From an uncultured Eubacteriales bacterium (GTDB lineage Bacteria > Bacillota > Clostridia > Lachnospirales > Lachnospiraceae), in contig OMVU01000012.1 in assembly GCA_900314565.1 (NCBI GenBank), positions 87,383 to 149,861 of the forward strand: DNA of 62,479 bases, in the 5' to 3' direction. Both the position numbers and the translations under genes were made by a program. Positions 1 to 62,479 of the stretch are shown here, one piece after another. Numbering within the stretch: position 1 is the first letter of the stretch; each line of letters starts with the position of its first letter. The notes beneath the pieces are model-generated. The model had not been told where the DNA came from, did not search any database, and was given only the letters and a program-made list of their open reading frames with translations.

Positions 1-104
1 GCTTTTCCACATCTTGAGTGAATGCCAGAAGTTCTTGGCGCGGAAGCCGTTTGAATGTTCATACAATTTCCATGAAGCACAGACTTTCGCAAAAGCCTGG
101 ATTA
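1..104 (+). repeat. PE1 dispersed palindromic element, right part (cut by window edge)
   Basis: The first ~100 bases match, with few differences, the right half of the elements at 53547-53792 and 55619-55867. Shared blocks include 'ttttccacatcttgagtgaat', 'cggaagccgtttgaatgttca' and 'cagactttcgcaa'. The left half lies outside the window. The DMT-family gene starts 22 bp after the element, the same arrangement as at 53.8 kb where a gene also follows closely. Confidence 0.85.
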
Positions 105-125
105 CATTTTAAGAAAGGAATAGAT

Positions 126-512
126 ATGTCTGCTGAAAAGAAAAGCACGGACAGCGCATCCCCGGCAAAGAGGATCACGCTGCTCTCGATTATGATCATT
201 CAGCTGGGTGTCGTCATCTATACGGGTTCGGGAATCTGCTCAAAGATGACGGCCAACTATCCGGCAATGTCCTTCATGTGGCTTTTCTGGCTCGGCCTCG
301 AGGTAGTTTTCCTCGGCGTGTACGCGATCTTCTGGCAGCAGATCATCAAGCGGTTCGATCTGTCCATAGCGTATGCGAACAGGGCATTTGCAATCTTCTG
401 GTCGACCCTCTGGGCGATGCTGATCTTTCGCGAAAAGGTCACGCCGGCCAACACGATCGGTGTGATTGTGATTTTTGCGGGCATCATGCTGGTGAATCAG
501 GATGCTAAGTAG
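126..512 (+). CDS. Small DMT/SMR-type membrane protein, first of a pair
   Basis: 128 residues when started at the ATG preceded by AAAGGAA; an upstream in-frame start at 18 would translate the PE1 repeat and is not used. After a short polar N-terminus there are four hydrophobic segments (about residues 18-36, 44-68, 78-98 and 103-124), as in small multidrug resistance and ArnE/ArnF-like members of the drug/metabolite transporter superfamily. A conserved-looking Glu sits in the segment containing 'WLGLEVVF'. The next gene overlaps by 11 bases and encodes a second protein of the same kind, which suggests a heterodimer. The substrate (undecaprenyl-linked sugar, cation or metabolite) cannot be read from sequence. 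Confidence 0.75.
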   Translation: MSAEKKSTDSASPAKRITLLSIMIIQLGVVIYTGSGICSKMTANYPAMSFMWLFWLGLEVVFLGVYAIFWQQIIKRFDLSIAYANRAFAIFWSTLWAMLIFREKVTPANTIGVIVIFAGIMLVNQDAK

Positions 513-927
513 CGGGATTAATCCATGGATCCTTCTGATCGCGCTCTCGTCAACGATCGCATCCTTCGCGCAGGTGCTTCTGAAGATGAGCGCAAATGAA
601 GAGCATAAGAACGTCATAGAAGAATATCTGAACTGGAAAGTCATCGTCGGATACGGTCTGATGTTCGTCGGCATGGGCCTCACGATCGTCGCCTATGCGA
701 AAGGCGTACAGTATAAGAACGGACCGATCATGGAGTCGATCGCCAATATCTGGGTCGTCCTGCTCAGCTGGTATTTCTTCAGAGAGCCGGTCACAAAGAA
801 GAAGGTGTTCGGCAACATACTGATTCTCATCGGGATCGCGGTCTTTTATCTGGACTGGGCGGGAATCTCGGATTCACTCGCCTTCTTGAATACGGACTGG
901 GGAACGCTGATTTCCAATATGTTCTGA
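502..927 (+). CDS. Small DMT/SMR-type membrane protein, second of a pair
   Basis: 141 residues with four predicted membrane segments (about 7-28, 45-66, 78-94, 101-120). The stretch 'ENxRxPVTxxxxxGxxLIxxGI'-like near residues 92-115 resembles the C-terminal helix pair of EamA/SMR proteins. The start lies inside the 3' end of the preceding gene, so the two are translationally coupled. Known pairs of this kind (EbrAB, YkkCD, ArnEF) work as heterodimers with opposite or parallel topology; which applies here is unknown. A short C-terminal polar tail follows the last helix. Confidence 0.72.
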   Translation: MLSSGINPWILLIALSSTIASFAQVLLKMSANEEHKNVIEEYLNWKVIVGYGLMFVGMGLTIVAYAKGVQYKNGPIMESIANIWVVLLSWYFFREPVTKKKVFGNILILIGIAVFYLDWAGISDSLAFLNTDWGTLISNMF

Positions 928-1053
928 ACCGCACCGCGGACCGGACGGCTGTGATCCGGATGGTATGAGAACGATTACCTCAGGGGGGAAGACTTCTGCT
1001 TTACGGAGCTTTAAGCTCCGGCATCGACAAGTTCTGTATATGAGGTGACTTAA

Positions 1054-2454
1054 ATGGGCAGTACGGACAATTTTTTCTCTGGAATTGACAAAGTCCTCGA
1101 TATTGTAGACGAGGCAATCAGTACGAATAATTATTCGAATATGGCGAATCAGATCCAAAAATCTGTCAAGCCCTATTCGAAAAAGCAGCTCTCCGAGGAG
1201 GAGAGGGCACGCTTGATGCGTGAACTTGAAAAGTGGAATGCCCGGAGCAAGGCTGACACAGGCAGGAACCTCTACAAGGAGGGCGCAGGCAGGACGTACA
1301 ACGGCGGACATATGGAAGGCCGCGGCAACGCATTTTACGGGAGCTATGATCCCGGAACAGGGCAGGCCGGGACCCGTTCCGCCGGGGTGAATGCCGTCGC
1401 ACCGGTGGAAGATGAATACTTCCTGCCTGCGGAGAGCACGATCGGGAACAACGTTATGTTCGGGCTCGGCACTGCGGGCGCTGTGATGGCAGGTCTCCCG
1501 TCGATCGGAATGCTTACGTTCACCCTTATGTCGAGCGGATCCGTTCAGACCGGAGGTGCGATCCTTACATCCATGATGCTTGCGATCACGGCCGGCTTCG
1601 GGGCACTGACGTATTTCGGAAAGCGCGGTGCCAATAAAAAGAAGCGCTATGCGCTCTACAGGGAGATCCTTGAGAAGAACCACTATGCGGATGTGTCCGA
1701 TCTTGCTAAGCAGGTCGGTATTTCGGAGGAAAAAATCATAGCAGAACTCCGGGATCTGACGAAAAAAGGCTACTTCAAGCAGGGTCATTTTGACGAGCAG
1801 GAGAAGACCTTCATTGCGGATGACAAGATCTATCAGCAGTATCTGGATACGCAGGCGAACGCAGCCGTCGTACGTCGTGAGGCGGAACAGAGGGCGAAGG
1901 AAGAGAATGTTATTTCTCCTGAGGTCAGGGATGTCCTGGACCGCGGAAATGAATACATCGCCGAGATCCGCAGGCTCAATGATATTATTCCGGGAGATGA
2001 GGTGAGCGGAAAGCTTGCCCGCATGGAAAATATCATCACGAAGATCTTTGCGGAGGTGCGTGCAAAACCGTCTCTGGCCTCCAATCTGAGCATGTTCATG
2101 GATTATTATCTCCCGACGACGACCAAGCTGATCAACGCGTATGCGGAGATGGATGCACAGCCGGTACAGGGAGGAAATATCCAGAGTGCCAAGAAGGAGA
2201 TCGAGAATTCACTCGATACGATCAATGACGCCTATGAGAACCTTCTCGACAGCTTCTTTAAAGAGCAGGCTCTTGATGTCGCGACAGACATTTCCGTCAT
2301 GAAGACGATGATGAAGCAGGAAGGACTTACTCCGGACGATCTGGAGGAGATCCGCAGGAAGGAAGAGATGCGGAAGGAGATCGAGGAAGGACCGACTCTG
2401 CAGGAAATGCAGGGTGCCATGCAGGCCTATGCCTATATGAAAGAAGGCGAGTGA
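1054..2454 (+). CDS. xpaC: XpaC-like protein (5-bromo-4-chloroindolyl phosphate hydrolysis family)
   Basis: 466 residues. A polar N-terminus of ~115 residues is followed by two membrane segments around residues 130-190, then a basic loop and a long helical cytoplasmic part. The C-terminal helical region, with the signature around 'IPGDEVSGKLARMENIITKI' and 'YYLPTTTKLINAYAEMD', is typical of the XpaC/Halogen_Hydrol family. The start is the ATG after 'gaggtgactta'. The telA homologue follows 137 bp downstream, the usual xpaC-telA arrangement of Firmicutes, where the pair is linked to cell-envelope or toxic-anion stress. The biochemical activity of the family is not established. Confidence 0.82.
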   Translation: MGSTDNFFSGIDKVLDIVDEAISTNNYSNMANQIQKSVKPYSKKQLSEEERARLMRELEKWNARSKADTGRNLYKEGAGRTYNGGHMEGRGNAFYGSYDPGTGQAGTRSAGVNAVAPVEDEYFLPAESTIGNNVMFGLGTAGAVMAGLPSIGMLTFTLMSSGSVQTGGAILTSMMLAITAGFGALTYFGKRGANKKKRYALYREILEKNHYADVSDLAKQVGISEEKIIAELRDLTKKGYFKQGHFDEQEKTFIADDKIYQQYLDTQANAAVVRREAEQRAKEENVISPEVRDVLDRGNEYIAEIRRLNDIIPGDEVSGKLARMENIITKIFAEVRAKPSLASNLSMFMDYYLPTTTKLINAYAEMDAQPVQGGNIQSAKKEIENSLDTINDAYENLLDSFFKEQALDVATDISVMKTMMKQEGLTPDDLEEIRRKEEMRKEIEEGPTLQEMQGAMQAYAYMKEGE

Positions 2455-2487
2455 CAGGTACGGACACGTTTAGACCGCGGCCGCGCA

Positions 2488-2546
2488 AAGAGGACGGTGC
2501 AGGGCACCTGAGTGCGGCGCCGCAGGAACAGCGAGGCGTTCCTGAT
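2488..2546 (-). repeat. Relic of PE2 GC-rich module
   Basis: The stretch around 'gcggcgccgcaggaac' and 'cgaggcgttcctg' closely matches 53414-53440 of the PE2 copy at 53.3 kb, in the same plus-strand reading. It keeps the AGGAAC/GTTCCT hairpin and a preceding 'ggtgcagggcacc' hairpin equivalent to the GGTGCgaaGCACC hairpin of other copies. The switch module is missing. It lies between xpaC and telA. Confidence 0.55.
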
Positions 2547-2591
2547 AAAGAAGCTACCTAAGAAGAACCTATTTTTAAGGAGGAAGAGATC

Positions 2592-3797
2592 ATGGATGAA
2601 AACCAGATGGGCGGAGTACAGGTTGACACAGCCGAATACGCAGCGGATCTGAAGGCCGCGGAAGTCCCGCAGCTCGTCTTTGGAGCGGAGCCTGAATTTG
2701 CGCCGGCGGAAGAAGTGAAGCCGGTGGAGGCCAAGCCGGTACAGAGCGCAGCACAGGCGATCGTGAACAATGACATTCTCACAGAAGCGGAGAAGAAGGC
2801 TGTCCAGCAGCTGCAGAAGCAGATCAATATCTCGGATACGAATGCGATCCTGCAGTATGGTGTCGGCACACAGAAGAAGATGTCCGAGTTTTCCGATGCT
2901 GCTCTTCAGACTGTCCGTACCAGAGATCTCGGAGAAGTCGGCGATATGCTGACGGGCGTTATCTCCAACCTCGAGTCATTCAATACCGAGGATAAAAATG
3001 AAGGCGGCTTTTTCGGCCTTTTCAAGAAACCGAAAAAGAAGATCATCGAGATGCAGGCGGAATATGACAAGGCCAACAACAACGTGGAACGCGTCGCGAA
3101 GGCTCTGCAGGCCCATCAGGTAACACTGATGAAAGATATTGCGACTCTGGACAAGATGTACGCATCGAATCTCGGATATTACAAAGAGCTGACGATGTAC
3201 ATTCTGGCCGGCAAGGCGAAGATCGAGGAGATTGCCAACACGGAGCTCGCTGCAAAGCGTGCGAAGGCTGAGAAGAGCGGTCTCTCCGAGGATGCGCAGG
3301 CGGTCAAGGATCTGGAGGACCAGATCAACCGTTTCGAGAAGAAGATCCACGATCTGGAACTTACCCGCATGATCGCGATCCAGACAGCTCCGCAGATCAG
3401 GCTGATCCAGAGCTCGGATACCATGATGGTCGAGAAGATCCAGTCTACGCTTGTCAATACGATCCCGCTCTGGAAGAACCAGATGGTCCTTGCTCTTGGA
3501 ATCGAGGACTCCACAAAGGCTGCGCGCGCGGAAGCGGCAGTCACTGAGATGACCAATAAGCTGCTCACGGCCAATGCCGAGAAGCTGAAGCAGGCTACGA
3601 TCGAGACGGCACAGGCATCCGAGCGCGGAATCGTCGATATGGAGACGCTCCGCAAGACCAATGAATCCCTGATCTCCACACTCGATGAGGTCGCAAGGAT
3701 CCAGAGTGAGGGACGTGAGAAGAGGGCTGCTGCGGAAACAGAGCTGCTGCAGCTGGAGAAGGATCTGAAGGAAAAGCTTCTCAACATGAAACGCTGA
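2592..3797 (+). CDS. telA: TelA-family toxic anion resistance protein
   Basis: 401 residues, almost entirely helical, starting at an ATG after a strong AAGGAGG. The signatures 'FGLFKKPKKKI', 'LDKMYASNLGYYKELTMYILAGK', 'QTAPQIRLIQSSDTMMVEKIQSTL' (each shown in part) and 'TIPLWKNQM' are characteristic of the TelA (PF05816) family. An acidic, low-complexity N-terminus of ~60 residues precedes the conserved core at roughly 70-390. TelA homologues (YceH, KlaB) are associated with tellurite or antimicrobial resistance and usually sit next to XpaC, as here. The function is probably in envelope stress; no enzyme active site is evident. Confidence 0.88.
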   Translation: MDENQMGGVQVDTAEYAADLKAAEVPQLVFGAEPEFAPAEEVKPVEAKPVQSAAQAIVNNDILTEAEKKAVQQLQKQINISDTNAILQYGVGTQKKMSEFSDAALQTVRTRDLGEVGDMLTGVISNLESFNTEDKNEGGFFGLFKKPKKKIIEMQAEYDKANNNVERVAKALQAHQVTLMKDIATLDKMYASNLGYYKELTMYILAGKAKIEEIANTELAAKRAKAEKSGLSEDAQAVKDLEDQINRFEKKIHDLELTRMIAIQTAPQIRLIQSSDTMMVEKIQSTLVNTIPLWKNQMVLALGIEDSTKAARAEAAVTEMTNKLLTANAEKLKQATIETAQASERGIVDMETLRKTNESLISTLDEVARIQSEGREKRAAAETELLQLEKDLKEKLLNMKR

Positions 3798-3835
3798 AAA
3801 AGAAATGCGTATGGTGTGAGATGATAAAAAGTTAT

Positions 3836-3864
3836 AGCCGCCCGCTTGCAAAAGCCGGGCGGCT
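3836..3864 (+). terminator. Hairpin after telA
   Basis: A perfect 9-bp stem (AGCCGCCCG / CGGGCGGCT) with an 11-nt loop lies 39 bp after the telA stop. The downstream tract is only weakly U-rich, so termination may be inefficient. A second small hairpin, GTTACTG...CAGTAAC, follows at about 3875-3900. The remaining ~175 bp up to valS hold GC-rich sequence with faint similarity to the PE2 GC module but no recognisable T-box. Confidence 0.6.
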
Positions 3865-4076
3865 AGTGTATTGTTACTGCATATGACGAAATACAGTAAC
3901 CGGTCGGCACTTCCGCGATTTCGTGGGGCGGCAGGGTGCGAGGCACTTTTGATCCGCATAGGAGCAGGGCGCGAAGCGGCTGCGAAGGAAGCCTGAACTG
4001 TTACGCGATATAAGAAAGCCGGGGTCTTTGCGATGCCGGCAATTAACGATACGTCGTAAAAAGGTACGGAGGAATT

Positions 4077-6734
4077 ATGAAAAAGGAACTTGCGAGGACT
4101 TATGACCCAAAAGGAATTGAAGACCGTCTCTACCAGAAGTGGCTTGACGGCGGATATTTTCATGCTGAAGTAAATAAAGATAAGAAGCCGTTCACGATCG
4201 TTATGCCGCCGCCGAACATTACAGGACAGCTGCATATGGGACATGCTCTCGATAACACGATGCAGGATATCCTGATCCGCTGGAAGAGAATGCAGGGTTA
4301 TGAGGCACTGTGGCAGCCGGGTACGGATCATGCCGCGATCGCGACAGAGGTCAGGGTCACCGATCATCTGAGAAAGCAGGGGATCGATAAGAATGCGATC
4401 GGCCGTGAAAAGTTCCTTGAGTACTGCTGGGAGTGGCGCAAAGAATATGGCAGCCGCATCATCAAGCAGCTTCAGAAGCTCGGCAGCTCTGCAGACTGGG
4501 AACGCGAACGCTTCACGATGGATGAAGGCTGCTCGGACGCTGTTCTGGAAGTTTTCCAGAGACTGTATGAGAAGGGCTTCATTTATAAGGGGTCCAGGAT
4601 CATAAACTGGTGCCCGGTCTGTCAGACTACGATCTCAGACGCGGAAGTCGAGCATCAGGATCAGAACGGGTTCTTCTGGCACATCAATTATCCGGTCATC
4701 GGAGAAGAAGGAAGATTTGTCGAAATCGCGACGACGCGTCCGGAGACAATGCTCGGGGATACCGCAGTCGCGGTCAATCCGAATGATGAGCGCTATACGG
4801 ATATCGTCGGCAAGATGCTCCTGCTCCCGCTCACGGGCAGAGAGATCCCGGTGATCGCGGATGAGTACGTTGACATGGAATTCGGGACGGGCTGCGTGAA
4901 GATCACGCCTGCGCATGACCCGAACGACTTTGAGGTAGGAAAACGCCATGACCTCCCGGAAATCAATATCCTGAATGACGACGGAACGATGAACGGGCTC
5001 TGCGGAAAGTACACAGGGATGGACCGCTATGAAGCCAGACGGCAGATCGTCGCTGATCTCGAGGAGCTCGGGCTCCTTGTGAAAGTCGTCCCGCATACGC
5101 ACGCTGTCGGCACGCATGACCGCTGCCACACGACCGTTGAGCCGATGATCAAGCAGCAGTGGTTCGTCGCGATGGAGGAGATGGCGAAGCCGGCGATCGA
5201 GGCTATTAAGAACGGAGACCTCACATTTGTGCCGGAGCGCTTCGACAAGATTTATCTGCACTGGCTCATGAATATCCGTGACTGGTGTATTTCGAGACAG
5301 CTGTGGTGGGGGCACAGGATCCCTGCCTATTACTGCGGCGACTGCAAGAGGACGATCGTCTCCAAAAAGGCCCCGGAGAAGTGCCCGGACTGCGGACAGA
5401 CACATCTTGTGCAGGATCCGGACACACTGGATACATGGTTCTCCTCTGCGCTCTGGCCGTTCTCCACACTCGGATGGCCGGAGAAGACACCGGAGATGGA
5501 CTATTTCTATCCGACGGATGTCCTTGTGACCGGATATGATATCATTTTCTTCTGGGTCATCCGTATGGTCTTCTCGGGCTATGAGCAGACCGGGAAGAGC
5601 CCGTTCCACCATGTTCTGATCCACGGTCTGGTCCGCGATGAGCTCGGAAGAAAGATGAGCAAATCGCTCGGGAACGGGATCGATCCGCTCGAGATCATTG
5701 ATAAATACGGCGCGGATGCGCTTCGTCTCACGCTCATGACCGGCAACGCCCCCGGCAATGACATGCGTTTTTACAAGAGTCAGGTCGAGGCCAGCCGCAA
5801 TTTCGCGAACAAGATCTGGAACGCAAGCCGGTTCATCATGATGAATCTTCCGGACGGCGAGATCCGTACGCCGGCCCGCGACGAGCTTCTCTATGCAGAC
5901 CGCTGGATCCTCTCCAGGATCAATACGGTCACAAAAGAGGTCACGGAGAATCTGGAACGCTATGAGCTGGGGATTGCCGTCTCTAAGATCCATGATTTCC
6001 TGTGGGATGAATTCTGCGACTGGTATATCGAGATCGCGAAGATGCGCTTCAATAAGGAAAATGCGGATGAGGCGAGCGCCAATGCAGCTCTCTGGACGCT
6101 CCGCACGGTCCTTACTCAGGGACTCAAGCTCCTGCATCCGTACATGCCGTTCGTCACGGAGGAGATCTACTGCACGCTTCTGCCGGAGGAGGAGACGATC
6201 ATGACCTCTCCGTGGCCGGAGTACCGTGACGACCTGAATTTCCCGGAGGAGGAGGCGATGATCGAATCCTTCAAGGAAATGGTCCGCGGCATCCGCAATA
6301 TCCGTATGGAGATGAATGTCCCTGCCGGGACAAAGACAGATCTTTTCATCGTCGGCAGGGACGCCCGTTCCGCATCGGAGTTTGGCGCCGTGCTCGACTC
6401 CATGAAAGGGATCGGGAGGATGCTCTTTGCAAAGAAAATCGAAGTTCGTGACAGCGCGGAAGGAATCGCTGCTGATGCGGCTACGGTCGTGACCGGAAGA
6501 GCAACAGCGTATATTCCGCTCGATGAGCTTGTCGATAAGGAAAAGGAAATTCAGAGACTGAGCGCTGAGAGCGCGAAGATGGACCGCGAAATTGCCAGAG
6601 CCGAGGGAATGCTGAACAACCCGAATTTCGTGAACAAGGCTCCGGCTGCGAAGGTAGAGGCCGAGCGCGGGAAACTTGAAAGATACAGATCCATCAAAAA
6701 GCAGGTAGAAGAACAGCTCAAGAGATACAGGTAA
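4077..6734 (+). CDS. valS: Valine--tRNA ligase
   Basis: 885 residues, full length for bacterial ValRS. It charges tRNA-Val in the cytoplasm. The class I HIGH motif appears as HMGH at residues 53-56 within 'PPPNITGQLHMGHALD', and KMSKS lies near residue 525. The CP1 editing domain carries 'TTRPETMLGDTAVAVNP' (~222-238). Two CxxC pairs around 'YYCGDCKRT' and 'EKCPDCGQT' look like a zinc knuckle. The C-terminal ~70 residues form the coiled coil that contacts the tRNA elbow. The start follows 'ggaggaatt'. No T-box core sequence is visible upstream. Confidence 0.97.
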   Translation: MKKELARTYDPKGIEDRLYQKWLDGGYFHAEVNKDKKPFTIVMPPPNITGQLHMGHALDNTMQDILIRWKRMQGYEALWQPGTDHAAIATEVRVTDHLRKQGIDKNAIGREKFLEYCWEWRKEYGSRIIKQLQKLGSSADWERERFTMDEGCSDAVLEVFQRLYEKGFIYKGSRIINWCPVCQTTISDAEVEHQDQNGFFWHINYPVIGEEGRFVEIATTRPETMLGDTAVAVNPNDERYTDIVGKMLLLPLTGREIPVIADEYVDMEFGTGCVKITPAHDPNDFEVGKRHDLPEINILNDDGTMNGLCGKYTGMDRYEARRQIVADLEELGLLVKVVPHTHAVGTHDRCHTTVEPMIKQQWFVAMEEMAKPAIEAIKNGDLTFVPERFDKIYLHWLMNIRDWCISRQLWWGHRIPAYYCGDCKRTIVSKKAPEKCPDCGQTHLVQDPDTLDTWFSSALWPFSTLGWPEKTPEMDYFYPTDVLVTGYDIIFFWVIRMVFSGYEQTGKSPFHHVLIHGLVRDELGRKMSKSLGNGIDPLEIIDKYGADALRLTLMTGNAPGNDMRFYKSQVEASRNFANKIWNASRFIMMNLPDGEIRTPARDELLYADRWILSRINTVTKEVTENLERYELGIAVSKIHDFLWDEFCDWYIEIAKMRFNKENADEASANAALWTLRTVLTQGLKLLHPYMPFVTEEIYCTLLPEEETIMTSPWPEYRDDLNFPEEEAMIESFKEMVRGIRNIRMEMNVPAGTKTDLFIVGRDARSASEFGAVLDSMKGIGRMLFAKKIEVRDSAEGIAADAATVVTGRATAYIPLDELVDKEKEIQRLSAESAKMDREIARAEGMLNNPNFVNKAPAAKVEAERGKLERYRSIKKQVEEQLKRYR

Positions 6735-6801
6735 CCGGATGATGGCGGACGGACAGTATGGACCGTCCGCTGTCCGCACACAGTGGGAGTAAATTCATAG
6801 A

Positions 6802-9021
6802 ATGAGTAATGCGCGGCAAAGACTCGGGAGCCTCCTCGGAAAGATTCGGAGTTTCCTGAAAAAAATAGAGGGGAATCAGGATAAAGAGCTGAGCCCCGGG
6901 AAACAGAAGACGGTCGATTTCTGCAACAGATTTGCGATCCCCCTTCATCTCATTGTGTGCGTTTTTCTGTGTTTCTGCATAGAGTGGATGTCGCGCCGGT
7001 CTTTCGGGCAGGCTGTGACTTTCGTAAATGACCGGACGAAGGTGTTCCTGTATAATGCTCTGCTGATTTTTATAACGACACTTCCGGTGTTCCTTCTGCG
7101 GCGGAGATTCTTTTATCGCTGTCTGATCTTTACGGTCTGGCTTACTCTGGGCATCGCGAACGGGATCATTCTCTCTAACCGCGTGACGCCGCTCACCGGT
7201 CCGGACATGACGACGATCGGCGAGGCGATGAGTGTTCTTACCAAGTATGTTTCCCTGCCTGTCCAGATCCTGATCATTGCGGGGCTCGTCATTGCGGTCC
7301 TTGTCCTGATCGTTCTGTCTTTCAGGGCACCGCGCTATCGGGGAAAGAGAAATTTTAAACTGATCATCCCGGGTCTTCTCCTGGCAGCCGTAGGATTTTT
7401 CGGGTTGACGAGATACCTGCTCGAGGCCAGGCAGCTGTCTTCTTATTTTGGGAATATTGCCTTTGCGTATCAGGATTACGGATTTCCGTATTGCCTGAGC
7501 GTTACGATCCTGGATACCGGGATCGATGAGCCGGAAGATTATTCTGCGCGGCTGATCGAAGATATTCTGCGTGAAGCCGGAGACGCTGAAGCTACAGAAC
7601 TTACCGAATACCCGGATATCATCGTCGTCCAGCTCGAATCCTTCTTTGACGCCACCAATGTTGAGTGGCTGAAGTTCTCGGAGGATCCGTACCCGAACTG
7701 GCACGCCCTCTCCAAAGAATATACGTCCGGTCTCTATACGGTCCCGACGGTAGGAGCCGGGACGGTCAATACGGAATTTGAGACGCTGACAGGGATGTCT
7801 CTGCGTTATTTCGGCGCAGGGGAGTATCCTTTTAAGGGCGTGCTCAAGGAACGGACCTGTGAGTCTGCCCCGTATGTCCTGGGAAAACTCGGATACACTG
7901 CCCATGCGGTCCACAATAATTACGCGACGTTCTATTCGAGAAAGACGGTCTATGCGAACCTGGGCTTCAATGATTTCACGTCCAGCGAGTACATGAGCGA
8001 GCAGGAGAATGTCAATGAGATTGGCTGGATGCGTGATGAAACACTCATTCCTCATATCGGAGATGCTCTGGATTCCACTGAGAATCAGGATTTTGTCTTC
8101 GTCGTCTCTGTTCAGGGACATGGGGCTTATCCCACAGAGGACGTGATCGAGGATCCCGCCATTAAGGTGAGCGGCGCTCCCACAGCGGAGAAGAACAGTC
8201 AGTGGGAATATTATGTCAATTCCACGCATGAGATGGATACCTTTGTGAAGGATCTCATTGAGTATGTGGATGAGAGAGGCAAGCCTGCCGTTATTATGTT
8301 CTACGGAGATCATCTTCCGACGATGGGACTTGCCGATGCGGATCTCAAAAAGGGCACGACATATCAGACGTGTTACCTTATATGGGATAATTTAGGGCTC
8401 AAGCATAAGAAGAATCATAATCTCACGTCCTATCAGGCGATGGCGGATCTTCTCGGCCGGATCGGCATTCATGACGGTACGGTATATAATTTCCATCGGA
8501 AAATGAAAAACAAAGAGCTCTATCAGTATGACCTGCAGACACTGCAGTATGATATACTGTACGGGAAGCAGTATGTCTATGGGGAGTCGAATCCGTTCGC
8601 CCCGAAGATCATGGCAATGGGTGTGAGAATGATCACACTGGACTCGGTCGAGCAGGTCTCGGAGGGGACTTATTATCTGCACGGAAAGAATTTTACACAG
8701 TCGAGCAAACTGATGATCAACGATGACTGGGTCGAGACATCTTTTGTCAATACGGAGACACTGCTGGTCACAGGAGTTTCTTTCTCTGAGGGAGACCTGA
8801 TCAGAGTGGGACAGCTCAGCAACTCGAATTCCGGAAAGATCCTGAGCAATACGAAATCTATTGTCTGGCATGTGCCGGAGACAGTGACAAAGGAAACTCC
8901 CTCCGCGAAGCCCTCCGGTGCAGCGCCGTCTCCCGGTGCCGAACCTTCCGGCACAGCACCGTCTCCCGCTGCGGAACCTTCCGGTACAACGCCGTCTCCC
9001 GCTGCGGGACAGGCACCATAA
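6802..9021 (+). CDS. LTA-synthase-family membrane sulfatase-like protein
   Basis: 739 residues. There are five membrane segments in residues ~45-205, then an extracellular sulfatase-fold domain (~265-600). Family hallmarks are 'VQLESFFD', the 'GAGTVNTEFETLTG' segment with Thr321 at the position of the catalytic threonine of LtaS, 'SVQGHGAYP' and 'FYGDHLP'. Such enzymes polymerise glycerol-phosphate or transfer phospho-groups on the cell surface. After the catalytic domain comes a ~90-residue beta-rich, IPT/TIG-like segment (~615-700), then a Pro/Ser/Ala tail of three 11-residue repeats (PSGxxPSPxAE), probably a wall-spanning linker. The start has 'gtgggagtaaattcatag' upstream. The exact polymer made is not known. 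Confidence 0.85.
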   Translation: MSNARQRLGSLLGKIRSFLKKIEGNQDKELSPGKQKTVDFCNRFAIPLHLIVCVFLCFCIEWMSRRSFGQAVTFVNDRTKVFLYNALLIFITTLPVFLLRRRFFYRCLIFTVWLTLGIANGIILSNRVTPLTGPDMTTIGEAMSVLTKYVSLPVQILIIAGLVIAVLVLIVLSFRAPRYRGKRNFKLIIPGLLLAAVGFFGLTRYLLEARQLSSYFGNIAFAYQDYGFPYCLSVTILDTGIDEPEDYSARLIEDILREAGDAEATELTEYPDIIVVQLESFFDATNVEWLKFSEDPYPNWHALSKEYTSGLYTVPTVGAGTVNTEFETLTGMSLRYFGAGEYPFKGVLKERTCESAPYVLGKLGYTAHAVHNNYATFYSRKTVYANLGFNDFTSSEYMSEQENVNEIGWMRDETLIPHIGDALDSTENQDFVFVVSVQGHGAYPTEDVIEDPAIKVSGAPTAEKNSQWEYYVNSTHEMDTFVKDLIEYVDERGKPAVIMFYGDHLPTMGLADADLKKGTTYQTCYLIWDNLGLKHKKNHNLTSYQAMADLLGRIGIHDGTVYNFHRKMKNKELYQYDLQTLQYDILYGKQYVYGESNPFAPKIMAMGVRMITLDSVEQVSEGTYYLHGKNFTQSSKLMINDDWVETSFVNTETLLVTGVSFSEGDLIRVGQLSNSNSGKILSNTKSIVWHVPETVTKETPSAKPSGAAPSPGAEPSGTAPSPAAEPSGTTPSPAAGQAP

Positions 9022-9062
9022 GGCGCCTCATAAAAGAAGTGCACAGACCTTAAGGAGAAGAT

Positions 9063-9218
9063 ATGATTAATTACGAAGAGGAACTGAAAAAATTCAAGCC
9101 CAGCCTTGACGTGGATGAGGCTGAGGGAGCTATTTACTCCAGAGATCTTACGGACGTTATTGATATCCTTCAGGAAATGCTGAAGGAGACATCTGTCAGC
9201 AAGAGGGATTCGGAATGA
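9063..9218 (+). CDS. 51-residue hypothetical protein coupled to zinc-ribbon/TPR gene
   Basis: A small ORF beginning MINYEEELKKFKPS and ending KETSVSKRDSE, with a good SD (AAGGAG, 6 bp before ATG). Its stop overlaps the next start as ATGA, so the two are almost certainly co-translated. It is acidic and predicted helical (residues ~28-42, DLTDVIDILQEML) with no membrane segment. No known function; the coupling suggests it binds or controls the downstream TPR protein. Confidence 0.72.
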   Translation: MINYEEELKKFKPSLDVDEAEGAIYSRDLTDVIDILQEMLKETSVSKRDSE

Positions 9219-10792
9219 AATGTATGAACTGCGGGGCGGAGCTCACAGAGTCCGCTTACTGTCCGAACTGCGGCTGCGATGTTTCTGTGCAGAAGCAGGC
9301 GATCGTGCTGTCCGGACTTTACTATAATCAGGGGCTCGAAAAGGCTGAGGTCAGAGATCTCTCCGGGGCGATCGATATGCTCCGGAGAAGCCTGAAATTC
9401 AACAAGCTGAATATCTCTGCCCGGAATCTTCTCGGTCTCGTCTATTTTGAGATGGGAGAGGTCGTGGCGGCGCTCTCGGAGTGGGTCATTTCCAAAAATA
9501 TTCAGCCTGACGACAACATTGCCGTCGAATATATCGAGAACCTCCAGAAGGACGCGAACCGTCTGGATGTCATCAACCAGACGATCAAAAAGTATAATCT
9601 GGCACTGGAGAACTGTTATAACGGCAATGAAGACGTTGCGATGATCCAGCTCAAGAAGATTCTTGCCCAGAATCCGAAGCTGATCAAGGGATATCACCTT
9701 CTCTCTCTCCTCTATATTAAGAACGGTGAGTATGAGAAGGCGAGAAAACTTCTGAAGAAGGCTGTCCGGATCGATAAGACGAACACGACGACCCTGCGAT
9801 TCCTGCAGGAAGTGGACGAACAGACGGGACTTGCGACGACTCTTGAGCCCAGATTCTCCATCTGGGGGGCCAGGGAGAAGGATGAGAGCGGAGATTCTGC
9901 GCTTGTCAATGCCGGCAATGTACAGACGGTCCATGCGTTCCGGGAGACCAATGTCGGAGCGACGGTCTTTAATCTGCTCGCAGGGGTGCTGATCGGAGCA
10001 GCGGCGATCTGGTTCCTTTTTATGCCCGCCAGAACGAAAGCGATCCGCGATGAGGCGAATCAGAAGATCGCGTCGTATTCTTCCAATATGGCTGTGGACG
10101 AGGCACAGGTGGCGGCGCTCCGGGCTGAAATCGAACAGTCCCAGGAGACAGTGGATACGGCAAATGCCCGGATCGACGAGGCCAATACCAAGGCTACGAC
10201 ATATGAGAATCTGATCAAAGCGGTCAACGCTTTCAATAACGGAGCTACAGATCAGGCGGCCAATGCCCTTGGAGCGGTCGATGTGGAGCTTCTCTCCGTA
10301 GAAGCGAAGGCAATCTATGATACCGTATCGAGCGGGGCAAATCTCTCGCTGCTCGGAGAATACAAAGCCATGGGCATTGCTGCTTTCGGGAACGGAGACT
10401 ATGCGACGGCGGTGACCAATCTTGAGATGGCAAAGTCCATTGATCCCACGGATTATGAGACGCTCGACTATCTTGCCCACGCATACAGATTTCTTGGAGA
10501 TACGGCCAATGCGGATGCTGCGTTCCAGTTTATTATTGATACATTCCCGAACACGGCGCGTGCTGAGAACGCCAGAATGTTCCTGAGCTGGAATCAGGGC
10601 GGAGGGAATTCGAACTGGAACGGCGGAAACGATTGGAATGCCGAGGCGGAAGCGGCGGCGCAGGCAGCCCAGGCTGCGGAGGCGGAAGCGGCGGCAGCCG
10701 CTCAGGCAGCAGCTGACCAGGCTGCACAGCAGGCAGCGGCGGAAGCGGCCCAGGCAGCAGCGAATGCGGCTGCGGAAAATCCCGTCGGCTGA
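9215..10792 (+). CDS. Zinc-ribbon / TPR membrane protein
   Basis: 525 residues. It starts with a CxxC-x10-CxxC zinc ribbon (MKCMNCGAELTESAYCPNCG), followed by cytoplasmic TPR repeats (~30-210), one membrane segment (~250-272), a coiled coil (~280-335), a second TPR block (~375-460) and an Ala/Glu/Gln-rich low-complexity tail (~485-520). Zinc-ribbon/TM/TPR proteins of this type are common in Clostridia and are thought to be scaffolds at the membrane; no catalytic site is seen. Its start overlaps the 51-residue ORF by 4 bp and murB follows after only 11 bp, so it may be part of a cell-wall operon. Confidence 0.75.
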   Translation: MKCMNCGAELTESAYCPNCGCDVSVQKQAIVLSGLYYNQGLEKAEVRDLSGAIDMLRRSLKFNKLNISARNLLGLVYFEMGEVVAALSEWVISKNIQPDDNIAVEYIENLQKDANRLDVINQTIKKYNLALENCYNGNEDVAMIQLKKILAQNPKLIKGYHLLSLLYIKNGEYEKARKLLKKAVRIDKTNTTTLRFLQEVDEQTGLATTLEPRFSIWGAREKDESGDSALVNAGNVQTVHAFRETNVGATVFNLLAGVLIGAAAIWFLFMPARTKAIRDEANQKIASYSSNMAVDEAQVAALRAEIEQSQETVDTANARIDEANTKATTYENLIKAVNAFNNGATDQAANALGAVDVELLSVEAKAIYDTVSSGANLSLLGEYKAMGIAAFGNGDYATAVTNLEMAKSIDPTDYETLDYLAHAYRFLGDTANADAAFQFIIDTFPNTARAENARMFLSWNQGGGNSNWNGGNDWNAEAEAAAQAAQAAEAEAAAAAQAAADQAAQQAAAEAAQAAANAAAENPVG

Positions 10793-10803
10793 CAGAGGTG
10801 GAT

Positions 10804-11724
10804 ATGACGGACAGGAAGCATTTGACTTTTTTTGAGAGTGTATGCGGGGCGGACAGGGTCTTTTCAGAAGAACCGATGAGCCGGCATACGACTTTTCGTG
10901 TCGGAGGACCGGCTGACTACTTTCTTGTTCCGGGTGACCCGGATCAACTGAAAAAGCTCGTTCGCTACTGTAAGGATAACGGAATTGCATTTTTTATCCT
11001 CGGGAACGGCAGTAATCTGCTGGTCTCTGACGAGGGATACAGAGGAGCTGTCATCCAGCTTTTCCGGAATATGTCGGAAATACGGATCGAGGGGACAAGG
11101 ATCTATGCGGATGCAGGGGCACTGCTGTCCCAGATCGCCGCACAGGCGGCCGCGGCTTCGCTCACCGGGCTGGAATTTGCCGGGGGAATCCCGGGAACAC
11201 TCGGCGGTGCCTGCGTGATGAATGCGGGTGCCTACGGCGGAGAGATGAAGGATGTACTCCTTACGGTGACGGTCCTCACTCCGTCCGGGGAGGTGGTGAC
11301 GGTCCCCGCTTCTTCGATGGAACTCGGATATCGAACATCCTGCATACCCGGGAGAGGCTATATCGTTCTGGGGGCCGGGATGGAACTTTCAGCCGGAAAT
11401 GCGGAGGAGATCCGGGCGAAGATGGATTCGCTGCGGGTGCAGAGACAGGAGAAGCAGCCGCTCGACCTTCCCAGTGCGGGCAGCACGTTCAAAAGGCCGG
11501 AAGGATATTTTGCGGGAAAACTGATCATGGACGCCGGACTCCGCGGATACTCGGTCGGAGGCGCACAGGTCTCGGAAAAGCACTGCGGCTTTGTGGTGAA
11601 CCGGGGCGGTGCGACTGCCCGGGATGTCAGGACGCTGATCCGGGAAGTGCGGGCGCGTGTGGAGGAGCAGTTCGGAGTGCGTCTGGAACCGGAAGTCAGG
11701 TTCCTCGGGAATTTTGACAGATGA
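10804..11724 (+). CDS. murB: UDP-N-acetylenolpyruvoylglucosamine reductase
   Basis: 306 residues from the ATG after AGAGG; a GTG two codons upstream is the alternative. It carries out the NADPH-dependent reduction forming UDP-MurNAc in peptidoglycan synthesis. FAD-binding features are 'NGSNLLVSD' (the ILGxGSNxL motif) and 'FAGGIPGTLGGACVMNAGAYGGE'. The proton-donor serine is in 'PSAGSTFKRP', and the C-terminal glutamate in 'LEPEVRFLG'. Length and motifs fit the type II MurB of Firmicutes. It is followed by rapZ-whiA-crh, the common clostridial order. Confidence 0.96.
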   Translation: MTDRKHLTFFESVCGADRVFSEEPMSRHTTFRVGGPADYFLVPGDPDQLKKLVRYCKDNGIAFFILGNGSNLLVSDEGYRGAVIQLFRNMSEIRIEGTRIYADAGALLSQIAAQAAAASLTGLEFAGGIPGTLGGACVMNAGAYGGEMKDVLLTVTVLTPSGEVVTVPASSMELGYRTSCIPGRGYIVLGAGMELSAGNAEEIRAKMDSLRVQRQEKQPLDLPSAGSTFKRPEGYFAGKLIMDAGLRGYSVGGAQVSEKHCGFVVNRGGATARDVRTLIREVRARVEEQFGVRLEPEVRFLGNFDR

Positions 11725-11759
11725 TAACGAGACAGCATTATATATGAGGGGGATACGGG

Positions 11760-12659
11760 ATGCGCTTTGTGATCGTCACGGGAATGTCCGGAGCGGGTAA
11801 GGATACGGCTCTTCGTTTTCTGGAGGATATGGATTATTTTTGCGTCGGCAATCTGCCGATTCCTCTGATCAAACCGTTCGCTGAAATTTCCGTGGACGGA
11901 AAATCCTCTGAGATGAACAAAATAGCGATCACGGTGGACGTACGGAGCGGCAGCATGCTCGAGGGAGTGGAACAGGCCCTTCGCGATATCGAGAAAGCGG
12001 GAATTAAATATGAGATCCTGTATCTCGATGCTTCGGACGAGACTTTGATCAAACGATATAAAGAGTCAAGACGGCCGCACCCGATGGCGGAACCGGGAGG
12101 ACGGGTCGAGGACGGGATCGCAAATGAGAGGCGGAGGACCGCATTTCTCAAGAACCGGGCCGACTTTATCATCGACACCAGCCAGCTCCTGACCAGAGAA
12201 CTGAAAGCGGAGATGAACAGGATCTTTTTGCAGGGTAAATCCTACAAGAATCTGTATGTGTCCATCGTGTCCTTCGGGTTCAAGTACGGCATCCCGTCGG
12301 ACGCGGATCTGGTATTCGATGTCCGGTTCCTTCCGAATCCTTACTATGATGTGAATCTGCGTCCTTTCACCGGTCTGGATGAGAATATCCGGAATTTTGT
12401 CATGTCAAGCGCAGAGAGCGGGATCTTTCTCGACAAGCTGGAGGACATGCTGCGCTTCCTGATTCCGAATTACGTCAAGGAAGGTAAGAACCAGCTTGTG
12501 GTCGCCATCGGATGTACCGGAGGACGGCACAGATCTGTGACGCTCGCCCAGGGAATCTATGAGCGTCTGAAGAAAGAGCCGGACTACGGGATCCGCATAG
12601 AACACCGGGACATGGCAAGGGACCTTGTGAAGAAGCAGTCGGACTATGAGGTGAACTGA
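11760..12659 (+). CDS. rapZ: RapZ/YvcJ nucleotide-binding protein with altered P-loop
   Basis: 299 residues. It is an RNase-adapter/UDP-GlcNAc-sensing-type P-loop protein of the YvcJ family. The N-terminal Walker A reads GMSGAGKDT, with Asp where nearly all relatives have Ser/Thr directly after the Lys; the rest of the motif is intact. The C-terminal domain has the family signature 'IGCTGGRHRSVTLAQ' and 'HRDMARD'. Its stop overlaps the whiA start by one base (TGATG), so rapZ-whiA are coupled. YvcK, which lies between these genes in Bacillus, is absent. The start follows 'gagggggatacgg'. Confidence 0.95.
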   Translation: MRFVIVTGMSGAGKDTALRFLEDMDYFCVGNLPIPLIKPFAEISVDGKSSEMNKIAITVDVRSGSMLEGVEQALRDIEKAGIKYEILYLDASDETLIKRYKESRRPHPMAEPGGRVEDGIANERRRTAFLKNRADFIIDTSQLLTRELKAEMNRIFLQGKSYKNLYVSIVSFGFKYGIPSDADLVFDVRFLPNPYYDVNLRPFTGLDENIRNFVMSSAESGIFLDKLEDMLRFLIPNYVKEGKNQLVVAIGCTGGRHRSVTLAQGIYERLKKEPDYGIRIEHRDMARDLVKKQSDYEVN

Positions 12660-13564
12660 TGTCTTTTTCGGGAGAAGTAAAGCGGGAACTTGCAACGGTC
12701 GAACCTCAGGCGAGGCACTGCAGGATCGCTGAGATCGCCGGCCTGTCCGGATCGCTGGGGATCACATGGGACGGGGCGTTCGTCTTCCAGACGGAGAATG
12801 AGCAGGCTGCAAGAAAAATCTTTACTTTATTGCAGAAAACATATAATATAGAAACTGGTCTGTCTGTTTCGGCAAGAAACGGCGGGCAAAAGCAATCCTT
12901 TCGAATCGCTCTGGAGGATGAAAAAAAGATCCGGGACATTCAAAAAGCAGTCAGACATCCGATGCTGCTTGCAAAAGACTGCTGCAGACGGGCGTTCCTC
13001 AGAGGGGCGTTCATCGGATCCGGATCGATCAGCGCACCTGAGAAGTATTATCATCTTGAAGTGGTATGTGCTGACGGGGGTTTTGCCGATCAGGTATGCG
13101 GTGTGATGCGCGAGATGGGGCTTGACGGAAAGATCGTTCTCCGCAAAAAGACATGTGTGGTATACATCAAGGAAGCGGATCAGATCGTCACAATGCTCGG
13201 GGAGATGGGTGCCGGCTATTCCCTCATGAATCTGGAAAATGTCCGGATCCTTCGGGAAATGAAAGGCACGATCAACCGCCGCGTCAATTGTGAGACGGCC
13301 AACATGAACAGAACTGCGGTGATGAGCGCACGCCAGATCAGGGATATCATGTATATCAGGGATCATGGGGGGCTGGGTCAGCTGAAACCGCGCCTTCGGG
13401 AGGTGGCGGAGGCCAGGCTCATGAACCCTGAAGCGTCTCTCGGAGAGCTGGGGATGCTCCTTGCGTCTCCGATCGGGAAATCCGGTGTGAACCACAGGCT
13501 TCAGAAACTCAGCGCGATTGCGGAGGAATTGAAACAGAAAGAAGACTCTCAGGGAGTCAGTTGA
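12659..13564 (+). CDS. whiA: DNA-binding protein WhiA
   Basis: 301 residues. The N-terminal half is the LAGLIDADG-like fold, seen in 'CCRRAFLRGAFIGSGSIS' and 'YHLEVVC'. The C-terminal helix-turn-helix contains 'REVAEARLMNPEASLGELG' and 'SPIGKSGVNHRLQKLSAIAEE'. WhiA influences cell division and sporulation or chromosome segregation in Gram-positives. It overlaps rapZ by one base and is followed 20 bp later by the Crh-like gene, the conserved order in Firmicutes. Confidence 0.96.
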   Translation: MSFSGEVKRELATVEPQARHCRIAEIAGLSGSLGITWDGAFVFQTENEQAARKIFTLLQKTYNIETGLSVSARNGGQKQSFRIALEDEKKIRDIQKAVRHPMLLAKDCCRRAFLRGAFIGSGSISAPEKYYHLEVVCADGGFADQVCGVMREMGLDGKIVLRKKTCVVYIKEADQIVTMLGEMGAGYSLMNLENVRILREMKGTINRRVNCETANMNRTAVMSARQIRDIMYIRDHGGLGQLKPRLREVAEARLMNPEASLGELGMLLASPIGKSGVNHRLQKLSAIAEELKQKEDSQGVS

Positions 13565-13583
13565 ATCCTGCAGGAGGAAAAGT

Positions 13584-13841
13584 ATGACAAAGAAGGAGAT
13601 CACTATTCAGCTGGACAGCGGCCTCGAGACAAGACCGGTAGCGCTTCTGGTGCAGGTCGCCAGTCAGTATGACAGCGATATCTACATTGAGTCAGACAAC
13701 AGGAACATTAATGCGAAGAGCATCATGGGAATGATGGCGCTTGGACTTGTTCAGGGAGAGAATGTCATTATCTCCGCGAACGGTATTGATGAAGCCAGAG
13801 CGATAGACGGAATTGAGGCTTATCTTACCCAGAAAAAGTGA
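13584..13841 (+). CDS. crh: Crh-like HPr-family regulatory protein (His15 replaced by Glu)
   Basis: 85 residues, the usual HPr size, with strong SD 'caggaggaaaagt'. The phosphocarrier histidine position reads GLETRPVA, so residue 15 is Glu and the protein cannot carry PTS phosphate. Ser46 in 'NAKSIMGMM', the HPr-kinase site, is retained. Bacillus Crh likewise lacks His15 (Gln) and acts only as a CcpA co-repressor when Ser46 is phosphorylated. Its place after whiA matches that of crh. It is therefore probably a signalling, not transport, HPr. Confidence 0.93.
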   Translation: MTKKEITIQLDSGLETRPVALLVQVASQYDSDIYIESDNRNINAKSIMGMMALGLVQGENVIISANGIDEARAIDGIEAYLTQKK

Positions 13842-13866
13842 ACTGAGAATATTATTGCAGAGAACT

Positions 13867-14045
13867 CAAGAACGCCTTGGCGTTCTTGCCGCGCCGCGCG
13901 AGGTGCGAAGCACCTTCCTAATTGCGCGGCTGCGATCCGCCGGAGGCTTTAATCTCTGACGCGGGTTTGTATCCCATCAGAGAAAAGTTTCATTTTGCGC
14001 ATTCATCTCATGATTGAAATCACGAGAATTCTGCGTCAGAGATTA
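13867..14045 (+). repeat. PE2 structured element, copy A (full)
   Basis: Order: AAGAACGCC/GGCGTTCTT hairpin; CCGCGC...GCGCGG stem enclosing GGTGCgaaGCACC; 'tgcgatccgccggaggctt'; then the switch module 13950-14045. Module arms: left CTCTGA at 13954-13959, internal TCAGAG at 13977-13982, right TCAGAG at 14036-14041. All three differ from other copies (CTTCATC/GATGAAG) but remain mutually complementary. A small TGATT/AATCA hairpin lies between the internal and right arms. It sits after crh, just before the convergent terminator. Confidence 0.85.
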
Positions 14046-14095
14046 AAAAGAGAGATAAAGGGACGCCTTTTATGGGGTCCCTTTATCTCTCTTTT
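14046..14095. terminator. Bidirectional terminator between crh and GNAT gene
   Basis: A perfect 18-bp stem, AAAAGAGAGATAAAGGGA with TCCCTTTATCTCTCTTTT, and a 14-nt loop. A-tract on one side and T-tract on the other make it work for both converging transcripts. The GNAT stop codon lies inside it. Confidence 0.92.
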
Positions 14096-14883
14096 AAGTC
14101 CTTTACGCGGAACCAGCAGGTGTAGAACTTTCGGAAGCCGAGCGAACGATAAAGCCTTTTTGCCGGAAGATTGTCTGTTACACACTGCAGATAGGCTTTC
14201 TCAGCCCCGCAGAGTTTCCCGCGCGCGAGGAGGGTCGTACAGATCAGACGGGCAAGCCCCATCCGGCGCAGATCTTCACGCACGTGAATTGCGTATATTC
14301 CTATATAATTGCGGTCCAGAATGCCGAGCCCGGTCCCGGCGATCCTGCCGTCTGCATCCGTGACCGAGACCGCGATCTCGTCCATGGGGATCGCATCATA
14401 CATGGATGGGACGATCCTCAGATGGACAGGGTCTTTTGTGTGCTTCAGAGTGAAGAGACCGTTGACCCAGTCTCTGCTGACTCTGTCTTCGACGCGCAGC
14501 GTAAGACCGTGCTCCGAGAGAGCCGACGATCCGGACTCCGCATCCTCCATCCGGGCAGTGCCGGGCATAAGAAGATCGGCGGTCATATTGTCGACCGTGT
14601 GCTCGATCCGGTAACCCCGCTCCTCAAGGATCCCGTCCAGGGCCGGATCGCAGATGGGGCTGATCTTGAAAATGCAGGGCGTTTTCCATCTGTCATAGAT
14701 GCGTTCGCAGTATTCGATCTTCTCCGTGAGCGGAAGGAGCGAGATCCCGACTGTTTCGGCGCAGTTGGTCCTGTGCGTGTAAAAGTAGGAGAAGCGAAGG
14801 ATCCAGCCGTCGTACATCTGCATCTGGTGGGATGGCCAGGCGTTCAGCGATAAATCTTCGATTTTTTTAATATCAGTGTCCAT
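14083..14883 (-). CDS. GNAT-family N-acetyltransferase
   Basis: 266 residues from the ATG preceded by GGAGG; the ORF stays open further upstream but without a ribosome site. The C-terminal ~130 residues are a GNAT domain: the acetyl-CoA-binding motif reads 'HVREDLRRMGLARLI' (the R/QxxGxG/A signature) and 'DNLPAKRLYRSLGFRKFY' is the typical end of the fold. The N-terminal half resembles a degenerate second GNAT domain ('MYDGWILRFS...RTNC'), as in similar Firmicutes acetyltransferases. Substrate unknown. Confidence 0.85.
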   Translation of the reverse strand: MDTDIKKIEDLSLNAWPSHQMQMYDGWILRFSYFYTHRTNCAETVGISLLPLTEKIEYCERIYDRWKTPCIFKISPICDPALDGILEERGYRIEHTVDNMTADLLMPGTARMEDAESGSSALSEHGLTLRVEDRVSRDWVNGLFTLKHTKDPVHLRIVPSMYDAIPMDEIAVSVTDADGRIAGTGLGILDRNYIGIYAIHVREDLRRMGLARLICTTLLARGKLCGAEKAYLQCVTDNLPAKRLYRSLGFRKFYTCWFRVKDLKER

Positions 14884-14940
14884 GGGGACCTCCGTATCGA
14901 TGTCTGCGCTAAGAGCGGAGCCCTGTGCACAGTTAAAGAC

Positions 14941-14969
14941 ATTATAAAAGTACAAAAGCTTTCCGTAAA
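14941..14969 (-). promoter_or_regulatory. Promoter of the GNAT gene
   Basis: On the minus strand TTTACG, 17 bp, TATAAT, about 60 bp before the start codon. The -35 box overlaps the left arm of the plus-strand hairpin at 14967-15024. Confidence 0.65.
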
Positions 14970-15024
14970 GCGCCAATTACCGGAATTCCGGGGCTGTATG
15001 GCGGTGAAGCCGGCGCTTTTTTTG
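14967..15024 (+). terminator. Terminator-like hairpin upstream of the SipW-like gene
   Basis: AAAGCGCC pairs with GGCGCTTT, followed by a run of seven T; a 42-nt interior contains 'ccggaattccgg'. No plus-strand gene ends nearby, so it may end a short RNA or be a leader structure. It overlaps the divergent GNAT promoter. Confidence 0.55.
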
Positions 15025-15062
15025 TCCCCCGTGCGGTCGCGCGGGCGAGACTCGAAAAAGTG

Positions 15063-15091
15063 TGTACAGATCCGGGTAAAAATGATAAAAT
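15063..15091 (+). promoter_or_regulatory. Promoter of the SipW-like gene
   Basis: TGTACA, 17 bp, TAAAAT, ending 37 bp before the start codon at 15129. Confidence 0.55.
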
Positions 15092-15128
15092 AACAAAGGC
15101 TATCTCTAAAAATGAGGAGGGATACATT

Positions 15129-16508
15129 ATGTCTAAGTTCCTTAAATTCCTGGTCAATATCATTTTGGTCCTGGCGATCCTGGTCACGGGAGCGATTTTT
15201 CTGCCCCCGATGCTCGGGGTCAATACGACTGTAGTCGATTCCGAGACGATGGATACGAATCTTCCGATCGGGTCGATCACATACTCGAAAACTGTGAATG
15301 TCCTCGATCTGCAGAGCGGGAACGAGGTCCTGAAAGAAGTCGGTTCATCGGTACATGCCTACATCATTGAGTCGGGCGATGTCAATACCGGAAAATATAC
15401 GGTCCGTGACGCGATCGCAAAAACATCCGGGACAACGGAGATCAGTCTTCGGAATAATGTCTCGAAAGTCGTCCTGACGGTCCCGTATCTGGGCTATATC
15501 GTGATGATCATGCAGACGACCGAAGGCATGATCATAGCAATCCTGCTCGTGATCTTCGTGATCATCCTGTTCGTTCTCTCCGAACTCTGGAAGCACAATG
15601 AAGAGGAAGACGAAGCGGACGAGGAGGATATCGTGGATGACGACGGGGAGCAGGTAGAGGAGATCCTTGATGACGACGAAGCGCGGGAAGCGCTCGAGAT
15701 GGCCGGGATCGTCCGGTACAGTGCTGCGGAAGCGTCCGAATCGTCCGAAAACACCGCCGAAGACGGATCCGGCAAGGTGGGGGGCGATACAAAGGAAGTC
15801 AAGATCGCGGAAGCACCCGATACAGGCGTGGAGGTGAGACGCGGCGACACAGCATTCCTTGTGAATGAGCTTGCCTCGATCGGAAATGAGAAAGATGTGA
15901 AGGGATCCCCGGATGATTCGGAAGCTGCTCTTTCCGAGGAACTGTCGGGAGAAAAAGGAAGTTTTTCAGCGGAAGCTGCGCTGACGGAAACTGCGCGCGA
16001 TGTGGAAGAGCCTGAGACTGTCGGGGAAGGACCGTTCGCGGCGGAAGACGCTGCAGCAGCCGGGGCTGCTGAGGCGGAAGCCGGGATCGACTTCGTGAAG
16101 GCTGAGATGAAAGACAGAGCGGAAGATGCGGCAGACAGCGTGGAAGTCCTCCGGGAAGGCACGGCAGCTCCTGCGGACGGGACTCCGGAAGGCGGATTCG
16201 ACTGGACGAAGTTCGAAGTCGGTTCACCGCAGGATGAGGCGGCTGCCGTGAAGACAGAAGCTGTGACGGACGCACCGAAGGCGGACGAAGCGGAGACAGG
16301 GTATGTGAAAGCTGCTGCGGCAAAGGTCGGAGAAGAGGCTCAGAAGCCGGCTCCCGGGAAGCCTGCCAGAAGGTTCCGCCCGGTCGAGAGGCTTACTCTT
16401 GAAGAGATCCTCGAGCATGCCAAAAAGAGCGGCGCGGCCGAGGAGACCCAGGCGAGCAGGGATTCGGTAACGGGAGTTGATTTTGTCGATTACAGCGAGC
16501 TGCTCTGA
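15129..16508 (+). CDS. Degenerate SipW-type signal-peptidase-like membrane protein with acidic tail
   Basis: 459 residues from the ATG after AGGAGGG. An N-terminal membrane segment (~6-27) is followed by a ~100-residue extracytoplasmic domain and a second membrane segment (~128-152), the plan of SipW/ER-type signal peptidase I (S26B). 'VDSETMDTNLPIGS' aligns with the catalytic VxSGSMxPxxxxGD region, with Thr40 where the nucleophile Ser should be. 'TVPYLGYI' matches the PxxGY end of the domain. The rest (~155-459) is a cytoplasmic, Glu/Ala-rich, probably disordered tail ending in a conserved-looking basic/hydrophobic patch (RPVERLTLEEILEHAKKS). Probably not an active peptidase; the role is unknown. 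Confidence 0.65.
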   Translation: MSKFLKFLVNIILVLAILVTGAIFLPPMLGVNTTVVDSETMDTNLPIGSITYSKTVNVLDLQSGNEVLKEVGSSVHAYIIESGDVNTGKYTVRDAIAKTSGTTEISLRNNVSKVVLTVPYLGYIVMIMQTTEGMIIAILLVIFVIILFVLSELWKHNEEEDEADEEDIVDDDGEQVEEILDDDEAREALEMAGIVRYSAAEASESSENTAEDGSGKVGGDTKEVKIAEAPDTGVEVRRGDTAFLVNELASIGNEKDVKGSPDDSEAALSEELSGEKGSFSAEAALTETARDVEEPETVGEGPFAAEDAAAAGAAEAEAGIDFVKAEMKDRAEDAADSVEVLREGTAAPADGTPEGGFDWTKFEVGSPQDEAAAVKTEAVTDAPKADEAETGYVKAAAAKVGEEAQKPAPGKPARRFRPVERLTLEEILEHAKKSGAAEETQASRDSVTGVDFVDYSELL

Positions 16509-16600
16509 TCTGCCTCCGACGAAGATGTCCGCACTCCTGACGAAGCGTAGGAGGCGGCAGTAAGGAAATCCTGAGCAAAAAACAAATTTATAAAAAATAA

Positions 16601-16630
16601 AAAAACCCCTTGCATTCGCAGGGGGTTTTT
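16601..16630 (+). terminator. Terminator of the SipW-like gene
   Basis: AAAAACCCC / GGGGTTTTT symmetrical hairpin with loop 'ttgcattcgcag'. The T-run is followed immediately by the rpsJ operon -10 box. Confidence 0.85.
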
Positions 16631-16638
16631 AATATAAT
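16610..16638 (+). promoter_or_regulatory. Promoter of the S10 ribosomal operon, overlapping the preceding terminator
   Basis: A perfect -10 box TATAAT (16633-16638) lies 17 bp after TTGCAT (16610-16615), which is the loop of the upstream terminator. The resulting leader is ~225 nt before rpsJ. The leader contains a CGTGCG/CGCACG hairpin at about 16773-16809 and, next to the start, AAAAAGT (16840-16846) facing ACTTTTT (16861-16867), which would enclose the AGGAGG. Confidence 0.7.
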
Positions 16639-16839
16639 GGCAAATGCTGTGACATGATAGCTATGAAGCGTGAAGTTGCTGCACATGCGTTGCAGGTTCT
16701 CCGTGGAGCGAATGTCATGTAAGGATACTGGCGACAAGTCACTGTGCAATTTAGCCTGTCTCAATAGACGGAGCATCGTGCGGAGTTCTAATAAAAAAGA
16801 AACGCACGGAGATGTGTACAGTCACCGCTTGTCGTACTC

Positions 16840-16867
16840 AAAAAGTGCGAAAAGGAGGCGACTTTTT
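16840..16867 (+). promoter_or_regulatory. Hairpin enclosing the rpsJ ribosome binding site
   Basis: AAAAAGT / ACTTTTT stem of 7 bp with AGGAGG (16853-16858) in the loop, followed directly by T and the ATG. It could modulate rpsJ translation, or act as a weak U-rich attenuator. The stem is A/U-rich and therefore weak. Confidence 0.45.
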
Positions 16868-16869
16868 TT

Positions 16870-17187
16870 ATGGCAAGTCAGGTAATGAGAATCACTCTCA
16901 AGGCGTACGATCACACACTCGTGGATGCATCGGCTGCAAAAATCATTGATACTGTAAAGAGGAGCGGAGCAACAGTCAGCGGACCGGTCCCGCTTCCGAC
17001 AAAGAAGGAAGTTATCACGATCCTTCGCGCGGTACATAAGTACAAGGATTCCCGTGAGCAGTTCGAGCAGAGGACGCACAAGAGACTGATCGATATCGTT
17101 TCTCCGACCCAGAAGGTCGTGGATGCGCTGTCCCATCTTGAGATGCCGGCAGGTGTTTACATCGATATCAAGATGAAAACAAAGTGA
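16870..17187 (+). CDS. rpsJ: 30S ribosomal protein S10 (NusE)
   Basis: 105 residues, standard length. The sequence '[20 protein letters not shown]' and the '[10 protein letters not shown]' loop are typical. S10 sits in the 30S head and, as NusE, joins antitermination complexes with NusB. It is the first gene of the supercluster that runs to secY, with rplC 54 bp downstream. Confidence 0.98.
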
Positions 17188-17241
17188 GTATCAAATTAGT
17201 ATGATTGCCGAATACGGTAATCCGCTGTAAGGAGGTAACAA

Positions 17242-17877
17242 ATGAGCAAACAAATTCTTGCAAAGAAGGTCGGTATGACACAGATCTTCTCAGATAACGG
17301 AGTACTGACTCCCGTAACTGTCCTTCAGGCCGGACCGTGCTATGTAACACAGGTCAAGACGGTCGAGAAGGAGGGCTACAGCGCTGTTCAGGTCGGCTTC
17401 GAGGATATCCGCGAGAAGCTGGTCTCCAAGGGCGAGCAGGGCGTAACGGCCAAGGCAGGCCTTACACCGAAGCGCTTCATCAGAGAGTTCAAGGTAGAGA
17501 ACACTGATGACTACAAGCCGGGTCAGGAAATCAAAGCAGATGTATTCGCAGCCGGCGATCACATTGATGTTACGGCTGTTTCAAAGGGCAAAGGTTTCCA
17601 GGGCACGATCAAGCGTCTGGGACAGCACAGAGGCCCGATGAAGCATGGCTCCAAGTTCCATCGCCATGCTGGTTCCAACGGTACATCCTCGGATCCGAGC
17701 AGGGTTTACAAGGGAAAAGGAATGCCCGGTCAGATGGGCAACAAGCGTGTAACGATCCAGAATCTTGAGATCGTCCGCGTAGATGCCGAGAATAATCTGA
17801 TCCTCGTAAAGGGCGCTGTTCCCGGACCGAAGAAGGGCCTTGTAAACGTCAAAGCAACTGTAAAGAATAAGAAGTAA
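17242..17877 (+). CDS. rplC: 50S ribosomal protein L3
   Basis: 211 residues. It binds near the 3' end of 23S rRNA and starts 50S assembly. The extended loop that approaches the peptidyl-transferase centre contains '[13 protein letters not shown]', including the Gln methylated by PrmB in other bacteria. Start after TAAGGAGG; rplD follows after 23 bp. Confidence 0.98.
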
Positions 17878-17900
17878 CACGGATAGGAGGACGATTCGAG

Positions 17901-18521
17901 ATGGCTAACGTATCAGTTTACAATATGGATGGCCAGGAAGTCGGTAAGATGGATGTAGCGGATTCCGTATTTGCTGCAGACGTCAAGGAAAACCTGGTGC
18001 ATCTTGCTGTTGTACAGCATCTGGCTGCTCTTCGTCAGGGCACGCAGAAAGCCAAAACACGCGGAGAGGTTTCCGGAGGCGGAAGAAAGCCCTGGAGACA
18101 GAAGGGAACCGGTCATGCAAGACAGGGTTCAACGAGAGCTCCGCAGTGGACACACGGCGGCGTAGTATTTGCCCCGGTTCCGAGAAGCTATAAGATCAAG
18201 ATGAACAGCAAGGAGAAGAAGGCGGCGATCAGATCCGCACTCACATCCAAGCTTCAGTCGGGCGACATGATCGTTGTTGACAAGATCGCGTTCGACGGCA
18301 TCAAGACAAAGAACATGGTCAAGGTCCTCGGAAATCTGAAGGCAGATAAGGCCTATGTCGTAATTAACGGAAATGATCAGAATGTCGTTCTTTCCGCAAG
18401 GAACATCCCGACGATGAAGCTTGCTTCCTCGGGAACGCTCAGCGTATACGACATTGTAAAGTATAAGAAACTGGTCCTTACACAGGATGCAGTCAAGACG
18501 ATCGAGGAGGTGTTTGCATAA
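17901..18521 (+). CDS. rplD: 50S ribosomal protein L4
   Basis: 206 residues. The arginine/glycine-rich loop '[18 protein letters not shown]' reaches the exit-tunnel constriction, where macrolide-resistance changes occur in other species; here the usual residues are present. In E. coli L4 also represses the S10 operon; no such mechanism is shown here. It overlaps rplW by one base (TAATG). Confidence 0.98.
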
Positions 18522-18820
18522 TGGCAGATCTTAAATATTATGACATCATTCTTGAGCCGGTCGTCACTGAGAAGAGCATGAACGCCATGGCCGATAAGAA
18601 GTATACATTCTACGTACATGTGGATGCTACAAAGGCTCAGATCAAAGAAGCGGTCGAGAAAATGTTCGAAGGAACAAAGGTTGCTCGTGTCAACACGATG
18701 AACCTTGAAGGCAAGACAAGAAGACGCGGTCTTACATTCGGAAAGACAGCGAAGAGAAAGAAAGCGATCGTCTTCCTCACAGAGGACAGCAAGGACATCG
18801 AGATCTTCTCAGGCCTTTAA
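18521..18820 (+). CDS. rplW: 50S ribosomal protein L23
   Basis: 99 residues with the typical 'PVVTEKS' and '[19 protein letters not shown]' segments. It surrounds the tunnel exit and is the docking site for trigger factor and SRP. One-base overlap with rplD; an 85-bp gap, with a GGCGGC...GCCGCC hairpin at its beginning, separates it from rplB. Confidence 0.97.
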
Positions 18821-18905
18821 AGAATAAGGCGGCATGAGCCGCCTGATGAGACTGACCTAAACTATACGTCCGTATGAGACGTGATGAACAAAAGGAGATA
18901 GAAGA

Positions 18906-19754
18906 ATGGCTATTAAAACATATAAGCCGTATACACCGTCCAGAAGACATATGACGGGCTCTGATTTCTCTGAGATCACAAAGAAGACTCCTGAGAAATC
19001 CCTTACAGTCAGCCTGAAGAAGACTTCCGGCCGTAATAACCAGGGCAAGATCACAAGCCGTCATCGCGGCGGCGGAGCAAGACGCAGATACAGACTTATC
19101 GATTTCAAGCGCAACGGCAAGGATGGTATCCCGGCAGTTGTCAAGGCAATCGAATATGATCCGAACAGAACAGCCAACATCGCACTGATCTGCTATGCAG
19201 ACGGCGAGAAGGCTTACATCCTCGCACCGCAGGGCCTCACGGTCGGTACAACGATCGAGAACGGCGCTGAGGCTGAAGTAAAAGTCGGGAACTGCCTCCC
19301 GCTCTCCTGCATTCCGATCGGTACTATGGTACACAACATCGAGATGCATCCGGGCAAGGGCGGACAGATGGTCCGCGCAGCCGGCAACGGCGCGCAGCTC
19401 ATGGCGAAGGAAGGAAAGTACGCTACGCTGCGTCTTCCGTCCGGCGAGATGAGAATGGTCCCGATCGAGTGCCGCGCGACAGTCGGTGTCGTCGGCAATG
19501 GCGAGCACAACCTGATCAATATCGGCAAAGCAGGCCGTAAGAGACATATGGGAATCCGTCCGCATGTACGCGGTAGTGTCATGAACCCGAACGATCATCC
19601 GCATGGCGGCGGCGAGGGCAGATCTCCGGTAGGACGTCCGGGCCCGAGCACACCGTGGGGCAAGCCGGCTCTCGGTTACAAGACAAGAAAGCATCATAAG
19701 CAGTCTGATAAGCTGATCGTAAGAAGAAGAAACGGTAAGGGTTCAGGAAGATAA
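18906..19754 (+). CDS. rplB: 50S ribosomal protein L2
   Basis: 282 residues. Required for subunit association and peptidyl transfer. The conserved '[19 protein letters not shown]' near the C-terminus contains the important histidine; '[18 protein letters not shown]' is the N-terminal signature. Start after AAGGAGATAGAAG, with rpsS 14 bp downstream. Confidence 0.98.
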
Positions 19755-19768
19755 TTAGGAGGTAGAAT

Positions 19769-20044
19769 ATGTCACGTTCATTAAAGAAAGGCCCGTTCGC
19801 TGATGCGCATCTTCTGAAGAAGGTCGATGCACTGAATGCATCCGGCGACAAGGCTGTTATCAAGACATGGTCACGCCGTTCCACAATCTTCCCGAGCTTT
19901 GTGGGACACACATTTGCCGTACATGATGGAAGAAAGCATGTTCCGGTATATGTGACAGAAGACATGGTCGGTCATAAGCTCGGCGAATTCGTTGCCACAC
20001 GCACATACAGAGGCCATGGCAATACTGAGAAGAAAGGCCGTTAA
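19769..20044 (+). CDS. rpsS: 30S ribosomal protein S19
   Basis: 91 residues, normal length. It binds 16S rRNA in the head beside S13. Family motifs are '[10 protein letters not shown]', '[20 protein letters not shown]' and '[14 protein letters not shown]'. Tightly spaced in the operon. Confidence 0.98.
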
Positions 20045-20078
20045 GGCTGCCGGGAATTAGATCGAAAGGAGAATATTC

Positions 20079-20468
20079 ATGGCTAAAGGACATAGATCCC
20101 AGATCAAGCGGGAGAGAAATGAAACGAACAGAGAGAAACGGCCGTCTGCAAAGGTCTCCTTTGCCAGAGTGTCGGTTCAGAAGGCCAGCCTTGTTCTCGA
20201 TGCAATTCGCGGCAAGGATGTTGAGACTGCTCTCGGTATTCTTACATACAGCCCGAGATATGCGTCAAGCGTCATCAAGAAGCTTCTTGAGTCCGCTGTG
20301 GCGAATGCAGAAAACAATAACGGCATGAACAGGAACAACCTTTATGTTGCAGAGTGCTATGCCGGAAGAGCATCGACGATGAAGAGGATCCAGCCGAGGG
20401 CACAGGGCCGTGCGTACAGAATTCTGAAGCGCAACAGCCATATCACCGTAGTGCTGGATGAGAAATAA
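20079..20468 (+). CDS. rplV: 50S ribosomal protein L22
   Basis: 129 residues. The beta-hairpin that lines the exit tunnel lies around '[20 protein letters not shown]'. The N-terminal region '[23 protein letters not shown]' is typical. A short basic N-terminal extension ([19 protein letters not shown]) precedes the core. Confidence 0.97.
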
Positions 20469-20479
20469 GGAGGGTCATT

Positions 20480-21136
20480 ATGGGACAGAAAGTCAATCCG
20501 CACGGCCTTAGAGTCGGTGTTATCAAGGATTGGGACTCCAAGTGGTATGCAGAAAAGGATTTCGCTGCAAACCTTGCGGAAGATCATCAGATTCGCGTAT
20601 ACCTTAAAAAGCGCCTTTACAGCGCAGGTATTTCCAAGATCGAGATCGAGCGCGCTTCAGACCGCGTGAAGGTTGCGATCTATACAGCCAAGCCGGGCAT
20701 GGTCATCGGCAAGGGCGGCGCCGAGATCGAGAAGCTCAAGAATGACCTTACGAAGAAGCTCGGCCGCAGAGTTATTGTTGACATCAAGGAAGTCAAGCGT
20801 CCGGACCGCGATGCCCAGCTCGTCGCTGAGAACATCGCCCTTCAGCTTGAGAACCGTATTTCCTTCCGCCGCGCTATGAAGTCCACGATGCAGAGGACGA
20901 TGCGTGCAGGCGCTAAGGGAATCAAGACTTCCGTAGCAGGCCGTCTCGGCGGTGCTGATATGGCCCGCAAGGAGACATACAGCGAAGGCACAATTCCGCT
21001 TCAGACACTTCGCGCGGACATTGATTATGGTTTCGCAGAGGCAGATACACAGTACGGCAAAGTAGGTGTAAAAGCCTGGATCTACAACGGTGAAGTACTT
21101 CCTGCTAAGGGGAACAAGGAAGGGAGTGATCAGTAA
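20480..21136 (+). CDS. rpsC: 30S ribosomal protein S3
   Basis: 218 residues. The N-terminal KH domain has the GxxG loop in '[15 protein letters not shown]', and the C-terminal domain ends '[13 protein letters not shown]'. S3 lines the mRNA entry channel and contributes to ribosomal helicase activity. Stop overlaps the rplP start by one base. Confidence 0.98.
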
Positions 21137-21603
21137 TGTTAATGCCGAAGAGAGTAAAGCGGAGAAAGCAGTTCCGTGGTTCCATGAGAGGAAAGCCCAC
21201 AAAAGGAACAAGGATCACGAGAGGTTCCTACGGCCTTGTAGCTACAGAGCCGTGCTGGATCAAATCCAATCAGATCGAGGCTGCCCGTGTCGCCATGACG
21301 CGTTACATCAAGAGAGGCGGAAAAGTCTGGATCAATATTTTCCCGGACAAGCCGATCACAGCAAAGCCTGCTGAAACACGTATGGGTTCCGGTAAAGGAT
21401 CCGTTGAGTACTGGGTAGCAGTTGTAAAGCCGGGCCGCGTTCTTTTTGAGATCGATGGCGTATCGGAAGAAATTGCAAGGGAAGCTCTTCGCCTCGCTAT
21501 GCACAAACTTCCGTGCACATGCAAGATCTGCTCACGCGAACAGGTTAACGGCAAGGAAGAAGAAGTCGCAAATGCACCGGCGGCAGAAGGCGGTGATCAG
21601 TAA
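21136..21603 (+). CDS. rplP: 50S ribosomal protein L16
   Basis: 155 residues, starting [19 protein letters not shown]. It binds 5S/23S rRNA near the A site. The protein is a little longer than usual (~140) because of a C-terminal tail rich in Glu and Ala that follows a CxxC ('CKICSREQ'). Overlaps both neighbours by one base. Confidence 0.97.
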
Positions 21604-21815
21604 TGAAGAGCACAAAATATGTTGAGAGCCTGCGCGGAAAGTCCGCAGCAGAACTTAATGAAGAACTGGTAGCAGCGAAGAAGGAACTTTTCAATCTGAG
21701 ATTCCAGAACGCTACAAATCAGCTTGACAATACAAGCAGGATCAAGGAAGTCCGCAAAAACATCGCCAGGATCCAGACAGTGATGGCGGGCAAGGCCAGC
21801 GGTAAGGAGGCATAA
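21603..21815 (+). CDS. rpmC: 50S ribosomal protein L29
   Basis: 70 residues, two helices. '[26 protein letters not shown]' and '[13 protein letters not shown]' are the family signature. Located at the tunnel exit near L23. Two bases separate it from rpsQ. Confidence 0.97.
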
Positions 21816-21817
21816 AC

Positions 21818-22075
21818 ATGGAAGAGAGAAACCTCAGAAAAACACGTGTCGGCAAAGTCGTCAGCAACAAGATGGACAAGACTATCGTCGTTGCGATCGA
21901 TGACCGTGTACGTCATCCGCTGTACAAAAAGATCGTAAACAAGACCTATAAGCTGAAAGCGCATGACGAGAACAATGAGTGCAACATTGGTGACACAGTC
22001 AGAGTCATGGAGACAAGACCGCTGTCCAAGGACAAGAGATGGAGACTTGTTGAAATCGTCGAAAAAGCGAAATAA
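21818..22075 (+). CDS. rpsQ: 30S ribosomal protein S17
   Basis: 85 residues, OB fold. '[19 protein letters not shown]' and '[20 protein letters not shown]' identify it. It binds 16S helix 11 early in assembly. Confidence 0.97.
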
Positions 22076-22114
22076 TATGGTCGCCTAACAGATGAAATTC
22101 AGGAGGATACAAGA

Positions 22115-22483
22115 ATGATTCAACAGGAAAGCAGACTGAAAGTCGCTGACAATACCGGAGCGAAGGAAATCCTGTGTATCCGCGTCATGGGTGGCTCTAC
22201 GCGCAGATATGCCAGCATTGGGGATACGATCGTTGCTACGGTCAAAGATGCAACACCCGGCGGCGTTGTCAAGAAGGGTGACGTTGTAAAGGCCGTTGTC
22301 GTTCGTACAGTAAAGGGTAACCGCCGCAAGGACGGTTCCTATATCCGCTTCGATGAGAATGCTGCTGTCATCATCAAGGATGATAACACACCGAGAGGAA
22401 CGCGTATTTTTGGACCCGTTGCCCGTGAGCTCAGAGAAAAACAGTTCATGAAGATTGTTTCCCTGGCACCGGAAGTACTGTAA
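22115..22483 (+). CDS. rplN: 50S ribosomal protein L14
   Basis: 122 residues, the invariant length. '[24 protein letters not shown]' (in part) and '[14 protein letters not shown]' are diagnostic. It forms an intersubunit bridge and is the RsfS docking site. A 39-bp gap separates it from rpsQ. Confidence 0.98.
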
Positions 22484-22494
22484 GGGGGTAAAAG

Positions 22495-22806
22495 ATGTCA
22501 GCACTTAAGATTAAAAAGGGTGATACCGTACGCGTTATCGCCGGTAAGGATAAAGACAAGGAAGGCAAGGTCCTTTCTGTCAATGCCAAGGATAAGAAGG
22601 TTGTCGTCGAAGGCGTCAACATGATCACAAAGCATATGAAGCCGTCTGCAATGAATCAGCAGGGCGGCATCGTAAACAGAGAAGCTCCGATCTCCATCGC
22701 CAACGTTATGTATCTGCATAAGGGCAAGCCGACCAGAATCGGTTTCAAGATCGAGGGCGGCAAGAAGGTCCGTGTAGCGAAGTCTACAGGCGAGACGATC
22801 GATTGA
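22495..22806 (+). CDS. rplX: 50S ribosomal protein L24
   Basis: 103 residues with a KOW motif in '[20 protein letters not shown]'. Assembly initiator at the tunnel exit. SD is 'gggggtaaaag'. Confidence 0.97.
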
Positions 22807-22822
22807 GAAAGGAGGAAGAGGA

Positions 22823-23362
22823 ATGAGCAGACTTAAAGAACAGTACGAAAACGAAATCGTACCTGCACTTAAGAAGAAATTCGAATATAAAAATCCGATG
22901 GAAGTTCCGAAACTCGTAAAGATCGTCGTCAATATGGGTGTAGGTGAGGCTAAGGAAAATGTAAAGCTTCTCGATGCGGCTGTTGCAGACCTTGAGACGA
23001 TCACAGGTCAGCATGTCATCCGCACGAAAGCAAAGAAGTCCATCGCGAACTTCAAGCTTCGCGAGGGCATGCCGATTGGCTGCAAGGTCACACTGCGCGG
23101 CGAGCGCATGTATGAATTTGCAGATCGTCTGATCAATCTGGCTCTGCCGCGAGTACGCGACTTCCGTGGTGTAAATCCGAACGCTTTTGACGGCCGCGGC
23201 AATTATGCACTGGCAATCAAAGAGCAGCTGATCTTCCCGGAAATCGAGTACGATAAGGTCGACAAGGTCAGGGGCATGGACGTCATTTTCGTCACAACGG
23301 CGAAGACGGACGAGGAAGCCCGCGAACTGCTGAGATTATTCAACATGCCGTTTGCTAAGTAA
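22823..23362 (+). CDS. rplE: 50S ribosomal protein L5
   Basis: 179 residues. It carries 5S rRNA and contacts P-site tRNA. '[20 protein letters not shown]' and '[20 protein letters not shown]' are typical. The SD AAAGGAGG precedes it by a normal distance. Confidence 0.98.
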
Positions 23363-23375
23363 AGGAGAGAAGACC

Positions 23376-23561
23376 GTGGCAAAGAAATCTATGAAATTAA
23401 AACAGGCCAAGACACCTAAGTTCTCTACAAGAGCTTACACACGCTGCAGCATCTGCGGCCGTCCGCATTCTGTGCTTTCAAAGTACGGTATCTGCCGCGT
23501 ATGCTTCCGTGAGCTGGCTTATAAGGGCGAAATCCCGGGCGTCAAGAAAGCATCCTGGTAA
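23376..23561 (+). CDS. rpsN: 30S ribosomal protein S14, zinc-binding type (type Z)
   Basis: 61 residues from a GTG start placed after AAAGGAGAG; a longer frame from 23352 would overlap rplE and lacks a ribosome site. CxxC-x12-CxxC (CSICGRP...CRVCFRE) is the zinc site, so this is the C+ (zinc-dependent) form. It helps close the 30S head. Confidence 0.96.
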
Positions 23562-23593
23562 AGAACCGTCCGGGACAGGACTTAAATAAGTAT

Positions 23594-23620
23594 CCGGCCT
23601 GCCTGGTGAGGCAGGTCCGG
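23594..23620 (+). promoter_or_regulatory. Hairpin between rpsN and rpsH
   Basis: CCGGcCTGCCT with AGGCAGgtCCGG around a GGTG loop, in the 92-bp rpsN-rpsH gap. There is no U-tract, so it is more likely an RNA-stability or pausing structure than a terminator. Confidence 0.45.
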
Positions 23621-23653
23621 CTGTAAAGAACTTTAGAAAGGAGCGTCATCTAA

Positions 23654-24058
23654 ATGACAACGACGAATGATCCAATCGCTGATATGCTTACGAGAATCCG
23701 TAACGCCAATACAGCGAAGCATGATACAGTTGATATCCCCGTATCGAAGATGAAGCTTGCAATCGCTGACATTCTCGTGAACGAAGGATATATCGCAAAG
23801 TATGATCTTGTCGGTGAAGGTGTCGAGAAGGTTATTCGCGTAACACTTAAGTACGGCAAGGATAAAAATGAAAAGATCATCACAGGCCTGAAGAGAATCT
23901 CCAAGCCTGGCCTGCGTATCTACGCGAACAGCGAAGAGATGCCGAAGGTCCTCGGCGGTCTCGGTATCGCGATCGTGTCCACGAACAAGGGCGTTATTAC
24001 CGACAAGGAAGCAAGAAAGCTCGGCGTCGGCGGCGAAGTACTCGCATTTGTATGGTAA
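23654..24058 (+). CDS. rpsH: 30S ribosomal protein S8
   Basis: 134 residues. '[19 protein letters not shown]' and the C-terminal '[19 protein letters not shown]' are invariant family features. Central 30S-platform protein. Unusually for this operon it is followed by a 217-bp non-coding gap before rplF. Confidence 0.98.
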
Positions 24059-24275
24059 ATGCTCACATCCCTGCGTCCGGGGCATGATGGCCGGATGCAG
24101 AGGGAGTGTTTAGCGGGCATCCTTAAAAAGAAGGAGTCCGGGCTCTTCATTTTCCGCATGAAGACGGGGATATCATGAAATATTCCCGTGTGTTCGTGCG
24201 TAATTGAAGGCAAAGAACTGAAAACAGAGGCACGGTAAGGTGCCTCCGAAAATCTAAGTTTTAGGAGGAAACATC
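24059..24275 (+). other. Structured 217-bp gap between rpsH and rplF
   Basis: No ORF with a ribosome site. Hairpins: 'tccctgcgtccgg' with 'ccggatgcagaggga' (about 24067-24107), a GAAGACGGGG/ATGAAGA region, and GAGGCACggtaAGGTGCCTC (about 24221-24246). No terminator T-run and no clear promoter. It may be a regulatory or RNA-processing site. Confidence 0.5.
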
Positions 24276-24815
24276 ATGTCACGTATCGGCAGACTTCCGG
24301 TCGTCGTACCTGCAGGCGTCACTGTAGATGTACAGCCGGGTAATTTTATGACTGTCAAGGGACCGAAGGGCGAACTCAAAAGACAGCTCTCCGACGAGAT
24401 GACGATCGAAGTAAAAGGCAATGAAATTATTGTAACAAGACCGGACGATCTCAAGAGACATAAGGCTCTTCACGGCCTTACAAGAGCGCTCATCCACAAC
24501 ATGGTCGTCGGTGTAACAGACGGATTCCAGAAGACTCTGGAGATCAACGGCGTCGGTTACAGGGCTCAGAAGCAGGGCAAGAAGCTCGTTCTTTCCCTCG
24601 GATACAGCCATCCGATCGAGATGGAGGATCCGGAAGGCGTTGAGTCCACAGTCGAAGGCAATAAGATTGTTGTCAAGGGAATCAGCAAGGAAAAGGTCGG
24701 CCAGTATGCCGCGAACATCCGTGAGAAGAGAGGACCGGAGCCGTATAAGGGCAAGGGTATCAAGTATTCTGATGAGATCATTCGCCGCAAAGTCGGTAAG
24801 ACCGGTAAGAAATAA
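24276..24815 (+). CDS. rplF: 50S ribosomal protein L6
   Basis: 179 residues. The duplicated alpha/beta domains are evident; '[24 protein letters not shown]' (in part) at the end is diagnostic. It lies near the sarcin-ricin loop and the factor-binding site. Strong SD TTTTAGGAGG. Confidence 0.98.
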
Positions 24816-24833
24816 AGGAAGGAGAGTTTAGAG

Positions 24834-25202
24834 ATGATTAATAAGCCATCTAGAGCCGCAGTGCGTCAGAAGAAACATCGCAGAATGCGCGGTCATATCA
24901 GTGGAACGGCTGCTCGTCCGAGACTCGCAGTCTTCCGCAGCAACAAGCATATGTATGCTCAGATCATTGATGATACCAAGGGTGTGACCCTTGTATCCGC
25001 ATCGACCCTTCAGGCAGACGTCAAGGACGGTCTGGAATACACGGACACAGTTGAGGCTGCAGCTAAAGTCGGTAAGGTCATCGCCGAAAGAGCACTCTCT
25101 GCTGGAATCAAGGAAGTTGTCTTTGACCGCGGCGGATTCATTTACCATGGAAAGATCCAGGCTCTCGCTGACGCAGCAAGAGAAGCTGGCCTTGATTTCT
25201 AA
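24834..25202 (+). CDS. rplR: 50S ribosomal protein L18
   Basis: 122 residues. '[18 protein letters not shown]' and '[27 protein letters not shown]' (in part) are typical. It binds 5S rRNA together with L5. Confidence 0.98.
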
Positions 25203-25219
25203 GAGGAAGGGGAATACTG

Positions 25220-25738
25220 ATGAGACAGAACGAGAATAAAAGAGTAGATAAGGATGAGAACGGCCTGGAAGACAGAGTTGTTGCCATCAAGCGTGTTACA
25301 AAGGTCGTCAAGGGCGGCCGCAACATGCGTTTCTCGGCGCTCGTTGTCGTAGGCGACGGCAATGGTCATGTTGGTGCCGGCCTCGGCAAGGCTGCAGAAA
25401 TTCCGGAAGCGATCCGCAAGGGCAAAGAGGATGCGCAGAAGCATATGATCTCTGTTGCCAGAACAGAATACAGCAGCATTACACATGACAATATCGGCAA
25501 ATTCGGCGGAGCTTCCGTACTCCTCAAGAGAGCACCGGAAGGTACCGGTGTTATCGCCGGCGGCCCGGCCCGTGCGGTCATCGAGCTTGCAGGCATCAAG
25601 AACATCCGTACAAAGTCCCTCGGCTCCAACAATAAGCAGAACGTTGTTTTTGCTACATTGAATGCCCTGAAGGCTCTCAAGACGCCTGAGGAAGTTGCCC
25701 GTCTTCGCGGCAAATCTGTAGAAGAAATTCTGGCGTAA
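25220..25738 (+). CDS. rpsE: 30S ribosomal protein S5
   Basis: 172 residues. '[20 protein letters not shown]' is the double-stranded-RNA-binding segment, followed by '[21 protein letters not shown]'. It contributes to mRNA unwinding and decoding accuracy. Confidence 0.98.
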
Positions 25739-25752
25739 GGAGGACTACAGAA

Positions 25753-25941
25753 ATGGCAGAAGAAAAGAAATTGAAAATCACACTTGTTAAGTCTACAATC
25801 GGCGCTGTTCCGAAGAACAGAAAGGTCGTTGAGTCCATGGGCTTCCATAAACTCAATTCCTTCGTTATTCTTCCGGATAACGCAGCTACCCGCGGTCAGA
25901 TCGCTATGATCAGGCATCTGGTCAAAGTAGAAGAAGTTTAA
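25753..25941 (+). CDS. rpmD: 50S ribosomal protein L30
   Basis: 62 residues. 'LKITLVKSTIGAVPKNRKVV' and 'HKLNSFVILPDNAATRGQI' match the family. SD AAGGAGGA. Confidence 0.96.
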   Translation: MAEEKKLKITLVKSTIGAVPKNRKVVESMGFHKLNSFVILPDNAATRGQIAMIRHLVKVEEV

Positions 25942-25956
25942 TAGGAGGTGCCAAGA

Positions 25957-26397
25957 ATGGATTTAAGTACATTATCCCCGGTACCGGGCTCAAAGCACAG
26001 CAATAACTTCCGCAGAGGCCGCGGCGAGAGCTCCGGCAACGGCAAGACTGCCGGCAAGGGACATAAGGGCCAGAAGGCCCGTTCCGGCGCTCCGAGAATC
26101 GGTTTCGAAGGCGGCCAGATGCCGTTGTTCAGACGTCTTCCGAAGAGAGGCTTCAAGAACCGCAACGCGAAGGTCTACTCAGTAGTCAACGTTGACCGTT
26201 TCGAGAAGTTCGAAGACGGAACAGTCGTTACACCGGAACTTCTTCTTGAGACCGGTGTGATCGCAAAGATGAACGATGGCGTAAAGGTCCTCGGAAATGG
26301 CGAGATCACAAAGAAGCTGACAGTCAGGGCTTCCAAGGTCAGCGAGAGCGCTAAGGCCAAGATCGAAGCAGCAGGCGGCAGTGTAGAGGTAATCTGA
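25957..26397 (+). CDS. rplO: 50S ribosomal protein L15
   Basis: 146 residues from the ATG after AGGAGGTG; a GTG three codons upstream lies inside the SD. The glycine/arginine-rich N-terminus '[19 protein letters not shown]' is typical. One-base overlap with secY (TGATG). Confidence 0.97.
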
Positions 26398-27713
26398 TGT
26401 TCAAAAAATTAGGTGATGCATTAAAGGTAAAGGATATACGGCACAGACTGTTATACATACTGCTCTGGCTCGTAATTATCCGACTGGGATCACAGATTCC
26501 GGTACCAGGCGTCAACCGCGATTTTTTCAGCAACTGGTTCAAGAGCCAGACCGGTGATGCATTCAATTTCCTGGATGCGTTCACCGGAGGTTCTTTCTCC
26601 AGTATGTCAATCCTGGCACTTTCCATTACACCGTATATTACGTCATCGATCATTGTCCAGCTTCTCACAATTGCCATTCCGGCACTTGAGGAAATGCAGA
26701 GAGACGGCGAAGATGGCCGTAAAAAACTTACGGCGATCACACGTTATCTCACAGTAGGACTGGCGCTCTTTGAGTCGATCGCGATGACGGTGGGATTCGG
26801 CAATAACGGATTGATCAACAACATGGATTTTGCCAAGGGAGTCGTTGTTGTTGCCTGCCTTACCGCAGGATCTTCCTTCCTTATGTGGATCGGTGAGCAG
26901 ATCACGGACAAGGGAATCGGAAATGGTATTTCCATGGTTCTTCTTATTAATATTCTGTCCCGCCTGCCAGCAGATCTCACGACACTTTATGAGCAGTTCA
27001 TCAAAGGCAAGACGATTGCAAGAGGTGCTCTTGCGGGTCTGATCATTGCGGTGATCATTGTAGCCATGGTCGTCCTTGTTCTTATCCTGAATGACGCTCA
27101 GAGAAGAATTCCGGTCCAGTATTCAAAGAAGATGGTCGGACGCCGCATGGTCGGCGGCCAGTCATCCTCTATCCCGCTGAAGATCAATACGGCAGGTGTT
27201 ATTCCGGTCATCTTCGCGTCCTCGATCATGTCCTTCCCGGGCATCATTGCGACGTTTGCGGGCAAGTCCAATGCAGGCGGCTGGTTAGGTACTCTGCTTG
27301 GGATTCTGAGCTCGAATAACTGGTTCAATTTCACGAAACCGATTTATAATATCGGTCTCCTGATCTATATTGTCCTCGTGATCTTCTTCGCGTATTTCTA
27401 TACGTCGATCACATTCAACCCGCTTGAGGTTGCGGACAATATGAAGAAATCGGGTGGCTTTATCCCGGGTATTCGTCCCGGCAAGCCTACATCCGAGTAT
27501 CTTACAAAAATTCTGAACTACGTGATCTTTATCGGCGCTGTCGGTCTTGTGATCGTTGCGATCATTCCGTTCTTCTTCAACGGTGTGTTCCACGCAAGCG
27601 TATCCTTCGGCGGAACGTCGATCATCATTATCGTAGGTGTCATCCTTGAGACGGTCAAGCAGATCGACTCGATGATGGTCGTCAGGAACTACAGGGGCTT
27701 CCTGAATTCATAA
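26397..27713 (+). CDS. secY: Preprotein translocase subunit SecY
   Basis: 438 residues, ten membrane helices. This is the channel for Sec export. The plug region follows 'FNFLDAFTGGSFS', and the cytoplasmic loops contain 'QRRIPVQYSKKMVGRRMVGGQS' (in part) and 'FNPLEVADNMKKSGGFIPGIRPG' (in part), which contact SecA and the ribosome. Coupled to rplO. It is the last gene before a terminator at 27721. Confidence 0.98.
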   Translation: MFKKLGDALKVKDIRHRLLYILLWLVIIRLGSQIPVPGVNRDFFSNWFKSQTGDAFNFLDAFTGGSFSSMSILALSITPYITSSIIVQLLTIAIPALEEMQRDGEDGRKKLTAITRYLTVGLALFESIAMTVGFGNNGLINNMDFAKGVVVVACLTAGSSFLMWIGEQITDKGIGNGISMVLLINILSRLPADLTTLYEQFIKGKTIARGALAGLIIAVIIVAMVVLVLILNDAQRRIPVQYSKKMVGRRMVGGQSSSIPLKINTAGVIPVIFASSIMSFPGIIATFAGKSNAGGWLGTLLGILSSNNWFNFTKPIYNIGLLIYIVLVIFFAYFYTSITFNPLEVADNMKKSGGFIPGIRPGKPTSEYLTKILNYVIFIGAVGLVIVAIIPFFFNGVFHASVSFGGTSIIIIVGVILETVKQIDSMMVVRNYRGFLNS

Positions 27714-27720
27714 GAGTATT

Positions 27721-27765
27721 GAGAGGATCTTCCATTTCGTGTGGGAGATCCTCTTTACTTTTTGC
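27721..27765 (+). terminator. Terminator after secY
   Basis: AGAGGATCT / AGATCCTCT 9-bp stem, then 'ttactttttg'. It separates the S10-spc block from adk. Confidence 0.85.
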
Positions 27766-27860
27766 GTTCCTGCGAGCAGCAGATAGCGCGACATAAGAAT
27801 GACGCAAACCGGAATACGAATGATACTGCAAAAATTTAGGCGAAAAAACTAATACAGCTA

Positions 27861-27869
27861 TGTTATAAT
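27861..27869 (+). promoter_or_regulatory. Extended -10 promoter of adk
   Basis: TGTTATAAT is a TGnTATAAT extended -10 box in an A/T-rich stretch; no good -35 box at 17 bp. It leaves a ~120-nt leader before adk. Confidence 0.6.
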
Positions 27870-27997
27870 AATAAAAATGACGATCTGTTCAGAGTATCGT
27901 CCGGGCTGACTGCAGATTTTTTTGTTTTATGGCTCTTCAGTCAGTTCCAGTTCGTGCAGCCTGTCAAAATCAAATATTATGAAAAAGGAGGCCACAT

Positions 27998-28642
27998 ATG
28001 AAGGTCATTATGCTCGGAGCGCCGGGAGCCGGCAAGGGAACACAGGCAAAGAAACTTGCAGCAGCATATTCAATTCCGCATATTTCCACGGGAGACATCT
28101 TCCGCGCGAACATCAAGGAAGGAACAGAGCTTGGAAAGAAAGCGAAAGCGTACATGGATGCCGGGCAGCTCGTACCGGATGAGCTCGTATGCGACCTCGT
28201 AGTAGATCGTATTCAGCAGGACGACTGCAAGAACGGATATCTTCTGGATGGATTCCCGAGGACGATCCCGCAGGCGGAGGCACTTGACGCTGCAGTTGAA
28301 AAGCTCGGAGAGAAGATCGACTATGCGGTGAATATCGATGTCCCGGATGACAATATTATTAACCGCATGTCCGGAAGACGCGCATGTGTCGGCTGCGGTG
28401 CGACATATCACATCGTTTTCAATCCGCCCAAGGTCGAGGATGTCTGTGACGTCTGCGGAAAGTCCCTCATCCTGAGAGACGATGACAAGCCGGAGACGGT
28501 CAAAACAAGACTGGACGTCTATCACGCACAGACCCAGCCGCTGATCGACTACTATGCCGGAAGAGGCGTGCTTGTTACGGTCGACGGGACACAGAACATG
28601 GATAAGGTCTTTGCGGATATCAAGGATATTCTTGACAAATAA
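27998..28642 (+). CDS. adk: Adenylate kinase
   Basis: 214 residues. Interconverts ATP + AMP and 2 ADP. P-loop [12 protein letters not shown]-site '[10 protein letters not shown]', '[10 protein letters not shown]'. The long LID has two CxxC-type pairs ('CVGCGATYH' and 'CDVCGKS'), so it is the zinc-binding Gram-positive form. In most Lachnospiraceae map follows; here it does not. Confidence 0.98.
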
Positions 28643-28903
28643 GGGAAAGTCTGTCATACTTTCTCACGCGATGGCCGAGCAGTTCATTTTGAGGAAGAAA
28701 GAAAAGATGATCAGCCGCCAAAGTCGCAGATCATGAAATGAAAAATCATGACCGCACGGCGGAACAGCGGCAGGGATCGGAAGAAGCCCGGACTGCCGTG
28801 ACAGCAGCGACGCATGCGGTTGGTGTAATCATCAAAGGATTTCATATTTAAGTAACTCAGGGACGGATAGCCGGAACACCTGACATGGAAATTGGAGGTT
28901 TAA
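28643..28903 (+). other. Non-coding 261-bp gap between adk and infA (map missing)
   Basis: I see no ORF with a ribosome site and no recognisable methionine aminopeptidase sequence. The stretch holds hairpins around 'gatcatgaaatgaaaaatcatgac' but no terminator. Confidence 0.6.
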
Positions 28904-29122
28904 ATGTCAAAAGCAGATGCAATCGAAGTAGAAGGCGTAGTCCTTGAGAAGCTTCCGAACGCAATGTTCAAAGTCGAGCTGGAGAACAAGCATGTTGTCC
29001 TCGCACACATCAGCGGTAAACTGCGCATGAACTTTATCCGTATTCTTCCGGGCGACAAGGTCACGATCGAACTGTCTCCGTACGATCTGGATAAGGGAAG
29101 GATCATCTGGAGAGATAAGTGA
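28904..29122 (+). CDS. infA: Translation initiation factor IF-1
   Basis: 72 residues, standard. OB fold with '[19 protein letters not shown]' and '[18 protein letters not shown]'. It occupies the A site during initiation. Start after ATTGGAGG. Confidence 0.97.
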
Positions 29123-29249
29123 TCGGGGATCCGCACATTTCCCGCCTTTCCGGGATGGACGAACCGGCGTCTGTCCTCCGGCAGATCTGAGAAATCGGAG
29201 CTTCCGAAGGAGACAGCGTTCTGTCTGAGAACGGCGTTCGAAAAAATGC

Positions 29250-29390
29250 AAGAACGCTTCACGTTCTTGCCGCGCCGCGCAGGGTGCGAAGCACCTTCTT
29301 CTTTGCGCGGCTGCGATCCGCCGGAGGCTTTTATTCTTCATCGCGAGATTGTACTCACGATAAAATCACGAATATTGCGCGATGAAGAAT
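29250..29390 (+). repeat. PE2 structured element, copy B (deleted switch)
   Basis: Starts with the AAGAACG/CGTTCTT hairpin, then CCGCGC...GCGCGG enclosing GGTGCgaaGCACC, then ATTCTTCATCGCG...CGCGATGAAGAAT. The segment that carries the internal GATGAAG arm is deleted, so only the long pairing remains. It is inserted between infA and rpmJ in the alpha operon. Confidence 0.85.
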
Positions 29391-29408
29391 AAAATAATTC
29401 TTGCAATC

Positions 29409-29446
29409 AAGTCCGCATAGTAGTAAACTAGTATGCGGACTTTTGT
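29409..29446 (+). terminator. Terminator-like hairpin before rpmJ
   Basis: AAGTCCGCATA / TATGCGGACTT, 11 bp perfect, followed by TTTTG. It lies between PE2 copy B and rpmJ and may end or attenuate infA transcription. Confidence 0.65.
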
Positions 29447-29483
29447 GCGCAATAAGCGCATTCTTTCGGAAAGGAGGTTTAAA

Positions 29484-29597
29484 ATGAAGGTTAGATCTTC
29501 CGTAAAACCAATGTGTGAAAAGTGCAAAGTCATCAAAAGGAAGGGTTCCATCAGAATCATCTGCGAGAATCCGAAGCACAAGCAGAGACAGGGCTGA
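29484..29597 (+). CDS. rpmJ: 50S ribosomal protein L36
   Basis: 37 residues, the invariant size, starting [20 protein letters not shown]. The zinc ligands CxxC...C...H (CEKC, C27, H32 region '[11 protein letters not shown]') are complete. Excellent SD AAGGAGG. It is followed by an unusually long 292-bp gap before rpsM. Confidence 0.97.
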
Positions 29598-29889
29598 TTT
29601 GTCTTTGAAAGTTTATTAAGTCAACAGCAGACTGCACGCGGCTGCGCAGTTTGTTTACTATATTATCAGCTGATGAGCCGATAATTAGTGCTTAATACCG
29701 GTATTTCGTCATCTATAATACCGGAAAGGCCGGATCACGGTGATCAGGCTGGGCTTTCAAGGTTGATGCGCGAGGGAACAAAACCGAGCGGCGTCGCTGA
29801 TCTGAGATTTTCATTTCGCGATGTAAGCCCCAATTAGGAAACTAGTAGACCGTAAAGAGAAATTTGAAACTGAAGTTTGGAGGAAAACA
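29598..29889 (+). other. Structured gap (leader-like) between rpmJ and rpsM
   Basis: No ORF. Hairpins: 'gactgcacgcggctgcgcagtt' (about 29629-29650) and CCGGTATT...AATACCGG (about 29697-29725), then a G/A-rich stretch to the rpsM SD. It could be a leader where S4 or another protein controls the alpha operon, but no known motif is recognised. Confidence 0.5.
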
Positions 29890-30258
29890 ATGGCTCGTTT
29901 AGCTGGTGTGGATTTACCGAGAGATAAGCGTATTGAGATTGGTCTTACGTACATCTATGGTATCGGCAGAACAACATCTATGAGAATCCTGAAGGATGCA
30001 AACGTCAATCCGGACACACGTGTTCGCGACCTCACAGATGAGGAAGTAGCACGCATTAAGGACGTCATTGACGAGACATGCACCGTCGAAGGTGATCTTC
30101 GTCGTGAAGTCGCCATGAACATCAAGCGTCTTACTGAGATCGGATGCTACAGAGGAATCCGTCACAGGAAAGGCCTTCCGGTCCGTGGCCAGAACACAAA
30201 GAACAATGCAAGAACTCGCAAGGGTCCGAAGCGTACTGTCGCTAACAAGAAGAAGTAA
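29890..30258 (+). CDS. rpsM: 30S ribosomal protein S13
   Basis: 122 residues. '[25 protein letters not shown]' (in part) and '[19 protein letters not shown]' identify it. Head protein that contacts L5 and P-site tRNA. Confidence 0.98.
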
Positions 30259-30294
30259 AGCTCTTAGATAAGAAAGGAAAGTAGGTTAGTTTTT

Positions 30295-30693
30295 ATGGCT
30301 AAGGTACAGAAGAGAACGACCAGCGCGAAGCGCAAGGTCAGGAAAAACGTTGAACATGGACAGGCTCACATCCAGTCATCCTTTAACAACACGATCGTGA
30401 CGTTGACGGATGCACGCGGAAATGCTTTATCATGGGCTTCCGCAGGTGGACTTGGATTCCGCGGTTCAAGGAAATCTACTCCTTATGCTGCTCAGATGGC
30501 AGCGGAAACAGCAACAAAGGCTGCACTTATTCATGGTCTCAAGACTGTGGAAGTATACGTAAAGGGCCCGGGTTCAGGAAGAGAAGCTGCGATCCGTGCA
30601 CTTTCCGCATCAGGCCTGCAGGTCGTCAGTATCGAAGATGTGACGCCGGTTCCGCACAATGGCTGCCGTCCGCCGAAGCGCAGAAGAGTATAA
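30295..30693 (+). CDS. rpsK: 30S ribosomal protein S11
   Basis: 132 residues. '[18 protein letters not shown]' and '[13 protein letters not shown]' at the C-terminus are diagnostic. Platform protein. Confidence 0.98.
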
Positions 30694-30729
30694 CTGTAAA
30701 CACGTTAGTATATGGAGGTCCATTAGAAT

Positions 30730-31332
30730 ATGGCAGTAAATAGAGTACCGTACCTCAAGAGATGCAGATCGCTCGGAATGGAGCCGGCAGTTCTTGGAAT
30801 CGATAAGAAGTCTACACGTGAGCTTAAGAGAAGCAGCCGCAAGATGTCTGAATACGGCCAGCAGCTCCGTGAGAAGCAGAAAGCTAAGTTTATTTACGGC
30901 GTTCTTGAGAAGCCGTTCCGCAATTACTATAAGAAAGCAGACCGCATGAAGGGCATGACCGGTGCGAACCTTATGGCTATGCTGGAGCTTCGTCTTGACA
31001 ACGTCCTGTTCCGCCTCGGCTATGCACGTACAAGACGTGAGGCCCGTCAGATCGTCGGCCACAAGCATGTCCTCGTGAACGGCAAGGTCGTGAACATTCC
31101 TTCCTATCAGGTCAAAGCAGGTGACAAGATCGAGATCAGGGAGAAAAAGCAGTCTTCTCCGCGTTATAAGGCAGAGAATGGTATCCTCGCCATGACAGCC
31201 GGACGTGCTGTTCCGGAATGGCTCGAGGCTGACACAGAGCATATGTCCGGTATCGTTAAGGAAGTCCCGACAAGGGAAATGATCGACGTTCCGGTCAATG
31301 AAATGCTCATCGTCGAGTTGTATTCCAAGTAA
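30730..31332 (+). CDS. rpsD: 30S ribosomal protein S4
   Basis: 200 residues. The S4 RNA-binding domain is in 'LELRLDNVLFRLGYARTRREARQ' (in part) and 'GHKHVLVNGKVVNIPSY'. It lacks the zinc cysteines at the N-terminus (C- form). In other Firmicutes S4 controls its own synthesis via a leader. Confidence 0.98.
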   Translation: MAVNRVPYLKRCRSLGMEPAVLGIDKKSTRELKRSSRKMSEYGQQLREKQKAKFIYGVLEKPFRNYYKKADRMKGMTGANLMAMLELRLDNVLFRLGYARTRREARQIVGHKHVLVNGKVVNIPSYQVKAGDKIEIREKKQSSPRYKAENGILAMTAGRAVPEWLEADTEHMSGIVKEVPTREMIDVPVNEMLIVELYSK

Positions 31333-31392
31333 ACCATAACCTGACTGCCAGGAACCCTCAAGAACAGGTTTTCCATAAGGAGGGAATACTTA

Positions 31393-32352
31393 GTGTTTGA
31401 TTTTAACAAGCCGAAGATTACAGTTGCGGAATCATCAGATGATAAGAAGTATGGCAGATTCATCGTTGAGCCTCTCGAGAGAGGTTATGGAACAACTCTC
31501 GGCAATTCTCTGAGAAGAATCATGCTTTCTTCGCTCCCGGGAGCAGCGGTAAGCCAGGTCAAGATCGACGGTGTTCTTCATGAATTCAGCCCGATTCCGG
31601 GTGTCAAGGAAGACGTGACAGAAATCATCCTCAACATCAAGAGCCTTGCGATCCGCAACAATTCCGAGACGGATGAGCCGAAGACTGCTTACATCGAGTA
31701 TGAAGGCGAAGGCGTTGTGCGTGCATCCGATATCCAGGTGGATTCCGATATTGAGATCATGAATCCGGATCAGGTCATCGCTACATTGAATGGCGGACCG
31801 GACTGCCGCCTTTACGTGGAACTTACGATCACGAAAGGCCGCGGATATATCAGCGCTGAGAAAGGCAAGACGGACGATATGCCGATCGGCGTCATTGCCG
31901 TTGACTCGATTTATACGCCGGTAGAGCGTGTGAATATGAGCGTCGAGAATACTCGTGTCGGTCAGCAGACTGACTATGACAAGCTGACACTGGATGTCTG
32001 GACAAAAGGCACACTGAATCCGGAAGAAGCTGTCAGCCTTGCGGCAAAGGTGCTCAGTGAGCATCTGAAGCTCTTTATCGATCTCACGGAGACAGCTAAG
32101 GCTGCCGAGGTCATGATCGAGAAAGAGGAGAACGAGAAGGAGAAGGTCCTCGAGATGAACATCGATGAGCTCGAACTTTCCGTCCGTTCTTACAACTGCC
32201 TGAAGAGAGCAGGCATCAACACAGTCGAAGAACTGTGCAACAGGACTTCCGAGGATATGATGAAGGTCAGGAACCTTGGCCGCAAGTCTCTCGAGGAAGT
32301 CCTTGCAAAACTCAAGGAACTCGGTCTTTCGCTCAAACCCAGCGAGGACTGA
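31393..32352 (+). CDS. rpoA: DNA-directed RNA polymerase subunit alpha
   Basis: 319 residues from a GTG start after AAGGAGGG. N-terminal dimerisation domain (1-~230, '[21 protein letters not shown]', in part) and C-terminal DNA/activator-binding domain (~250-315, '[22 protein letters not shown]', in part). Normal length. Confidence 0.98.
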
Positions 32353-32431
32353 CAGACAGATGCGGACTCAAACGACCGTCAGTAAGACCGAAGAGCATGG
32401 CGGCAACGTTCCGCGAATGGAGGAAAATTAA

Positions 32432-32968
32432 ATGTCCGGTTACAGAAAACTCAGCAGAACTGCAGCACAGAGAAAAGCACTTTTAAGAAACCAGGTCACG
32501 ATGCTTCTGTATCATGGCAAGATCGTAACGACAGAGTCCAAGGCGAAGGAAGTCAGAAAGATCGCTGAAGGCCTCATCGCACTGGCTGTCAAGGAAAAAG
32601 ATAATTTCGAGACAGTAACGGTCAAGGCCAAGGTCGCCCGCAAGGACGCTGAGGGCAAGCGCGTGAAGGAAGTCGTCGACGGCAAGAAAGTGACTGTGTT
32701 CGACGAAGTTGAGAAGGAGATCCAGAAGGATCTTCCGTCCAGAATGAACGCAAGAAGAAAAATGATGCGCGTCTTCTACCCGATCAAAGAGGTCCCGGCA
32801 GAAGGCAAAGGCCGCAAGAGGAATACAAAGCAGATCGATATGCCCAAGAAGATGTTCGAGGAGATTGCTCCGAAGTATGTGAACCGCAACGGTGGTTACA
32901 CACGAATCGTGAAGATCGGACAGAGAAAGGGCGACGCTGCGATGGAAGTTCTTCTGGAGCTTGTATAA
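32432..32968 (+). CDS. rplQ: 50S ribosomal protein L17 with insertion
   Basis: 178 residues versus ~115-130 in most bacteria. The N-terminal core (MSGYRKLSRTAAQRKALLRN...) and the end 'GGYTRIVKIGQRKGDAAMEVLLEL' (in part) are normal. The extra ~55 residues lie between ~62 and 130 and are lysine-rich ('DAEGKRVKEVVDGKKVTVF', 'EVPAEGKGRKRNTKQ'). Similar expansions occur in Lachnospiraceae. Confidence 0.96.
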   Translation: MSGYRKLSRTAAQRKALLRNQVTMLLYHGKIVTTESKAKEVRKIAEGLIALAVKEKDNFETVTVKAKVARKDAEGKRVKEVVDGKKVTVFDEVEKEIQKDLPSRMNARRKMMRVFYPIKEVPAEGKGRKRNTKQIDMPKKMFEEIAPKYVNRNGGYTRIVKIGQRKGDAAMEVLLELV

Positions 32969-32990
32969 TTTCGGTCAGCAGGTCATAAAA

Positions 32991-33030
32991 ACCGCCGCAC
33001 ATGAGATCGTCTCGTGTGCGGCGGTTTTTT
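32991..33030 (+). terminator. Terminator of the alpha operon
   Basis: ACCGCCGCACATGAG / CTCGTGTGCGGCGGT 15-bp stem (one G-U) with a 5-nt loop and six T. Confidence 0.95.
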
Positions 33031-33235
33031 ACGAAAGCGTGTGCTGCGCCGGATCCCGGTCCGGGGACTTTTCCGTAAAGCTGTGTTGCAGCCGCCGTGT
33101 CCCGGGTCTGGAGTTTTTCCGTGAAGCTGTGCTGCAGCCTGTTCCTTCAGCAAAAGTGCTTTTTATCGGATCGGCCTTTTCCTGATTTGAGAAATGCGGG
33201 GCGATATGATATCATGTTGTATACTCGTAAAGGAG
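33031..33235. repeat. Two-copy direct repeat after rplQ
   Basis: 'ttttccgtaaagctgtgttgcagcc' and 'tttttccgtgaagctgtgctgcagcc' (each shown in full length near the limit) recur ~50 bp apart, each preceded by a 'cccggt/cccgggtc' motif. Otherwise nothing recognisable in this stretch. Confidence 0.55.
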
Positions 33236-33320
33236 AGGCGGGATTGTACTCACGATGAAGGCGAGTTCACTTTGCGCACGTATCTCACGATTAAAATCAC
33301 GAGTATTGCGCGATGAAGAA
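33236..33320 (+). repeat. PE2 switch module, copy C (left arm lost)
   Basis: Matches 'attgtactcacgatgaaggc', 'actttgcgc', 'gtatctcacga' and 'tattgcgcgatgaagaa' of other copies. The left CTTCATCGCG arm is replaced by 'gagaggcggg', so only internal and right arms remain. The small hairpin between them is CGATtaaaATCaCG. Confidence 0.75.
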
Positions 33321-33338
33321 AAAAATGACATAAAAAGT

Positions 33339-33375
33339 GATACGGTGCCGAAAGGGGAGCTTTCGACACCGTATC
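33339..33375. repeat. Long free-standing hairpin
   Basis: GATACGGTGCCGAAAG pairs with CTTTCGACACCGTATC: 16 bp with one C/A mismatch, a 5-nt loop and no T-run. It lies just after PE2 copy C and ~60 bp before the rlmL-like promoter; possibly an operator or a remnant terminator. Confidence 0.6.
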
Positions 33376-33436
33376 TGGGGAGTATAAATAATTAATAAGG
33401 GGTTGTGTAAAAAAAATTTTTGAAGGGTAAATTCTT

Positions 33437-33465
33437 TTTACAAGTGTTATTATATCCATTATTAA
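33437..33465 (+). promoter_or_regulatory. Promoter of the methyltransferase-rdgB-yfcE operon
   Basis: TTTACA, 17 bp, TATTAA in a very A/T-rich stretch, ~65 bp before the start codon. Confidence 0.6.
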
Positions 33466-33532
33466 ACTAAAAAGCAACAAAAAGTTAAAACAAATTTAAC
33501 AAAATCTGAGAAAAAATATAGAGCAGGTGAAT

Positions 33533-34693
33533 ATGAACAGTTATATCTATGCTGCACCCTGTCATTTTGGTCTGGAATCCGTCCTGAAAAGAGAAATCCA
33601 GGGTCTTGGGTGCAAAATCGTCTCCGTTGATGACGGCCGCGTTACCTTTGAAGGCGATGCTGACACGGCAGCGGCTGCCAATATAAAGCTCAGGACTGCG
33701 GAGCGGATCCTCCTTCTGGTCGATGAGTTCCGCGCAGTCACATATGATGAGCTCTTTGAGAAGACGAAGGCGGTGCACTGGGAGGAATTTCTTCCCCGTG
33801 ATGCGAAATTCTGGGTCGCGAAGGCGTCCAGCGTAAAAAGCGCCCTGTTTTCCCCTTCCGATATTCAGAGGATCATAAAGAAAGCCATGGCAGACCGGAT
33901 GTCAGCGCATTACGGTTACAGATGGGCGCCGGAGACAGGGGCGGCTTATCCGCTCCGCGTTGCGATCCGTAAAGATATCGTGACGCTTGGCCTTGACACA
34001 ACGGGGACGTCCCTCCACAAGCGGGGCTACCGCATAAGCCCTGTCATCGCACCGATTTCCGAGACCCTCGCGGCCGCGCTCATTCTGCTGACTCCGTGGA
34101 GACAGGGCAGGATTCTCGTGGATCCGTTCTGCGGGTCGGGAACATTCCCGATTGAAGCAGCGATGATCGCGGGAAATATCGCGCCGGGGGTAAATCGGGA
34201 ATTTCTCTCCGAAAAGTGGGATTCGATCCTGCCGGAAGATTCCTTCAGGCGGGCGAGAGAGCAGGCCAGGGCAGAGGAGATCCCGGTGACGGATACGGAT
34301 ATTCAGGGCTATGACATCGATCCGAAGGCGGTCAAAGCGGCGAGGGAGAATGCAAGGGAGGCCGGCGTGCTTTCGTACCTTCATTTTCAGAGAAGGGCCG
34401 TGGCGGATCTCAGCCATTCCGGCAAGTACGGATTTATCATCACGAATCCTCCTTACGGAGAGCGGATCGAGGACCGCGCGAATCTGCCGGAGCTCTACGG
34501 AGCGCTCGGGGAAGCCTATCGGAAGCTTGACACCTGGTCCATGTATGTGATCACGGCCTATGATCAGGCGGAGAGCGGAATCGGCCTCAGGAGCTCTAAG
34601 AACCGGAAAATTTACAACGGAATGATGAAGACGTACCTTTATGAGTATATCGGCCCGAAACCGCCCAGAAAGCCGCGTGAGGGACGTACATGA
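33533..34693 (+). CDS. THUMP-domain 23S rRNA methyltransferase (RlmL/YpsC-like)
   Basis: 386 residues from the ATG after CAGGTG; a GTG two codons upstream is possible. An N-terminal THUMP domain (~1-165) is followed by a Rossmann methyltransferase domain. The SAM motif is 'DPFCGSGTFPIEAA' and the catalytic N6-adenine/N2-guanine motif is NPPYGER. It corresponds to the N-terminal RlmL half or Bacillus YpsC, which methylates G2445 of 23S rRNA. First gene of a likely operon with rdgB and yfcE. Confidence 0.9.
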   Translation: MNSYIYAAPCHFGLESVLKREIQGLGCKIVSVDDGRVTFEGDADTAAAANIKLRTAERILLLVDEFRAVTYDELFEKTKAVHWEEFLPRDAKFWVAKASSVKSALFSPSDIQRIIKKAMADRMSAHYGYRWAPETGAAYPLRVAIRKDIVTLGLDTTGTSLHKRGYRISPVIAPISETLAAALILLTPWRQGRILVDPFCGSGTFPIEAAMIAGNIAPGVNREFLSEKWDSILPEDSFRRAREQARAEEIPVTDTDIQGYDIDPKAVKAARENAREAGVLSYLHFQRRAVADLSHSGKYGFIITNPPYGERIEDRANLPELYGALGEAYRKLDTWSMYVITAYDQAESGIGLRSSKNRKIYNGMMKTYLYEYIGPKPPRKPREGRT

Positions 34694-34791
34694 GGGAACA
34701 GGGGAACAGACAGTCCCGTTCCGTACAGCGTTTCGCAGTACCCGGAACAGGGAAACAGTAAGAGGAACACGGGAAAACAGGAGACGGAAAG

Positions 34792-35382
34792 ATGAAAATA
34801 ATATTTGCGACCGGAAATGAGAACAAGCTGACAGAGATCCGTAAGATCCTCAGTGATCTGGACGTCGAGGTCGTTTCGATGAAGGAGGCCGGGATCAGGG
34901 CGGATATCGTGGAGGACGGGAAGACATTTGCGGAGAATGCGCTGATCAAGGCGCGCACGATCTGCAAAGCCTGCGGTGAGATCACCATGTCGGATGATTC
35001 GGGCCTCGTGATCGATGCGCTCGGAGGGGAACCGGGAATCTATTCTGCGCGCTACATGGGCGAGGATACTTCCTATCATATCAAGAACAACAACCTGATC
35101 GAGAGGCTTCAGGGGGTACCGGATGAAAAGAGGACTGCCCGTTTTATGTGTGACGTCGCCTGCGTCTTCCCGGATGGACGGGAGATCGTCTGCGAGGGTA
35201 CATTTGAGGGGAGGATCGGCTATGAGGAAAAGGGATCGAATGGCTTCGGATATGATCCGATCTTCTACGTGCCGGAGAAAGGCTGTACGTCCGCGGAGCT
35301 GTCTCCTTCAGAGAAAAATGCGATAAGCCACCGCGGCAAGGCACTGAGGGAGATGCGTGCGAAGCTGGGAGAAATGTTATGA
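34792..35382 (+). CDS. rdgB: XTP/dITP diphosphatase (RdgB/HAM1)
   Basis: 196 residues. It hydrolyses dITP and XTP to keep deaminated purines out of DNA. 'IIFATGNENKLTEI', 'SDDSGLVIDALGGEPGIYSARY' (in part), 'NGFGYDPIF' and 'SHRGKAL' are the active-site blocks. The last bases overlap the yfcE start (ATGAGA). A GGAACA-rich stretch of unknown meaning precedes it (34700-34785). Confidence 0.95.
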   Translation: MKIIFATGNENKLTEIRKILSDLDVEVVSMKEAGIRADIVEDGKTFAENALIKARTICKACGEITMSDDSGLVIDALGGEPGIYSARYMGEDTSYHIKNNNLIERLQGVPDEKRTARFMCDVACVFPDGREIVCEGTFEGRIGYEEKGSNGFGYDPIFYVPEKGCTSAELSPSEKNAISHRGKALREMRAKLGEML

Positions 35383-35897
35383 GAATACTGGTCGTCAGTG
35401 ATACACATGGTCACGAGAACAATCTCGAGAGGGTCCTTAAAAAGATCCGTAAGCCGGATCACCTGATCCACTGCGGGGATGTGGAGGGGCATCAGAAGAT
35501 CATCCGCGAGATGGCGGGATGCCCCTGCACATTCGTACGGGGGAATAATGACTTCTTTACAGATCTTCAGATTTCTGAAATCGTGGAATTCGGGAAATAC
35601 AGGATCTACGTGACCCACGGACACCTGCACGGCGTTTCCTGGGATAACAGTGAGGTCCTTAAGGAAGCCAGGGAAAATGGCTGTAACGTAGTCATGTACG
35701 GCCACACGCACGTGCCGGTGCTCCAGCAGGCCGTCTCAGATGACGGTATTACGGTCCTGAATCCCGGGAGCCTCGCCTATCCGAGGCAGAGCGGACGGAA
35801 GCCGAGCTATGCGGTGATGGAGATCGACCGGTTCGGCAGGGCGCACTATCAGATCAATTATCTTACGAGGAGCGGAAGGATCTCATTCTGGGGATGA
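35379..35897 (+). CDS. YfcE-type metallophosphodiesterase
   Basis: 172 residues. All calcineurin-fold metal motifs are present: SDTHG, HCGDVEG, RGNNDF, THGH and GHTH. Members (YfcE, MJ0936) are small Mn-dependent phosphodiesterases, often encoded beside rdgB as here. It overlaps rdgB by 4 bp (ATGA). Confidence 0.92.
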   Translation: MRILVVSDTHGHENNLERVLKKIRKPDHLIHCGDVEGHQKIIREMAGCPCTFVRGNNDFFTDLQISEIVEFGKYRIYVTHGHLHGVSWDNSEVLKEARENGCNVVMYGHTHVPVLQQAVSDDGITVLNPGSLAYPRQSGRKPSYAVMEIDRFGRAHYQINYLTRSGRISFWG

Positions 35898-36016
35898 CGA
35901 GACATGAAAAGTCCGGACATCCCCGGACCGCTTCCGGAACGGGCGGGCATTTTGCAGTCCGGATACGGTTTTCACTTCAGTTCAAAATAATTATCAGAAA
36001 AGTGTTAAAAAAGTTA

Positions 36017-36045
36017 TTGACAAAAAGGCGGCCGCTTAATATAAT
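36017..36045 (+). promoter_or_regulatory. Consensus promoter of the tRNA cluster
   Basis: TTGACA, 17 bp, TATAAT: both hexamers perfect. Transcription should begin ~36 bp before tRNA-Pro. Confidence 0.92.
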
Positions 36046-36088
36046 GATTAAGCGTTGTGCGAAAAGGCACGATGAGGATGAAAGGCGA

Positions 36089-36163
36089 CGGGGTGTGGCT
36101 CAGCTTGGCTAGAGCGCCTGGTTTGGGACCAGGAAGCCGCAGGTTCGAATCCTGTCACCCCGA
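36089..36163 (+). tRNA. tRNA-Pro (TGG)
   Basis: Acceptor CGGGGTG/CACCCCG, anticodon loop TTTGGGA with anticodon TGG, T-loop GGTTCGAAT. CCA is not encoded. First of six. Confidence 0.97.
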
Positions 36164-36188
36164 CTTCCATAATATATGCTTTTTCTAT

Positions 36189-36259
36189 GCGGGTGTAGTT
36201 CAATGGTAGAACACCAGCCTTCCAAGCTGGACACGTGGGTTCGATTCCCATCACCCGCT
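36189..36259 (+). tRNA. tRNA-Gly (TCC)
   Basis: Acceptor GCGGGTG/CACCCGC, anticodon stem CCAGC/GCTGG with loop CTTCCAA (anticodon TCC), T-loop GGTTCGATT. CCA not encoded. Confidence 0.97.
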
Positions 36260-36290
36260 TTTGTCTCTTTATTGAGGCTTCAGCAGCTAT

Positions 36291-36364
36291 GTGCCTGTAG
36301 CTCAGCTGGATAGAGCAACGGCCTTCTAAGCCGTGTGTCGGGAGTTCGAGTCTCTTCAGGCACG
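36291..36364 (+). tRNA. tRNA-Arg (TCT)
   Basis: Acceptor GTGCCTG/CAGGCAC, anticodon stem ACGGC/GCCGT with loop CTTCTAA (anticodon TCT). Confidence 0.96.
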
Positions 36365-36369
36365 TATAT

Positions 36370-36444
<75 letters not shown>

Positions 36445-36482
36445 CTCAGCAGCTGGTGGCTGCGTTCCCGAAAGGTGATTAT

Positions 36483-36555
36483 TGGGCTATCGCCAAGGGG
36501 TAAGGCACAGCACTTTGACTGCTGCATTTCGTTGGTTCGAATCCAACTAGCCCAG
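36483..36555 (+). tRNA. tRNA-Gln (TTG)
   Basis: Acceptor TGGGCTA/TAGCCCA, anticodon stem CAGCA/TGCTG with loop CTTTGAC (anticodon TTG). Confidence 0.97.
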
Positions 36556-36560
36556 TATAT

Positions 36561-36633
36561 GGAGCATTAGCTCAGGTGGTAGAGCACTTGACTTTTAATC
36601 AAGTTGTCCGGGGTTCGAGTCCCCGATGCTTCA
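36561..36633 (+). tRNA. tRNA-Lys (TTT)
   Basis: Acceptor GGAGCAT/ATGCTTC, anticodon stem CTTGA/TCAAG with loop CTTTTAA (anticodon TTT). Last of the cluster. Confidence 0.97.
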
Positions 36634-36645
36634 GGACTTAAGAGT

Positions 36646-36688
36646 GTCGATTTCCGCATACAAAAACGGAAATCGGCATTTTTTTTCT
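36646..36688 (+). terminator. Terminator of the tRNA cluster
   Basis: CGATTTCCG / CGGAAATCG with an A-rich loop and eight T. The T-run runs straight into PE2 copy D. Confidence 0.93.
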
Positions 36689-36778
36689 TCATCGCGAGAG
36701 TGTACGTACGATGAAGGCAAGGTTTACTTTGCGCGTATCTCACGACATTAGTCGCGAGGAAAAGCGCGTTGAAGAATA
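36685..36778 (+). repeat. PE2 switch module, copy D
   Basis: Left arm TTCTTCATCGCG, internal CGATGAAG (36709-36716), small CGACattaGTCG hairpin, right arm GCGCGTTGAAGAA. It begins in the T-tract of the tRNA terminator. The GC module is absent. Confidence 0.82.
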
Positions 36779-36918
36779 AATATTGATAGAATTCCATACG
36801 ACCGAGGTTTATAATGAATCTGGCAGGAAAAGAGGCGGAAACCTTTTCTTTTTGGTGATCGGGAGATGAGGTGTATTCGCTCGCTTTTCAAGTAGTATCA
36901 GTAAAACAGGAGACAGGT

Positions 36919-37806
36919 ATGAAAAAAGCAGCTTTATTTGCGGTGTCACTGCTTATGGCAGGAATCATGACGGTAAGCCCGTTAAGTGTTCTGGCTTCTT
37001 CGAAATCCGCTGCAACCACAGCCGAGAGCACGGCGAAAACGGAGAGCACGAAGACAGACAGCAAAAAGACGGACAGCAAGACAGACAGCAAAAAAACTGA
37101 CAGTAAGACGGACAGTAAAAAAACTGACACTAAGACGGACAGTAAAACAGAAAGCAAAGCGACGGAGAGCAAGAAGGCGGACACCCCGGCGGACCCGACG
37201 ATCAATGTGGAAAATCAGGCCTTCTGGCGGGAATCTCTTCAGAAATACCGCCACGACGATAAGGTCCATCAGATCATGCTGGTGAGATGTACGGAAGGCT
37301 GTAAGGCGACCGTTCAGTATTATGAGAAGCTTACAGATGAGAACGATGTGTGGTCACTGACTTTTGAGACCGAGGCGATCATTGGCAAGAACGGCCCCGA
37401 AAAGACCGGTGAAGGGGATGCGAAGACTCCGTACGGAGATTTCGGTGTGAGAGGCGCTTTCGGGATCCGTTCGAACCCCGGGACCGATCTTCCGTATACG
37501 GAAATCAAAGAGACGACATTCGCCTGCGATGAGGAAGGTGAGTACTACAACCAGATCATCGATACGAAGGAGACCGGACACGAGTGCAAGGGCGAGGAGA
37601 TGTATGAACTGTCTCCCGAGTACAATTACGGGATCGAGACGGATTTCAATTCGAAAAACGAATGGCCCAAGGGCTCTGCGATCTTCATCCACTGCAAGGG
37701 AACAAAGAAGTTCACGGGCGGATGCGTGGCGCTTGATGAGGAGCTTATGAAGAAGGTGCTCGAGACGGCTGATTCCGGAATGAGGATCATCATCCACGGG
37801 GACTGA
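36919..37806 (+). CDS. Secreted L,D-transpeptidase-like (YkuD-fold) protein
   Basis: 295 residues from the ATG after CAGGAGACAGG. A signal peptide (MKKAALFAVSLLMAGIM..., cleavage near 'VLASSKS') is followed by ~65 residues of KTDSK-type repeats, a wall-penetrating or linker segment. The C-terminal domain (~110-295) has 'GDAKTPYGDFGVRG', His258 in 'AIFIHCKG' and Cys269 in 'FTGGCVALD', matching the HxxxxxxxxxxGC catalytic pattern of YkuD enzymes. Such proteins crosslink or anchor peptidoglycan. Spacing between His and Cys is short, so substrate may differ. Confidence 0.82.
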   Translation: MKKAALFAVSLLMAGIMTVSPLSVLASSKSAATTAESTAKTESTKTDSKKTDSKTDSKKTDSKTDSKKTDTKTDSKTESKATESKKADTPADPTINVENQAFWRESLQKYRHDDKVHQIMLVRCTEGCKATVQYYEKLTDENDVWSLTFETEAIIGKNGPEKTGEGDAKTPYGDFGVRGAFGIRSNPGTDLPYTEIKETTFACDEEGEYYNQIIDTKETGHECKGEEMYELSPEYNYGIETDFNSKNEWPKGSAIFIHCKGTKKFTGGCVALDEELMKKVLETADSGMRIIIHGD

Positions 37807-37851
37807 TGTACGGGACTGGAACCCGGACAGGAGAATATGAATATTGACTTG

Positions 37852-37886
37852 AAAAACCCACTTCCGAAATGGAGGTGGGTTTTTTC
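37852..37886 (+). terminator. Terminator after the L,D-transpeptidase-like gene
   Basis: AAAACCCACttcc / ggagGTGGGTTTTTT hairpin with loop GAAAT and a T-run. Confidence 0.9.
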
Positions 37887-37932
37887 GACTCTATGGAAGG
37901 TTCCCCTGTGAAAAGGCCGGTCGTGCGCAGTT

Positions 37933-38504
37933 TTACAGAAGCTCTTTCGGGACCTCGACCAGAAAGATATTGTCGTGGGTGTCGTCGGTATCCGCGGAGT
38001 AGAGGATCTTTTTTCCATCCCAGGAAAAGTTCGGATGACAGTGGGAGCGCTGATATTTCCAGGTCGTATTATGCCTTGCCAGCGTGGTGAGCTTCGTGCC
38101 GCCGTTTTCATCGACACTGATCAGAACGATGTCTTTCACGGCATCTCCGACGAAGAGGGAGAGGTCGGCGTTAGCGTAATAGTGATTGCAGTAGAAGGGC
38201 ATGTCGACTTTTCTGTAGACGGTCCCGTCCTTATGAGCGAATCCGAAGTAGGGTGTCCTGCCGGATCGTCGGTCAGCTGTTCCATTTCCCCGCTCTCAAG
38301 ATTCATACGAAAAAGCTGACAGCGCTCCGATTCCGGATTGCAGCGGTTCGACTGAAAGTAGATGTTCTCGCAGGAGGGATCGAAGGAGTTGTCCGTGAAA
38401 TACAGATGAAAATTCAGGTATTGATCTGTCAGCTGCGTGACGGGCTGTCCGCTCACGGGATCGAGGAAAGTGTGTTTTTCAGAAGGCTATTTTGTTCCGA
38501 TCAT
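37933..38504 (-). pseudogene. Oligogalacturonide-lyase-like (beta-propeller) pseudogene
   Basis: Two fragments of one protein in different frames. The N-terminal part reads MIGTK*PSEKHTFLDPVSGQ... with a TAG (38487-38489) where Trp is expected, continuing 'PVTQLTDQYLNFHLYFTDNS' and 'LESGEMEQLTDDP'. Near 38235-38250 the frame shifts into a C-terminal part 'YFGFAHKDGTVYRKVDMPFY...HCHPNFSWDGKKILYSADTD' (in parts). About 200 middle codons of the usual ~390 are missing. The segments resemble the oligogalacturonate lyase (Pectate_lyase22) family. Start ATG has AAAGGAA upstream. At least three lesions (nonsense, deletion, frameshift) mark it as dead. Confidence 0.8.
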
Positions 38505-38680
38505 AGTCTGTTCCTTTCGAAATGAAAATGATAAAGCGGGCTTTTTTCACTTTTTTTATTATATCAATAAGCATAAAGAAGAGAAAGTACAACGCAGAGG
38601 GCTGCAGATTATGATAACTCTCAAAAGTGAGCAAGAACGAGCGAAATTGTGCAAATGCGACAAAAAATGAAGTCCAGAAT
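38505..38680. other. A/T-rich region between pseudogene and sugar locus
   Basis: Apart from the pseudogene's own upstream region and T-rich tracts (38547-38570), I see no gene here. Confidence 0.5.
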
Positions 38681-38691
38681 TGTTGAAACAA
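38681..38691. promoter_or_regulatory. Candidate DeoR operator, upstream copy
   Basis: TGTTGAAACAA, just before the -35 box of the dehydrogenase-PTS promoter. A near-identical TGTTAAAACAA lies downstream of the -10 box. Confidence 0.5.
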
Positions 38692-38695
38692 CAAC

Positions 38696-38724
38696 TTGAC
38701 AAACTAAAACGCTGTTATTATAAT
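38696..38724 (+). promoter_or_regulatory. Consensus promoter of the dehydrogenase-PTS operon
   Basis: TTGACA, 17 bp, TATAAT, both perfect, flanked by the two TGTTnAAACAA boxes. A strong promoter that presumably needs repression. Confidence 0.9.
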
Positions 38725-38734
38725 AGTATTAAGA

Positions 38735-38745
38735 TGTTAAAACAA
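38735..38745. promoter_or_regulatory. Candidate DeoR operator, downstream copy
   Basis: TGTTAAAACAA, 54 bp (about five helical turns) from the upstream copy, which would suit looping by a DeoR-type tetramer. Confidence 0.5.
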
Positions 38746-38802
38746 AAGAACATACTAATCGCAGGGCAGAAAAACCAATCTATGTTAAAGGAGGACACTT
38801 AG

Positions 38803-40071
38803 ATGAAAACAAAGGCTGTCAGACTCCACGCGGCAAATGATCTTCGGCTTGATGAGTTCGAACTTCCGGAGATCAAAGAAGATGAGATGCTTGTAAAGGT
38901 CGTTTCCGATTCGATCTGCATGTCGACTTACAAGTGCGCGATCCTCGGCGTCAACCACAAGAGAGTACATGACGACGTCGCGGAGCATCCGGCGATCATG
39001 GGACATGAGTTCGCAGGCGATGTCGTGAAGGTCGGCGCAAAATATGCTGATAAGTATCAGCCGGGAATGAAGTTCACGATCCAGCCGGCCCTGAATTACA
39101 AGGGAACGATGTGGAGCCCGGGTTACTCTTATGAGTTCTGCGGCGGTGACGCAACCTACTGCATCCTCCCGGCTGAGCTTTTCGAGAGTGACTGCTTCCT
39201 TGAGTATAAGGGAGAAGCTTATTACGAGGCATCCCTCGCTGAGCCGCTGTCCTGCTCGATCGGAGCTATGAATGCGGCTTATCACACAAAGATGGGCGTC
39301 TATACACACGAGATGGGCATCAAAGAGGGCGGAAAGATGGCGATCACGGCAGGCGCCGGCCCGATGGGTCTCGGAGCTCTGACCTATGCGATCCATCGCG
39401 ACAGAAAGCCCGGCATGATCACGGTCACAGACATCAATCAGGACAGACTGGACAGGGCCGAAGAGCTCTTCCCGCCGAAGGAGATCCTTGAGAAGGAAGG
39501 CGTTGAACTTCATTTCGTGAATACCGCGAAGTACGACGATCCGGTCGCATATCTCCGCGAGCTTACAGGCGGCACGGGCTATGACGATGTCCTCTGCTAC
39601 GCACCGGTGGCTCCGGTCGTCACACAGTCGAGCGCGATCCTGGGACGTGACGGATGTCTGAATTTCTTCGCAGGTCCGACAGATCCGCAGTTCTCGGCGA
39701 CGATGAATTTCTATGACGTCCACTATAACTCCACGCACGTCATGGGAACGACGGGCGGAAACACAGCGGATATGATCGAGTCCCTCGAGCTCACAGCTGC
39801 CGGAAGGATCGATCCCGCAGTCATGGTCACACATGTCGGAGGACTGGACGCTGCTGCGAATGCTACACTTACTCTTCCGAAGATCCCGGGCGGAAAGAAA
39901 CTCATCTATACACATGTGAGCATGCCGCTGACGGATCTTTCCGAACTCCGCGCAAAGGCTGAAGAGCTGAACGATAAGCGTTTCGGTGAGCTTGCGGATA
40001 TCGTCGAGGCAAATAAGGGACTCTGGTGCCTCGAGGCTGAGAAATACGTCCTGGCAAATTTCGCAGATTAA
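38803..40071 (+). CDS. Zinc-dependent MDR-family sugar-phosphate dehydrogenase (SorE-like)
   Basis: 422 residues, strong SD AAAGGAGG. Medium-chain dehydrogenase/reductase: 'GHEFAGDVVKVG' (catalytic-domain GHE motif) and a nucleotide-binding 'AITAGAGPMGLGALTYA'. It is longer than typical alcohol dehydrogenases and resembles L-sorbose-1-phosphate reductase-type enzymes. With a mannitol-type PTS immediately downstream it most likely oxidises or reduces the phosphorylated polyol or ketose that the PTS brings in; no canonical mtlD is present. The first zinc ligand position is 'SDSICMSTYK'. Confidence 0.8.
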   Translation: MKTKAVRLHAANDLRLDEFELPEIKEDEMLVKVVSDSICMSTYKCAILGVNHKRVHDDVAEHPAIMGHEFAGDVVKVGAKYADKYQPGMKFTIQPALNYKGTMWSPGYSYEFCGGDATYCILPAELFESDCFLEYKGEAYYEASLAEPLSCSIGAMNAAYHTKMGVYTHEMGIKEGGKMAITAGAGPMGLGALTYAIHRDRKPGMITVTDINQDRLDRAEELFPPKEILEKEGVELHFVNTAKYDDPVAYLRELTGGTGYDDVLCYAPVAPVVTQSSAILGRDGCLNFFAGPTDPQFSATMNFYDVHYNSTHVMGTTGGNTADMIESLELTAAGRIDPAVMVTHVGGLDAAANATLTLPKIPGGKKLIYTHVSMPLTDLSELRAKAEELNDKRFGELADIVEANKGLWCLEAEKYVLANFAD

Positions 40072-40144
40072 TAAAGGACTTTCAGAGCATTAAAAAAGAA
40101 GTGACATGTATTGACATAAAAAAGAGTTAATTAAGGAGAAGGTT

Positions 40145-42037
40145 ATGAAACAGGGCTTACAGAAATTCGGAAAGTTTCTTTCCTCAATGGTCATGCCGAA
40201 CATCGGCGCATTTATCGCATGGGGCTTTATCACAGCACTTTTTATCCCGGACGGCTGGATCCCGAATGAAGGACTCGCTTCCATTCACCCGTATATGCTT
40301 TTCTACGCACTTCCGATCCTGATCGCTGCACAGGGCGGTTATCTCGTCGGCGGTGACAGAGGCCGCGTCATCGGTGCAATCGCAGTGATCGGTGCGATCG
40401 CAGGCGTCGGCGGAACAGACGGACAGCCTATGCTGATGGGCGCCATGATCATGGGTCCGGTCGCAGGTTTTGTCATCAAGAAATTCGATCAGGCGATGGA
40501 CGGCCATATGCCGGCAGGCTTCGAGATGCTGATCAACAATTTTTCCGTTGGTATCTTCGGTATGTTGCTCGCAATTCTCGGCTACTTCTTCATCGGACCG
40601 TTCATGTCGGCAATTCTCGCAGTTCTTACAGCGGGTGTTGAAGTACTCACAAAAGCAAACCTCCTTCCGCTTACGGCGATCTTTATCGAGCCTGCGAAGG
40701 TACTTTTCCTCAACAACGCGATCAACCATGGTATCTTCACACCGATCGGTGTTGAGCAGGCTGCTGCTACCGGCAAGTCCATCATGTACATGCTGGAGGC
40801 TAACCCGGGTCCGGGTCTCGGCGTTCTGCTTGCATACTGGCTCGGCTCCAAGGACAAGGCAACAAGGGATTCCGCACCGGGCGCGATCATCATCCATTTC
40901 CTCGGCGGTATTCATGAAATCTACTTCCCGTACATCCTTATGAACCCGGTCGTTATTGCCGGCCCGATCGTCGGAAATATCTGCGCGATCTTCTTCTTCA
41001 ACCTGTTCAAGGTTGGTCTGAAGGGACCGTCTTCACCGGGATCGATCATCGCATTCCTCTCCATGGCACCGAAGGATCAGGTCGTTCTTGTATTCCTCGG
41101 CGTTGCAATTGCCGCAGCGGTATCCTTCTTCGTCTCTCTTCCGATCCTGAAGGCAACAGAGGCGAAAGGCGGAAAGAGCCTTGAAGACGCACAGTCTCAG
41201 ATGGCAGGCATGAAGGCTGAGGCAAAGGGAACTGCAGCAGCAGCTTCTGCAGCAGCCAGCGCAGTCATCAGCAATCCGGCACAGATCAAGAAGATCATCT
41301 TCGCCTGCGACGCAGGTATGGGATCCTCCGCAATGGGCGCTACCAAGTTCCGCAACCGTATTAAGGCTGTAAGACCTGACATTACAGTCAAGAATACATC
41401 CGTAGACAATATTCCGGCAGACTGCGACATCGCGGTCGTACAGACTGTCCTCGCAGAGCGGGCGAAGAAATCCTGCCCGAAAGCACAGCTTGTCCAGATC
41501 GGAAACTTCCTCGCGGATCCGGCCCTTGACGATCTCTATATCCAGGTGACGACACTCGACAAACCGACCGAAACGGTCGTCGATGATCCGTCAGAAGCGA
41601 CCAATACTGCTGCAAGCTCCGTCAAAATGACGCCGGACTGCATTAAGCTCAATCAGGCGCCTGTATCCAAGGAGGAGGCAATCAAGGCTGCCGGTGAGCT
41701 CCTTGTCAAGACCGGAGCAGTCGAGCCGTCTTATATCGACGCAATGCTTGAGCGTGAGAAACTTGTCTCCACATACATGGGCATGGGTATTGCCATCCCG
41801 CACGGCACAACACAGGCGAAAGGCACTGTAAAGAAGAGCCAGATCGTCATGATCCAGTATCCGGACGGCGTTGACTTCGGCGATGAGAAGGCTCAGCTTG
41901 TATTCGGTATCGCAGGAATCGGCGATGAGCATCTGGATCTGCTTGCGAAGATCGCAGACTGCCTGGATGATCTCAATGTGCTTGAGAAGATGAAGACGAC
42001 GGAAGATAAGGACTGGATCATCAAGACTCTTTCCTGA
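40145..42037 (+). CDS. mtlA: PTS mannitol-family transporter subunit EIICBA
   Basis: 630 residues, fusion in the order IIC (~1-345), IIB (~380-475), IIA (~490-630). IIC shows 'NNAINHGIFTPIG' and 'GGIHEIYFPYI', the hallmarks of mannitol-class permeases. The IIB phosphocysteine is in 'FACDAGMGSSAMGA' and the IIA phosphohistidine in 'GMGIAIPHGT'. It phosphorylates the hexitol during uptake, with phosphate from HPr. An Ala-rich linker joins IIC and IIB. Substrate could be mannitol or a related polyol given the unusual dehydrogenase. Confidence 0.92.
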   Translation: MKQGLQKFGKFLSSMVMPNIGAFIAWGFITALFIPDGWIPNEGLASIHPYMLFYALPILIAAQGGYLVGGDRGRVIGAIAVIGAIAGVGGTDGQPMLMGAMIMGPVAGFVIKKFDQAMDGHMPAGFEMLINNFSVGIFGMLLAILGYFFIGPFMSAILAVLTAGVEVLTKANLLPLTAIFIEPAKVLFLNNAINHGIFTPIGVEQAAATGKSIMYMLEANPGPGLGVLLAYWLGSKDKATRDSAPGAIIIHFLGGIHEIYFPYILMNPVVIAGPIVGNICAIFFFNLFKVGLKGPSSPGSIIAFLSMAPKDQVVLVFLGVAIAAAVSFFVSLPILKATEAKGGKSLEDAQSQMAGMKAEAKGTAAAASAAASAVISNPAQIKKIIFACDAGMGSSAMGATKFRNRIKAVRPDITVKNTSVDNIPADCDIAVVQTVLAERAKKSCPKAQLVQIGNFLADPALDDLYIQVTTLDKPTETVVDDPSEATNTAASSVKMTPDCIKLNQAPVSKEEAIKAAGELLVKTGAVEPSYIDAMLEREKLVSTYMGMGIAIPHGTTQAKGTVKKSQIVMIQYPDGVDFGDEKAQLVFGIAGIGDEHLDLLAKIADCLDDLNVLEKMKTTEDKDWIIKTLS

Positions 42038-42264
42038 ACAGATGGAACACCGCTGATCCTGATTATCAAAATGAAAAGAATCCGATACATGGCAGGATGC
42101 ATCTCATCCATACGCAGGCTGTGTATTCAGGAACAGTAAAATTCTCATATTCCCTTTAAAATGGGCAGCCGTGACCGGCTAAGCATATTACCAATAGATG
42201 ACGCCACTCTATTCTATCAGGTATGTTCCTTACGGTCCGGCTGCTCTTTTGATAATCTGGATGC
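42038..42264. other. Gap after EIICBA
   Basis: No gene seen. A GCAGCCGtgacCGGCT hairpin lies near 42167 without a T-run. Confidence 0.4.
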
Positions 42265-42294
42265 TTGACGGAAAATTACGTGTTGCTTTAGAAT
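42265..42294 (+). promoter_or_regulatory. Promoter of the deoR-family gene
   Basis: TTGACG, 18 bp, TAGAAT, ~70 bp before the start codon. 'aatgtttgttcac' just downstream may be a further operator. Confidence 0.5.
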
Positions 42295-42364
42295 ATTTGT
42301 CAGAGTAATGTTTGTTCACTGACTTATAAAGGTACCCATCGTATTTACACCGTGAGGAGAGCTG

Positions 42365-43126
42365 ATGGATAGTGTGGAAGGACGCCGCTCCGCAATCGCG
42401 GCTTATATCAATGAGATGAGCAGTGTGACATTCGGACAGATCAAGGAGGCTTTTCCGGACGTATCCGATATGACGATCCGGACTGACCTGAAAGCGCTCG
42501 ATGAGGCGAAAAAAATCGTCCGCGTGCATGGAGGGGCAAAGTCTGTAGAGACGGTGATCGGAAACGACGATCTGCTCGGAAAGCGCGCAGTACAGAATGT
42601 GGATGCAAAACAGGTCATTGCGGAAAAAGCTGCCGGATTTGTGCGGGAAAATATGACGATTTTTGTCGATTCGGGCAGCACAACGACTCTGCTTGCGGCA
42701 CAGTTTCCGGACGTACGCTGTCTGATCATTACGAACAGCATCAGCTGTGCGGTCGAATTTGCCCGCCTGAAAAAAGCGCGGGTGTATGTCACCGGCGGCC
42801 AGCTGAACCGCAATTCGCTCAGCCTGACCGGCACGAGCGCAGTGACAGAGCTCCTTCAGATTCATTTTGATCTTGCATTCCTCGGTGCGACCAGTTACCG
42901 GTCAGATACCGGATTTACCTGTGAGTCGCTGGAGGATAATGTCGTAAAGAGAATGGCGGTCAGCAGAGCTACGGAGGTGGTCGTCCTTATGGACTCATCC
43001 AAAGTCGGGAAGAAGGGATCGTTCACGATGTGCGATCTGGTCGATGCGAGTGCCATCGTCTCAGACGATGCACTGCCGGAGAAATTTCTTGAGGAGTGCA
43101 GGGAAGCGTCTGTTAAAGTCTATTAA
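42365..43126 (+). CDS. DeoR-family transcriptional regulator
   Basis: 253 residues. N-terminal winged helix (~5-58, 'SVTFGQIKEAFPDVSDMTIRTDLKALDE' in part) and C-terminal sugar-phosphate-sensing domain ('IFVDSGSTTTLLA', 'ITNSISCAVE', 'VTGGQLNRNSLSLTG', 'VVLMDSSKVGKKG'). It sits next to the PTS locus, so it probably represses the dehydrogenase-EIICBA operon until a sugar phosphate binds. SD is GAGGAG. Confidence 0.92.
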   Translation: MDSVEGRRSAIAAYINEMSSVTFGQIKEAFPDVSDMTIRTDLKALDEAKKIVRVHGGAKSVETVIGNDDLLGKRAVQNVDAKQVIAEKAAGFVRENMTIFVDSGSTTTLLAAQFPDVRCLIITNSISCAVEFARLKKARVYVTGGQLNRNSLSLTGTSAVTELLQIHFDLAFLGATSYRSDTGFTCESLEDNVVKRMAVSRATEVVVLMDSSKVGKKGSFTMCDLVDASAIVSDDALPEKFLEECREASVKVY

Positions 43127-43231
43127 AGGATTACCGGAGACTGTCAGGACAGCGGGTGCAGTGCCTTTGTTTTGGGGCGGACCGCGAATATCCGCTTTCC
43201 AATATACAAAGAGCGAGGAGGCACAAAAGAA

Positions 43232-43708
43232 ATGTTCAGACCGGTCACACGTTTTAAGCAGGCGCTCTCCGATACGGAATGCCGTGAGATCCTGAAAAAT
43301 GAAAAGCGGGGCGTCCTGTCCGTTCTCGGCGACGACGGATATCCGTATGGCATGCCGATCAACTACTGGTATTCGGAGAAGGACGGCCGTATTTATTTTC
43401 ACACAGGAAAGAAAGGGCATCGGACAGATGCCATTCGAAGATGCGATAAAGTGTCGTTCTGTGTCTATGACGAAGGATTCGTGCGGGAGGGCGAATGGGC
43501 GCTCAACATAAAGAGTGTCATTGTATTCGGGCGGATCCGTATTGTGGAGGACCATGAGGAGGCGATCAGGATCTGCAGAGAGCTGAGCTATAAGTTCACG
43601 GATGACGCGGAGTATATCGAGGGTGAAGTGCGGCGCAGCGGGCCGGGTGTGATGGTCCTCATGCTGGTTCCGGAGCATATGACGGGGAAGATCGTGAATG
43701 AATCCTGA
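43232..43708 (+). CDS. Nim-like pyridoxamine 5'-phosphate-oxidase-fold flavoprotein
   Basis: 158 residues from the ATG after GAGGAGG; an earlier in-frame start lacks a ribosome site. 'RGVLSVLGDDGYPYGMPINYWY', 'IYFHTGKKGHRTDAI' and 'KVSFCVYDEG' (in part) are typical of the NimA/PNPOx-like FMN-binding family. Members include nitroimidazole-resistance proteins and uncharacterised reductases; resistance cannot be inferred. Confidence 0.87.
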   Translation: MFRPVTRFKQALSDTECREILKNEKRGVLSVLGDDGYPYGMPINYWYSEKDGRIYFHTGKKGHRTDAIRRCDKVSFCVYDEGFVREGEWALNIKSVIVFGRIRIVEDHEEAIRICRELSYKFTDDAEYIEGEVRRSGPGVMVLMLVPEHMTGKIVNES

Positions 43709-43781
43709 TTTTGGGAAGACAGACAGCTTACAGATGCAGGATGATCTTCATTTTTCTGTAAAATGATGTGCATAATTTTTC

Positions 43782-43811
43782 TTGACATGCTCTGCTTTAA
43801 CGTGGTAAACT
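43782..43811 (+). promoter_or_regulatory. Promoter of the T-box/trpB unit
   Basis: TTGACA (perfect), 18 bp, TAAACT. It places the RNA start ~20 nt before T-box Stem I. Confidence 0.65.
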
Positions 43812-43819
43812 GCTAACAA

Positions 43820-44084
43820 CCTAAAACAAACCGCAGATGAAGAGGAGTACCTTTCGAAACCGGTACAGAGAGCCGTGGATGGTGGAATCACGGCGCGGGG
43901 AAGAATGGGAAGTGGGCTTCGGAGGGCGAACTGAACCGGCGACGGTAGGGGAGACGGAGTGGGAACTTCGTGAACAACATCCCGCATATGTCTGTATGCA
44001 TGAGAGGGCGGAGAAATCCGTCAAGTTGGGTGGCACCGCAGGAATTTCAAGTCCTGTCCCGACATTTCGGGACAGGACTTTTTA
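43820..44084 (+). ncRNA. T-box leader, specifier TGG (Trp)
   Basis: The T-box core 'aagttgggtggcaccgca' is at 44023-44040, complementary to uncharged tRNA 3' end. Stem I has the AG-rich bulges ('gaggagta', 'cagagagccg'), and 'gaagaaTGGgaag' places the specifier codon TGG at 43906-43908. A terminator (14-bp stem AAGTCCTGTCCCGA/TCGGGACAGGACTT) and T-run lies at 44049-44084, mutually exclusive with the antiterminator. Uncharged tRNA-Trp should allow read-through into trpB. Confidence 0.93.
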
Positions 44085-44295
44085 TGTGCCGGTAAATCAA
44101 AATATTTTCCGGCGCAGATGGTTCAGCCCGTTTTCTCTCATTTTCCGCAGCGGGATTCCTGAGAAAAGAACTGCTGCGGCCCTGCTGATGGTCATGGAGG
44201 ATCATCTCAGGGAGAGCAGCCTCCGCATGAAGGGCGGCGGGCTGTATCAAATCAGAGCCCCGCGAACGGGACTTGTATTTAAGGAGGATTGAATC
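44085..44295 (+). other. Spacer between T-box and trpB
   Basis: About 210 nt without a gene; it holds several inverted repeats ('gcagcgggattcctgagaaaag...ctgctgc', 'ggaggatcatctcagggagagc') and ends in the SD AAGGAGG. The long reading frame across the T-box is not considered coding. Confidence 0.5.
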
Positions 44296-45669
44296 ATGAC
44301 AGAGACAACGAAAATTCCGTACAAGATCTATCTTTCAGAAGATGAGATGCCGAGAGACTGGTATAATGTCCGGGCGGATATGACGAAGAAGCCCGCTCCG
44401 CTCCTGAATCCCGGAACCGGTCAGCCGATGACAGCCGAGGAGCTTGGCGCCGTGTTCTGCAAGGAGCTCGTAGAGCAGGAACTGGATAATGATACACGCT
44501 TTATTCCCATTCCGGATGAGATCCGCGATTTCTACAAGATGTACCGCCCGTCACCGCTCGTCCGCGCGTACTGTCTTGAGAAGAAGCTCGACACGCCGGC
44601 AAAGATCTATTATAAGTTCGAGGGAAATAATACGTCCGGCTCTCACAAGCTGAATTCCGCGATTGCACAGGCTTACTACGCAAAGCAGCAGGGCCTTCGC
44701 GGCGTCACCACAGAGACCGGGGCCGGTCAGTGGGGGACGGCCCTCTCCATGGCCTGCGCGTATTTTGAGCTGGACTGCAAGGTCTACATGGTCAAGGTCT
44801 CCTACGAGCAGAAGCCGTTCAGACGCGAGGTCATGCGCACGTACGGAGCATCCGTGACACCGTCCCCGTCCATGACGACGGAAATCGGAAAGAAGATCCT
44901 CGCGGAGCATCCGGGAACGACCGGAAGTCTTGGCTGCGCAATCTCTGAGGCTGTAGAAGACGCTGTGACGCACGAGGGATATCGCTATGTACTGGGGTCT
45001 GTTCTGAACCAGGTCCTTCTTCATCAGTCTGTGATCGGCGTTGAGACGATGACGGCTCTGAAGAAGTACGGTATAAAGCCGGATATGATCATCGGCTGTG
45101 CCGGCGGCGGATCGAACCTCGGCGGACTGATCGCTCCGTTCATGGGCGAGAAGCTCCGCGGTGAGGCGGATTACGATATCGTTGCCGTCGAACCGGCGAG
45201 CTGCCCGAGCCTTACGCGCGGCAAATATGCGTATGACTTCTGTGATACCGGCATGGTCTGCCCGCTCGCGAAGATGTACACACTTGGCAGCGGTTTTATC
45301 CCGTCCCCGAATCATGCAGGCGGTCTCCGCTACCACGGAATGAGCCCGGTCCTTTCAGAGCTGTATGACCAGGGAATGATGCGGGCAGTCTCCGTTGAGC
45401 AGACATCCGTCTTTGAGGCAGCCGAGATGTTCGCCCGTGTTGAAGGTATTCTTCCGGCTCCGGAGAGTTCACACGCGATCCGCTGCGCGATCGATGAGGC
45501 TCTCAGATGTAAGGAGACGGGCGAGGAGAAGACGATCGTCTTCGGTCTCACCGGAACGGGATATTTTGATATGGTCGCCTATGAGAAGTATCATAACGGC
45601 GAGATGACAGATTATATTCCGACGGATGAGGATCTCAAGCCGGGCTTTGACGGCCTTCCGAAGATCTGA
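44296..45669 (+). CDS. trpB: TrpB2-type tryptophan synthase beta chain
   Basis: 457 residues, the longer TrpB2 class. It makes Trp from indole and serine. PLP lysine is K118 in 'NNTSGSHKLNSA'; 'ETGAGQWG', the phosphate loop 'GCAGGGSNLGG', and 'LGSGFIPSPNHAGGLRYHG' (in part) are TrpB2 hallmarks. No trpA, trpC or other trp gene lies beside it, so it probably salvages indole. It is controlled by the Trp T-box upstream. Confidence 0.95.
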   Translation: MTETTKIPYKIYLSEDEMPRDWYNVRADMTKKPAPLLNPGTGQPMTAEELGAVFCKELVEQELDNDTRFIPIPDEIRDFYKMYRPSPLVRAYCLEKKLDTPAKIYYKFEGNNTSGSHKLNSAIAQAYYAKQQGLRGVTTETGAGQWGTALSMACAYFELDCKVYMVKVSYEQKPFRREVMRTYGASVTPSPSMTTEIGKKILAEHPGTTGSLGCAISEAVEDAVTHEGYRYVLGSVLNQVLLHQSVIGVETMTALKKYGIKPDMIIGCAGGGSNLGGLIAPFMGEKLRGEADYDIVAVEPASCPSLTRGKYAYDFCDTGMVCPLAKMYTLGSGFIPSPNHAGGLRYHGMSPVLSELYDQGMMRAVSVEQTSVFEAAEMFARVEGILPAPESSHAIRCAIDEALRCKETGEEKTIVFGLTGTGYFDMVAYEKYHNGEMTDYIPTDEDLKPGFDGLPKI

Positions 45670-45746
45670 ATCAGTCAGGACAAAGAGAGACCGCTGATTT
45701 GACGGTCATATGCTCAAAAGAGCAGTGTGAAAAACAGGCTGCATAG

Positions 45747-45840
45747 AAAAAAGTGCTGTCGCACGAACGCCTTGTGAGCGGATGGGGGTGCATCTGACCT
45801 CCGGAAGCTCCGGGAGGCGCTTTGTGCGCAGCATTTTTTT
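45747..45840 (+). terminator. Terminator after trpB
   Basis: Long imperfect stem: AAAAAAGTGCTGtCGCACGAACGCC with GGCGCTTTGTGCGCAGCATTTTTTT (arms shown in part), tail of T. The interior contains 'cctccggaagctccggg'. Confidence 0.8.
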
Positions 45841-45886
45841 ATCGGCAAAATTTGATTATCGGGTTCGCTAAGCGGTCCTGATAAGG

Positions 45887-45892
45887 TATACT
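45887..45892 (+). promoter_or_regulatory. -10 box of the helicase operon
   Basis: TATACT, ~70 bp before the ATG at 45961. The -35 region (TTCGCT at 17 bp) is poor. Confidence 0.4.
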
Positions 45893-45960
45893 TTAGGCAT
45901 TCGAAACGCATGGAAACGCCGATGCTCCGAAGGAACACCGCTTTGCAGGGGGAGATTTGC

Positions 45961-48900
45961 ATGGATCCTGTAAGACAGAGAAAAAAACTTGAGACCTGGC
46001 GCAACGGTCTTCTCGATCTTGGACGCCGCAACCGCATGATGAATTATCGAAGGACCAGGCGGGGCACGCTGCACATTACGACGCCTGATTTTGAGACGCT
46101 GTTTGCGAAGATCGCCGGCAGCACACGGGCTGTCCCTTTCAAGAAGCGGGTCGACGTGAGCCATGACGCCTATCTTACGGGCTTTTTTGCTCTCATGGAC
46201 AGCCTGTCGGCACCTGTAGAGCTCGTGACAGGGGAGATCGGTTCCGATCTGCCGACAGAGGAAATGCAGAGTACGCTCAGGAACCTCCGCCAGAAGGCGA
46301 AGCTGTCCCTGGAGGAGCAGGGTATCAATATTCTCTACCTGAGCTTCGGCTTTCTGGAGTGGAAACAGAAACCGTCGGAGCCGCCGCTTTCCTCGCCGCT
46401 AGTCCTGGTACCCGTCACGATCGAGCGAAAGTCGATCACGAGCGGCTTTTCTCTTCGCAGGCTTGATGAAGATATCGTTGTGAACCCGACGCTCGACTAT
46501 GCTTTAAATACCCTTTTCGGGATCGATCTTCCTGATTTTGACCCCGAGGAGGGAATCCTCGCATATCTTGATCTTGTACAGGAGCTCGTACAGGACAGCG
46601 GCTGGACTGTGCATAAGGAAGCGGATCTGGGACTCCTTTCCTTCCTGAAAATCGTTATGTACAGGGATCTTCTGAAGTATGAGGACAGGATCTTTGAGAA
46701 TCCGGTCATCCGGGCCTTCTGCGGCGATCCGTCCGGCCTGAAGCTGCCGGATGAGGATGCCGGGAATTTTGACCATGACGGGATCTCCTATCTTGAGAAC
46801 TGCCAGGTCGTGAACGCGGACGCAAGTCAGCTGGACGCGATCCGTATGTCCAGACAGGGCGTCAGTTTTGTCCTCATGGGACCTCCCGGCACGGGCAAAA
46901 GCCAGACGATCACCAATATCATTGCCGAGGGACTCGCAGACGGGAAGAAGATTCTTTTTGTGTCCGAGAAAATGGCCGCTCTGAACGTCGTTCTGAACAG
47001 GCTGCGTGAGAGCGGTCTCGGCGATTACTGTCTGCCTCTCCACAGCTGCAAGACGGAGAAGAAGAGCGTAGTGCAGGAGCTTGCGAGAACACTGGATGAG
47101 CCGGTCGTCGCGGCGCCCGCTGAAGATTACCTTTCTATTGAGAGGGCCTTCCGGGAGAGGGAGGAGCTTCGGAAGTATTTTTCTCTGATGCACGGGGAAC
47201 GAAGCCCTCTCGGGCACAGCATCTCGGAGGCAGTCAGCGAGCTCATCCGGCTTGAGGAGGAACCTGCGGTCATTCTTCCGGAATCCGGATCTTACTGCGC
47301 CTTTCGGGGGCAGGATTATGCTCTTCGCATGGAAGCGCTCGTAAAGTATCAGGATTTTTCGCGCAGGACCGGGGAAAATCCGTTCACGAACCCGTGGCGC
47401 GGGACTTCCATAAAGATGGTGACTTATGAGAGGATGCATGAGATCAGGGAGGTGTCAGCAGTACTTCTTAAGACGCTTCCGGCGCTTCGTGAGGAGGGAG
47501 ACGGTACGATCGGCGGGATCCTTTCATTTTCAGAGGGGATCTGCGAGTATGAGGAACTTTATGCCGGCGGCAGGAAATATGTCTCCCCGGTCTTTACGGA
47601 GGAGATGAATGCGGAGCTGGCAGAGCGTGATCTGGCAGGAGTCCGGAATGTGTACCGCGGTGCCGACGGGTGCGGTATTTCCGCGGAGGACATTAAGAGT
47701 CCGGACCGAAGAAAGATGACCTTTGAGGCGCTTGGCGGCGCCTTTCGTCTGGTGCGCGAGATCGGCGGATTTATTGAGCAGACAGCACGGGAGACCGGAC
47801 AGGTGATCCCGTATACGGCAGAGGGAGTGCGCAGGATCGGCGAGCTTGCCGGGGTGCTGTCGATCCCTTACGCGATGCGTGCCGAGTGGTTCGGGGAGGG
47901 CGTGTATGAAAATCTCCTCGGGCTGGTCCGCGTCCGGAAAATGAGGGTCGGGATCGTAAACGGCAGCCGTGAGGATCTTCTGGCGGGATGGAAGGAGGAA
48001 TTTCTCGGATTCGAGACCGGAGAGATCCTCGGGAGGTTCGAGAGGGAGTCCGCATCCTTTTTGAGAAGGCTTGGAGGCAGCTACCGGAGAGACCGGGCTC
48101 TTCTCCTCTCCATGCGGAAGGCCGGCGCGCCGGCTGACGACAGGTCGCTCCTTGCGGGGCTTCGCGCGCTCAATGCCTACCGTGAGGAAATCATCGGGCT
48201 TGTGAGCACCGAGGAACAGTGCGCGGGACTGCTCGGAGGATATTATCTCGGGGAAAATACAGACTGGAATTACGTGGAAGAAGTCCTTTATGCTGCAAGA
48301 CCTGTGCAGGAGTACGCTGCGAAATACGGAATATCGGAGATCCTTGCGTCGGAACTCAGCCTGAAGGGGGAAAGCCGGACGGTCAGGATCGGAGGTTATA
48401 CACCGGAGGAGGTCCTTGCGGGGGAATTCCTCACGCGCTGTGAGCAGTCAGCGGAACGGATCGGGATGCCTCTCACGGAGAAGGCGCAGATCCTTCGCAG
48501 GCAGATCGCGGAAGGCCCGGCTGCGGCGGATAGGGCGGCGGAGGCCGTTTCCCGCATGATGAGGGAGCCGGAGGGGGACCTCGCGAAGATCGAGGAGGCG
48601 CTCCTTGCCTATCTGGAGGAGGAGAAGACTTTCGAGAACCGGAGAAGAGAGCTCCTTGCATATTTCGGCGGTTCATCCGGCATCACGGGGGAGGAGGCCG
48701 CACAGTCAGGAGAGAGAAGTCGCTGTCCGTCAGATGAGGAGATCCTTCAGGCCGGGAAAAGGCTTTCGGAGATCCTCCTTAAGGAAGGATTTTCGGAAAA
48801 TGAAGATCCGTACCGCGTGCTGCAGGCCTTTGCGGGGACTGTCCGGAAATTCTTCGAATGGTTCCCGGAGGATGATCTCGCGGGACTGTCCATCGACGAT

Positions 48901-50673
48901 TTCTGTGAGAAGGTCCGCGGATGCAGCGATATCGAAAAGCTCTACAGCTGGCTGAGCTTTGAGGATACAAGGGAGATGTGCCAAAAGGCCGGCGTATCCG
49001 GGTTCATCGATGCATGTATTGAAAAGGGCATTGAGCCCCTGCATTATGCGGATGTCTTTCAGAAGAGCTTTTATACGAAGTGGCTTTTTGAGCTGCTGTC
49101 CGACGGGGATGCGAAACTGCTTCGAAATTTCAGATCGCATGTCCATGAGGCCCTGATCGACCGGTTCTCGGCGGACGATAAGGATTCGCTCCGCATCGCC
49201 CGGGAGCGTCTCGGTGAGATGCTGACGCGCAGGAAGCCGGAGAGCCGTGCAACGATCAAGAAGGGCAGCGAGATGGGGATCCTTCGGCATGAGGCCAATA
49301 AGAAGAGGAGCATCAAGCCGATCAGAAGGCTTCTCCGGGAGATCCCGAACCTTGTCATGAGCCTGAAGCCCTGCCTGATGATGTCACCGCTCTCGGTCGC
49401 CTATTTTCTGGATCCGGACCAGTATACATTTGATATGGTCATCTTCGATGAGGCTTCGCAGATCCTTCCGGAGGACGCAATCGGCGCGATCTGCCGGGGA
49501 AAACAGGTCATTATCACGGGAGATACCAGACAGATGCCGCCGACGAGCTTCTTTACCACAGCGGTCAGGGGGACTGAGGATCTTGACCGGGACGAGGAGG
49601 AGTTCTATGACGAACCGGTCAGCGAGTCCGTTCTTGATGAGGCCGCCGCATATCTTCCGTCCTGCATGCTCCTGTGGCATTACAGGAGCAGGGATGAGTC
49701 CCTGATCGCATTTTCGAACCGGGAGATCTACGGGAATAAGCTGATCACATTTCCCGGATGCGGCCGGCAGCCTGACCGCGGGATCGAGTATGTGCTGGTG
49801 GAAAACGGCATTTACCGGGACAGGAGCAATGTCGCGGAAGCGGACAGGTGTGTGGAGCTCATCCGGGAGCATATCCTGCTTCATCCGGAGAGATCGCTCG
49901 GAGTGGTGGCATTTTCCGAAAAGCAGCAGAGCGTGATCGAGAATGCGGTCGGACGTTTCAGGCTGCAGCACCCGGAGTATGAGGACTTTTTCGACGAGGA
50001 GCGCGAAGAGCCGTTCTTTGTGAAGAATCTTGAAAATGTTCAGGGAGATGAGCGCGACACGATCCTCTTCAGTATCTGTTACGCAAAGAACGAGCAGGGA
50101 AGAATGTACATGCGGTTCGGGCCGCTCGGTGCAGCCGGCGGGGAGCGCAGGCTGAATGTTGCGATCACGAGAGCCAAGTACAATGTGAAGCTTGTCGGGT
50201 CGATCCTGCCGGAGGATATAGATCTCACGAGGACGCAGGCCGAGGGCGTGCGGATGCTTCGGGACTATATTGCGTTTGCAATGGTCGGAGGCGCGGAACA
50301 CTCTGCCGGGAAAGACAGGGCGGAGGAAGGATGCTTTGAGGATGTGGTCGCGGAGTTCATCCGGCAGCAGGGCTATACGGTGCGGCGGAATGTCGGCGCG
50401 TCCCGATGCAGGGTGGATATTGCCGTCGGGGAGAACGGAGTGAATGATTCGTTTTTCGCGGGGATCGAGTGCGACGGGGACAGTTATACGATGGGACGCA
50501 CAGTCAGGGAGAGAGATGTCCTTAAGAAAGCGATGCTGAGATCCATGGGATGGCGGATGCATCACGTGTGGTCCTTTAACTGGTTCCGGATGCCGGAAGA
50601 GGAGAAGCAGAGGCTTACAGAGTTCCTTAATGAAGCGAGGAAAAGCGCGGAAGGGCAGGGTGAGAGCCAATGA
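45961..50673 (+). CDS. DUF4011-SF1 helicase-Vsr-like nuclease fusion (candidate defence protein)
   Basis: 1570 residues from the ATG preceded by GGGGGAG; the frame extends 17 codons further. The N-terminal ~270 residues match DUF4011 ('LETWRNGLLDLGRRNRMMNYR', in part). The SF1 helicase is split: Walker A GPPGTGKS at 307-314, then ~800 mostly helical residues, then Walker B DEASQ at 1163-1167, 'TGDTRQMPP' (~1183) and 'VQGDERDTI' (1360) with 'ERRLNVAITRAK' (~1394). The C-terminal ~100 residues are a PD-(D/E)xK nuclease of the Vsr/MTES_1575 type: D1486 in 'RVDIAV', 'IECDG' at 1502-1506, 'RERDVLKK' and 'WRMHHVWSFNW'. This architecture is known among antiphage candidates (DUF4011-helicase-Vsr, 'Hhe'). 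The next gene is coupled by ATGA. Confidence 0.85.
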   Translation: MDPVRQRKKLETWRNGLLDLGRRNRMMNYRRTRRGTLHITTPDFETLFAKIAGSTRAVPFKKRVDVSHDAYLTGFFALMDSLSAPVELVTGEIGSDLPTEEMQSTLRNLRQKAKLSLEEQGINILYLSFGFLEWKQKPSEPPLSSPLVLVPVTIERKSITSGFSLRRLDEDIVVNPTLDYALNTLFGIDLPDFDPEEGILAYLDLVQELVQDSGWTVHKEADLGLLSFLKIVMYRDLLKYEDRIFENPVIRAFCGDPSGLKLPDEDAGNFDHDGISYLENCQVVNADASQLDAIRMSRQGVSFVLMGPPGTGKSQTITNIIAEGLADGKKILFVSEKMAALNVVLNRLRESGLGDYCLPLHSCKTEKKSVVQELARTLDEPVVAAPAEDYLSIERAFREREELRKYFSLMHGERSPLGHSISEAVSELIRLEEEPAVILPESGSYCAFRGQDYALRMEALVKYQDFSRRTGENPFTNPWRGTSIKMVTYERMHEIREVSAVLLKTLPALREEGDGTIGGILSFSEGICEYEELYAGGRKYVSPVFTEEMNAELAERDLAGVRNVYRGADGCGISAEDIKSPDRRKMTFEALGGAFRLVREIGGFIEQTARETGQVIPYTAEGVRRIGELAGVLSIPYAMRAEWFGEGVYENLLGLVRVRKMRVGIVNGSREDLLAGWKEEFLGFETGEILGRFERESASFLRRLGGSYRRDRALLLSMRKAGAPADDRSLLAGLRALNAYREEIIGLVSTEEQCAGLLGGYYLGENTDWNYVEEVLYAARPVQEYAAKYGISEILASELSLKGESRTVRIGGYTPEEVLAGEFLTRCEQSAERIGMPLTEKAQILRRQIAEGPAAADRAAEAVSRMMREPEGDLAKIEEALLAYLEEEKTFENRRRELLAYFGGSSGITGEEAAQSGERSRCPSDEEILQAGKRLSEILLKEGFSENEDPYRVLQAFAGTVRKFFEWFPEDDLAGLSIDDFCEKVRGCSDIEKLYSWLSFEDTREMCQKAGVSGFIDACIEKGIEPLHYADVFQKSFYTKWLFELLSDGDAKLLRNFRSHVHEALIDRFSADDKDSLRIARERLGEMLTRRKPESRATIKKGSEMGILRHEANKKRSIKPIRRLLREIPNLVMSLKPCLMMSPLSVAYFLDPDQYTFDMVIFDEASQILPEDAIGAICRGKQVIITGDTRQMPPTSFFTTAVRGTEDLDRDEEEFYDEPVSESVLDEAAAYLPSCMLLWHYRSRDESLIAFSNREIYGNKLITFPGCGRQPDRGIEYVLVENGIYRDRSNVAEADRCVELIREHILLHPERSLGVVAFSEKQQSVIENAVGRFRLQHPEYEDFFDEEREEPFFVKNLENVQGDERDTILFSICYAKNEQGRMYMRFGPLGAAGGERRLNVAITRAKYNVKLVGSILPEDIDLTRTQAEGVRMLRDYIAFAMVGGAEHSAGKDRAEEGCFEDVVAEFIRQQGYTVRRNVGASRCRVDIAVGENGVNDSFFAGIECDGDSYTMGRTVRERDVLKKAMLRSMGWRMHHVWSFNWFRMPEEEKQRLTEFLNEARKSAEGQGESQ

Positions 50674-51122
50674 TCGAGCTTATGAAGAATATGGAGGAAC
50701 CGGAGCAGGCGGAACCGGTCTGCGACCCGGAACAGGCGAAACAGGTCTGCGATCCGGAACAGACGGAACAGGTCTGCGATCCGGAACAGACAATTGCTCT
50801 GGAAGAAACGGAAAGGCTCATGTCAGAGTATGATCCGGAGCAGACAGCGGAGCTGATCGTGGAGGAGGAGCCCGGAAGGTCGGAAGACCTGACAGGCTCC
50901 GGAATCTTTCTTTTTGACGGGATGGAGTTTCGGACCCCTTCAGAGCTGGCCCGCTATTTCCAGAGCTATGCGGATGAATCAAGACGTGCGCTCAGCAGGA
51001 AGGTGCGGCAGCTGTACGCTGATAAGGAGCACCTTCTGCCGGAATTTGAGGCATGGCTCATTGCAATCGGAAAAGAGAAGGAGCTCAATGCCTGGAAAAG
51101 GAAAATACAGGGCATGCGCTAG
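50670..51122 (+). CDS. 150-residue partner protein coupled to the helicase-nuclease
   Basis: 150 residues. Its ATG overlaps the helicase stop (ATGA), so it is translationally coupled. The N-terminal half is acidic and carries three 9-residue repeats (xxxVCDPEQ) at 14-40, encoded by 27-bp DNA repeats, and a fourth DPEQ at 55-58. A conserved-looking C-terminal domain (~78-145) has 'FLFDGMEFRTPSELARYFQ' and 'FEAWLIAIGKEKELNAW', a pattern of small helical modules with a Gly...Leu-Ala...Trp-Leu...Gly-Lys signature. I do not recognise a family. No membrane segment. Probably an accessory or sensor of the helicase. Confidence 0.7.
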   Translation: MIELMKNMEEPEQAEPVCDPEQAKQVCDPEQTEQVCDPEQTIALEETERLMSEYDPEQTAELIVEEEPGRSEDLTGSGIFLFDGMEFRTPSELARYFQSYADESRRALSRKVRQLYADKEHLLPEFEAWLIAIGKEKELNAWKRKIQGMR

Positions 51123-51835
51123 GCCAGAAGGCCGGCGAGCGGGCCAAAGAAATAAGCATCCGCTGTGACAATGACAATGGCTGTCAGCAGAAGGAGCACA
51201 AGCTTTCCGGGGTTCAGCCTGCGGCGGAGCGCTCCGATGACGTCCGTCCGCTCAGTCTTCCCGGAAGGAATTCCCGCAATCTTGCTGAAGTGACAGTAAA
51301 ATGCAAGCGCCGCGAAGACGATCAGGATGATGAGCGCCTCGATGTTGTTGAAGAATACAGCATAGATGATGCCTAAAAAGACCGGGATCACCACACCGCC
51401 GATGCACAGGTATTTGGTCGCAAAGACGACGAGCATGCCGGCGATGTTGGCAAGAAGGCCCCAGAAGGGATCAAAAATGACGAAGGCGATACTGCTCGAG
51501 GCAACGCCCTTTCCGCCCCGGAATTTCATCCAGAAGGGGAAGTCATGGCCGAGCGTCGCACCGAGTCCCGCGTAGAGAAGAGCCATTTTTCCGATGTCCT
51601 CCCCGAAAAGGAGATAGCTTACGACGGAGGCTGCGGCCGTTTTCATAAGGTCGCCGATGAGGACGGTGATGCCCGCTTTGAACCCGAGATTCGCCATCAC
51701 GTTGGCCATACCGGGATTGCCGGACGTTCCGAGCTCCCGGGCGGGTCTTCCGGTGAGTTTTCGCACTACGATCTCCGCGGTCATAAAGCAGCCGAAGAGA
51801 TAGCCGATGAGGAGACAGATGATTCGTTCTTTCAT
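51119..51835 (-). CDS. plsY: PlsY-type glycerol-3-phosphate acyltransferase
   Basis: 238 residues from the ATG with AAAGGAA upstream. Multi-pass membrane enzyme that uses acyl-phosphate to acylate glycerol-3-phosphate. Motif 1 'ELGTSGNPGMANVM', motif 2 'GHDFPFWMKFRGGKGVASS' and 'GDLMKTAAAS' are present; a slight change is GTSGNPG for the common GSGNxGxxN. The stop shares a CTAG palindrome with the convergent partner gene (TAG on both strands). A half PE1 copy lies just upstream. Confidence 0.88.
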   Translation of the reverse strand: MKERIICLLIGYLFGCFMTAEIVVRKLTGRPARELGTSGNPGMANVMANLGFKAGITVLIGDLMKTAAASVVSYLLFGEDIGKMALLYAGLGATLGHDFPFWMKFRGGKGVASSSIAFVIFDPFWGLLANIAGMLVVFATKYLCIGGVVIPVFLGIIYAVFFNNIEALIILIVFAALAFYCHFSKIAGIPSGKTERTDVIGALRRRLNPGKLVLLLLTAIVIVTADAYFFGPLAGLLA

Positions 51836-51865
51836 TAGCAGGTTCCTTTTACTCTCTGACATAGT

Positions 51866-51966
51866 CAGGCAATTGCGACAGTCTGTACTTTATGGAATTT
51901 GTATGAACAGTCAAACGGCTTCCGCGCCAGGAACTTCTGACATTCACGCAAGATGTGGAAAAGCCT
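51866..51966 (-). repeat. PE1 half copy
   Basis: Reads, on the plus strand, as the reverse complement of the right arm of PE1 ('caggcaattgcgaca', 'caaacggcttccgcgcca', 'gaacttctgacattcac', 'agatgtggaaaagc'). The left arm is missing, so no palindrome can form. It lies between plsY and the lysR-type gene. Confidence 0.82.
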
Positions 51967-51977
51967 GCGCGTAGCGG

Positions 51978-52865
51978 TCACGGGAGTCGCTTTTTCCGCT
52001 CTTTATAATACTTCAAAATTGCGTCGACGAACACCGGAATATCCTGATTCAGGTAATCCTTGTTGTAGGCCAGATAGACCTGATGCTGCGGAGCCTTCAC
52101 CGAGAAGGGGTAGGATACGTAGCCTCTGCTGTCCAGGTGATCTGCGATGCATGCCGGCACGATCATCCAGTCGTCGGGATCCTCAAAGTATTTCTCTGCG
52201 GTCGGGGTGATGTTCACCCGGATCTTGGACTGGAAAGGCGGCCACCACTGATTGTGCCATTCGCGGAAGATATCGCAGTAAGATTCATGGATCTCATGGT
52301 GGGCTTTGAGCGCTGAGGGATGGATCCCCTGCTCGTATTCCTCCCGCGCACCTTCTTTTTTAAAGACGACCCTGTATTCTTCCTCGAAGAGCAGCAGAGC
52401 TTCGAGATCAGGATAGGGGGACGGTGCCTGGGTGATGCCGATGTCGATACGCTGGTGCTCCAGCAGAGTATAGATCCCGGTGGACCTGTGATCCTCGAGA
52501 GAGAAGTAGATCTCGGGGTGCTCCTTCCGAAATGCCTTGATGAATTCCGGAAGCGAATAATCCTGCATGCTGTTGATGCTGCTGACCGTCAGGTAGTGAC
52601 GGATATGGTCATCCTGCAGGTGCATGGCCTGGGTGTTCAGGACCAGCATGCGGCGGGCAATATCATAGAAAGCTGCGCCTTCCACGGTGAGGCGGATACG
52701 GTTCCTGCCTTTTCCGCGCTCGAAGAGGCGGATGCCCAGTTCGTTCTCAAGTGTGACGAGCCGTTTGCTGACGGTCGATTCTGTAAGATAATGATTTTTT
52801 GCGGTCGCCGAAAGGCTTCCGGACTCGCGCAGGTCGATAAAAAGTTCCAGGGATCCGATGTCCAT
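51978..52865 (-). CDS. LysR-family transcriptional regulator
   Basis: 295 residues starting MDIGSLELFIDLRESGSLSATAK; the frame continues upstream through the promoter but is not coding. N-terminal HTH (~1-60, 'TESTVSKRLVTLENELGIRLFERG', in part), then an effector-binding periplasmic-binding-like domain (~90-290). Ligand unknown. It is divergent from the 30-residue membrane peptide, so it may regulate that gene. Confidence 0.88.
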   Translation of the reverse strand: MDIGSLELFIDLRESGSLSATAKNHYLTESTVSKRLVTLENELGIRLFERGKGRNRIRLTVEGAAFYDIARRMLVLNTQAMHLQDDHIRHYLTVSSINSMQDYSLPEFIKAFRKEHPEIYFSLEDHRSTGIYTLLEHQRIDIGITQAPSPYPDLEALLLFEEEYRVVFKKEGAREEYEQGIHPSALKAHHEIHESYCDIFREWHNQWWPPFQSKIRVNITPTAEKYFEDPDDWMIVPACIADHLDSRGYVSYPFSVKAPQHQVYLAYNKDYLNQDIPVFVDAILKYYKERKKRLP

Positions 52866-52929
52866 TTTTTGTAAGAGCCCTCCGTAAAGAATAGTCGAAA
52901 ACGGAACATTTAATGAGAAAATTATTCGT

Positions 52930-52958
52930 TTTACATTTATTCTAACATGAGTTATAAA
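52930..52958 (+). promoter_or_regulatory. Promoter of the 30-residue peptide gene
   Basis: TTTACA, 17 bp, TATAAA. Lies in the ~160-bp divergent region with the LysR-type gene. Confidence 0.65.
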
Positions 52959-53027
52959 GAAAATGAAGGGCGGGTGAATATGTGACCCGCATGAACAATC
53001 ACACGGAAAAGACATCGGAGGGAAAAA

Positions 53028-53120
53028 ATGATCGCAGCAGTATGGATGGGACTGATCGCTTGCTTCGGCGCAGTTATGGGAGCAGATATCGCTTACCAGA
53101 TGAAGAAGTACGAGAGATAA
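53028..53120 (+). CDS. 30-residue single-pass membrane peptide
   Basis: Encodes MIAAVWMGLIACFGAVMGAD followed by IAYQMKKYER. Excellent SD (GGAGGG, 5 nt before ATG). One hydrophobic helix (~2-22) with a basic C-terminus, an inside-positive topology. The unit has its own promoter and terminator, so it is a real independent transcript. Too short for family assignment; comparable peptides tune membrane transporters or kinases. Confidence 0.72.
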   Translation: MIAAVWMGLIACFGAVMGADIAYQMKKYER

Positions 53121-53159
53121 AGAAAAATTAAGAGAGAGTATAAGAGAATAGAACCGTAA

Positions 53160-53216
53160 GGTCCCGCAGGATATTTCAATGAGCTGATCATTGCAATATC
53201 CTGTGGGATCTTTTTT
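53160..53216 (+). terminator. Terminator after the 30-residue peptide
   Basis: GGTCCCGCAGGATATT / AATATCCTGTGGGATC, 16 bp with two weak pairs, then six T that merge with the end of PE2 copy E. Confidence 0.92.
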
Positions 53217-53441
53217 ATTCTTCATCGCGCAATACTTTCGACTGCAGTCGTGAGATACGCGCGCAAAGTGAAAATTGCCTTCATCGTGAGTACAATCTCG
53301 CGATGAAGAATAAAAGCCTCAGCTACACAATGCTCCACTGGAGCATTGTTACGCATGCTTAGGCACGGCGGATCGCAGCCGCGCGATTGGGAAAGTGCTT
53401 CGCACCTCGCGCGGCGCGGCAGGAACGCCGAGGCGTTCTTG
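53217..53441 (-). repeat. PE2 structured element, copy E (longest)
   Basis: On the minus strand: AAGAACGCC/GGCGTTCcT hairpin, CCGCGC...GCGCGG stem with GGTGCgaaGCAC, an extra insert with a perfect ACAATGCTCCA/TGGAGCATTGT hairpin (53327-53349), then the switch module with left arm ATTCTTCATCGCG, internal CGATGAAG, CGACTGCAGTCG hairpin and right arm CGCGATGAAGAAT. Abuts the preceding terminator. Confidence 0.87.
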
Positions 53442-53546
53442 AATTGTGTCCCATGTCTCCGGAAAGAAGGATGAATAATCCCGCCCGCTTTGCTATAATA
53501 GGGGATATCGGCGAAGGCCAGGTGCCTCCGTCATGGTTCTTTATGA
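53442..53546 (+). other. Short spacer between PE2 and PE1
   Basis: Contains a TGCTATAAT extended -10 box (53491-53499) and a short open frame starting at 53471 with weak support. The promoter could read across PE1 into the vWA gene. Confidence 0.4.
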
Positions 53547-53792
53547 CAGGCTCTTGCGAAACTCTGTGCAAAATGAAATTGTGAGAACATTCAAACAATC
53601 TGCACAAGCCTTAGAACTTCTTCATGAACGAAAGATGTGGAATGAGCAAAAACCGTTCTGTCCGAGCGCAGCGAGTTAACGTTTTTTGCGAATGCTTTTC
53701 CACATCTTGAGTGAATGTTAGAAGTTCTAGGCGCGGAAGCCGTTTGAATGTTCATGCAATTTCCATGAAGCACAGACTTTCGCAATTGCCTG
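53547..53792 (+). repeat. PE1 palindromic element, complete copy
   Basis: 246 bp with ends CAGGC...TTGCGAAA and TTTCGCAAttGCCTG. The arms pair along nearly the whole length: 'acattcaaac' with 'gtttgaatgt', 'agaacttctt' with 'agaagttct', 'agatgtggaa' with 'ttccacatct', 'gcaaaaacCGTT' with 'AACGttttttgc'. Tip: 'ctgtccgagcgcagcgag'. The vWA-lectin gene begins 27 bp downstream. Confidence 0.92.
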
Positions 53793-53818
53793 TTCTGTAT
53801 GAGCTGGAAAGGAATTCT

Positions 53819-55537
53819 ATGTTTTGCAGTCATTGCGGGAAAGAAATTGAAGAAGGCGTCCGATTTTGCAAATACTGCGGCCAGCCGGTCATCCTGGCAC
53901 AGAAAAACGGACCGGAAGAGGGCCGGCAGCAAAGAGAAGAGATTCACAGGGAGAACTATATAGCCCCTGCCGGCCTGAAGGAAAAGAAAAAGAAAACGAA
54001 CGATAATTCCCTGACGATCCTGCTCGGTGTGATCGCGGCAGTGCTCTTTGTCACGCTGGGGTTTCTGGTATACAGGATTTTTCTTGCGGATCCGGTGACC
54101 GGGGGAAAAAAGGAACCTTCCGCAAAAGAGACGGCAGTCTCTGCGGAGAGCGGCGCGTCTCAGAAGACAGGATCCGGATCCGGGATCTCAGGAACCGGTC
54201 AGGCAGACCCGGCTGCCGCTTCCGGGGAGGAGACCGGATTTCCTGCGGTGGAAAAGAAAGCGAATGCTGCGGCTTACCCCGGTACAATGGATGTTGTATC
54301 CGCAGACGTCACGGACTACCCGAATGTAAAGCTTTACTGCAGCCTGACGGACAGTGCGGGCGAGGGAATCGTGCTGCAGTCTCCGACAGCGGGGATCAGG
54401 GAATCGATTTCCGGGGGAGGAGAGATCGAGCGCGAGATCATTTCCATTGAAAGGCTGGAGGGAAATCAGGGAATCGGATTTGATATTCTGGTCGACAAAT
54501 CGAGCAGCATGTCCGATGAGCTTCCGCAGATGCAGTCGATCCTGACCGATTTTATCACCAGTCTAGATTATGCGTCGGGGGATGCGGCGGAGATCATTTC
54601 ATTTGACACATATGTCATGTACATGTGCATGTATACGGACAATATGTCGAATCTCCTGAACGGGATCTCGAACATGTCGACCTACGGGCGGACAGCGCTG
54701 TACGACGCTCTGGTCGAGGGGATCAGCAACGCCGGGAGCAGGACCGGCGCGAACTGCGTCATCGCGTTTACGGACGGAGAGGATAACGAGAGCCGTTATA
54801 CCTATGAGGAGGTCGTGAATCTTGCGTTGGCTCATGATGTCCCGGTCTATATTATCGGACTCGGGACGGTCGATTCCGGCCGGCTTGGGAGCCTGTCTGA
54901 ACAGACCGGCGGCTGCTACTGGGATATCAGCGCGATCACGGATATGAGAGAAATCCTCGCAACAATCTATGAGCAGGAAAAAGATCTCTATTGTGTCGAG
55001 TATGTTTCAGACGGATCCGCTGACCCGTATGCATCGCGGTCGGTGTCGTGCGCAATCGCGGATGATATCTCGGGCGGCGTCATATATAACTATGGCTACA
55101 CTGCCGTGCAGCGGAAAGAAGAAGTCAGCCATGCATCCAGGTATGAGCTTGTGATCGGCGATTACAGCTGGTCGGAAGCGAACAGCGATGCGCTGTCGAA
55201 GGGCGGTCACCTGGTCACGATCACGTCCCGGGAGGAGATGGACCAGATTGCCGCGATGGCCGGAAATGCAGGTCTCAAATATATCTGGATGGGAGGGTAC
55301 ACTTCTGTCCGGAACGGCACCGCATACGGGCACTGGACGACGGGAGAACCGTTTGACTTTGCGCCGTGGTATCCGGGAGAGCCTTCCAGAAATGATCTGG
55401 ACGGGGAACCGGAATTCTATCTGATCTTCTGGAATGTGGAGGGAGTATGGTCCTTCAATGACGAGCGTGACGATGTAGCGGCGGACCTGGCCACATACCG
55501 GGGAAAAATGGGTTATGTGATCGAATACGAAAATTGA
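53819..55537 (+). CDS. Zinc-ribbon / TM / vWA / C-type-lectin fusion protein
   Basis: 572 residues from the ATG after GGAAAGGA. Cytoplasmic zinc ribbon (CSHCG...CKYCG, 3-21), one membrane helix (64-89), a Ser/Gly-rich linker, an extracellular von Willebrand A domain (~217-400) with complete MIDAS (D226-x-S228-x-S230, T292, D319), then a C-type-lectin-like domain (~440-572: 'WSEANSDALSKGGHLVTITS', 'WMGGY', 'WTTGEPFDFAPWYPGEPS', 'WSFND', 'GYVIEYEN'). The combination suggests a surface adhesin or receptor. The gene is bracketed by direct PE1 copies 27 bp upstream and ~80 bp downstream. Confidence 0.85.
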   Translation: MFCSHCGKEIEEGVRFCKYCGQPVILAQKNGPEEGRQQREEIHRENYIAPAGLKEKKKKTNDNSLTILLGVIAAVLFVTLGFLVYRIFLADPVTGGKKEPSAKETAVSAESGASQKTGSGSGISGTGQADPAAASGEETGFPAVEKKANAAAYPGTMDVVSADVTDYPNVKLYCSLTDSAGEGIVLQSPTAGIRESISGGGEIEREIISIERLEGNQGIGFDILVDKSSSMSDELPQMQSILTDFITSLDYASGDAAEIISFDTYVMYMCMYTDNMSNLLNGISNMSTYGRTALYDALVEGISNAGSRTGANCVIAFTDGEDNESRYTYEEVVNLALAHDVPVYIIGLGTVDSGRLGSLSEQTGGCYWDISAITDMREILATIYEQEKDLYCVEYVSDGSADPYASRSVSCAIADDISGGVIYNYGYTAVQRKEEVSHASRYELVIGDYSWSEANSDALSKGGHLVTITSREEMDQIAAMAGNAGLKYIWMGGYTSVRNGTAYGHWTTGEPFDFAPWYPGEPSRNDLDGEPEFYLIFWNVEGVWSFNDERDDVAADLATYRGKMGYVIEYEN

Positions 55538-55579
55538 ACAGGCAGCGAAGCGGATCGCGCATGACCGTTTTCCATAAAG

Positions 55580-55903
55580 AAGACCGCCCTTCCCGTCAGA
55601 CATTGTATGCAGGTGTCTGCAGACAATTGCGAAACTCAGCATGAAAGTGAGTTGTGTGAACAATTCAAACAATCTGCACAAGCCCTGGAACTTCTTCATG
55701 AACGAAAGATGTGGAATGAGCAAAAACCGTTCTGTCTGAGCGTAGCGAGTTAACGTTTTTTGCGAATGCTTTTCTACATCTTGAGTGAATGTTAGAAGTT
55801 CCTGGCACGGAAGCCGTTTGAATGTTCACACAATTCACTGAATGCGCTGTGTTTCGCAAGCGTCTGCAAGTGTCTGCAGGTGTCTGGCGGGAAGGGCGGT
55901 CTT
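55580..55903. terminator. Bidirectional terminator with PE1 in its loop
   Basis: The outer arms AAGACCGCCCTTCCCG (55580-55595) and CGGGAAGGGCGGTCTT (55888-55903) pair perfectly over 16 bp, with A-rich and T-rich flanks, between convergent vWA-lectin and amylase genes. The loop between them holds an entire PE1 copy. Confidence 0.8.
55619..55867 (+). repeat. PE1 palindromic element, second complete copy
   Basis: 249 bp, same orientation as the copy at 53547. Ends read GCAGAC...ttgcgaaac and gtttcgcaa...GTCTGC, differing from the other copy (CAGGC/GCCTG) but again complementary. Inner tip 'ctgtctgagcgtagcgag' differs from the other copy at two positions. Confidence 0.92.
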
Positions 55904-55924
55904 TTCAGCGTATTCTGTCTGTAT

Positions 55925-57571
55925 TTAACCCCGGTCCACAAAAGCCACTACGCCGCTGTTCGGCGCAAGATCGACCACGAGTCTTCCGTCCCGGATCTCG
56001 AGCGTCCTGCATCCTTCGAGACTGCCGGACGATGCCTCGTGCTTTTTCCCGCTGCTCTCTTCGAACGCGTCGACGAGATTCAGCAGTTCGGAGACGGTGG
56101 AGCGCAGCGCGTTTAGCTGTTCCCCGACCTGCTCCGTGAGGGGAGCGCCGTCTGTCTTTATTTTCTTCGCAGCTTTCCGGAGATCGCGGGTTCTCTCGCG
56201 AATATTTCCGGACGCTTCGTACAGGGCTTCCGACTGACTGATCAGTGCTTCCTTTGCGGAGGTCATGAAGAGAAGTCTCTGCTTTTCCGCTTCGGAGTCT
56301 GTCTCGCCCGTGTTTTCCGGAAGAGTGAGGAGATTTACGGCGCGGTCTGCATTTACCGGAAGAGGAATTTCCATATGCACCGGTGTATCGTCATTGTTCA
56401 GGGCAGTGATGATGGCCCGGCCATCGAGGATCCTTCCGAATGCATACTGTCTGGTCGTCAGTGAGAGCTCCTTGTATTCGCCCCAGGTCGCTTCCGGGAA
56501 ATCGCGTTTAATGCGCCCGAGCGCCTTGAGGAGTTTCGGAAGATCCGCGTTCTCGTCAAAATCCGAAAGATCGAGACACGGGCGGAGATTCCAGTCGGAA
56601 CCGTACTGCTTGTCTCCGGGGATCCCGAACTCAGAACCGTAGTAGACGGACGGAATGCCCGGCAGCATATAGAGGAGCATATGGACGTTGGCCATGTGTT
56701 CCTTATTATTGAGCTTCGACCAGATACGGGCCACGTCGTGGTTGTCCACGAAGGTGTAGAGACGGATCTTTGTGCCTACGATGCCCAGAAGACGCCTGAC
56801 AGAGTGCGCGATCTCGAAGTAATTGTGGTCATTGTGGCCGGAATAGAGTCCCTTATGGAGCTCGTAGTTGGTGACGGAGTGGAGCATTCCCTCATTTGCC
56901 CAGCGGGAGTAATCCCCGTGGATGACCTCGCCCATGAGCCAGAAATCGCGCTTCATGCTGTCGCAGACGCCGCGGAGGTCACGCATGAAATTGAAATCCA
57001 GAACGTCTGCCGCATCGAGACGGATCCCGTCAATGTCGAACTCGGTGATCCAGAAACGGACCGTGTCGAAGAGATATTCCCGTACCTTCGGATTCCAGAC
57101 GTTCAGCTTGACCAGCAGGTTGTGACCGCCCCAGTTGTCGTAGGAGAATCCGTCGTTATACTCGTTGTTTCCCCAGAAATTCACATTGCAGTACCAGTCA
57201 CGGTAGATGGAGTTCTCGCGCCAGGTCCTGATATCCTGAAAAGCGAAAAAGCCGCGCCCGGTGTGGTTGAAGACGCCGTCGACGATGACCTTGATGCCGA
57301 TGTCGTGGCAGTGCCGGACGTAGGCCTTGAAATCCTCGTTCGTCCCGATGCGTCTGTCGACCCTGCGGTAATCGATCGTATCATAGCCGTGGCTGCCGGA
57401 TTCAAAGAGCGGTCCGATATAGACTGCGTTCATGCCGATGCGCTGCGCGTGCTCCGTCCACTCCGTGATCTTCGGAAAATGAGAGCCCTCCTCCCCGTTG
57501 TTCTCGTGAGGACAGCCGCAGAGCCCGAGCGGATAAATATGATAGAAAACAGCGTTGTCATACCATGCCAT
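55925..57571 (-). CDS. GH13-family alpha-amylase-like glycosidase with coiled-coil insertion
   Basis: 548 residues, no signal peptide, so probably cytoplasmic. The (beta/alpha)8 barrel has all four GH13 regions: 'DGVFNHTG', 'GIRLDAAD' (nucleophile D186), 'GEVIHGD' (acid/base E215) and 'FVDNHD' (D279). It should cleave or rearrange alpha-glucans or maltodextrins. The C-terminal beta domain (~370-548) is interrupted at ~420-517 by a charged helical, coiled-coil-like insert, after which 'LEIRDGRLVVDLAPNSGVVAF' (in part) completes the domain. Start has AGAGGTGAAA upstream. Confidence 0.9.
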   Translation of the reverse strand: MAWYDNAVFYHIYPLGLCGCPHENNGEEGSHFPKITEWTEHAQRIGMNAVYIGPLFESGSHGYDTIDYRRVDRRIGTNEDFKAYVRHCHDIGIKVIVDGVFNHTGRGFFAFQDIRTWRENSIYRDWYCNVNFWGNNEYNDGFSYDNWGGHNLLVKLNVWNPKVREYLFDTVRFWITEFDIDGIRLDAADVLDFNFMRDLRGVCDSMKRDFWLMGEVIHGDYSRWANEGMLHSVTNYELHKGLYSGHNDHNYFEIAHSVRRLLGIVGTKIRLYTFVDNHDVARIWSKLNNKEHMANVHMLLYMLPGIPSVYYGSEFGIPGDKQYGSDWNLRPCLDLSDFDENADLPKLLKALGRIKRDFPEATWGEYKELSLTTRQYAFGRILDGRAIITALNNDDTPVHMEIPLPVNADRAVNLLTLPENTGETDSEAEKQRLLFMTSAKEALISQSEALYEASGNIRERTRDLRKAAKKIKTDGAPLTEQVGEQLNALRSTVSELLNLVDAFEESSGKKHEASSGSLEGCRTLEIRDGRLVVDLAPNSGVVAFVDRG

Positions 57572-57645
57572 AAGATTTCACCTCTTAACTATAAGTATAG
57601 TTTTATAAAACAGCGGCCCACAGTGTTTCCTGAGGGCCGTTCATC

Positions 57646-58161
57646 TTACTTCTTTTTCTCATTCAGATCCGAACTGCGGTCTGTCCCGAAGAGCCTGCCT
57701 GCGTATGGCAGGAGGACCGAGAGAAGCAGTTCACCCAGTATATAACAGCTGATAATTTCGCCGATCGCGATAAATACCATGAGAAGCGGTATGGGAAGCA
57801 GTACTCCATAGCCGAATCTCAGTACAAGTGGTACAATAACTGTATTCGAAATGATCGGCGGGAGCGGCGCTAGCCAGCGGTTCTTCCGGAGCATCCATGT
57901 GCCGGCCGCTCCGAGGAGTGTCGCGATGCTTCCGAAAATCACGTCAAGTACAATGGATCCTCCGATGACGTTGGCGATGAGACATCCGATAAAGAGTCCC
58001 GGGATCGCTGCCGGTGTAAAAAACGGCAGGATCGTGAGCGCCTCCGCTATTCTGACCTGGACTTCCCCATAGGAAATCGGCGCGAAGACCAGCGTCAGCA
58101 CCACGTAGATGGCGGCAATGGCGGCAGCATGTGTGATAAAAGTACCCTTTGAGTTTTTCAT
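57646..58161 (-). CDS. queT: QueT-family transporter (queuosine precursor ECF S component)
   Basis: 171 residues starting MKNSKGTFITHAAAIAAIYVVLT (in part); the frame's upstream extension crosses tandem repeats and is not coding. Five to six membrane helices; 'APISYGEVQVRIAEALTILPFF' (in part) and 'GLFIGCLIANVIGG' are QueT signatures. It is the S component that captures queuine or preQ1 for an energy-coupling-factor module encoded elsewhere. Confidence 0.88.
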   Translation of the reverse strand: MKNSKGTFITHAAAIAAIYVVLTLVFAPISYGEVQVRIAEALTILPFFTPAAIPGLFIGCLIANVIGGSIVLDVIFGSIATLLGAAGTWMLRKNRWLAPLPPIISNTVIVPLVLRFGYGVLLPIPLLMVFIAIGEIISCYILGELLLSVLLPYAGRLFGTDRSSDLNEKKK

Positions 58162-58232
58162 TGTAAATTCACCTGATTTTGTCTGTCGCAGGGATGAATT
58201 TCGGATCCTCGGCGGTGTATGCCGCAAACGGT
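58162..58232 (-). promoter_or_regulatory. queT leader
   Basis: About 65 nt of leader. It contains a GCGGcataCACCGC hairpin and an AGGTG ribosome site. queT genes often have preQ1 riboswitches; I cannot match a preQ1-I or -II core here with certainty. Confidence 0.3.
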
Positions 58233-58261
58233 ATATTACCATTCTGCAGAAAATTTGTAAA
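58233..58261 (-). promoter_or_regulatory. Promoter of queT
   Basis: On the minus strand TTTACA, 17 bp, TAATAT, ending ~70 bp before the start. It abuts the 22-bp tandem repeats. Confidence 0.6.
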
Positions 58262-58443
58262 GAATAACCCGGAAGTATGCATGGAGCAGCCCGGAGATAT
58301 GCATGGAAAGAACCGGAAGTATGTACGGAACAGCCCGGAGATATGCATGGAAAGAACCGGAAGTATGTACGGAACAGTCCGGAGATATGCATGGAATGAC
58401 CCGGAAGTATGTATTATGGAACAGCCCGGAGGTATGTATGGAA
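58262..58443 (+). repeat. 22-bp tandem repeats resembling translation-initiation sites
   Basis: About eight units of ~22 bp alternate between 'cccggagatatgcatggaaa' and 'ccggaagtatgtacggaaca'. Each carries a GGAG/GGAAG SD-like block and one or two ATGs. The last unit, 'cccggaggtatgtATGGAAA', is the actual ribosome site and start of moxR. The frame is open through the array. Confidence 0.88.
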
Positions 58444-59382
58444 ACAAGAGAGCACATCCTTTTTCTTCTTGAAAATATCAGCCGTGTCCTGGTAGGCCGG
58501 GAGGATACGACCCGCCGAAGCGTCATTGCGCTTCTCGCAGGAGGCCATGTCCTCCTGGAAGATCTCCCCGGGACAGGAAAGACTACACTTGCGAAAGCCC
58601 TGGCCAGGTCAGTCGGGGGACGGTTCATGAGGATCCAGTTCACCCCGGACCTTCTCCCGTCTGACGTGACGGGCCTTTCGATCTGGAATAAGGAGAGCGG
58701 GAAGTTCGAATTTCGCAGGGGGCCGGTCTTTACCAACATTCTTCTGGCTGACGAGATCAACCGCGCCACGCCCCGGACCCAGTCCGGTCTTCTGGAGTGT
58801 ATGGAGGAACGGCAGGTCACGGTGGACGGAGAGACGAGGAAACTTGAAGAGCCCTTTTTTGTCATTGCGACGCAGAATCCGGTCGAGACGAGCGGGACAT
58901 TTCCGCTCCCGGAAGCCCAGCTGGACCGTTTTCTCATGCGGCTCTCCCTCGGACTGCCTGACAGGGAGGAGGAAATGAGGATCCTTCGCCGTTTTATGTC
59001 TGCAGAGCCTCTTGAAGAAATCGGTGAGGTCTGCAGGCCGGAGGATCTTATCACCGCGAGGAAAATTTCGGAGACGATACACATTTCTGACGAGCTTCTC
59101 TCGTATATCGCTGATATCGTTATCGCAACGAGAAAACGCGGTGATATCGCCGCGGGAGTGAGCTCCCGCGGAACGCTTGCACTGATGCGCGCGGCCAGGG
59201 CCTCGGCATTTCTTGAAGGCCGGGATTACGTCGTGCCCGAGGATATCAAGTATCTGGCGGAGCCGGTGCTCGCGCACAGACTGATCCTTTTCAGGAACTA
59301 CAGGCAGACGATGACACAGGAGACCATTCTCCGGGAGATCATCGAGAGCGTTCCTGTACCGACGGAAGATTTCAGGAAATAA
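58438..59382 (+). CDS. MoxR-type AAA+ ATPase
   Basis: 314 residues from the ATG after GGAGG in the last repeat unit; an in-frame extension of 45 codons is encoded by the repeats. Walker A 'LEDLPGTGKTTLAKALARS', 'FTPDLLPSDVTG', Walker B 'NILLADEINRATP', sensor 1 'IATQNPVE' and 'GASSRGTLAL'-like arginine motif are present. MoxR ATPases act as chaperones for partner vWA/DUF58 proteins, which follow here. Confidence 0.93.
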   Translation: METREHILFLLENISRVLVGREDTTRRSVIALLAGGHVLLEDLPGTGKTTLAKALARSVGGRFMRIQFTPDLLPSDVTGLSIWNKESGKFEFRRGPVFTNILLADEINRATPRTQSGLLECMEERQVTVDGETRKLEEPFFVIATQNPVETSGTFPLPEAQLDRFLMRLSLGLPDREEEMRILRRFMSAEPLEEIGEVCRPEDLITARKISETIHISDELLSYIADIVIATRKRGDIAAGVSSRGTLALMRAARASAFLEGRDYVVPEDIKYLAEPVLAHRLILFRNYRQTMTQETILREIIESVPVPTEDFRK

Positions 59383-59399
59383 AGACAGGGAGCCGGGTT

Positions 59400-60518
59400 A
59401 TGCTGATTTTGTGGATACCGCTCGTCCTTATAGTGCTTTATATCATCCTTCACGCCATCTATCTCTTCCTGTGGCCGAAGGGCATCTCTGTGGAGCTCAG
59501 TTTTGAGCAGCGGAAAGTCACGGAGGGGCAGGAGGCAGTCCTCCTCGAGACCCTGAAAAATGATAAGTTCCTCCCGCTGCCGGTAGTCCGCATGCAGTTC
59601 AAGCTCGACCGGGGACTATTTATGCTTGAAAATGAGAATGTCACTGTCTCGGATACCGTCAATGTCGTGGAATATTTCAGTGTTTTCGGCTGGGAGAAGC
59701 TGGTGCGGACACAGAGGGTGCGTGCCGGGAAGAGGGGATATTACAGAATCCGGACATCCGGGGTCGCGGTCCCGGAGCTGTTTTCCCTGCGGGAAGGGTA
59801 CCGGGAATTTACGCATGACACCGAGCTCGTGGTCTGCCCCGGGATCATCGAGACGGAGGATCTCGCGGTCGTCTGCGAGCAGCTGATCGGAGAGATGCTC
59901 TCCCGAAGGCGGATCTTCGAGGACGTCTTTACCTTCCGCGGGATCCGCGAATATGTTCCGACGGATCCGATCTCCTCGATCAACTGGAAGGCTTCCGCCA
60001 GGAGCAGCGGGTATATGGTCAATCTGCGGGATTATACGGCGGGGCAGGAGGTCAGGATCCTGCTGGATCTGGATAACACCAAGGAACGCTTCATTACGGA
60101 TATCTTTGAAGGCTCCATCAGGATCGCAGCCACTGCCGCGGGATCCTGTATCGATAACCATATCATGACGGCTCTCGTGACGAACGGACGTGACGTGCTC
60201 ACAGAGCAGGAAGCAGGGGTGGAGGCAGGAAGTTCTGCGGAACACACCGGGACGATCGGAGAGGCGCTCGCCCGGATCGATCTCGGAATGGAGCGCAGAC
60301 CTTTCGCGGAGAGGATCTATGAGGAGATCGAGGATCCCTCGGCGGAAAATGCCGCCTATCTGCTGATCTCGTCGGATACCGGCGATGTGAAGATGGCCGC
60401 AGCCTCAGAGCTCGGCTTGCGGCGGGGCGGTATTTACTGGATCTGTCCTGTTGTCGGGGATCCGCCTGAAGGCCGGTATATTCCCGAGGGAATTGCATTT
60501 TACGAGGTGAGGATTTAG
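59400..60518 (+). CDS. DUF58-domain protein
   Basis: 372 residues. Two N-terminal membrane helices merge into one short hydrophobic segment (~1-22), then a beta-rich region and the DUF58 signature 'REYVPTDPISSINWKASARS' (~190-210), followed by a vWA-like half. DUF58 proteins are partners of MoxR ATPases in operons of unknown physiological role, perhaps envelope assembly. 17 bp after moxR. Confidence 0.9.
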   Translation: MLILWIPLVLIVLYIILHAIYLFLWPKGISVELSFEQRKVTEGQEAVLLETLKNDKFLPLPVVRMQFKLDRGLFMLENENVTVSDTVNVVEYFSVFGWEKLVRTQRVRAGKRGYYRIRTSGVAVPELFSLREGYREFTHDTELVVCPGIIETEDLAVVCEQLIGEMLSRRRIFEDVFTFRGIREYVPTDPISSINWKASARSSGYMVNLRDYTAGQEVRILLDLDNTKERFITDIFEGSIRIAATAAGSCIDNHIMTALVTNGRDVLTEQEAGVEAGSSAEHTGTIGEALARIDLGMERRPFAERIYEEIEDPSAENAAYLLISSDTGDVKMAAASELGLRRGGIYWICPVVGDPPEGRYIPEGIAFYEVRI

Positions 60519-60520
60519 CG

Positions 60521-61762
60521 ATGCGTGACGAGAGAATCATGCTGGCAGAAGGAAAAGCGCAGAGGGTGCTCCGTCTCCTGACGAACGCCCTTCTTTACGT
60601 GACCTTTTCCACGGTGACCGGCGTGCTTCTGAAAGTTCCGGCCCGGAAAATGATGATCGGTGCGCTGCTCGTCCTTCTTGCGGCGGCATTCAGTGAGATC
60701 GTGCAGGAGAAGGTCAGCCGTTTCTGGCTCTTTGCGCTGCTCCATCTTGTGAGCGCAGCGATCCTCTGGTACGTCGCTCCGTACGGACGCAGTGCATTCG
60801 GGATCTTCGGGATCTTCATCATGCTTCTCGCGATGAGCAGCCATGCCCGCCGGGTCCGACACATCAATCCGGGGCTGTTCCTCCTTCTTTACCCTCTTGC
60901 GATCTATGTGGTCGCCACTTTCGTGGAAAATGAAGGGCTCCAGATATTCTCAATCTTTCTGGAGATCGCATTGCTTGCGCTTTATCTCATTTACCGCAAT
61001 CTGGTCAGCATGGAGAGGACTTATGTTACGGCGGGAAGATACGTGCGTGTTCCCTACGGGAAAATCAGGAAGCTCAATACAGCCTACCTTCTTTTCCTCC
61101 TTCTCACGGGGCTTGCCGTCGCAGTCCTGCTTGCGGTCTTCACGGACGGAGAACGGTTCTTCAGCGTCGTGGGAGATGTCGTCATGTTCATCATCGCATG
61201 CATCTTCTACGCGCTGGTCTGGGTCATCAGCCATCTCACACCGTGGGTCAGTACGACTGCCGTGCCGAGGGATTCGGAGAACGGCGGACTGCTCCTCGAC
61301 GAAGCCCTGCAGAACCCGCTCCTGAAAATGATCTGGGATATTCTCATGACGGTCTCCTATATCATCGTGATCGGACTGATCCTGCTCTTTCTTGCGAGGT
61401 ATTTAAAGTCGTTTTACAGGGAATTCAAGGCCACCCGGATGGAGAACGGGGATCAGAGGATCCTGTTGAAGCGGCGGGAGAGGAAGGAAAGGTCCGTGCG
61501 TGTCCGGGAGAGACGTCCGGGATATTTTTCCAATGAAGCCCGCGCCAGGCGGCTGTATGTCAGATATATCCGGAGCGGAGGGGCGAGCGAAAAGGTGCTG
61601 CCGCAGCACGTACCGGAGGAGATCGAACGCATCTCCCGCGCACGGGAAACGCGGGATCCGGAATCGGCGGATAAGATCCATGCCATCTATGAGAAGATCC
61701 GGTATTCGGGCAGGAGGACGGAGAGCGATGATCTGCAGAGCCTTCGGGAGGAGATGGGCTGA
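60521..61762 (+). CDS. Multi-pass membrane protein of MoxR-DUF58 operon
   Basis: 413 residues. Seven or eight membrane helices in ~20-240 and one at ~275-300, then a charged cytoplasmic tail (~305-413). In related operons this place is taken by a transglutaminase/DUF4129 protein; here the transglutaminase core is not seen, and only the tail ('RARRLYVRYIRSGG...', in part) resembles DUF4129. Two bases after the DUF58 gene. Function unknown. Confidence 0.72.
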   Translation: MRDERIMLAEGKAQRVLRLLTNALLYVTFSTVTGVLLKVPARKMMIGALLVLLAAAFSEIVQEKVSRFWLFALLHLVSAAILWYVAPYGRSAFGIFGIFIMLLAMSSHARRVRHINPGLFLLLYPLAIYVVATFVENEGLQIFSIFLEIALLALYLIYRNLVSMERTYVTAGRYVRVPYGKIRKLNTAYLLFLLLTGLAVAVLLAVFTDGERFFSVVGDVVMFIIACIFYALVWVISHLTPWVSTTAVPRDSENGGLLLDEALQNPLLKMIWDILMTVSYIIVIGLILLFLARYLKSFYREFKATRMENGDQRILLKRRERKERSVRVRERRPGYFSNEARARRLYVRYIRSGGASEKVLPQHVPEEIERISRARETRDPESADKIHAIYEKIRYSGRRTESDDLQSLREEMG

Positions 61763-61789
61763 GGGTGATGATCTGCAGAGCCTTTCCTC

Positions 61790-61935
61790 CATTTTTCCCC
61801 TGGATTTGCGCTGTATTCCGGGCAGTTAGGTACAGCAGCGCCATTCCTCAAATATGTTCCCCCTGGTTTTTCGCTGTATACCGTGTGATTAGGTATAGAG
61901 GCGCCTTTTCTCTGGTTTGTTCTCCCTGAATTCTC
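61790..61935 (+). repeat. 62-bp direct repeats after the MoxR operon
   Basis: Two full and one partial unit beginning 'ttcccctggatttgcgctgta' / 'ttccccctggtttttcgctgta' / 'ttctccctgaattctc', each with 'tgattaggta' or 'cagttaggta' and 'gcgcc'. The DNA just before also repeats 'gatgatctgcagagcctt' (61727 and 61768). Confidence 0.75.
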
Positions 61936-62200
61936 TAAACCATGTAGTACAGACAAGTGAAATCTGCTGCCTGTGCCTAAAAGCCCGTCAGAAGCAGAAA
62001 ACTATGTAGTACAAACACAAGAAACCTGCTGTCTGTGCCTAAAAGCCACAGCAGGTGCAGAAATCTATGTAGTACAGACAAGTGAAATCTGCTGTCTGTG
62101 CCTAAAAGCCACAGCAGGTGCAGAAATCTATGTAGTACAGACAAGTGAAATCTGCTGTCTGTGCCTGACAGCTGCGGCAGCTGCAGAAATCTTTGGAGGA
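61935..62200 (+). repeat. 63-bp tandem repeats (four units)
   Basis: Unit 'tatgtagtacagacaagtga', 'aatctgctgtctgtgccta', 'aaagccacagcaggtgcaga' (in parts). Two central units are identical; outer ones are diverged. The period is a multiple of three and a 100-codon frame (61973-62275) runs through with 21-residue Cys-rich repeats, but it lacks a ribosome site. Confidence 0.88.
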
Positions 62201-62369
62201 AATTCACAAGGAAGTCACTCATGTATTTGCCTATCTGGCAGAACGCTTTGTCAGACATCTGAATATTTCTGTTAAGCGCGTCTGAAAGAAGGAAAAGAGC
62301 GGGGTTATTTTACAGTAACATAGAACGGTATATAGTAGTGTAGAAATATACTATTATATACTATTTTTA
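62201..62369. other. A/T-rich region before the window end
   Basis: Dense in TATA-like sequence (62325-62370, e.g. 'tatagtagtgtagaaatata'). No gene recognised. Confidence 0.45.
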
Positions 62370-62398
62370 TTTACACGGGCGAACATTTGTGCTATTAT
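62370..62398 (+). promoter_or_regulatory. Promoter near the right edge
   Basis: TTTACA, 17 bp, TATTAT, ~45 bp before the ATG at 62442. Confidence 0.65.
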
Positions 62399-62441
62399 AT
62401 ATGTGTAAATGTGTACTTTGAAAGTAAGGCGGTTTCTGTGT

Positions 62442-62479
62442 ATGTACAAGAGCAGTGATTTTACCAAGCCGGTTTATAA
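62442..62479 (+). CDS. Start of a gene cut by the window edge
   Basis: Twelve codons (MYKSSDFTKPVY) run open to the window end after a good promoter; the ribosome site (AAGG, ~13 bp upstream) is poor. Too short to assign. Confidence 0.35.
   Translation, partial: MYKSSDFTKPVY

What the first reader, a model, noticed from the sequence alone, without database searches (positions are those of the whole stretch)
13950..53441. PE2: dispersed element whose arms covary and allow two exclusive hairpins
In copies D and E a left arm (CTTCATCG) can pair with an internal copy of its complement (CGATGAAG, ~20 nt away) or with the right arm (CGCGATGAAGAA, ~85 nt away). In copy A all three have changed together: CTCTGA, TCAGAG, TCAGAG. 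The small hairpin in between also covaries (CGACTGCAGTCG, CGATTAAAATC, CGACATTAGTCG, TGATTGAAATCA). Coordinated change of three segments points to selection for a two-state structure, as in an attenuator or riboswitch-like RNA, or a cruciform. Copies: 13867-14045, 29250-29390, 33236-33320, 36685-36778, 53217-53441 (minus), relic 2488-2546.
Basis: partly seen in the sequence, partly recalled or inferred. Interest (0 to 1): 0.85.

Follow-up and report, generated by a model that had tools for sequence, protein, structure and literature searches.

The report
Modular mobile hairpin repeats in Lachnospiraceae
A bacterium related to gut Lachnospiraceae carries well over a hundred copies of a small DNA repeat whose three matching arms change together and can fold in two competing ways; it looks like a hitch-hiking mobile element rather than a gene switch.

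Summary
Window copies A-E are tails of a modular, high-copy element: HEAD, optional MID, swappable ~101-nt tail. The tail model finds 147 matches in the genome, a lower bound, and matches 11 of 31 genomes of the genus but 0 of 12 of other genera. In 75 tails from several species, four homologous arm families have L, I and R changed together; L-R has strong, I-R weak, support in pairs the other lacks.

A riboswitch or attenuator is not supported: copies lie in all gene orientations, are present or absent at orthologous sites, and lose pairs at near-neutral rates. Best explanation: a non-autonomous, single-strand-structured mobile repeat, REP/BOX-like, probably of IS200/IS605 (Y1 transposase) type. 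Left ends sit behind strong hairpins in 26 of 170 cases (controls 1-5 of ~170), as do 4 of 5 IS200-type left ends of the genus, and right ends are alike. The enzyme is inferred; two empty sites do not show the expected target, and 48 of 112 elements are HEAD alone.

The parts
13948..14047 (-). Copy A tail, family Y (arms CTCTGACGC)
   Evidence: CM match G000:C138:101330-101429, 95.3 bits
13866..13942 (-). Copy A HEAD module
29328..29394 (-). Copy B tail, family X, internally deleted
   Evidence: CM match G000:C138:116712-116775, 43.4 bits
29245..29323 (-). Copy B HEAD module
33238..33324 (-). Copy C tail, family X, distal arm R lost, no HEAD
   Evidence: CM match G000:C138:120600-120706, 69.2 bits
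36681..36780 (-). Copy D tail, family X, no HEAD
   Evidence: CM match 90.2 bits
53214..53314 (+). Copy E tail, family X, complete
   Evidence: CM match 115.1 bits
53317..53364 (+). Copy E MID module (palindromic insert between tail and HEAD)
53365..53445 (+). Copy E HEAD module ending in hairpin GAACGCCGAGGCGTTC + TTGAA
2473..2545 (+). Relic HEAD module
   Evidence: 75% identity
51097..51132 (.). Site without element where relative G044 (RUG13128) carries Y-MID-HEAD (junctions diverged)
57586..57607 (.). Site without element where G044 carries an X tail plus 3' hairpin; here TTTTAT precedes AAAACAGC, consistent with a TTTAT target, but the flank left of it is diverged
62210..62219 (.). Site without element where G044 carries X-MID-HEAD

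Best explanation
A family of non-autonomous mobile elements that act through a single-stranded, folded form. R can close with I, which frees L to pair at its foot with the core around H, or with L, which closes the whole tail. Shown: dispersal, modularity, covariation in H, L-R, I-R, the L foot and HEAD, element-bearing versus element-free orthologous sites, and a preference of the 5' end for the position directly behind strong hairpins that by eye look like intrinsic terminators. Inferred: the ends are handled as single-stranded DNA by an IS200/IS605-type Y1 transposase acting in trans, with TTTAT-type sequence as the left target and hairpin+YTGA as the right end; the L/I alternation would let the ends be exposed or sealed during excision and insertion. 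My layered odds: mobile structured repeat 0.9; IS200/IS605-type mobilisation 0.5; arm alternation used in transposition 0.25.
For: High copy number and patchy genus-limited spread. Occupied versus element-free orthologous sites. 71 of 75 tail hits begin within 8 positions of the model's 5' end and 90 of 97 HEAD hits reach near the 3' end; some copies join the two ends with the inside deleted (e.g. L049:6033, L058:12880). 0 of 57 tails in the sample lie in predicted genes. Left ends with a hairpin <=-18 kcal/mol in the adjoining 40 nt: 26 of 170, against 1-5 of 169-170 at seven other offsets and 2 of 133 at right ends (Fisher p 1e-4 or less for each). IS200-type elements of the same genus: 4 of 5 left ends behind hairpins of -19.4 to -23.9 in 40 nt, the fifth -7.7; similar layout (target, about 20 nt, hairpin); right end hairpin + TCCTGACT/TCTTGACT against TTCCTGAA/TTCTTGAA here. 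Y1 locus L072 of the own genome carries ATTCTCGTGACTTTAGTCGTGAG, identical to hairpin H in Y tails of relatives; the hairpin pattern with up to 3 mismatches occurs once outside tails in 859 kb. Y1_Tnp in 8 of 9 element-rich and 7 of 14 poor genomes (p=0.09). Copies decay near-neutrally. Folding strand = G-rich strand 39:18, which I take to fit insertion into the lagging-strand template (PMC6006769, passages seen) but which is confounded with gene direction.
Against: G007 (25 copies) has no Y1_Tnp match and G045 (99 copies) only short fragments, one at a contig end; both are drafts. The Y1 association is weak and no better than that of reverse transcriptase: 6 of 9 rich, one below cut-off, vs 4 of 14 poor, p=0.10. 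Empty sites agree only partly with a TTTAT-type target: one X site has TTTTAT|AAAAC, but two Y sites have TTGA(A) at the junction; other pairs were too diverged. 48 of 112 merged elements are HEAD alone and lack the tail's 5' end. Only 15% of left ends have the strong hairpin, mean energies did not differ, and the threshold was set after that. Guide tetranucleotides were not demonstrated. No transposition or transcription data exist.
Confidence: 0.5

Rival explanations
1. Classical MITE of a DDE transposase: L and R are terminal inverted repeats, I a subterminal binding site, and each arm family answers to a different transposase.
For: L-R is a near-perfect 16-17 bp inverted repeat in intact tails and is the pairing with least strand asymmetry; arm families change wholesale.
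Against: No target-site duplication recognised by eye at flanks or empty sites; HEAD, not R, forms the far end of complete elements; I-R, H and HEAD helices also covary; the 5' end prefers to follow hairpins in one orientation.
Confidence: 0.15
2. RNA-borne retroelement inserted downstream of terminators, as class C group II introns do (recalled), copied by a reverse transcriptase in trans.
For: Orientation-specific position behind terminator-like hairpins; no target duplication seen; covariation and G-U preference; 48 of 112 elements are HEAD alone, which 5' truncation would give.
Against: RVT_1 is absent from element-rich G005, G007 and G045; no Rfam intron match in the window; tail-only copies (28 of 112) and copies with both ends but a deleted inside are not what 5' truncation gives.
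Confidence: 0.12
3. The covariation is mutational: tandem-unit slippage homogenises L and I, and template switching inside the quasi-palindrome copies the change into R, without selection on a switch.
For: L and I are starts of tandem units; units are duplicated in some copies; several pairs change on the same branch; single changes keep pairs near the neutral rate; a rearranged orthologue of one copy, partly inverted by eye, is seen in G000:C85.
Against: H and HEAD helices covary too, and arm families keep matching outer pairs that L does not share with I.
Confidence: 0.15
4. Host-useful two-state regulatory RNA (attenuator or riboswitch-like) spread by transposition.
For: Two competing folds, the favoured one differing between family members; copies are intergenic and 44:24 sense over antisense.
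Against: All orientations occupied, presence/absence at orthologous sites, near-neutral decay; the sense bias can be explained by insertion behind terminators. Neighbouring gene functions were not compared.
Confidence: 0.07

Closest known systems
REP/BIME/REPIN sequences and TnpA-REP (RAYT)
   Same: High-copy intergenic palindromes, not conserved between species, thought to move as ssDNA hairpins by a Y1 HUH enzyme (PMC6006769, passages seen; PMC8266576, listing only)
   Different: Larger (about 100-235 nt), several helices, modular HEAD/MID/tail, alternative three-arm pairing; no Y1 gene flanked by the repeats as their source was found among 19 Y1 loci, and no GTAG-type guide was seen by eye
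IS200/IS605 insertion sequences and their non-autonomous derivatives (PATEs, name recalled and used as a search term)
   Same: Hairpin about 20 nt from the left end, hairpin at the right end, no target duplication seen, left end behind T-tract hairpins as in the genus's own IS200-type copies
   Different: No transposase gene; extra I-R hairpin and HEAD stem; cleavage sites and guides unproven; two empty sites lack the expected target
Pneumococcal BOX elements (boxA-boxB-boxC)
   Same: Modular, variable number of an inner unit, predicted RNA fold, other end modules in a related species (PMC3049150, passages seen)
   Different: BOX has inverted repeats and target duplications (PMC3049150, passages); no sequence relation was tested or claimed; here the arms covary in triplets
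Class C group II introns
   Same: Insertion behind terminator hairpins in one orientation (recalled)
   Different: No Rfam intron match in the window; reverse transcriptase not found in three element-rich drafts

Membership tests
IS200/IS605 non-autonomous derivative | Subterminal hairpins at both ends | tested here: met
   H about 20 nt from the 5' end and the terminal GAACGC..GCGTTC hairpin, conserved in the aligned copies
IS200/IS605 non-autonomous derivative | Insertion 3' of a fixed short target with no duplication | tested here: inconclusive
   TTTTAT|AAAAC at one X site; TTGA(A) at two Y sites; no duplication recognised
IS200/IS605 non-autonomous derivative | Y1 transposase available in the host | tested here: inconclusive
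   8 of 9 element-rich genomes, G007 none, G045 fragments only; 7 of 14 poor genomes
IS200/IS605 non-autonomous derivative | Guide tetranucleotide at hairpin foot that interacts with the cleavage site | not tested
   AATA/AATT before H would fit TTAT/TTAA in families X/Y by eye; one evolutionary split only, and other X variants do not fit
REP sequence with RAYT | 21-65 nt hairpin with GT[AG]G at its foot, near a tnpA-REP gene | tested here: not met
   Element is larger; of 19 Y1 loci scanned for tail, HEAD and Z, L270 has copies (an IS sits inside an element) and L072 a weak hairpin-only hit; no GTAG-type foot seen by eye
DDE-transposase MITE | Terminal inverted repeats with target-site duplication | tested here: not met
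   Tail has inverted repeats but whole elements do not; no duplication recognised in flanks or the few empty sites
Riboswitch or attenuator | Fixed position ahead of genes, conserved at orthologous loci | tested here: not met
Any Rfam family | Match at gathering score | tested here: not met
   Window: only the S10-Clostridia leader and six tRNAs; copy E region at E<=10: six matches, none reaching its gathering score
Group II intron | Intron-encoded RT or Rfam group II RNA | tested here: not met
   No Rfam intron match in the window; RVT_1 not found in G005, G007, G045

The most novel reading that the evidence does not exclude
A mobile ssDNA (or RNA) element with an internal conformational switch: R is a built-in guide whose 3' tail (AATAAA, ATTAAA, ATTGAA) complements the family's own target-like 5' end (TTTATT, TTTAAT, TTCAAT). 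While R pairs with I the tail is exposed; when it pairs with L the element end is sealed. Arm families would then be re-programmed target specificities of a hitch-hiking element that shares terminator-tail sites with its host's IS200.
Probability: 0.12. Interest if true: 0.8.

Novelty: new variant of a known kind. Interest (0 to 1): 0.5.

Why it matters
It adds a large, modular, covarying repeat family in uncultured ruminant-gut Lachnospiraceae to the REP/BOX kind. It gives a natural set of compensating arm changes with which the role of alternative folding in small mobile repeats could be tested. It also suggests that an IS200-type transposase and a non-autonomous repeat share insertion sites behind transcription terminators. 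Copies sit at contig ends in draft genomes (for example all nine G007 copies fetched lie within about 60 nt of one), so they probably break assemblies.

Tried and rejected
Rejected: a known RNA family. Carriage by phage or plasmid: no match for copy E in plasmids or phages; no viral contig for the X/Y core pattern. Riboswitch: see rivals. Reverse transcriptase as common factor, though its association with element-rich genomes is as weak as that of Y1.

Weak or failed: the first empty-site try at the rpoA operon was too diverged. A joined-flank search was swamped by the MID palindrome. A mean-energy test of left flanks was not significant (Wilcoxon p=0.09); the hairpin preference shows only in the strong tail of the distribution, and that threshold was chosen. 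G-T over A-C asymmetry is modest without two fixed columns. Literature searches whose listings show no paper on these repeats: (open-licence library only). On a second check I lowered the claim that element ends are always kept, because 48 of 112 elements are HEAD alone, and raised the retroelement rival from 0.10 to 0.12 for that reason.

Selection effects: A2 and A3 tails were chosen for at least 11 of 14 L-R pairs, so percent paired for L-R is inflated; I-R and H were not selected on. For A2, 36 of 75 pool hits passed and 30 were aligned. For A3, 182 of 251 hits passed, 81 were non-redundant, 6 odd ones were dropped, leaving 75. HEAD alignment A4 used 30 of 56 non-redundant copies out of 137. 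Match numbers per genome come from different thresholds and scoring caps (own genome 147 at E<=0.01; relatives at E<=0.001 with 131 or 150 candidates scored). Genomes taken as duplicates from identical or matching places (G043=G033, G045=G035, G046=G017, G048=G018, G049=G005) were not counted twice.
Full report
WHAT IS THERE. The five window copies and the relic are real. The tail (about 101 nt) has arm L, hairpin H, a core (GCGCAAAGTG..), arm I, a short loop and arm R. HEAD ends in a hairpin and TTGAA. In a 20% sample of the genome (window plus 40 stretches, 859 kb) 112 merged elements of the X/Y tail, HEAD or MID were found. HEAD alone 48, tail alone 28 and tail-HEAD 14 are the commonest; tandem tail units also occur. 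A further tail family, Z (CTCAGTGG arms), by eye with the same three-arm plan but no common core, lies next to the same MID and HEAD. A covariance model of 30 tails gives 147 matches at E<=0.01 in the whole genome, with only 150 of 1519 candidates scored, so this is a lower bound.

DISTRIBUTION. The model matches 11 of 31 genomes of the genus, themselves a draw from a larger group (147, 116, 99, 46, 40, 25, 19, 12, 3, 1, 1 matches; own genome at E<=0.01, the others at E<=0.001), and 0 of 12 genomes from other genera of the order. RUG13128, reached through another tool, has 149 with 150 scored. A 22-base X/Y core pattern in 84,980 species genomes gave 48 stretches in 7 MAGs, labelled Lachnospiraceae, Clostridia or Clostridiales; the labels that name a host are goat and sheep ileum, and the RUG isolate names are, from memory, rumen sets; the tool may leave out the window's own genome. 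There was no match in viral contigs, plasmids or phages.

COVARIATION. Four homologous arm families have L and I alike and R complementary: CTTCATCG, CTCTGACG, CTTCAACA, CTTTGACA. On 75 non-redundant tails: L-R plus H 90.5% paired, 157 double-changed cells vs 51.1 in shuffles; I-R plus H 91.3%, 132 vs 43.3; slid partners give 21-54% paired. The outer six L-R pairs, absent from I, are supported alone (28 vs 11.0). The inner I-R pairs, absent from L, are supported weakly (12 vs 4.6, one pair). The foot of L also pairs with core columns 49-52 and covaries: CGCG:CGCG, CGCA:TGCG, CACA:TGTG (93.7% paired). HEAD has 23 predicted pairs, 8 with kept double changes. MID was not tested. On a tree of all columns, both-side changes on one branch number 11 (L-R), 7 (I-R) and 3 (H) against 0-2 for slid controls; on a core-only tree 16, 12 and 3 against 0-2. 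RNA folding picks I-R for two X examples and one V, and L-R for one Y and one W; DNA folding picks I-R for one X example and L-R for the other four. So two exclusive pairings are a property of the family.

NOT MAINTAINED COPY BY COPY. Single substitutions in paired columns keep pairing about as often as the substitution spectrum predicts: L-R 48 kept, 82 broken, 50.0 expected kept; I-R 42 and 46, 36.7 expected; H 43 and 38, 36.6 expected; I-R on terminal branches stands out a little (z=2.07). This fits copies that decay after insertion.

MOBILITY. G044 (RUG13128) carries elements at three places where the window has none (35, 21 and 9 bp gaps in the window's alignment). Two further pairs exist: L204 against L009 (flanks 96-98% identical, but the 3' end of that copy is deleted) and L093 against L236 (86% left, 79% right flank). 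Neither shows a target duplication; both empty sites have TTGA(A) at the junction. In the G044 X site the window reads TTTTAT|AAAACAGC and the filled site TTTTAT|TCTTC..CCTGAA|AAAACGGC, with a diverged left flank. The evidence on the exact target is therefore mixed.

WHERE IT INSERTS. 0 of 57 tails lie in predicted genes. Of 170 distinct left flanks, 26 have a hairpin of -18 kcal/mol or better in the adjoining 40 nt, against 1-5 at seven other offsets; right ends show 2 of 133. By eye many are intrinsic terminators with the element starting in the T-tract. This can explain the sense bias of 44:24 (p=0.02).

LINK TO IS200. Five left ends of an IS200-type element in this genus were found by similarity to L270, where a 158-aa Y1 gene has no long second ORF beside it; four lie directly behind hairpins (-19.4 to -23.9 kcal/mol in 40 nt), the fifth (-7.7) inside the tail arm of an X-HEAD element at TTTTAT. 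Their right ends are hairpin + TCCTGACT or TCTTGACT; the repeats end in hairpin + TTCCTGAA or TTCTTGAA. Y1 locus L072 of the own genome, taken by eye as IS605-type, carries 23 nt identical to hairpin H of Y tails in relatives. Y1_Tnp occurs in 8 of 9 element-rich genomes (one with fragments only) and 7 of 14 poor ones; RVT_1 in 6 of 9 (one below cut-off) and 4 of 14; neither difference is significant. This makes IS200/IS605-type mobilisation the leading mechanism but not a demonstrated one. Background on subterminal hairpins, guide tetranucleotides, lagging-strand insertion and REPs comes from passages of PMC6006769; on BOX modularity from passages of PMC3049150.

VERDICT. The riboswitch/attenuator reading is replaced by a modular mobile repeat, a new variant of the REP/BOX/IS200-derivative kind. 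The use of the arm switch remains open.

Noticed in passing
window 53544-53794: Part of another dispersed repeat of about 250 bp, with copies at roughly 76-96% identity in RUG13128 (G044), G049 and G048 (query 1645-1895).
   Followed up: no
L036:8088-8333, L013, L140:1037 onward: A separate palindromic repeat (starting GATTTTATCGGAAGTTCC, ending GCGGTTCTCA) is inserted in the R arm of X tails, apparently duplicating AATA.
   Followed up: partly
L270:846-1837 (RUG13128): An IS200-type element (tnpA of 158 aa, no long second ORF) sits inside an X-HEAD element at TTTTAT.
   Followed up: partly
L285, L075, L076, L276: IS200-type elements of the genus lie directly behind terminator-like hairpins in 4 of 5 cases seen; this may be a general insertion preference.
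   Followed up: partly
L096 (G018), L230 (G003), L238 (G038): The same terminator carries a Y tail in one species, a W tail in another and what looks like a W remnant in a third.
   Followed up: no
L010, L011, L012, L016, L022, L027 and sample loci: Tail family Z (CTCAGTGG arms) with, by eye, the same three-arm plan but an unrelated core, next to the same MID and HEAD.
   Followed up: partly
window 16655-16737 and 36089-36633: S10-Clostridia ribosomal leader and a cluster of six tRNA genes.
   Followed up: no
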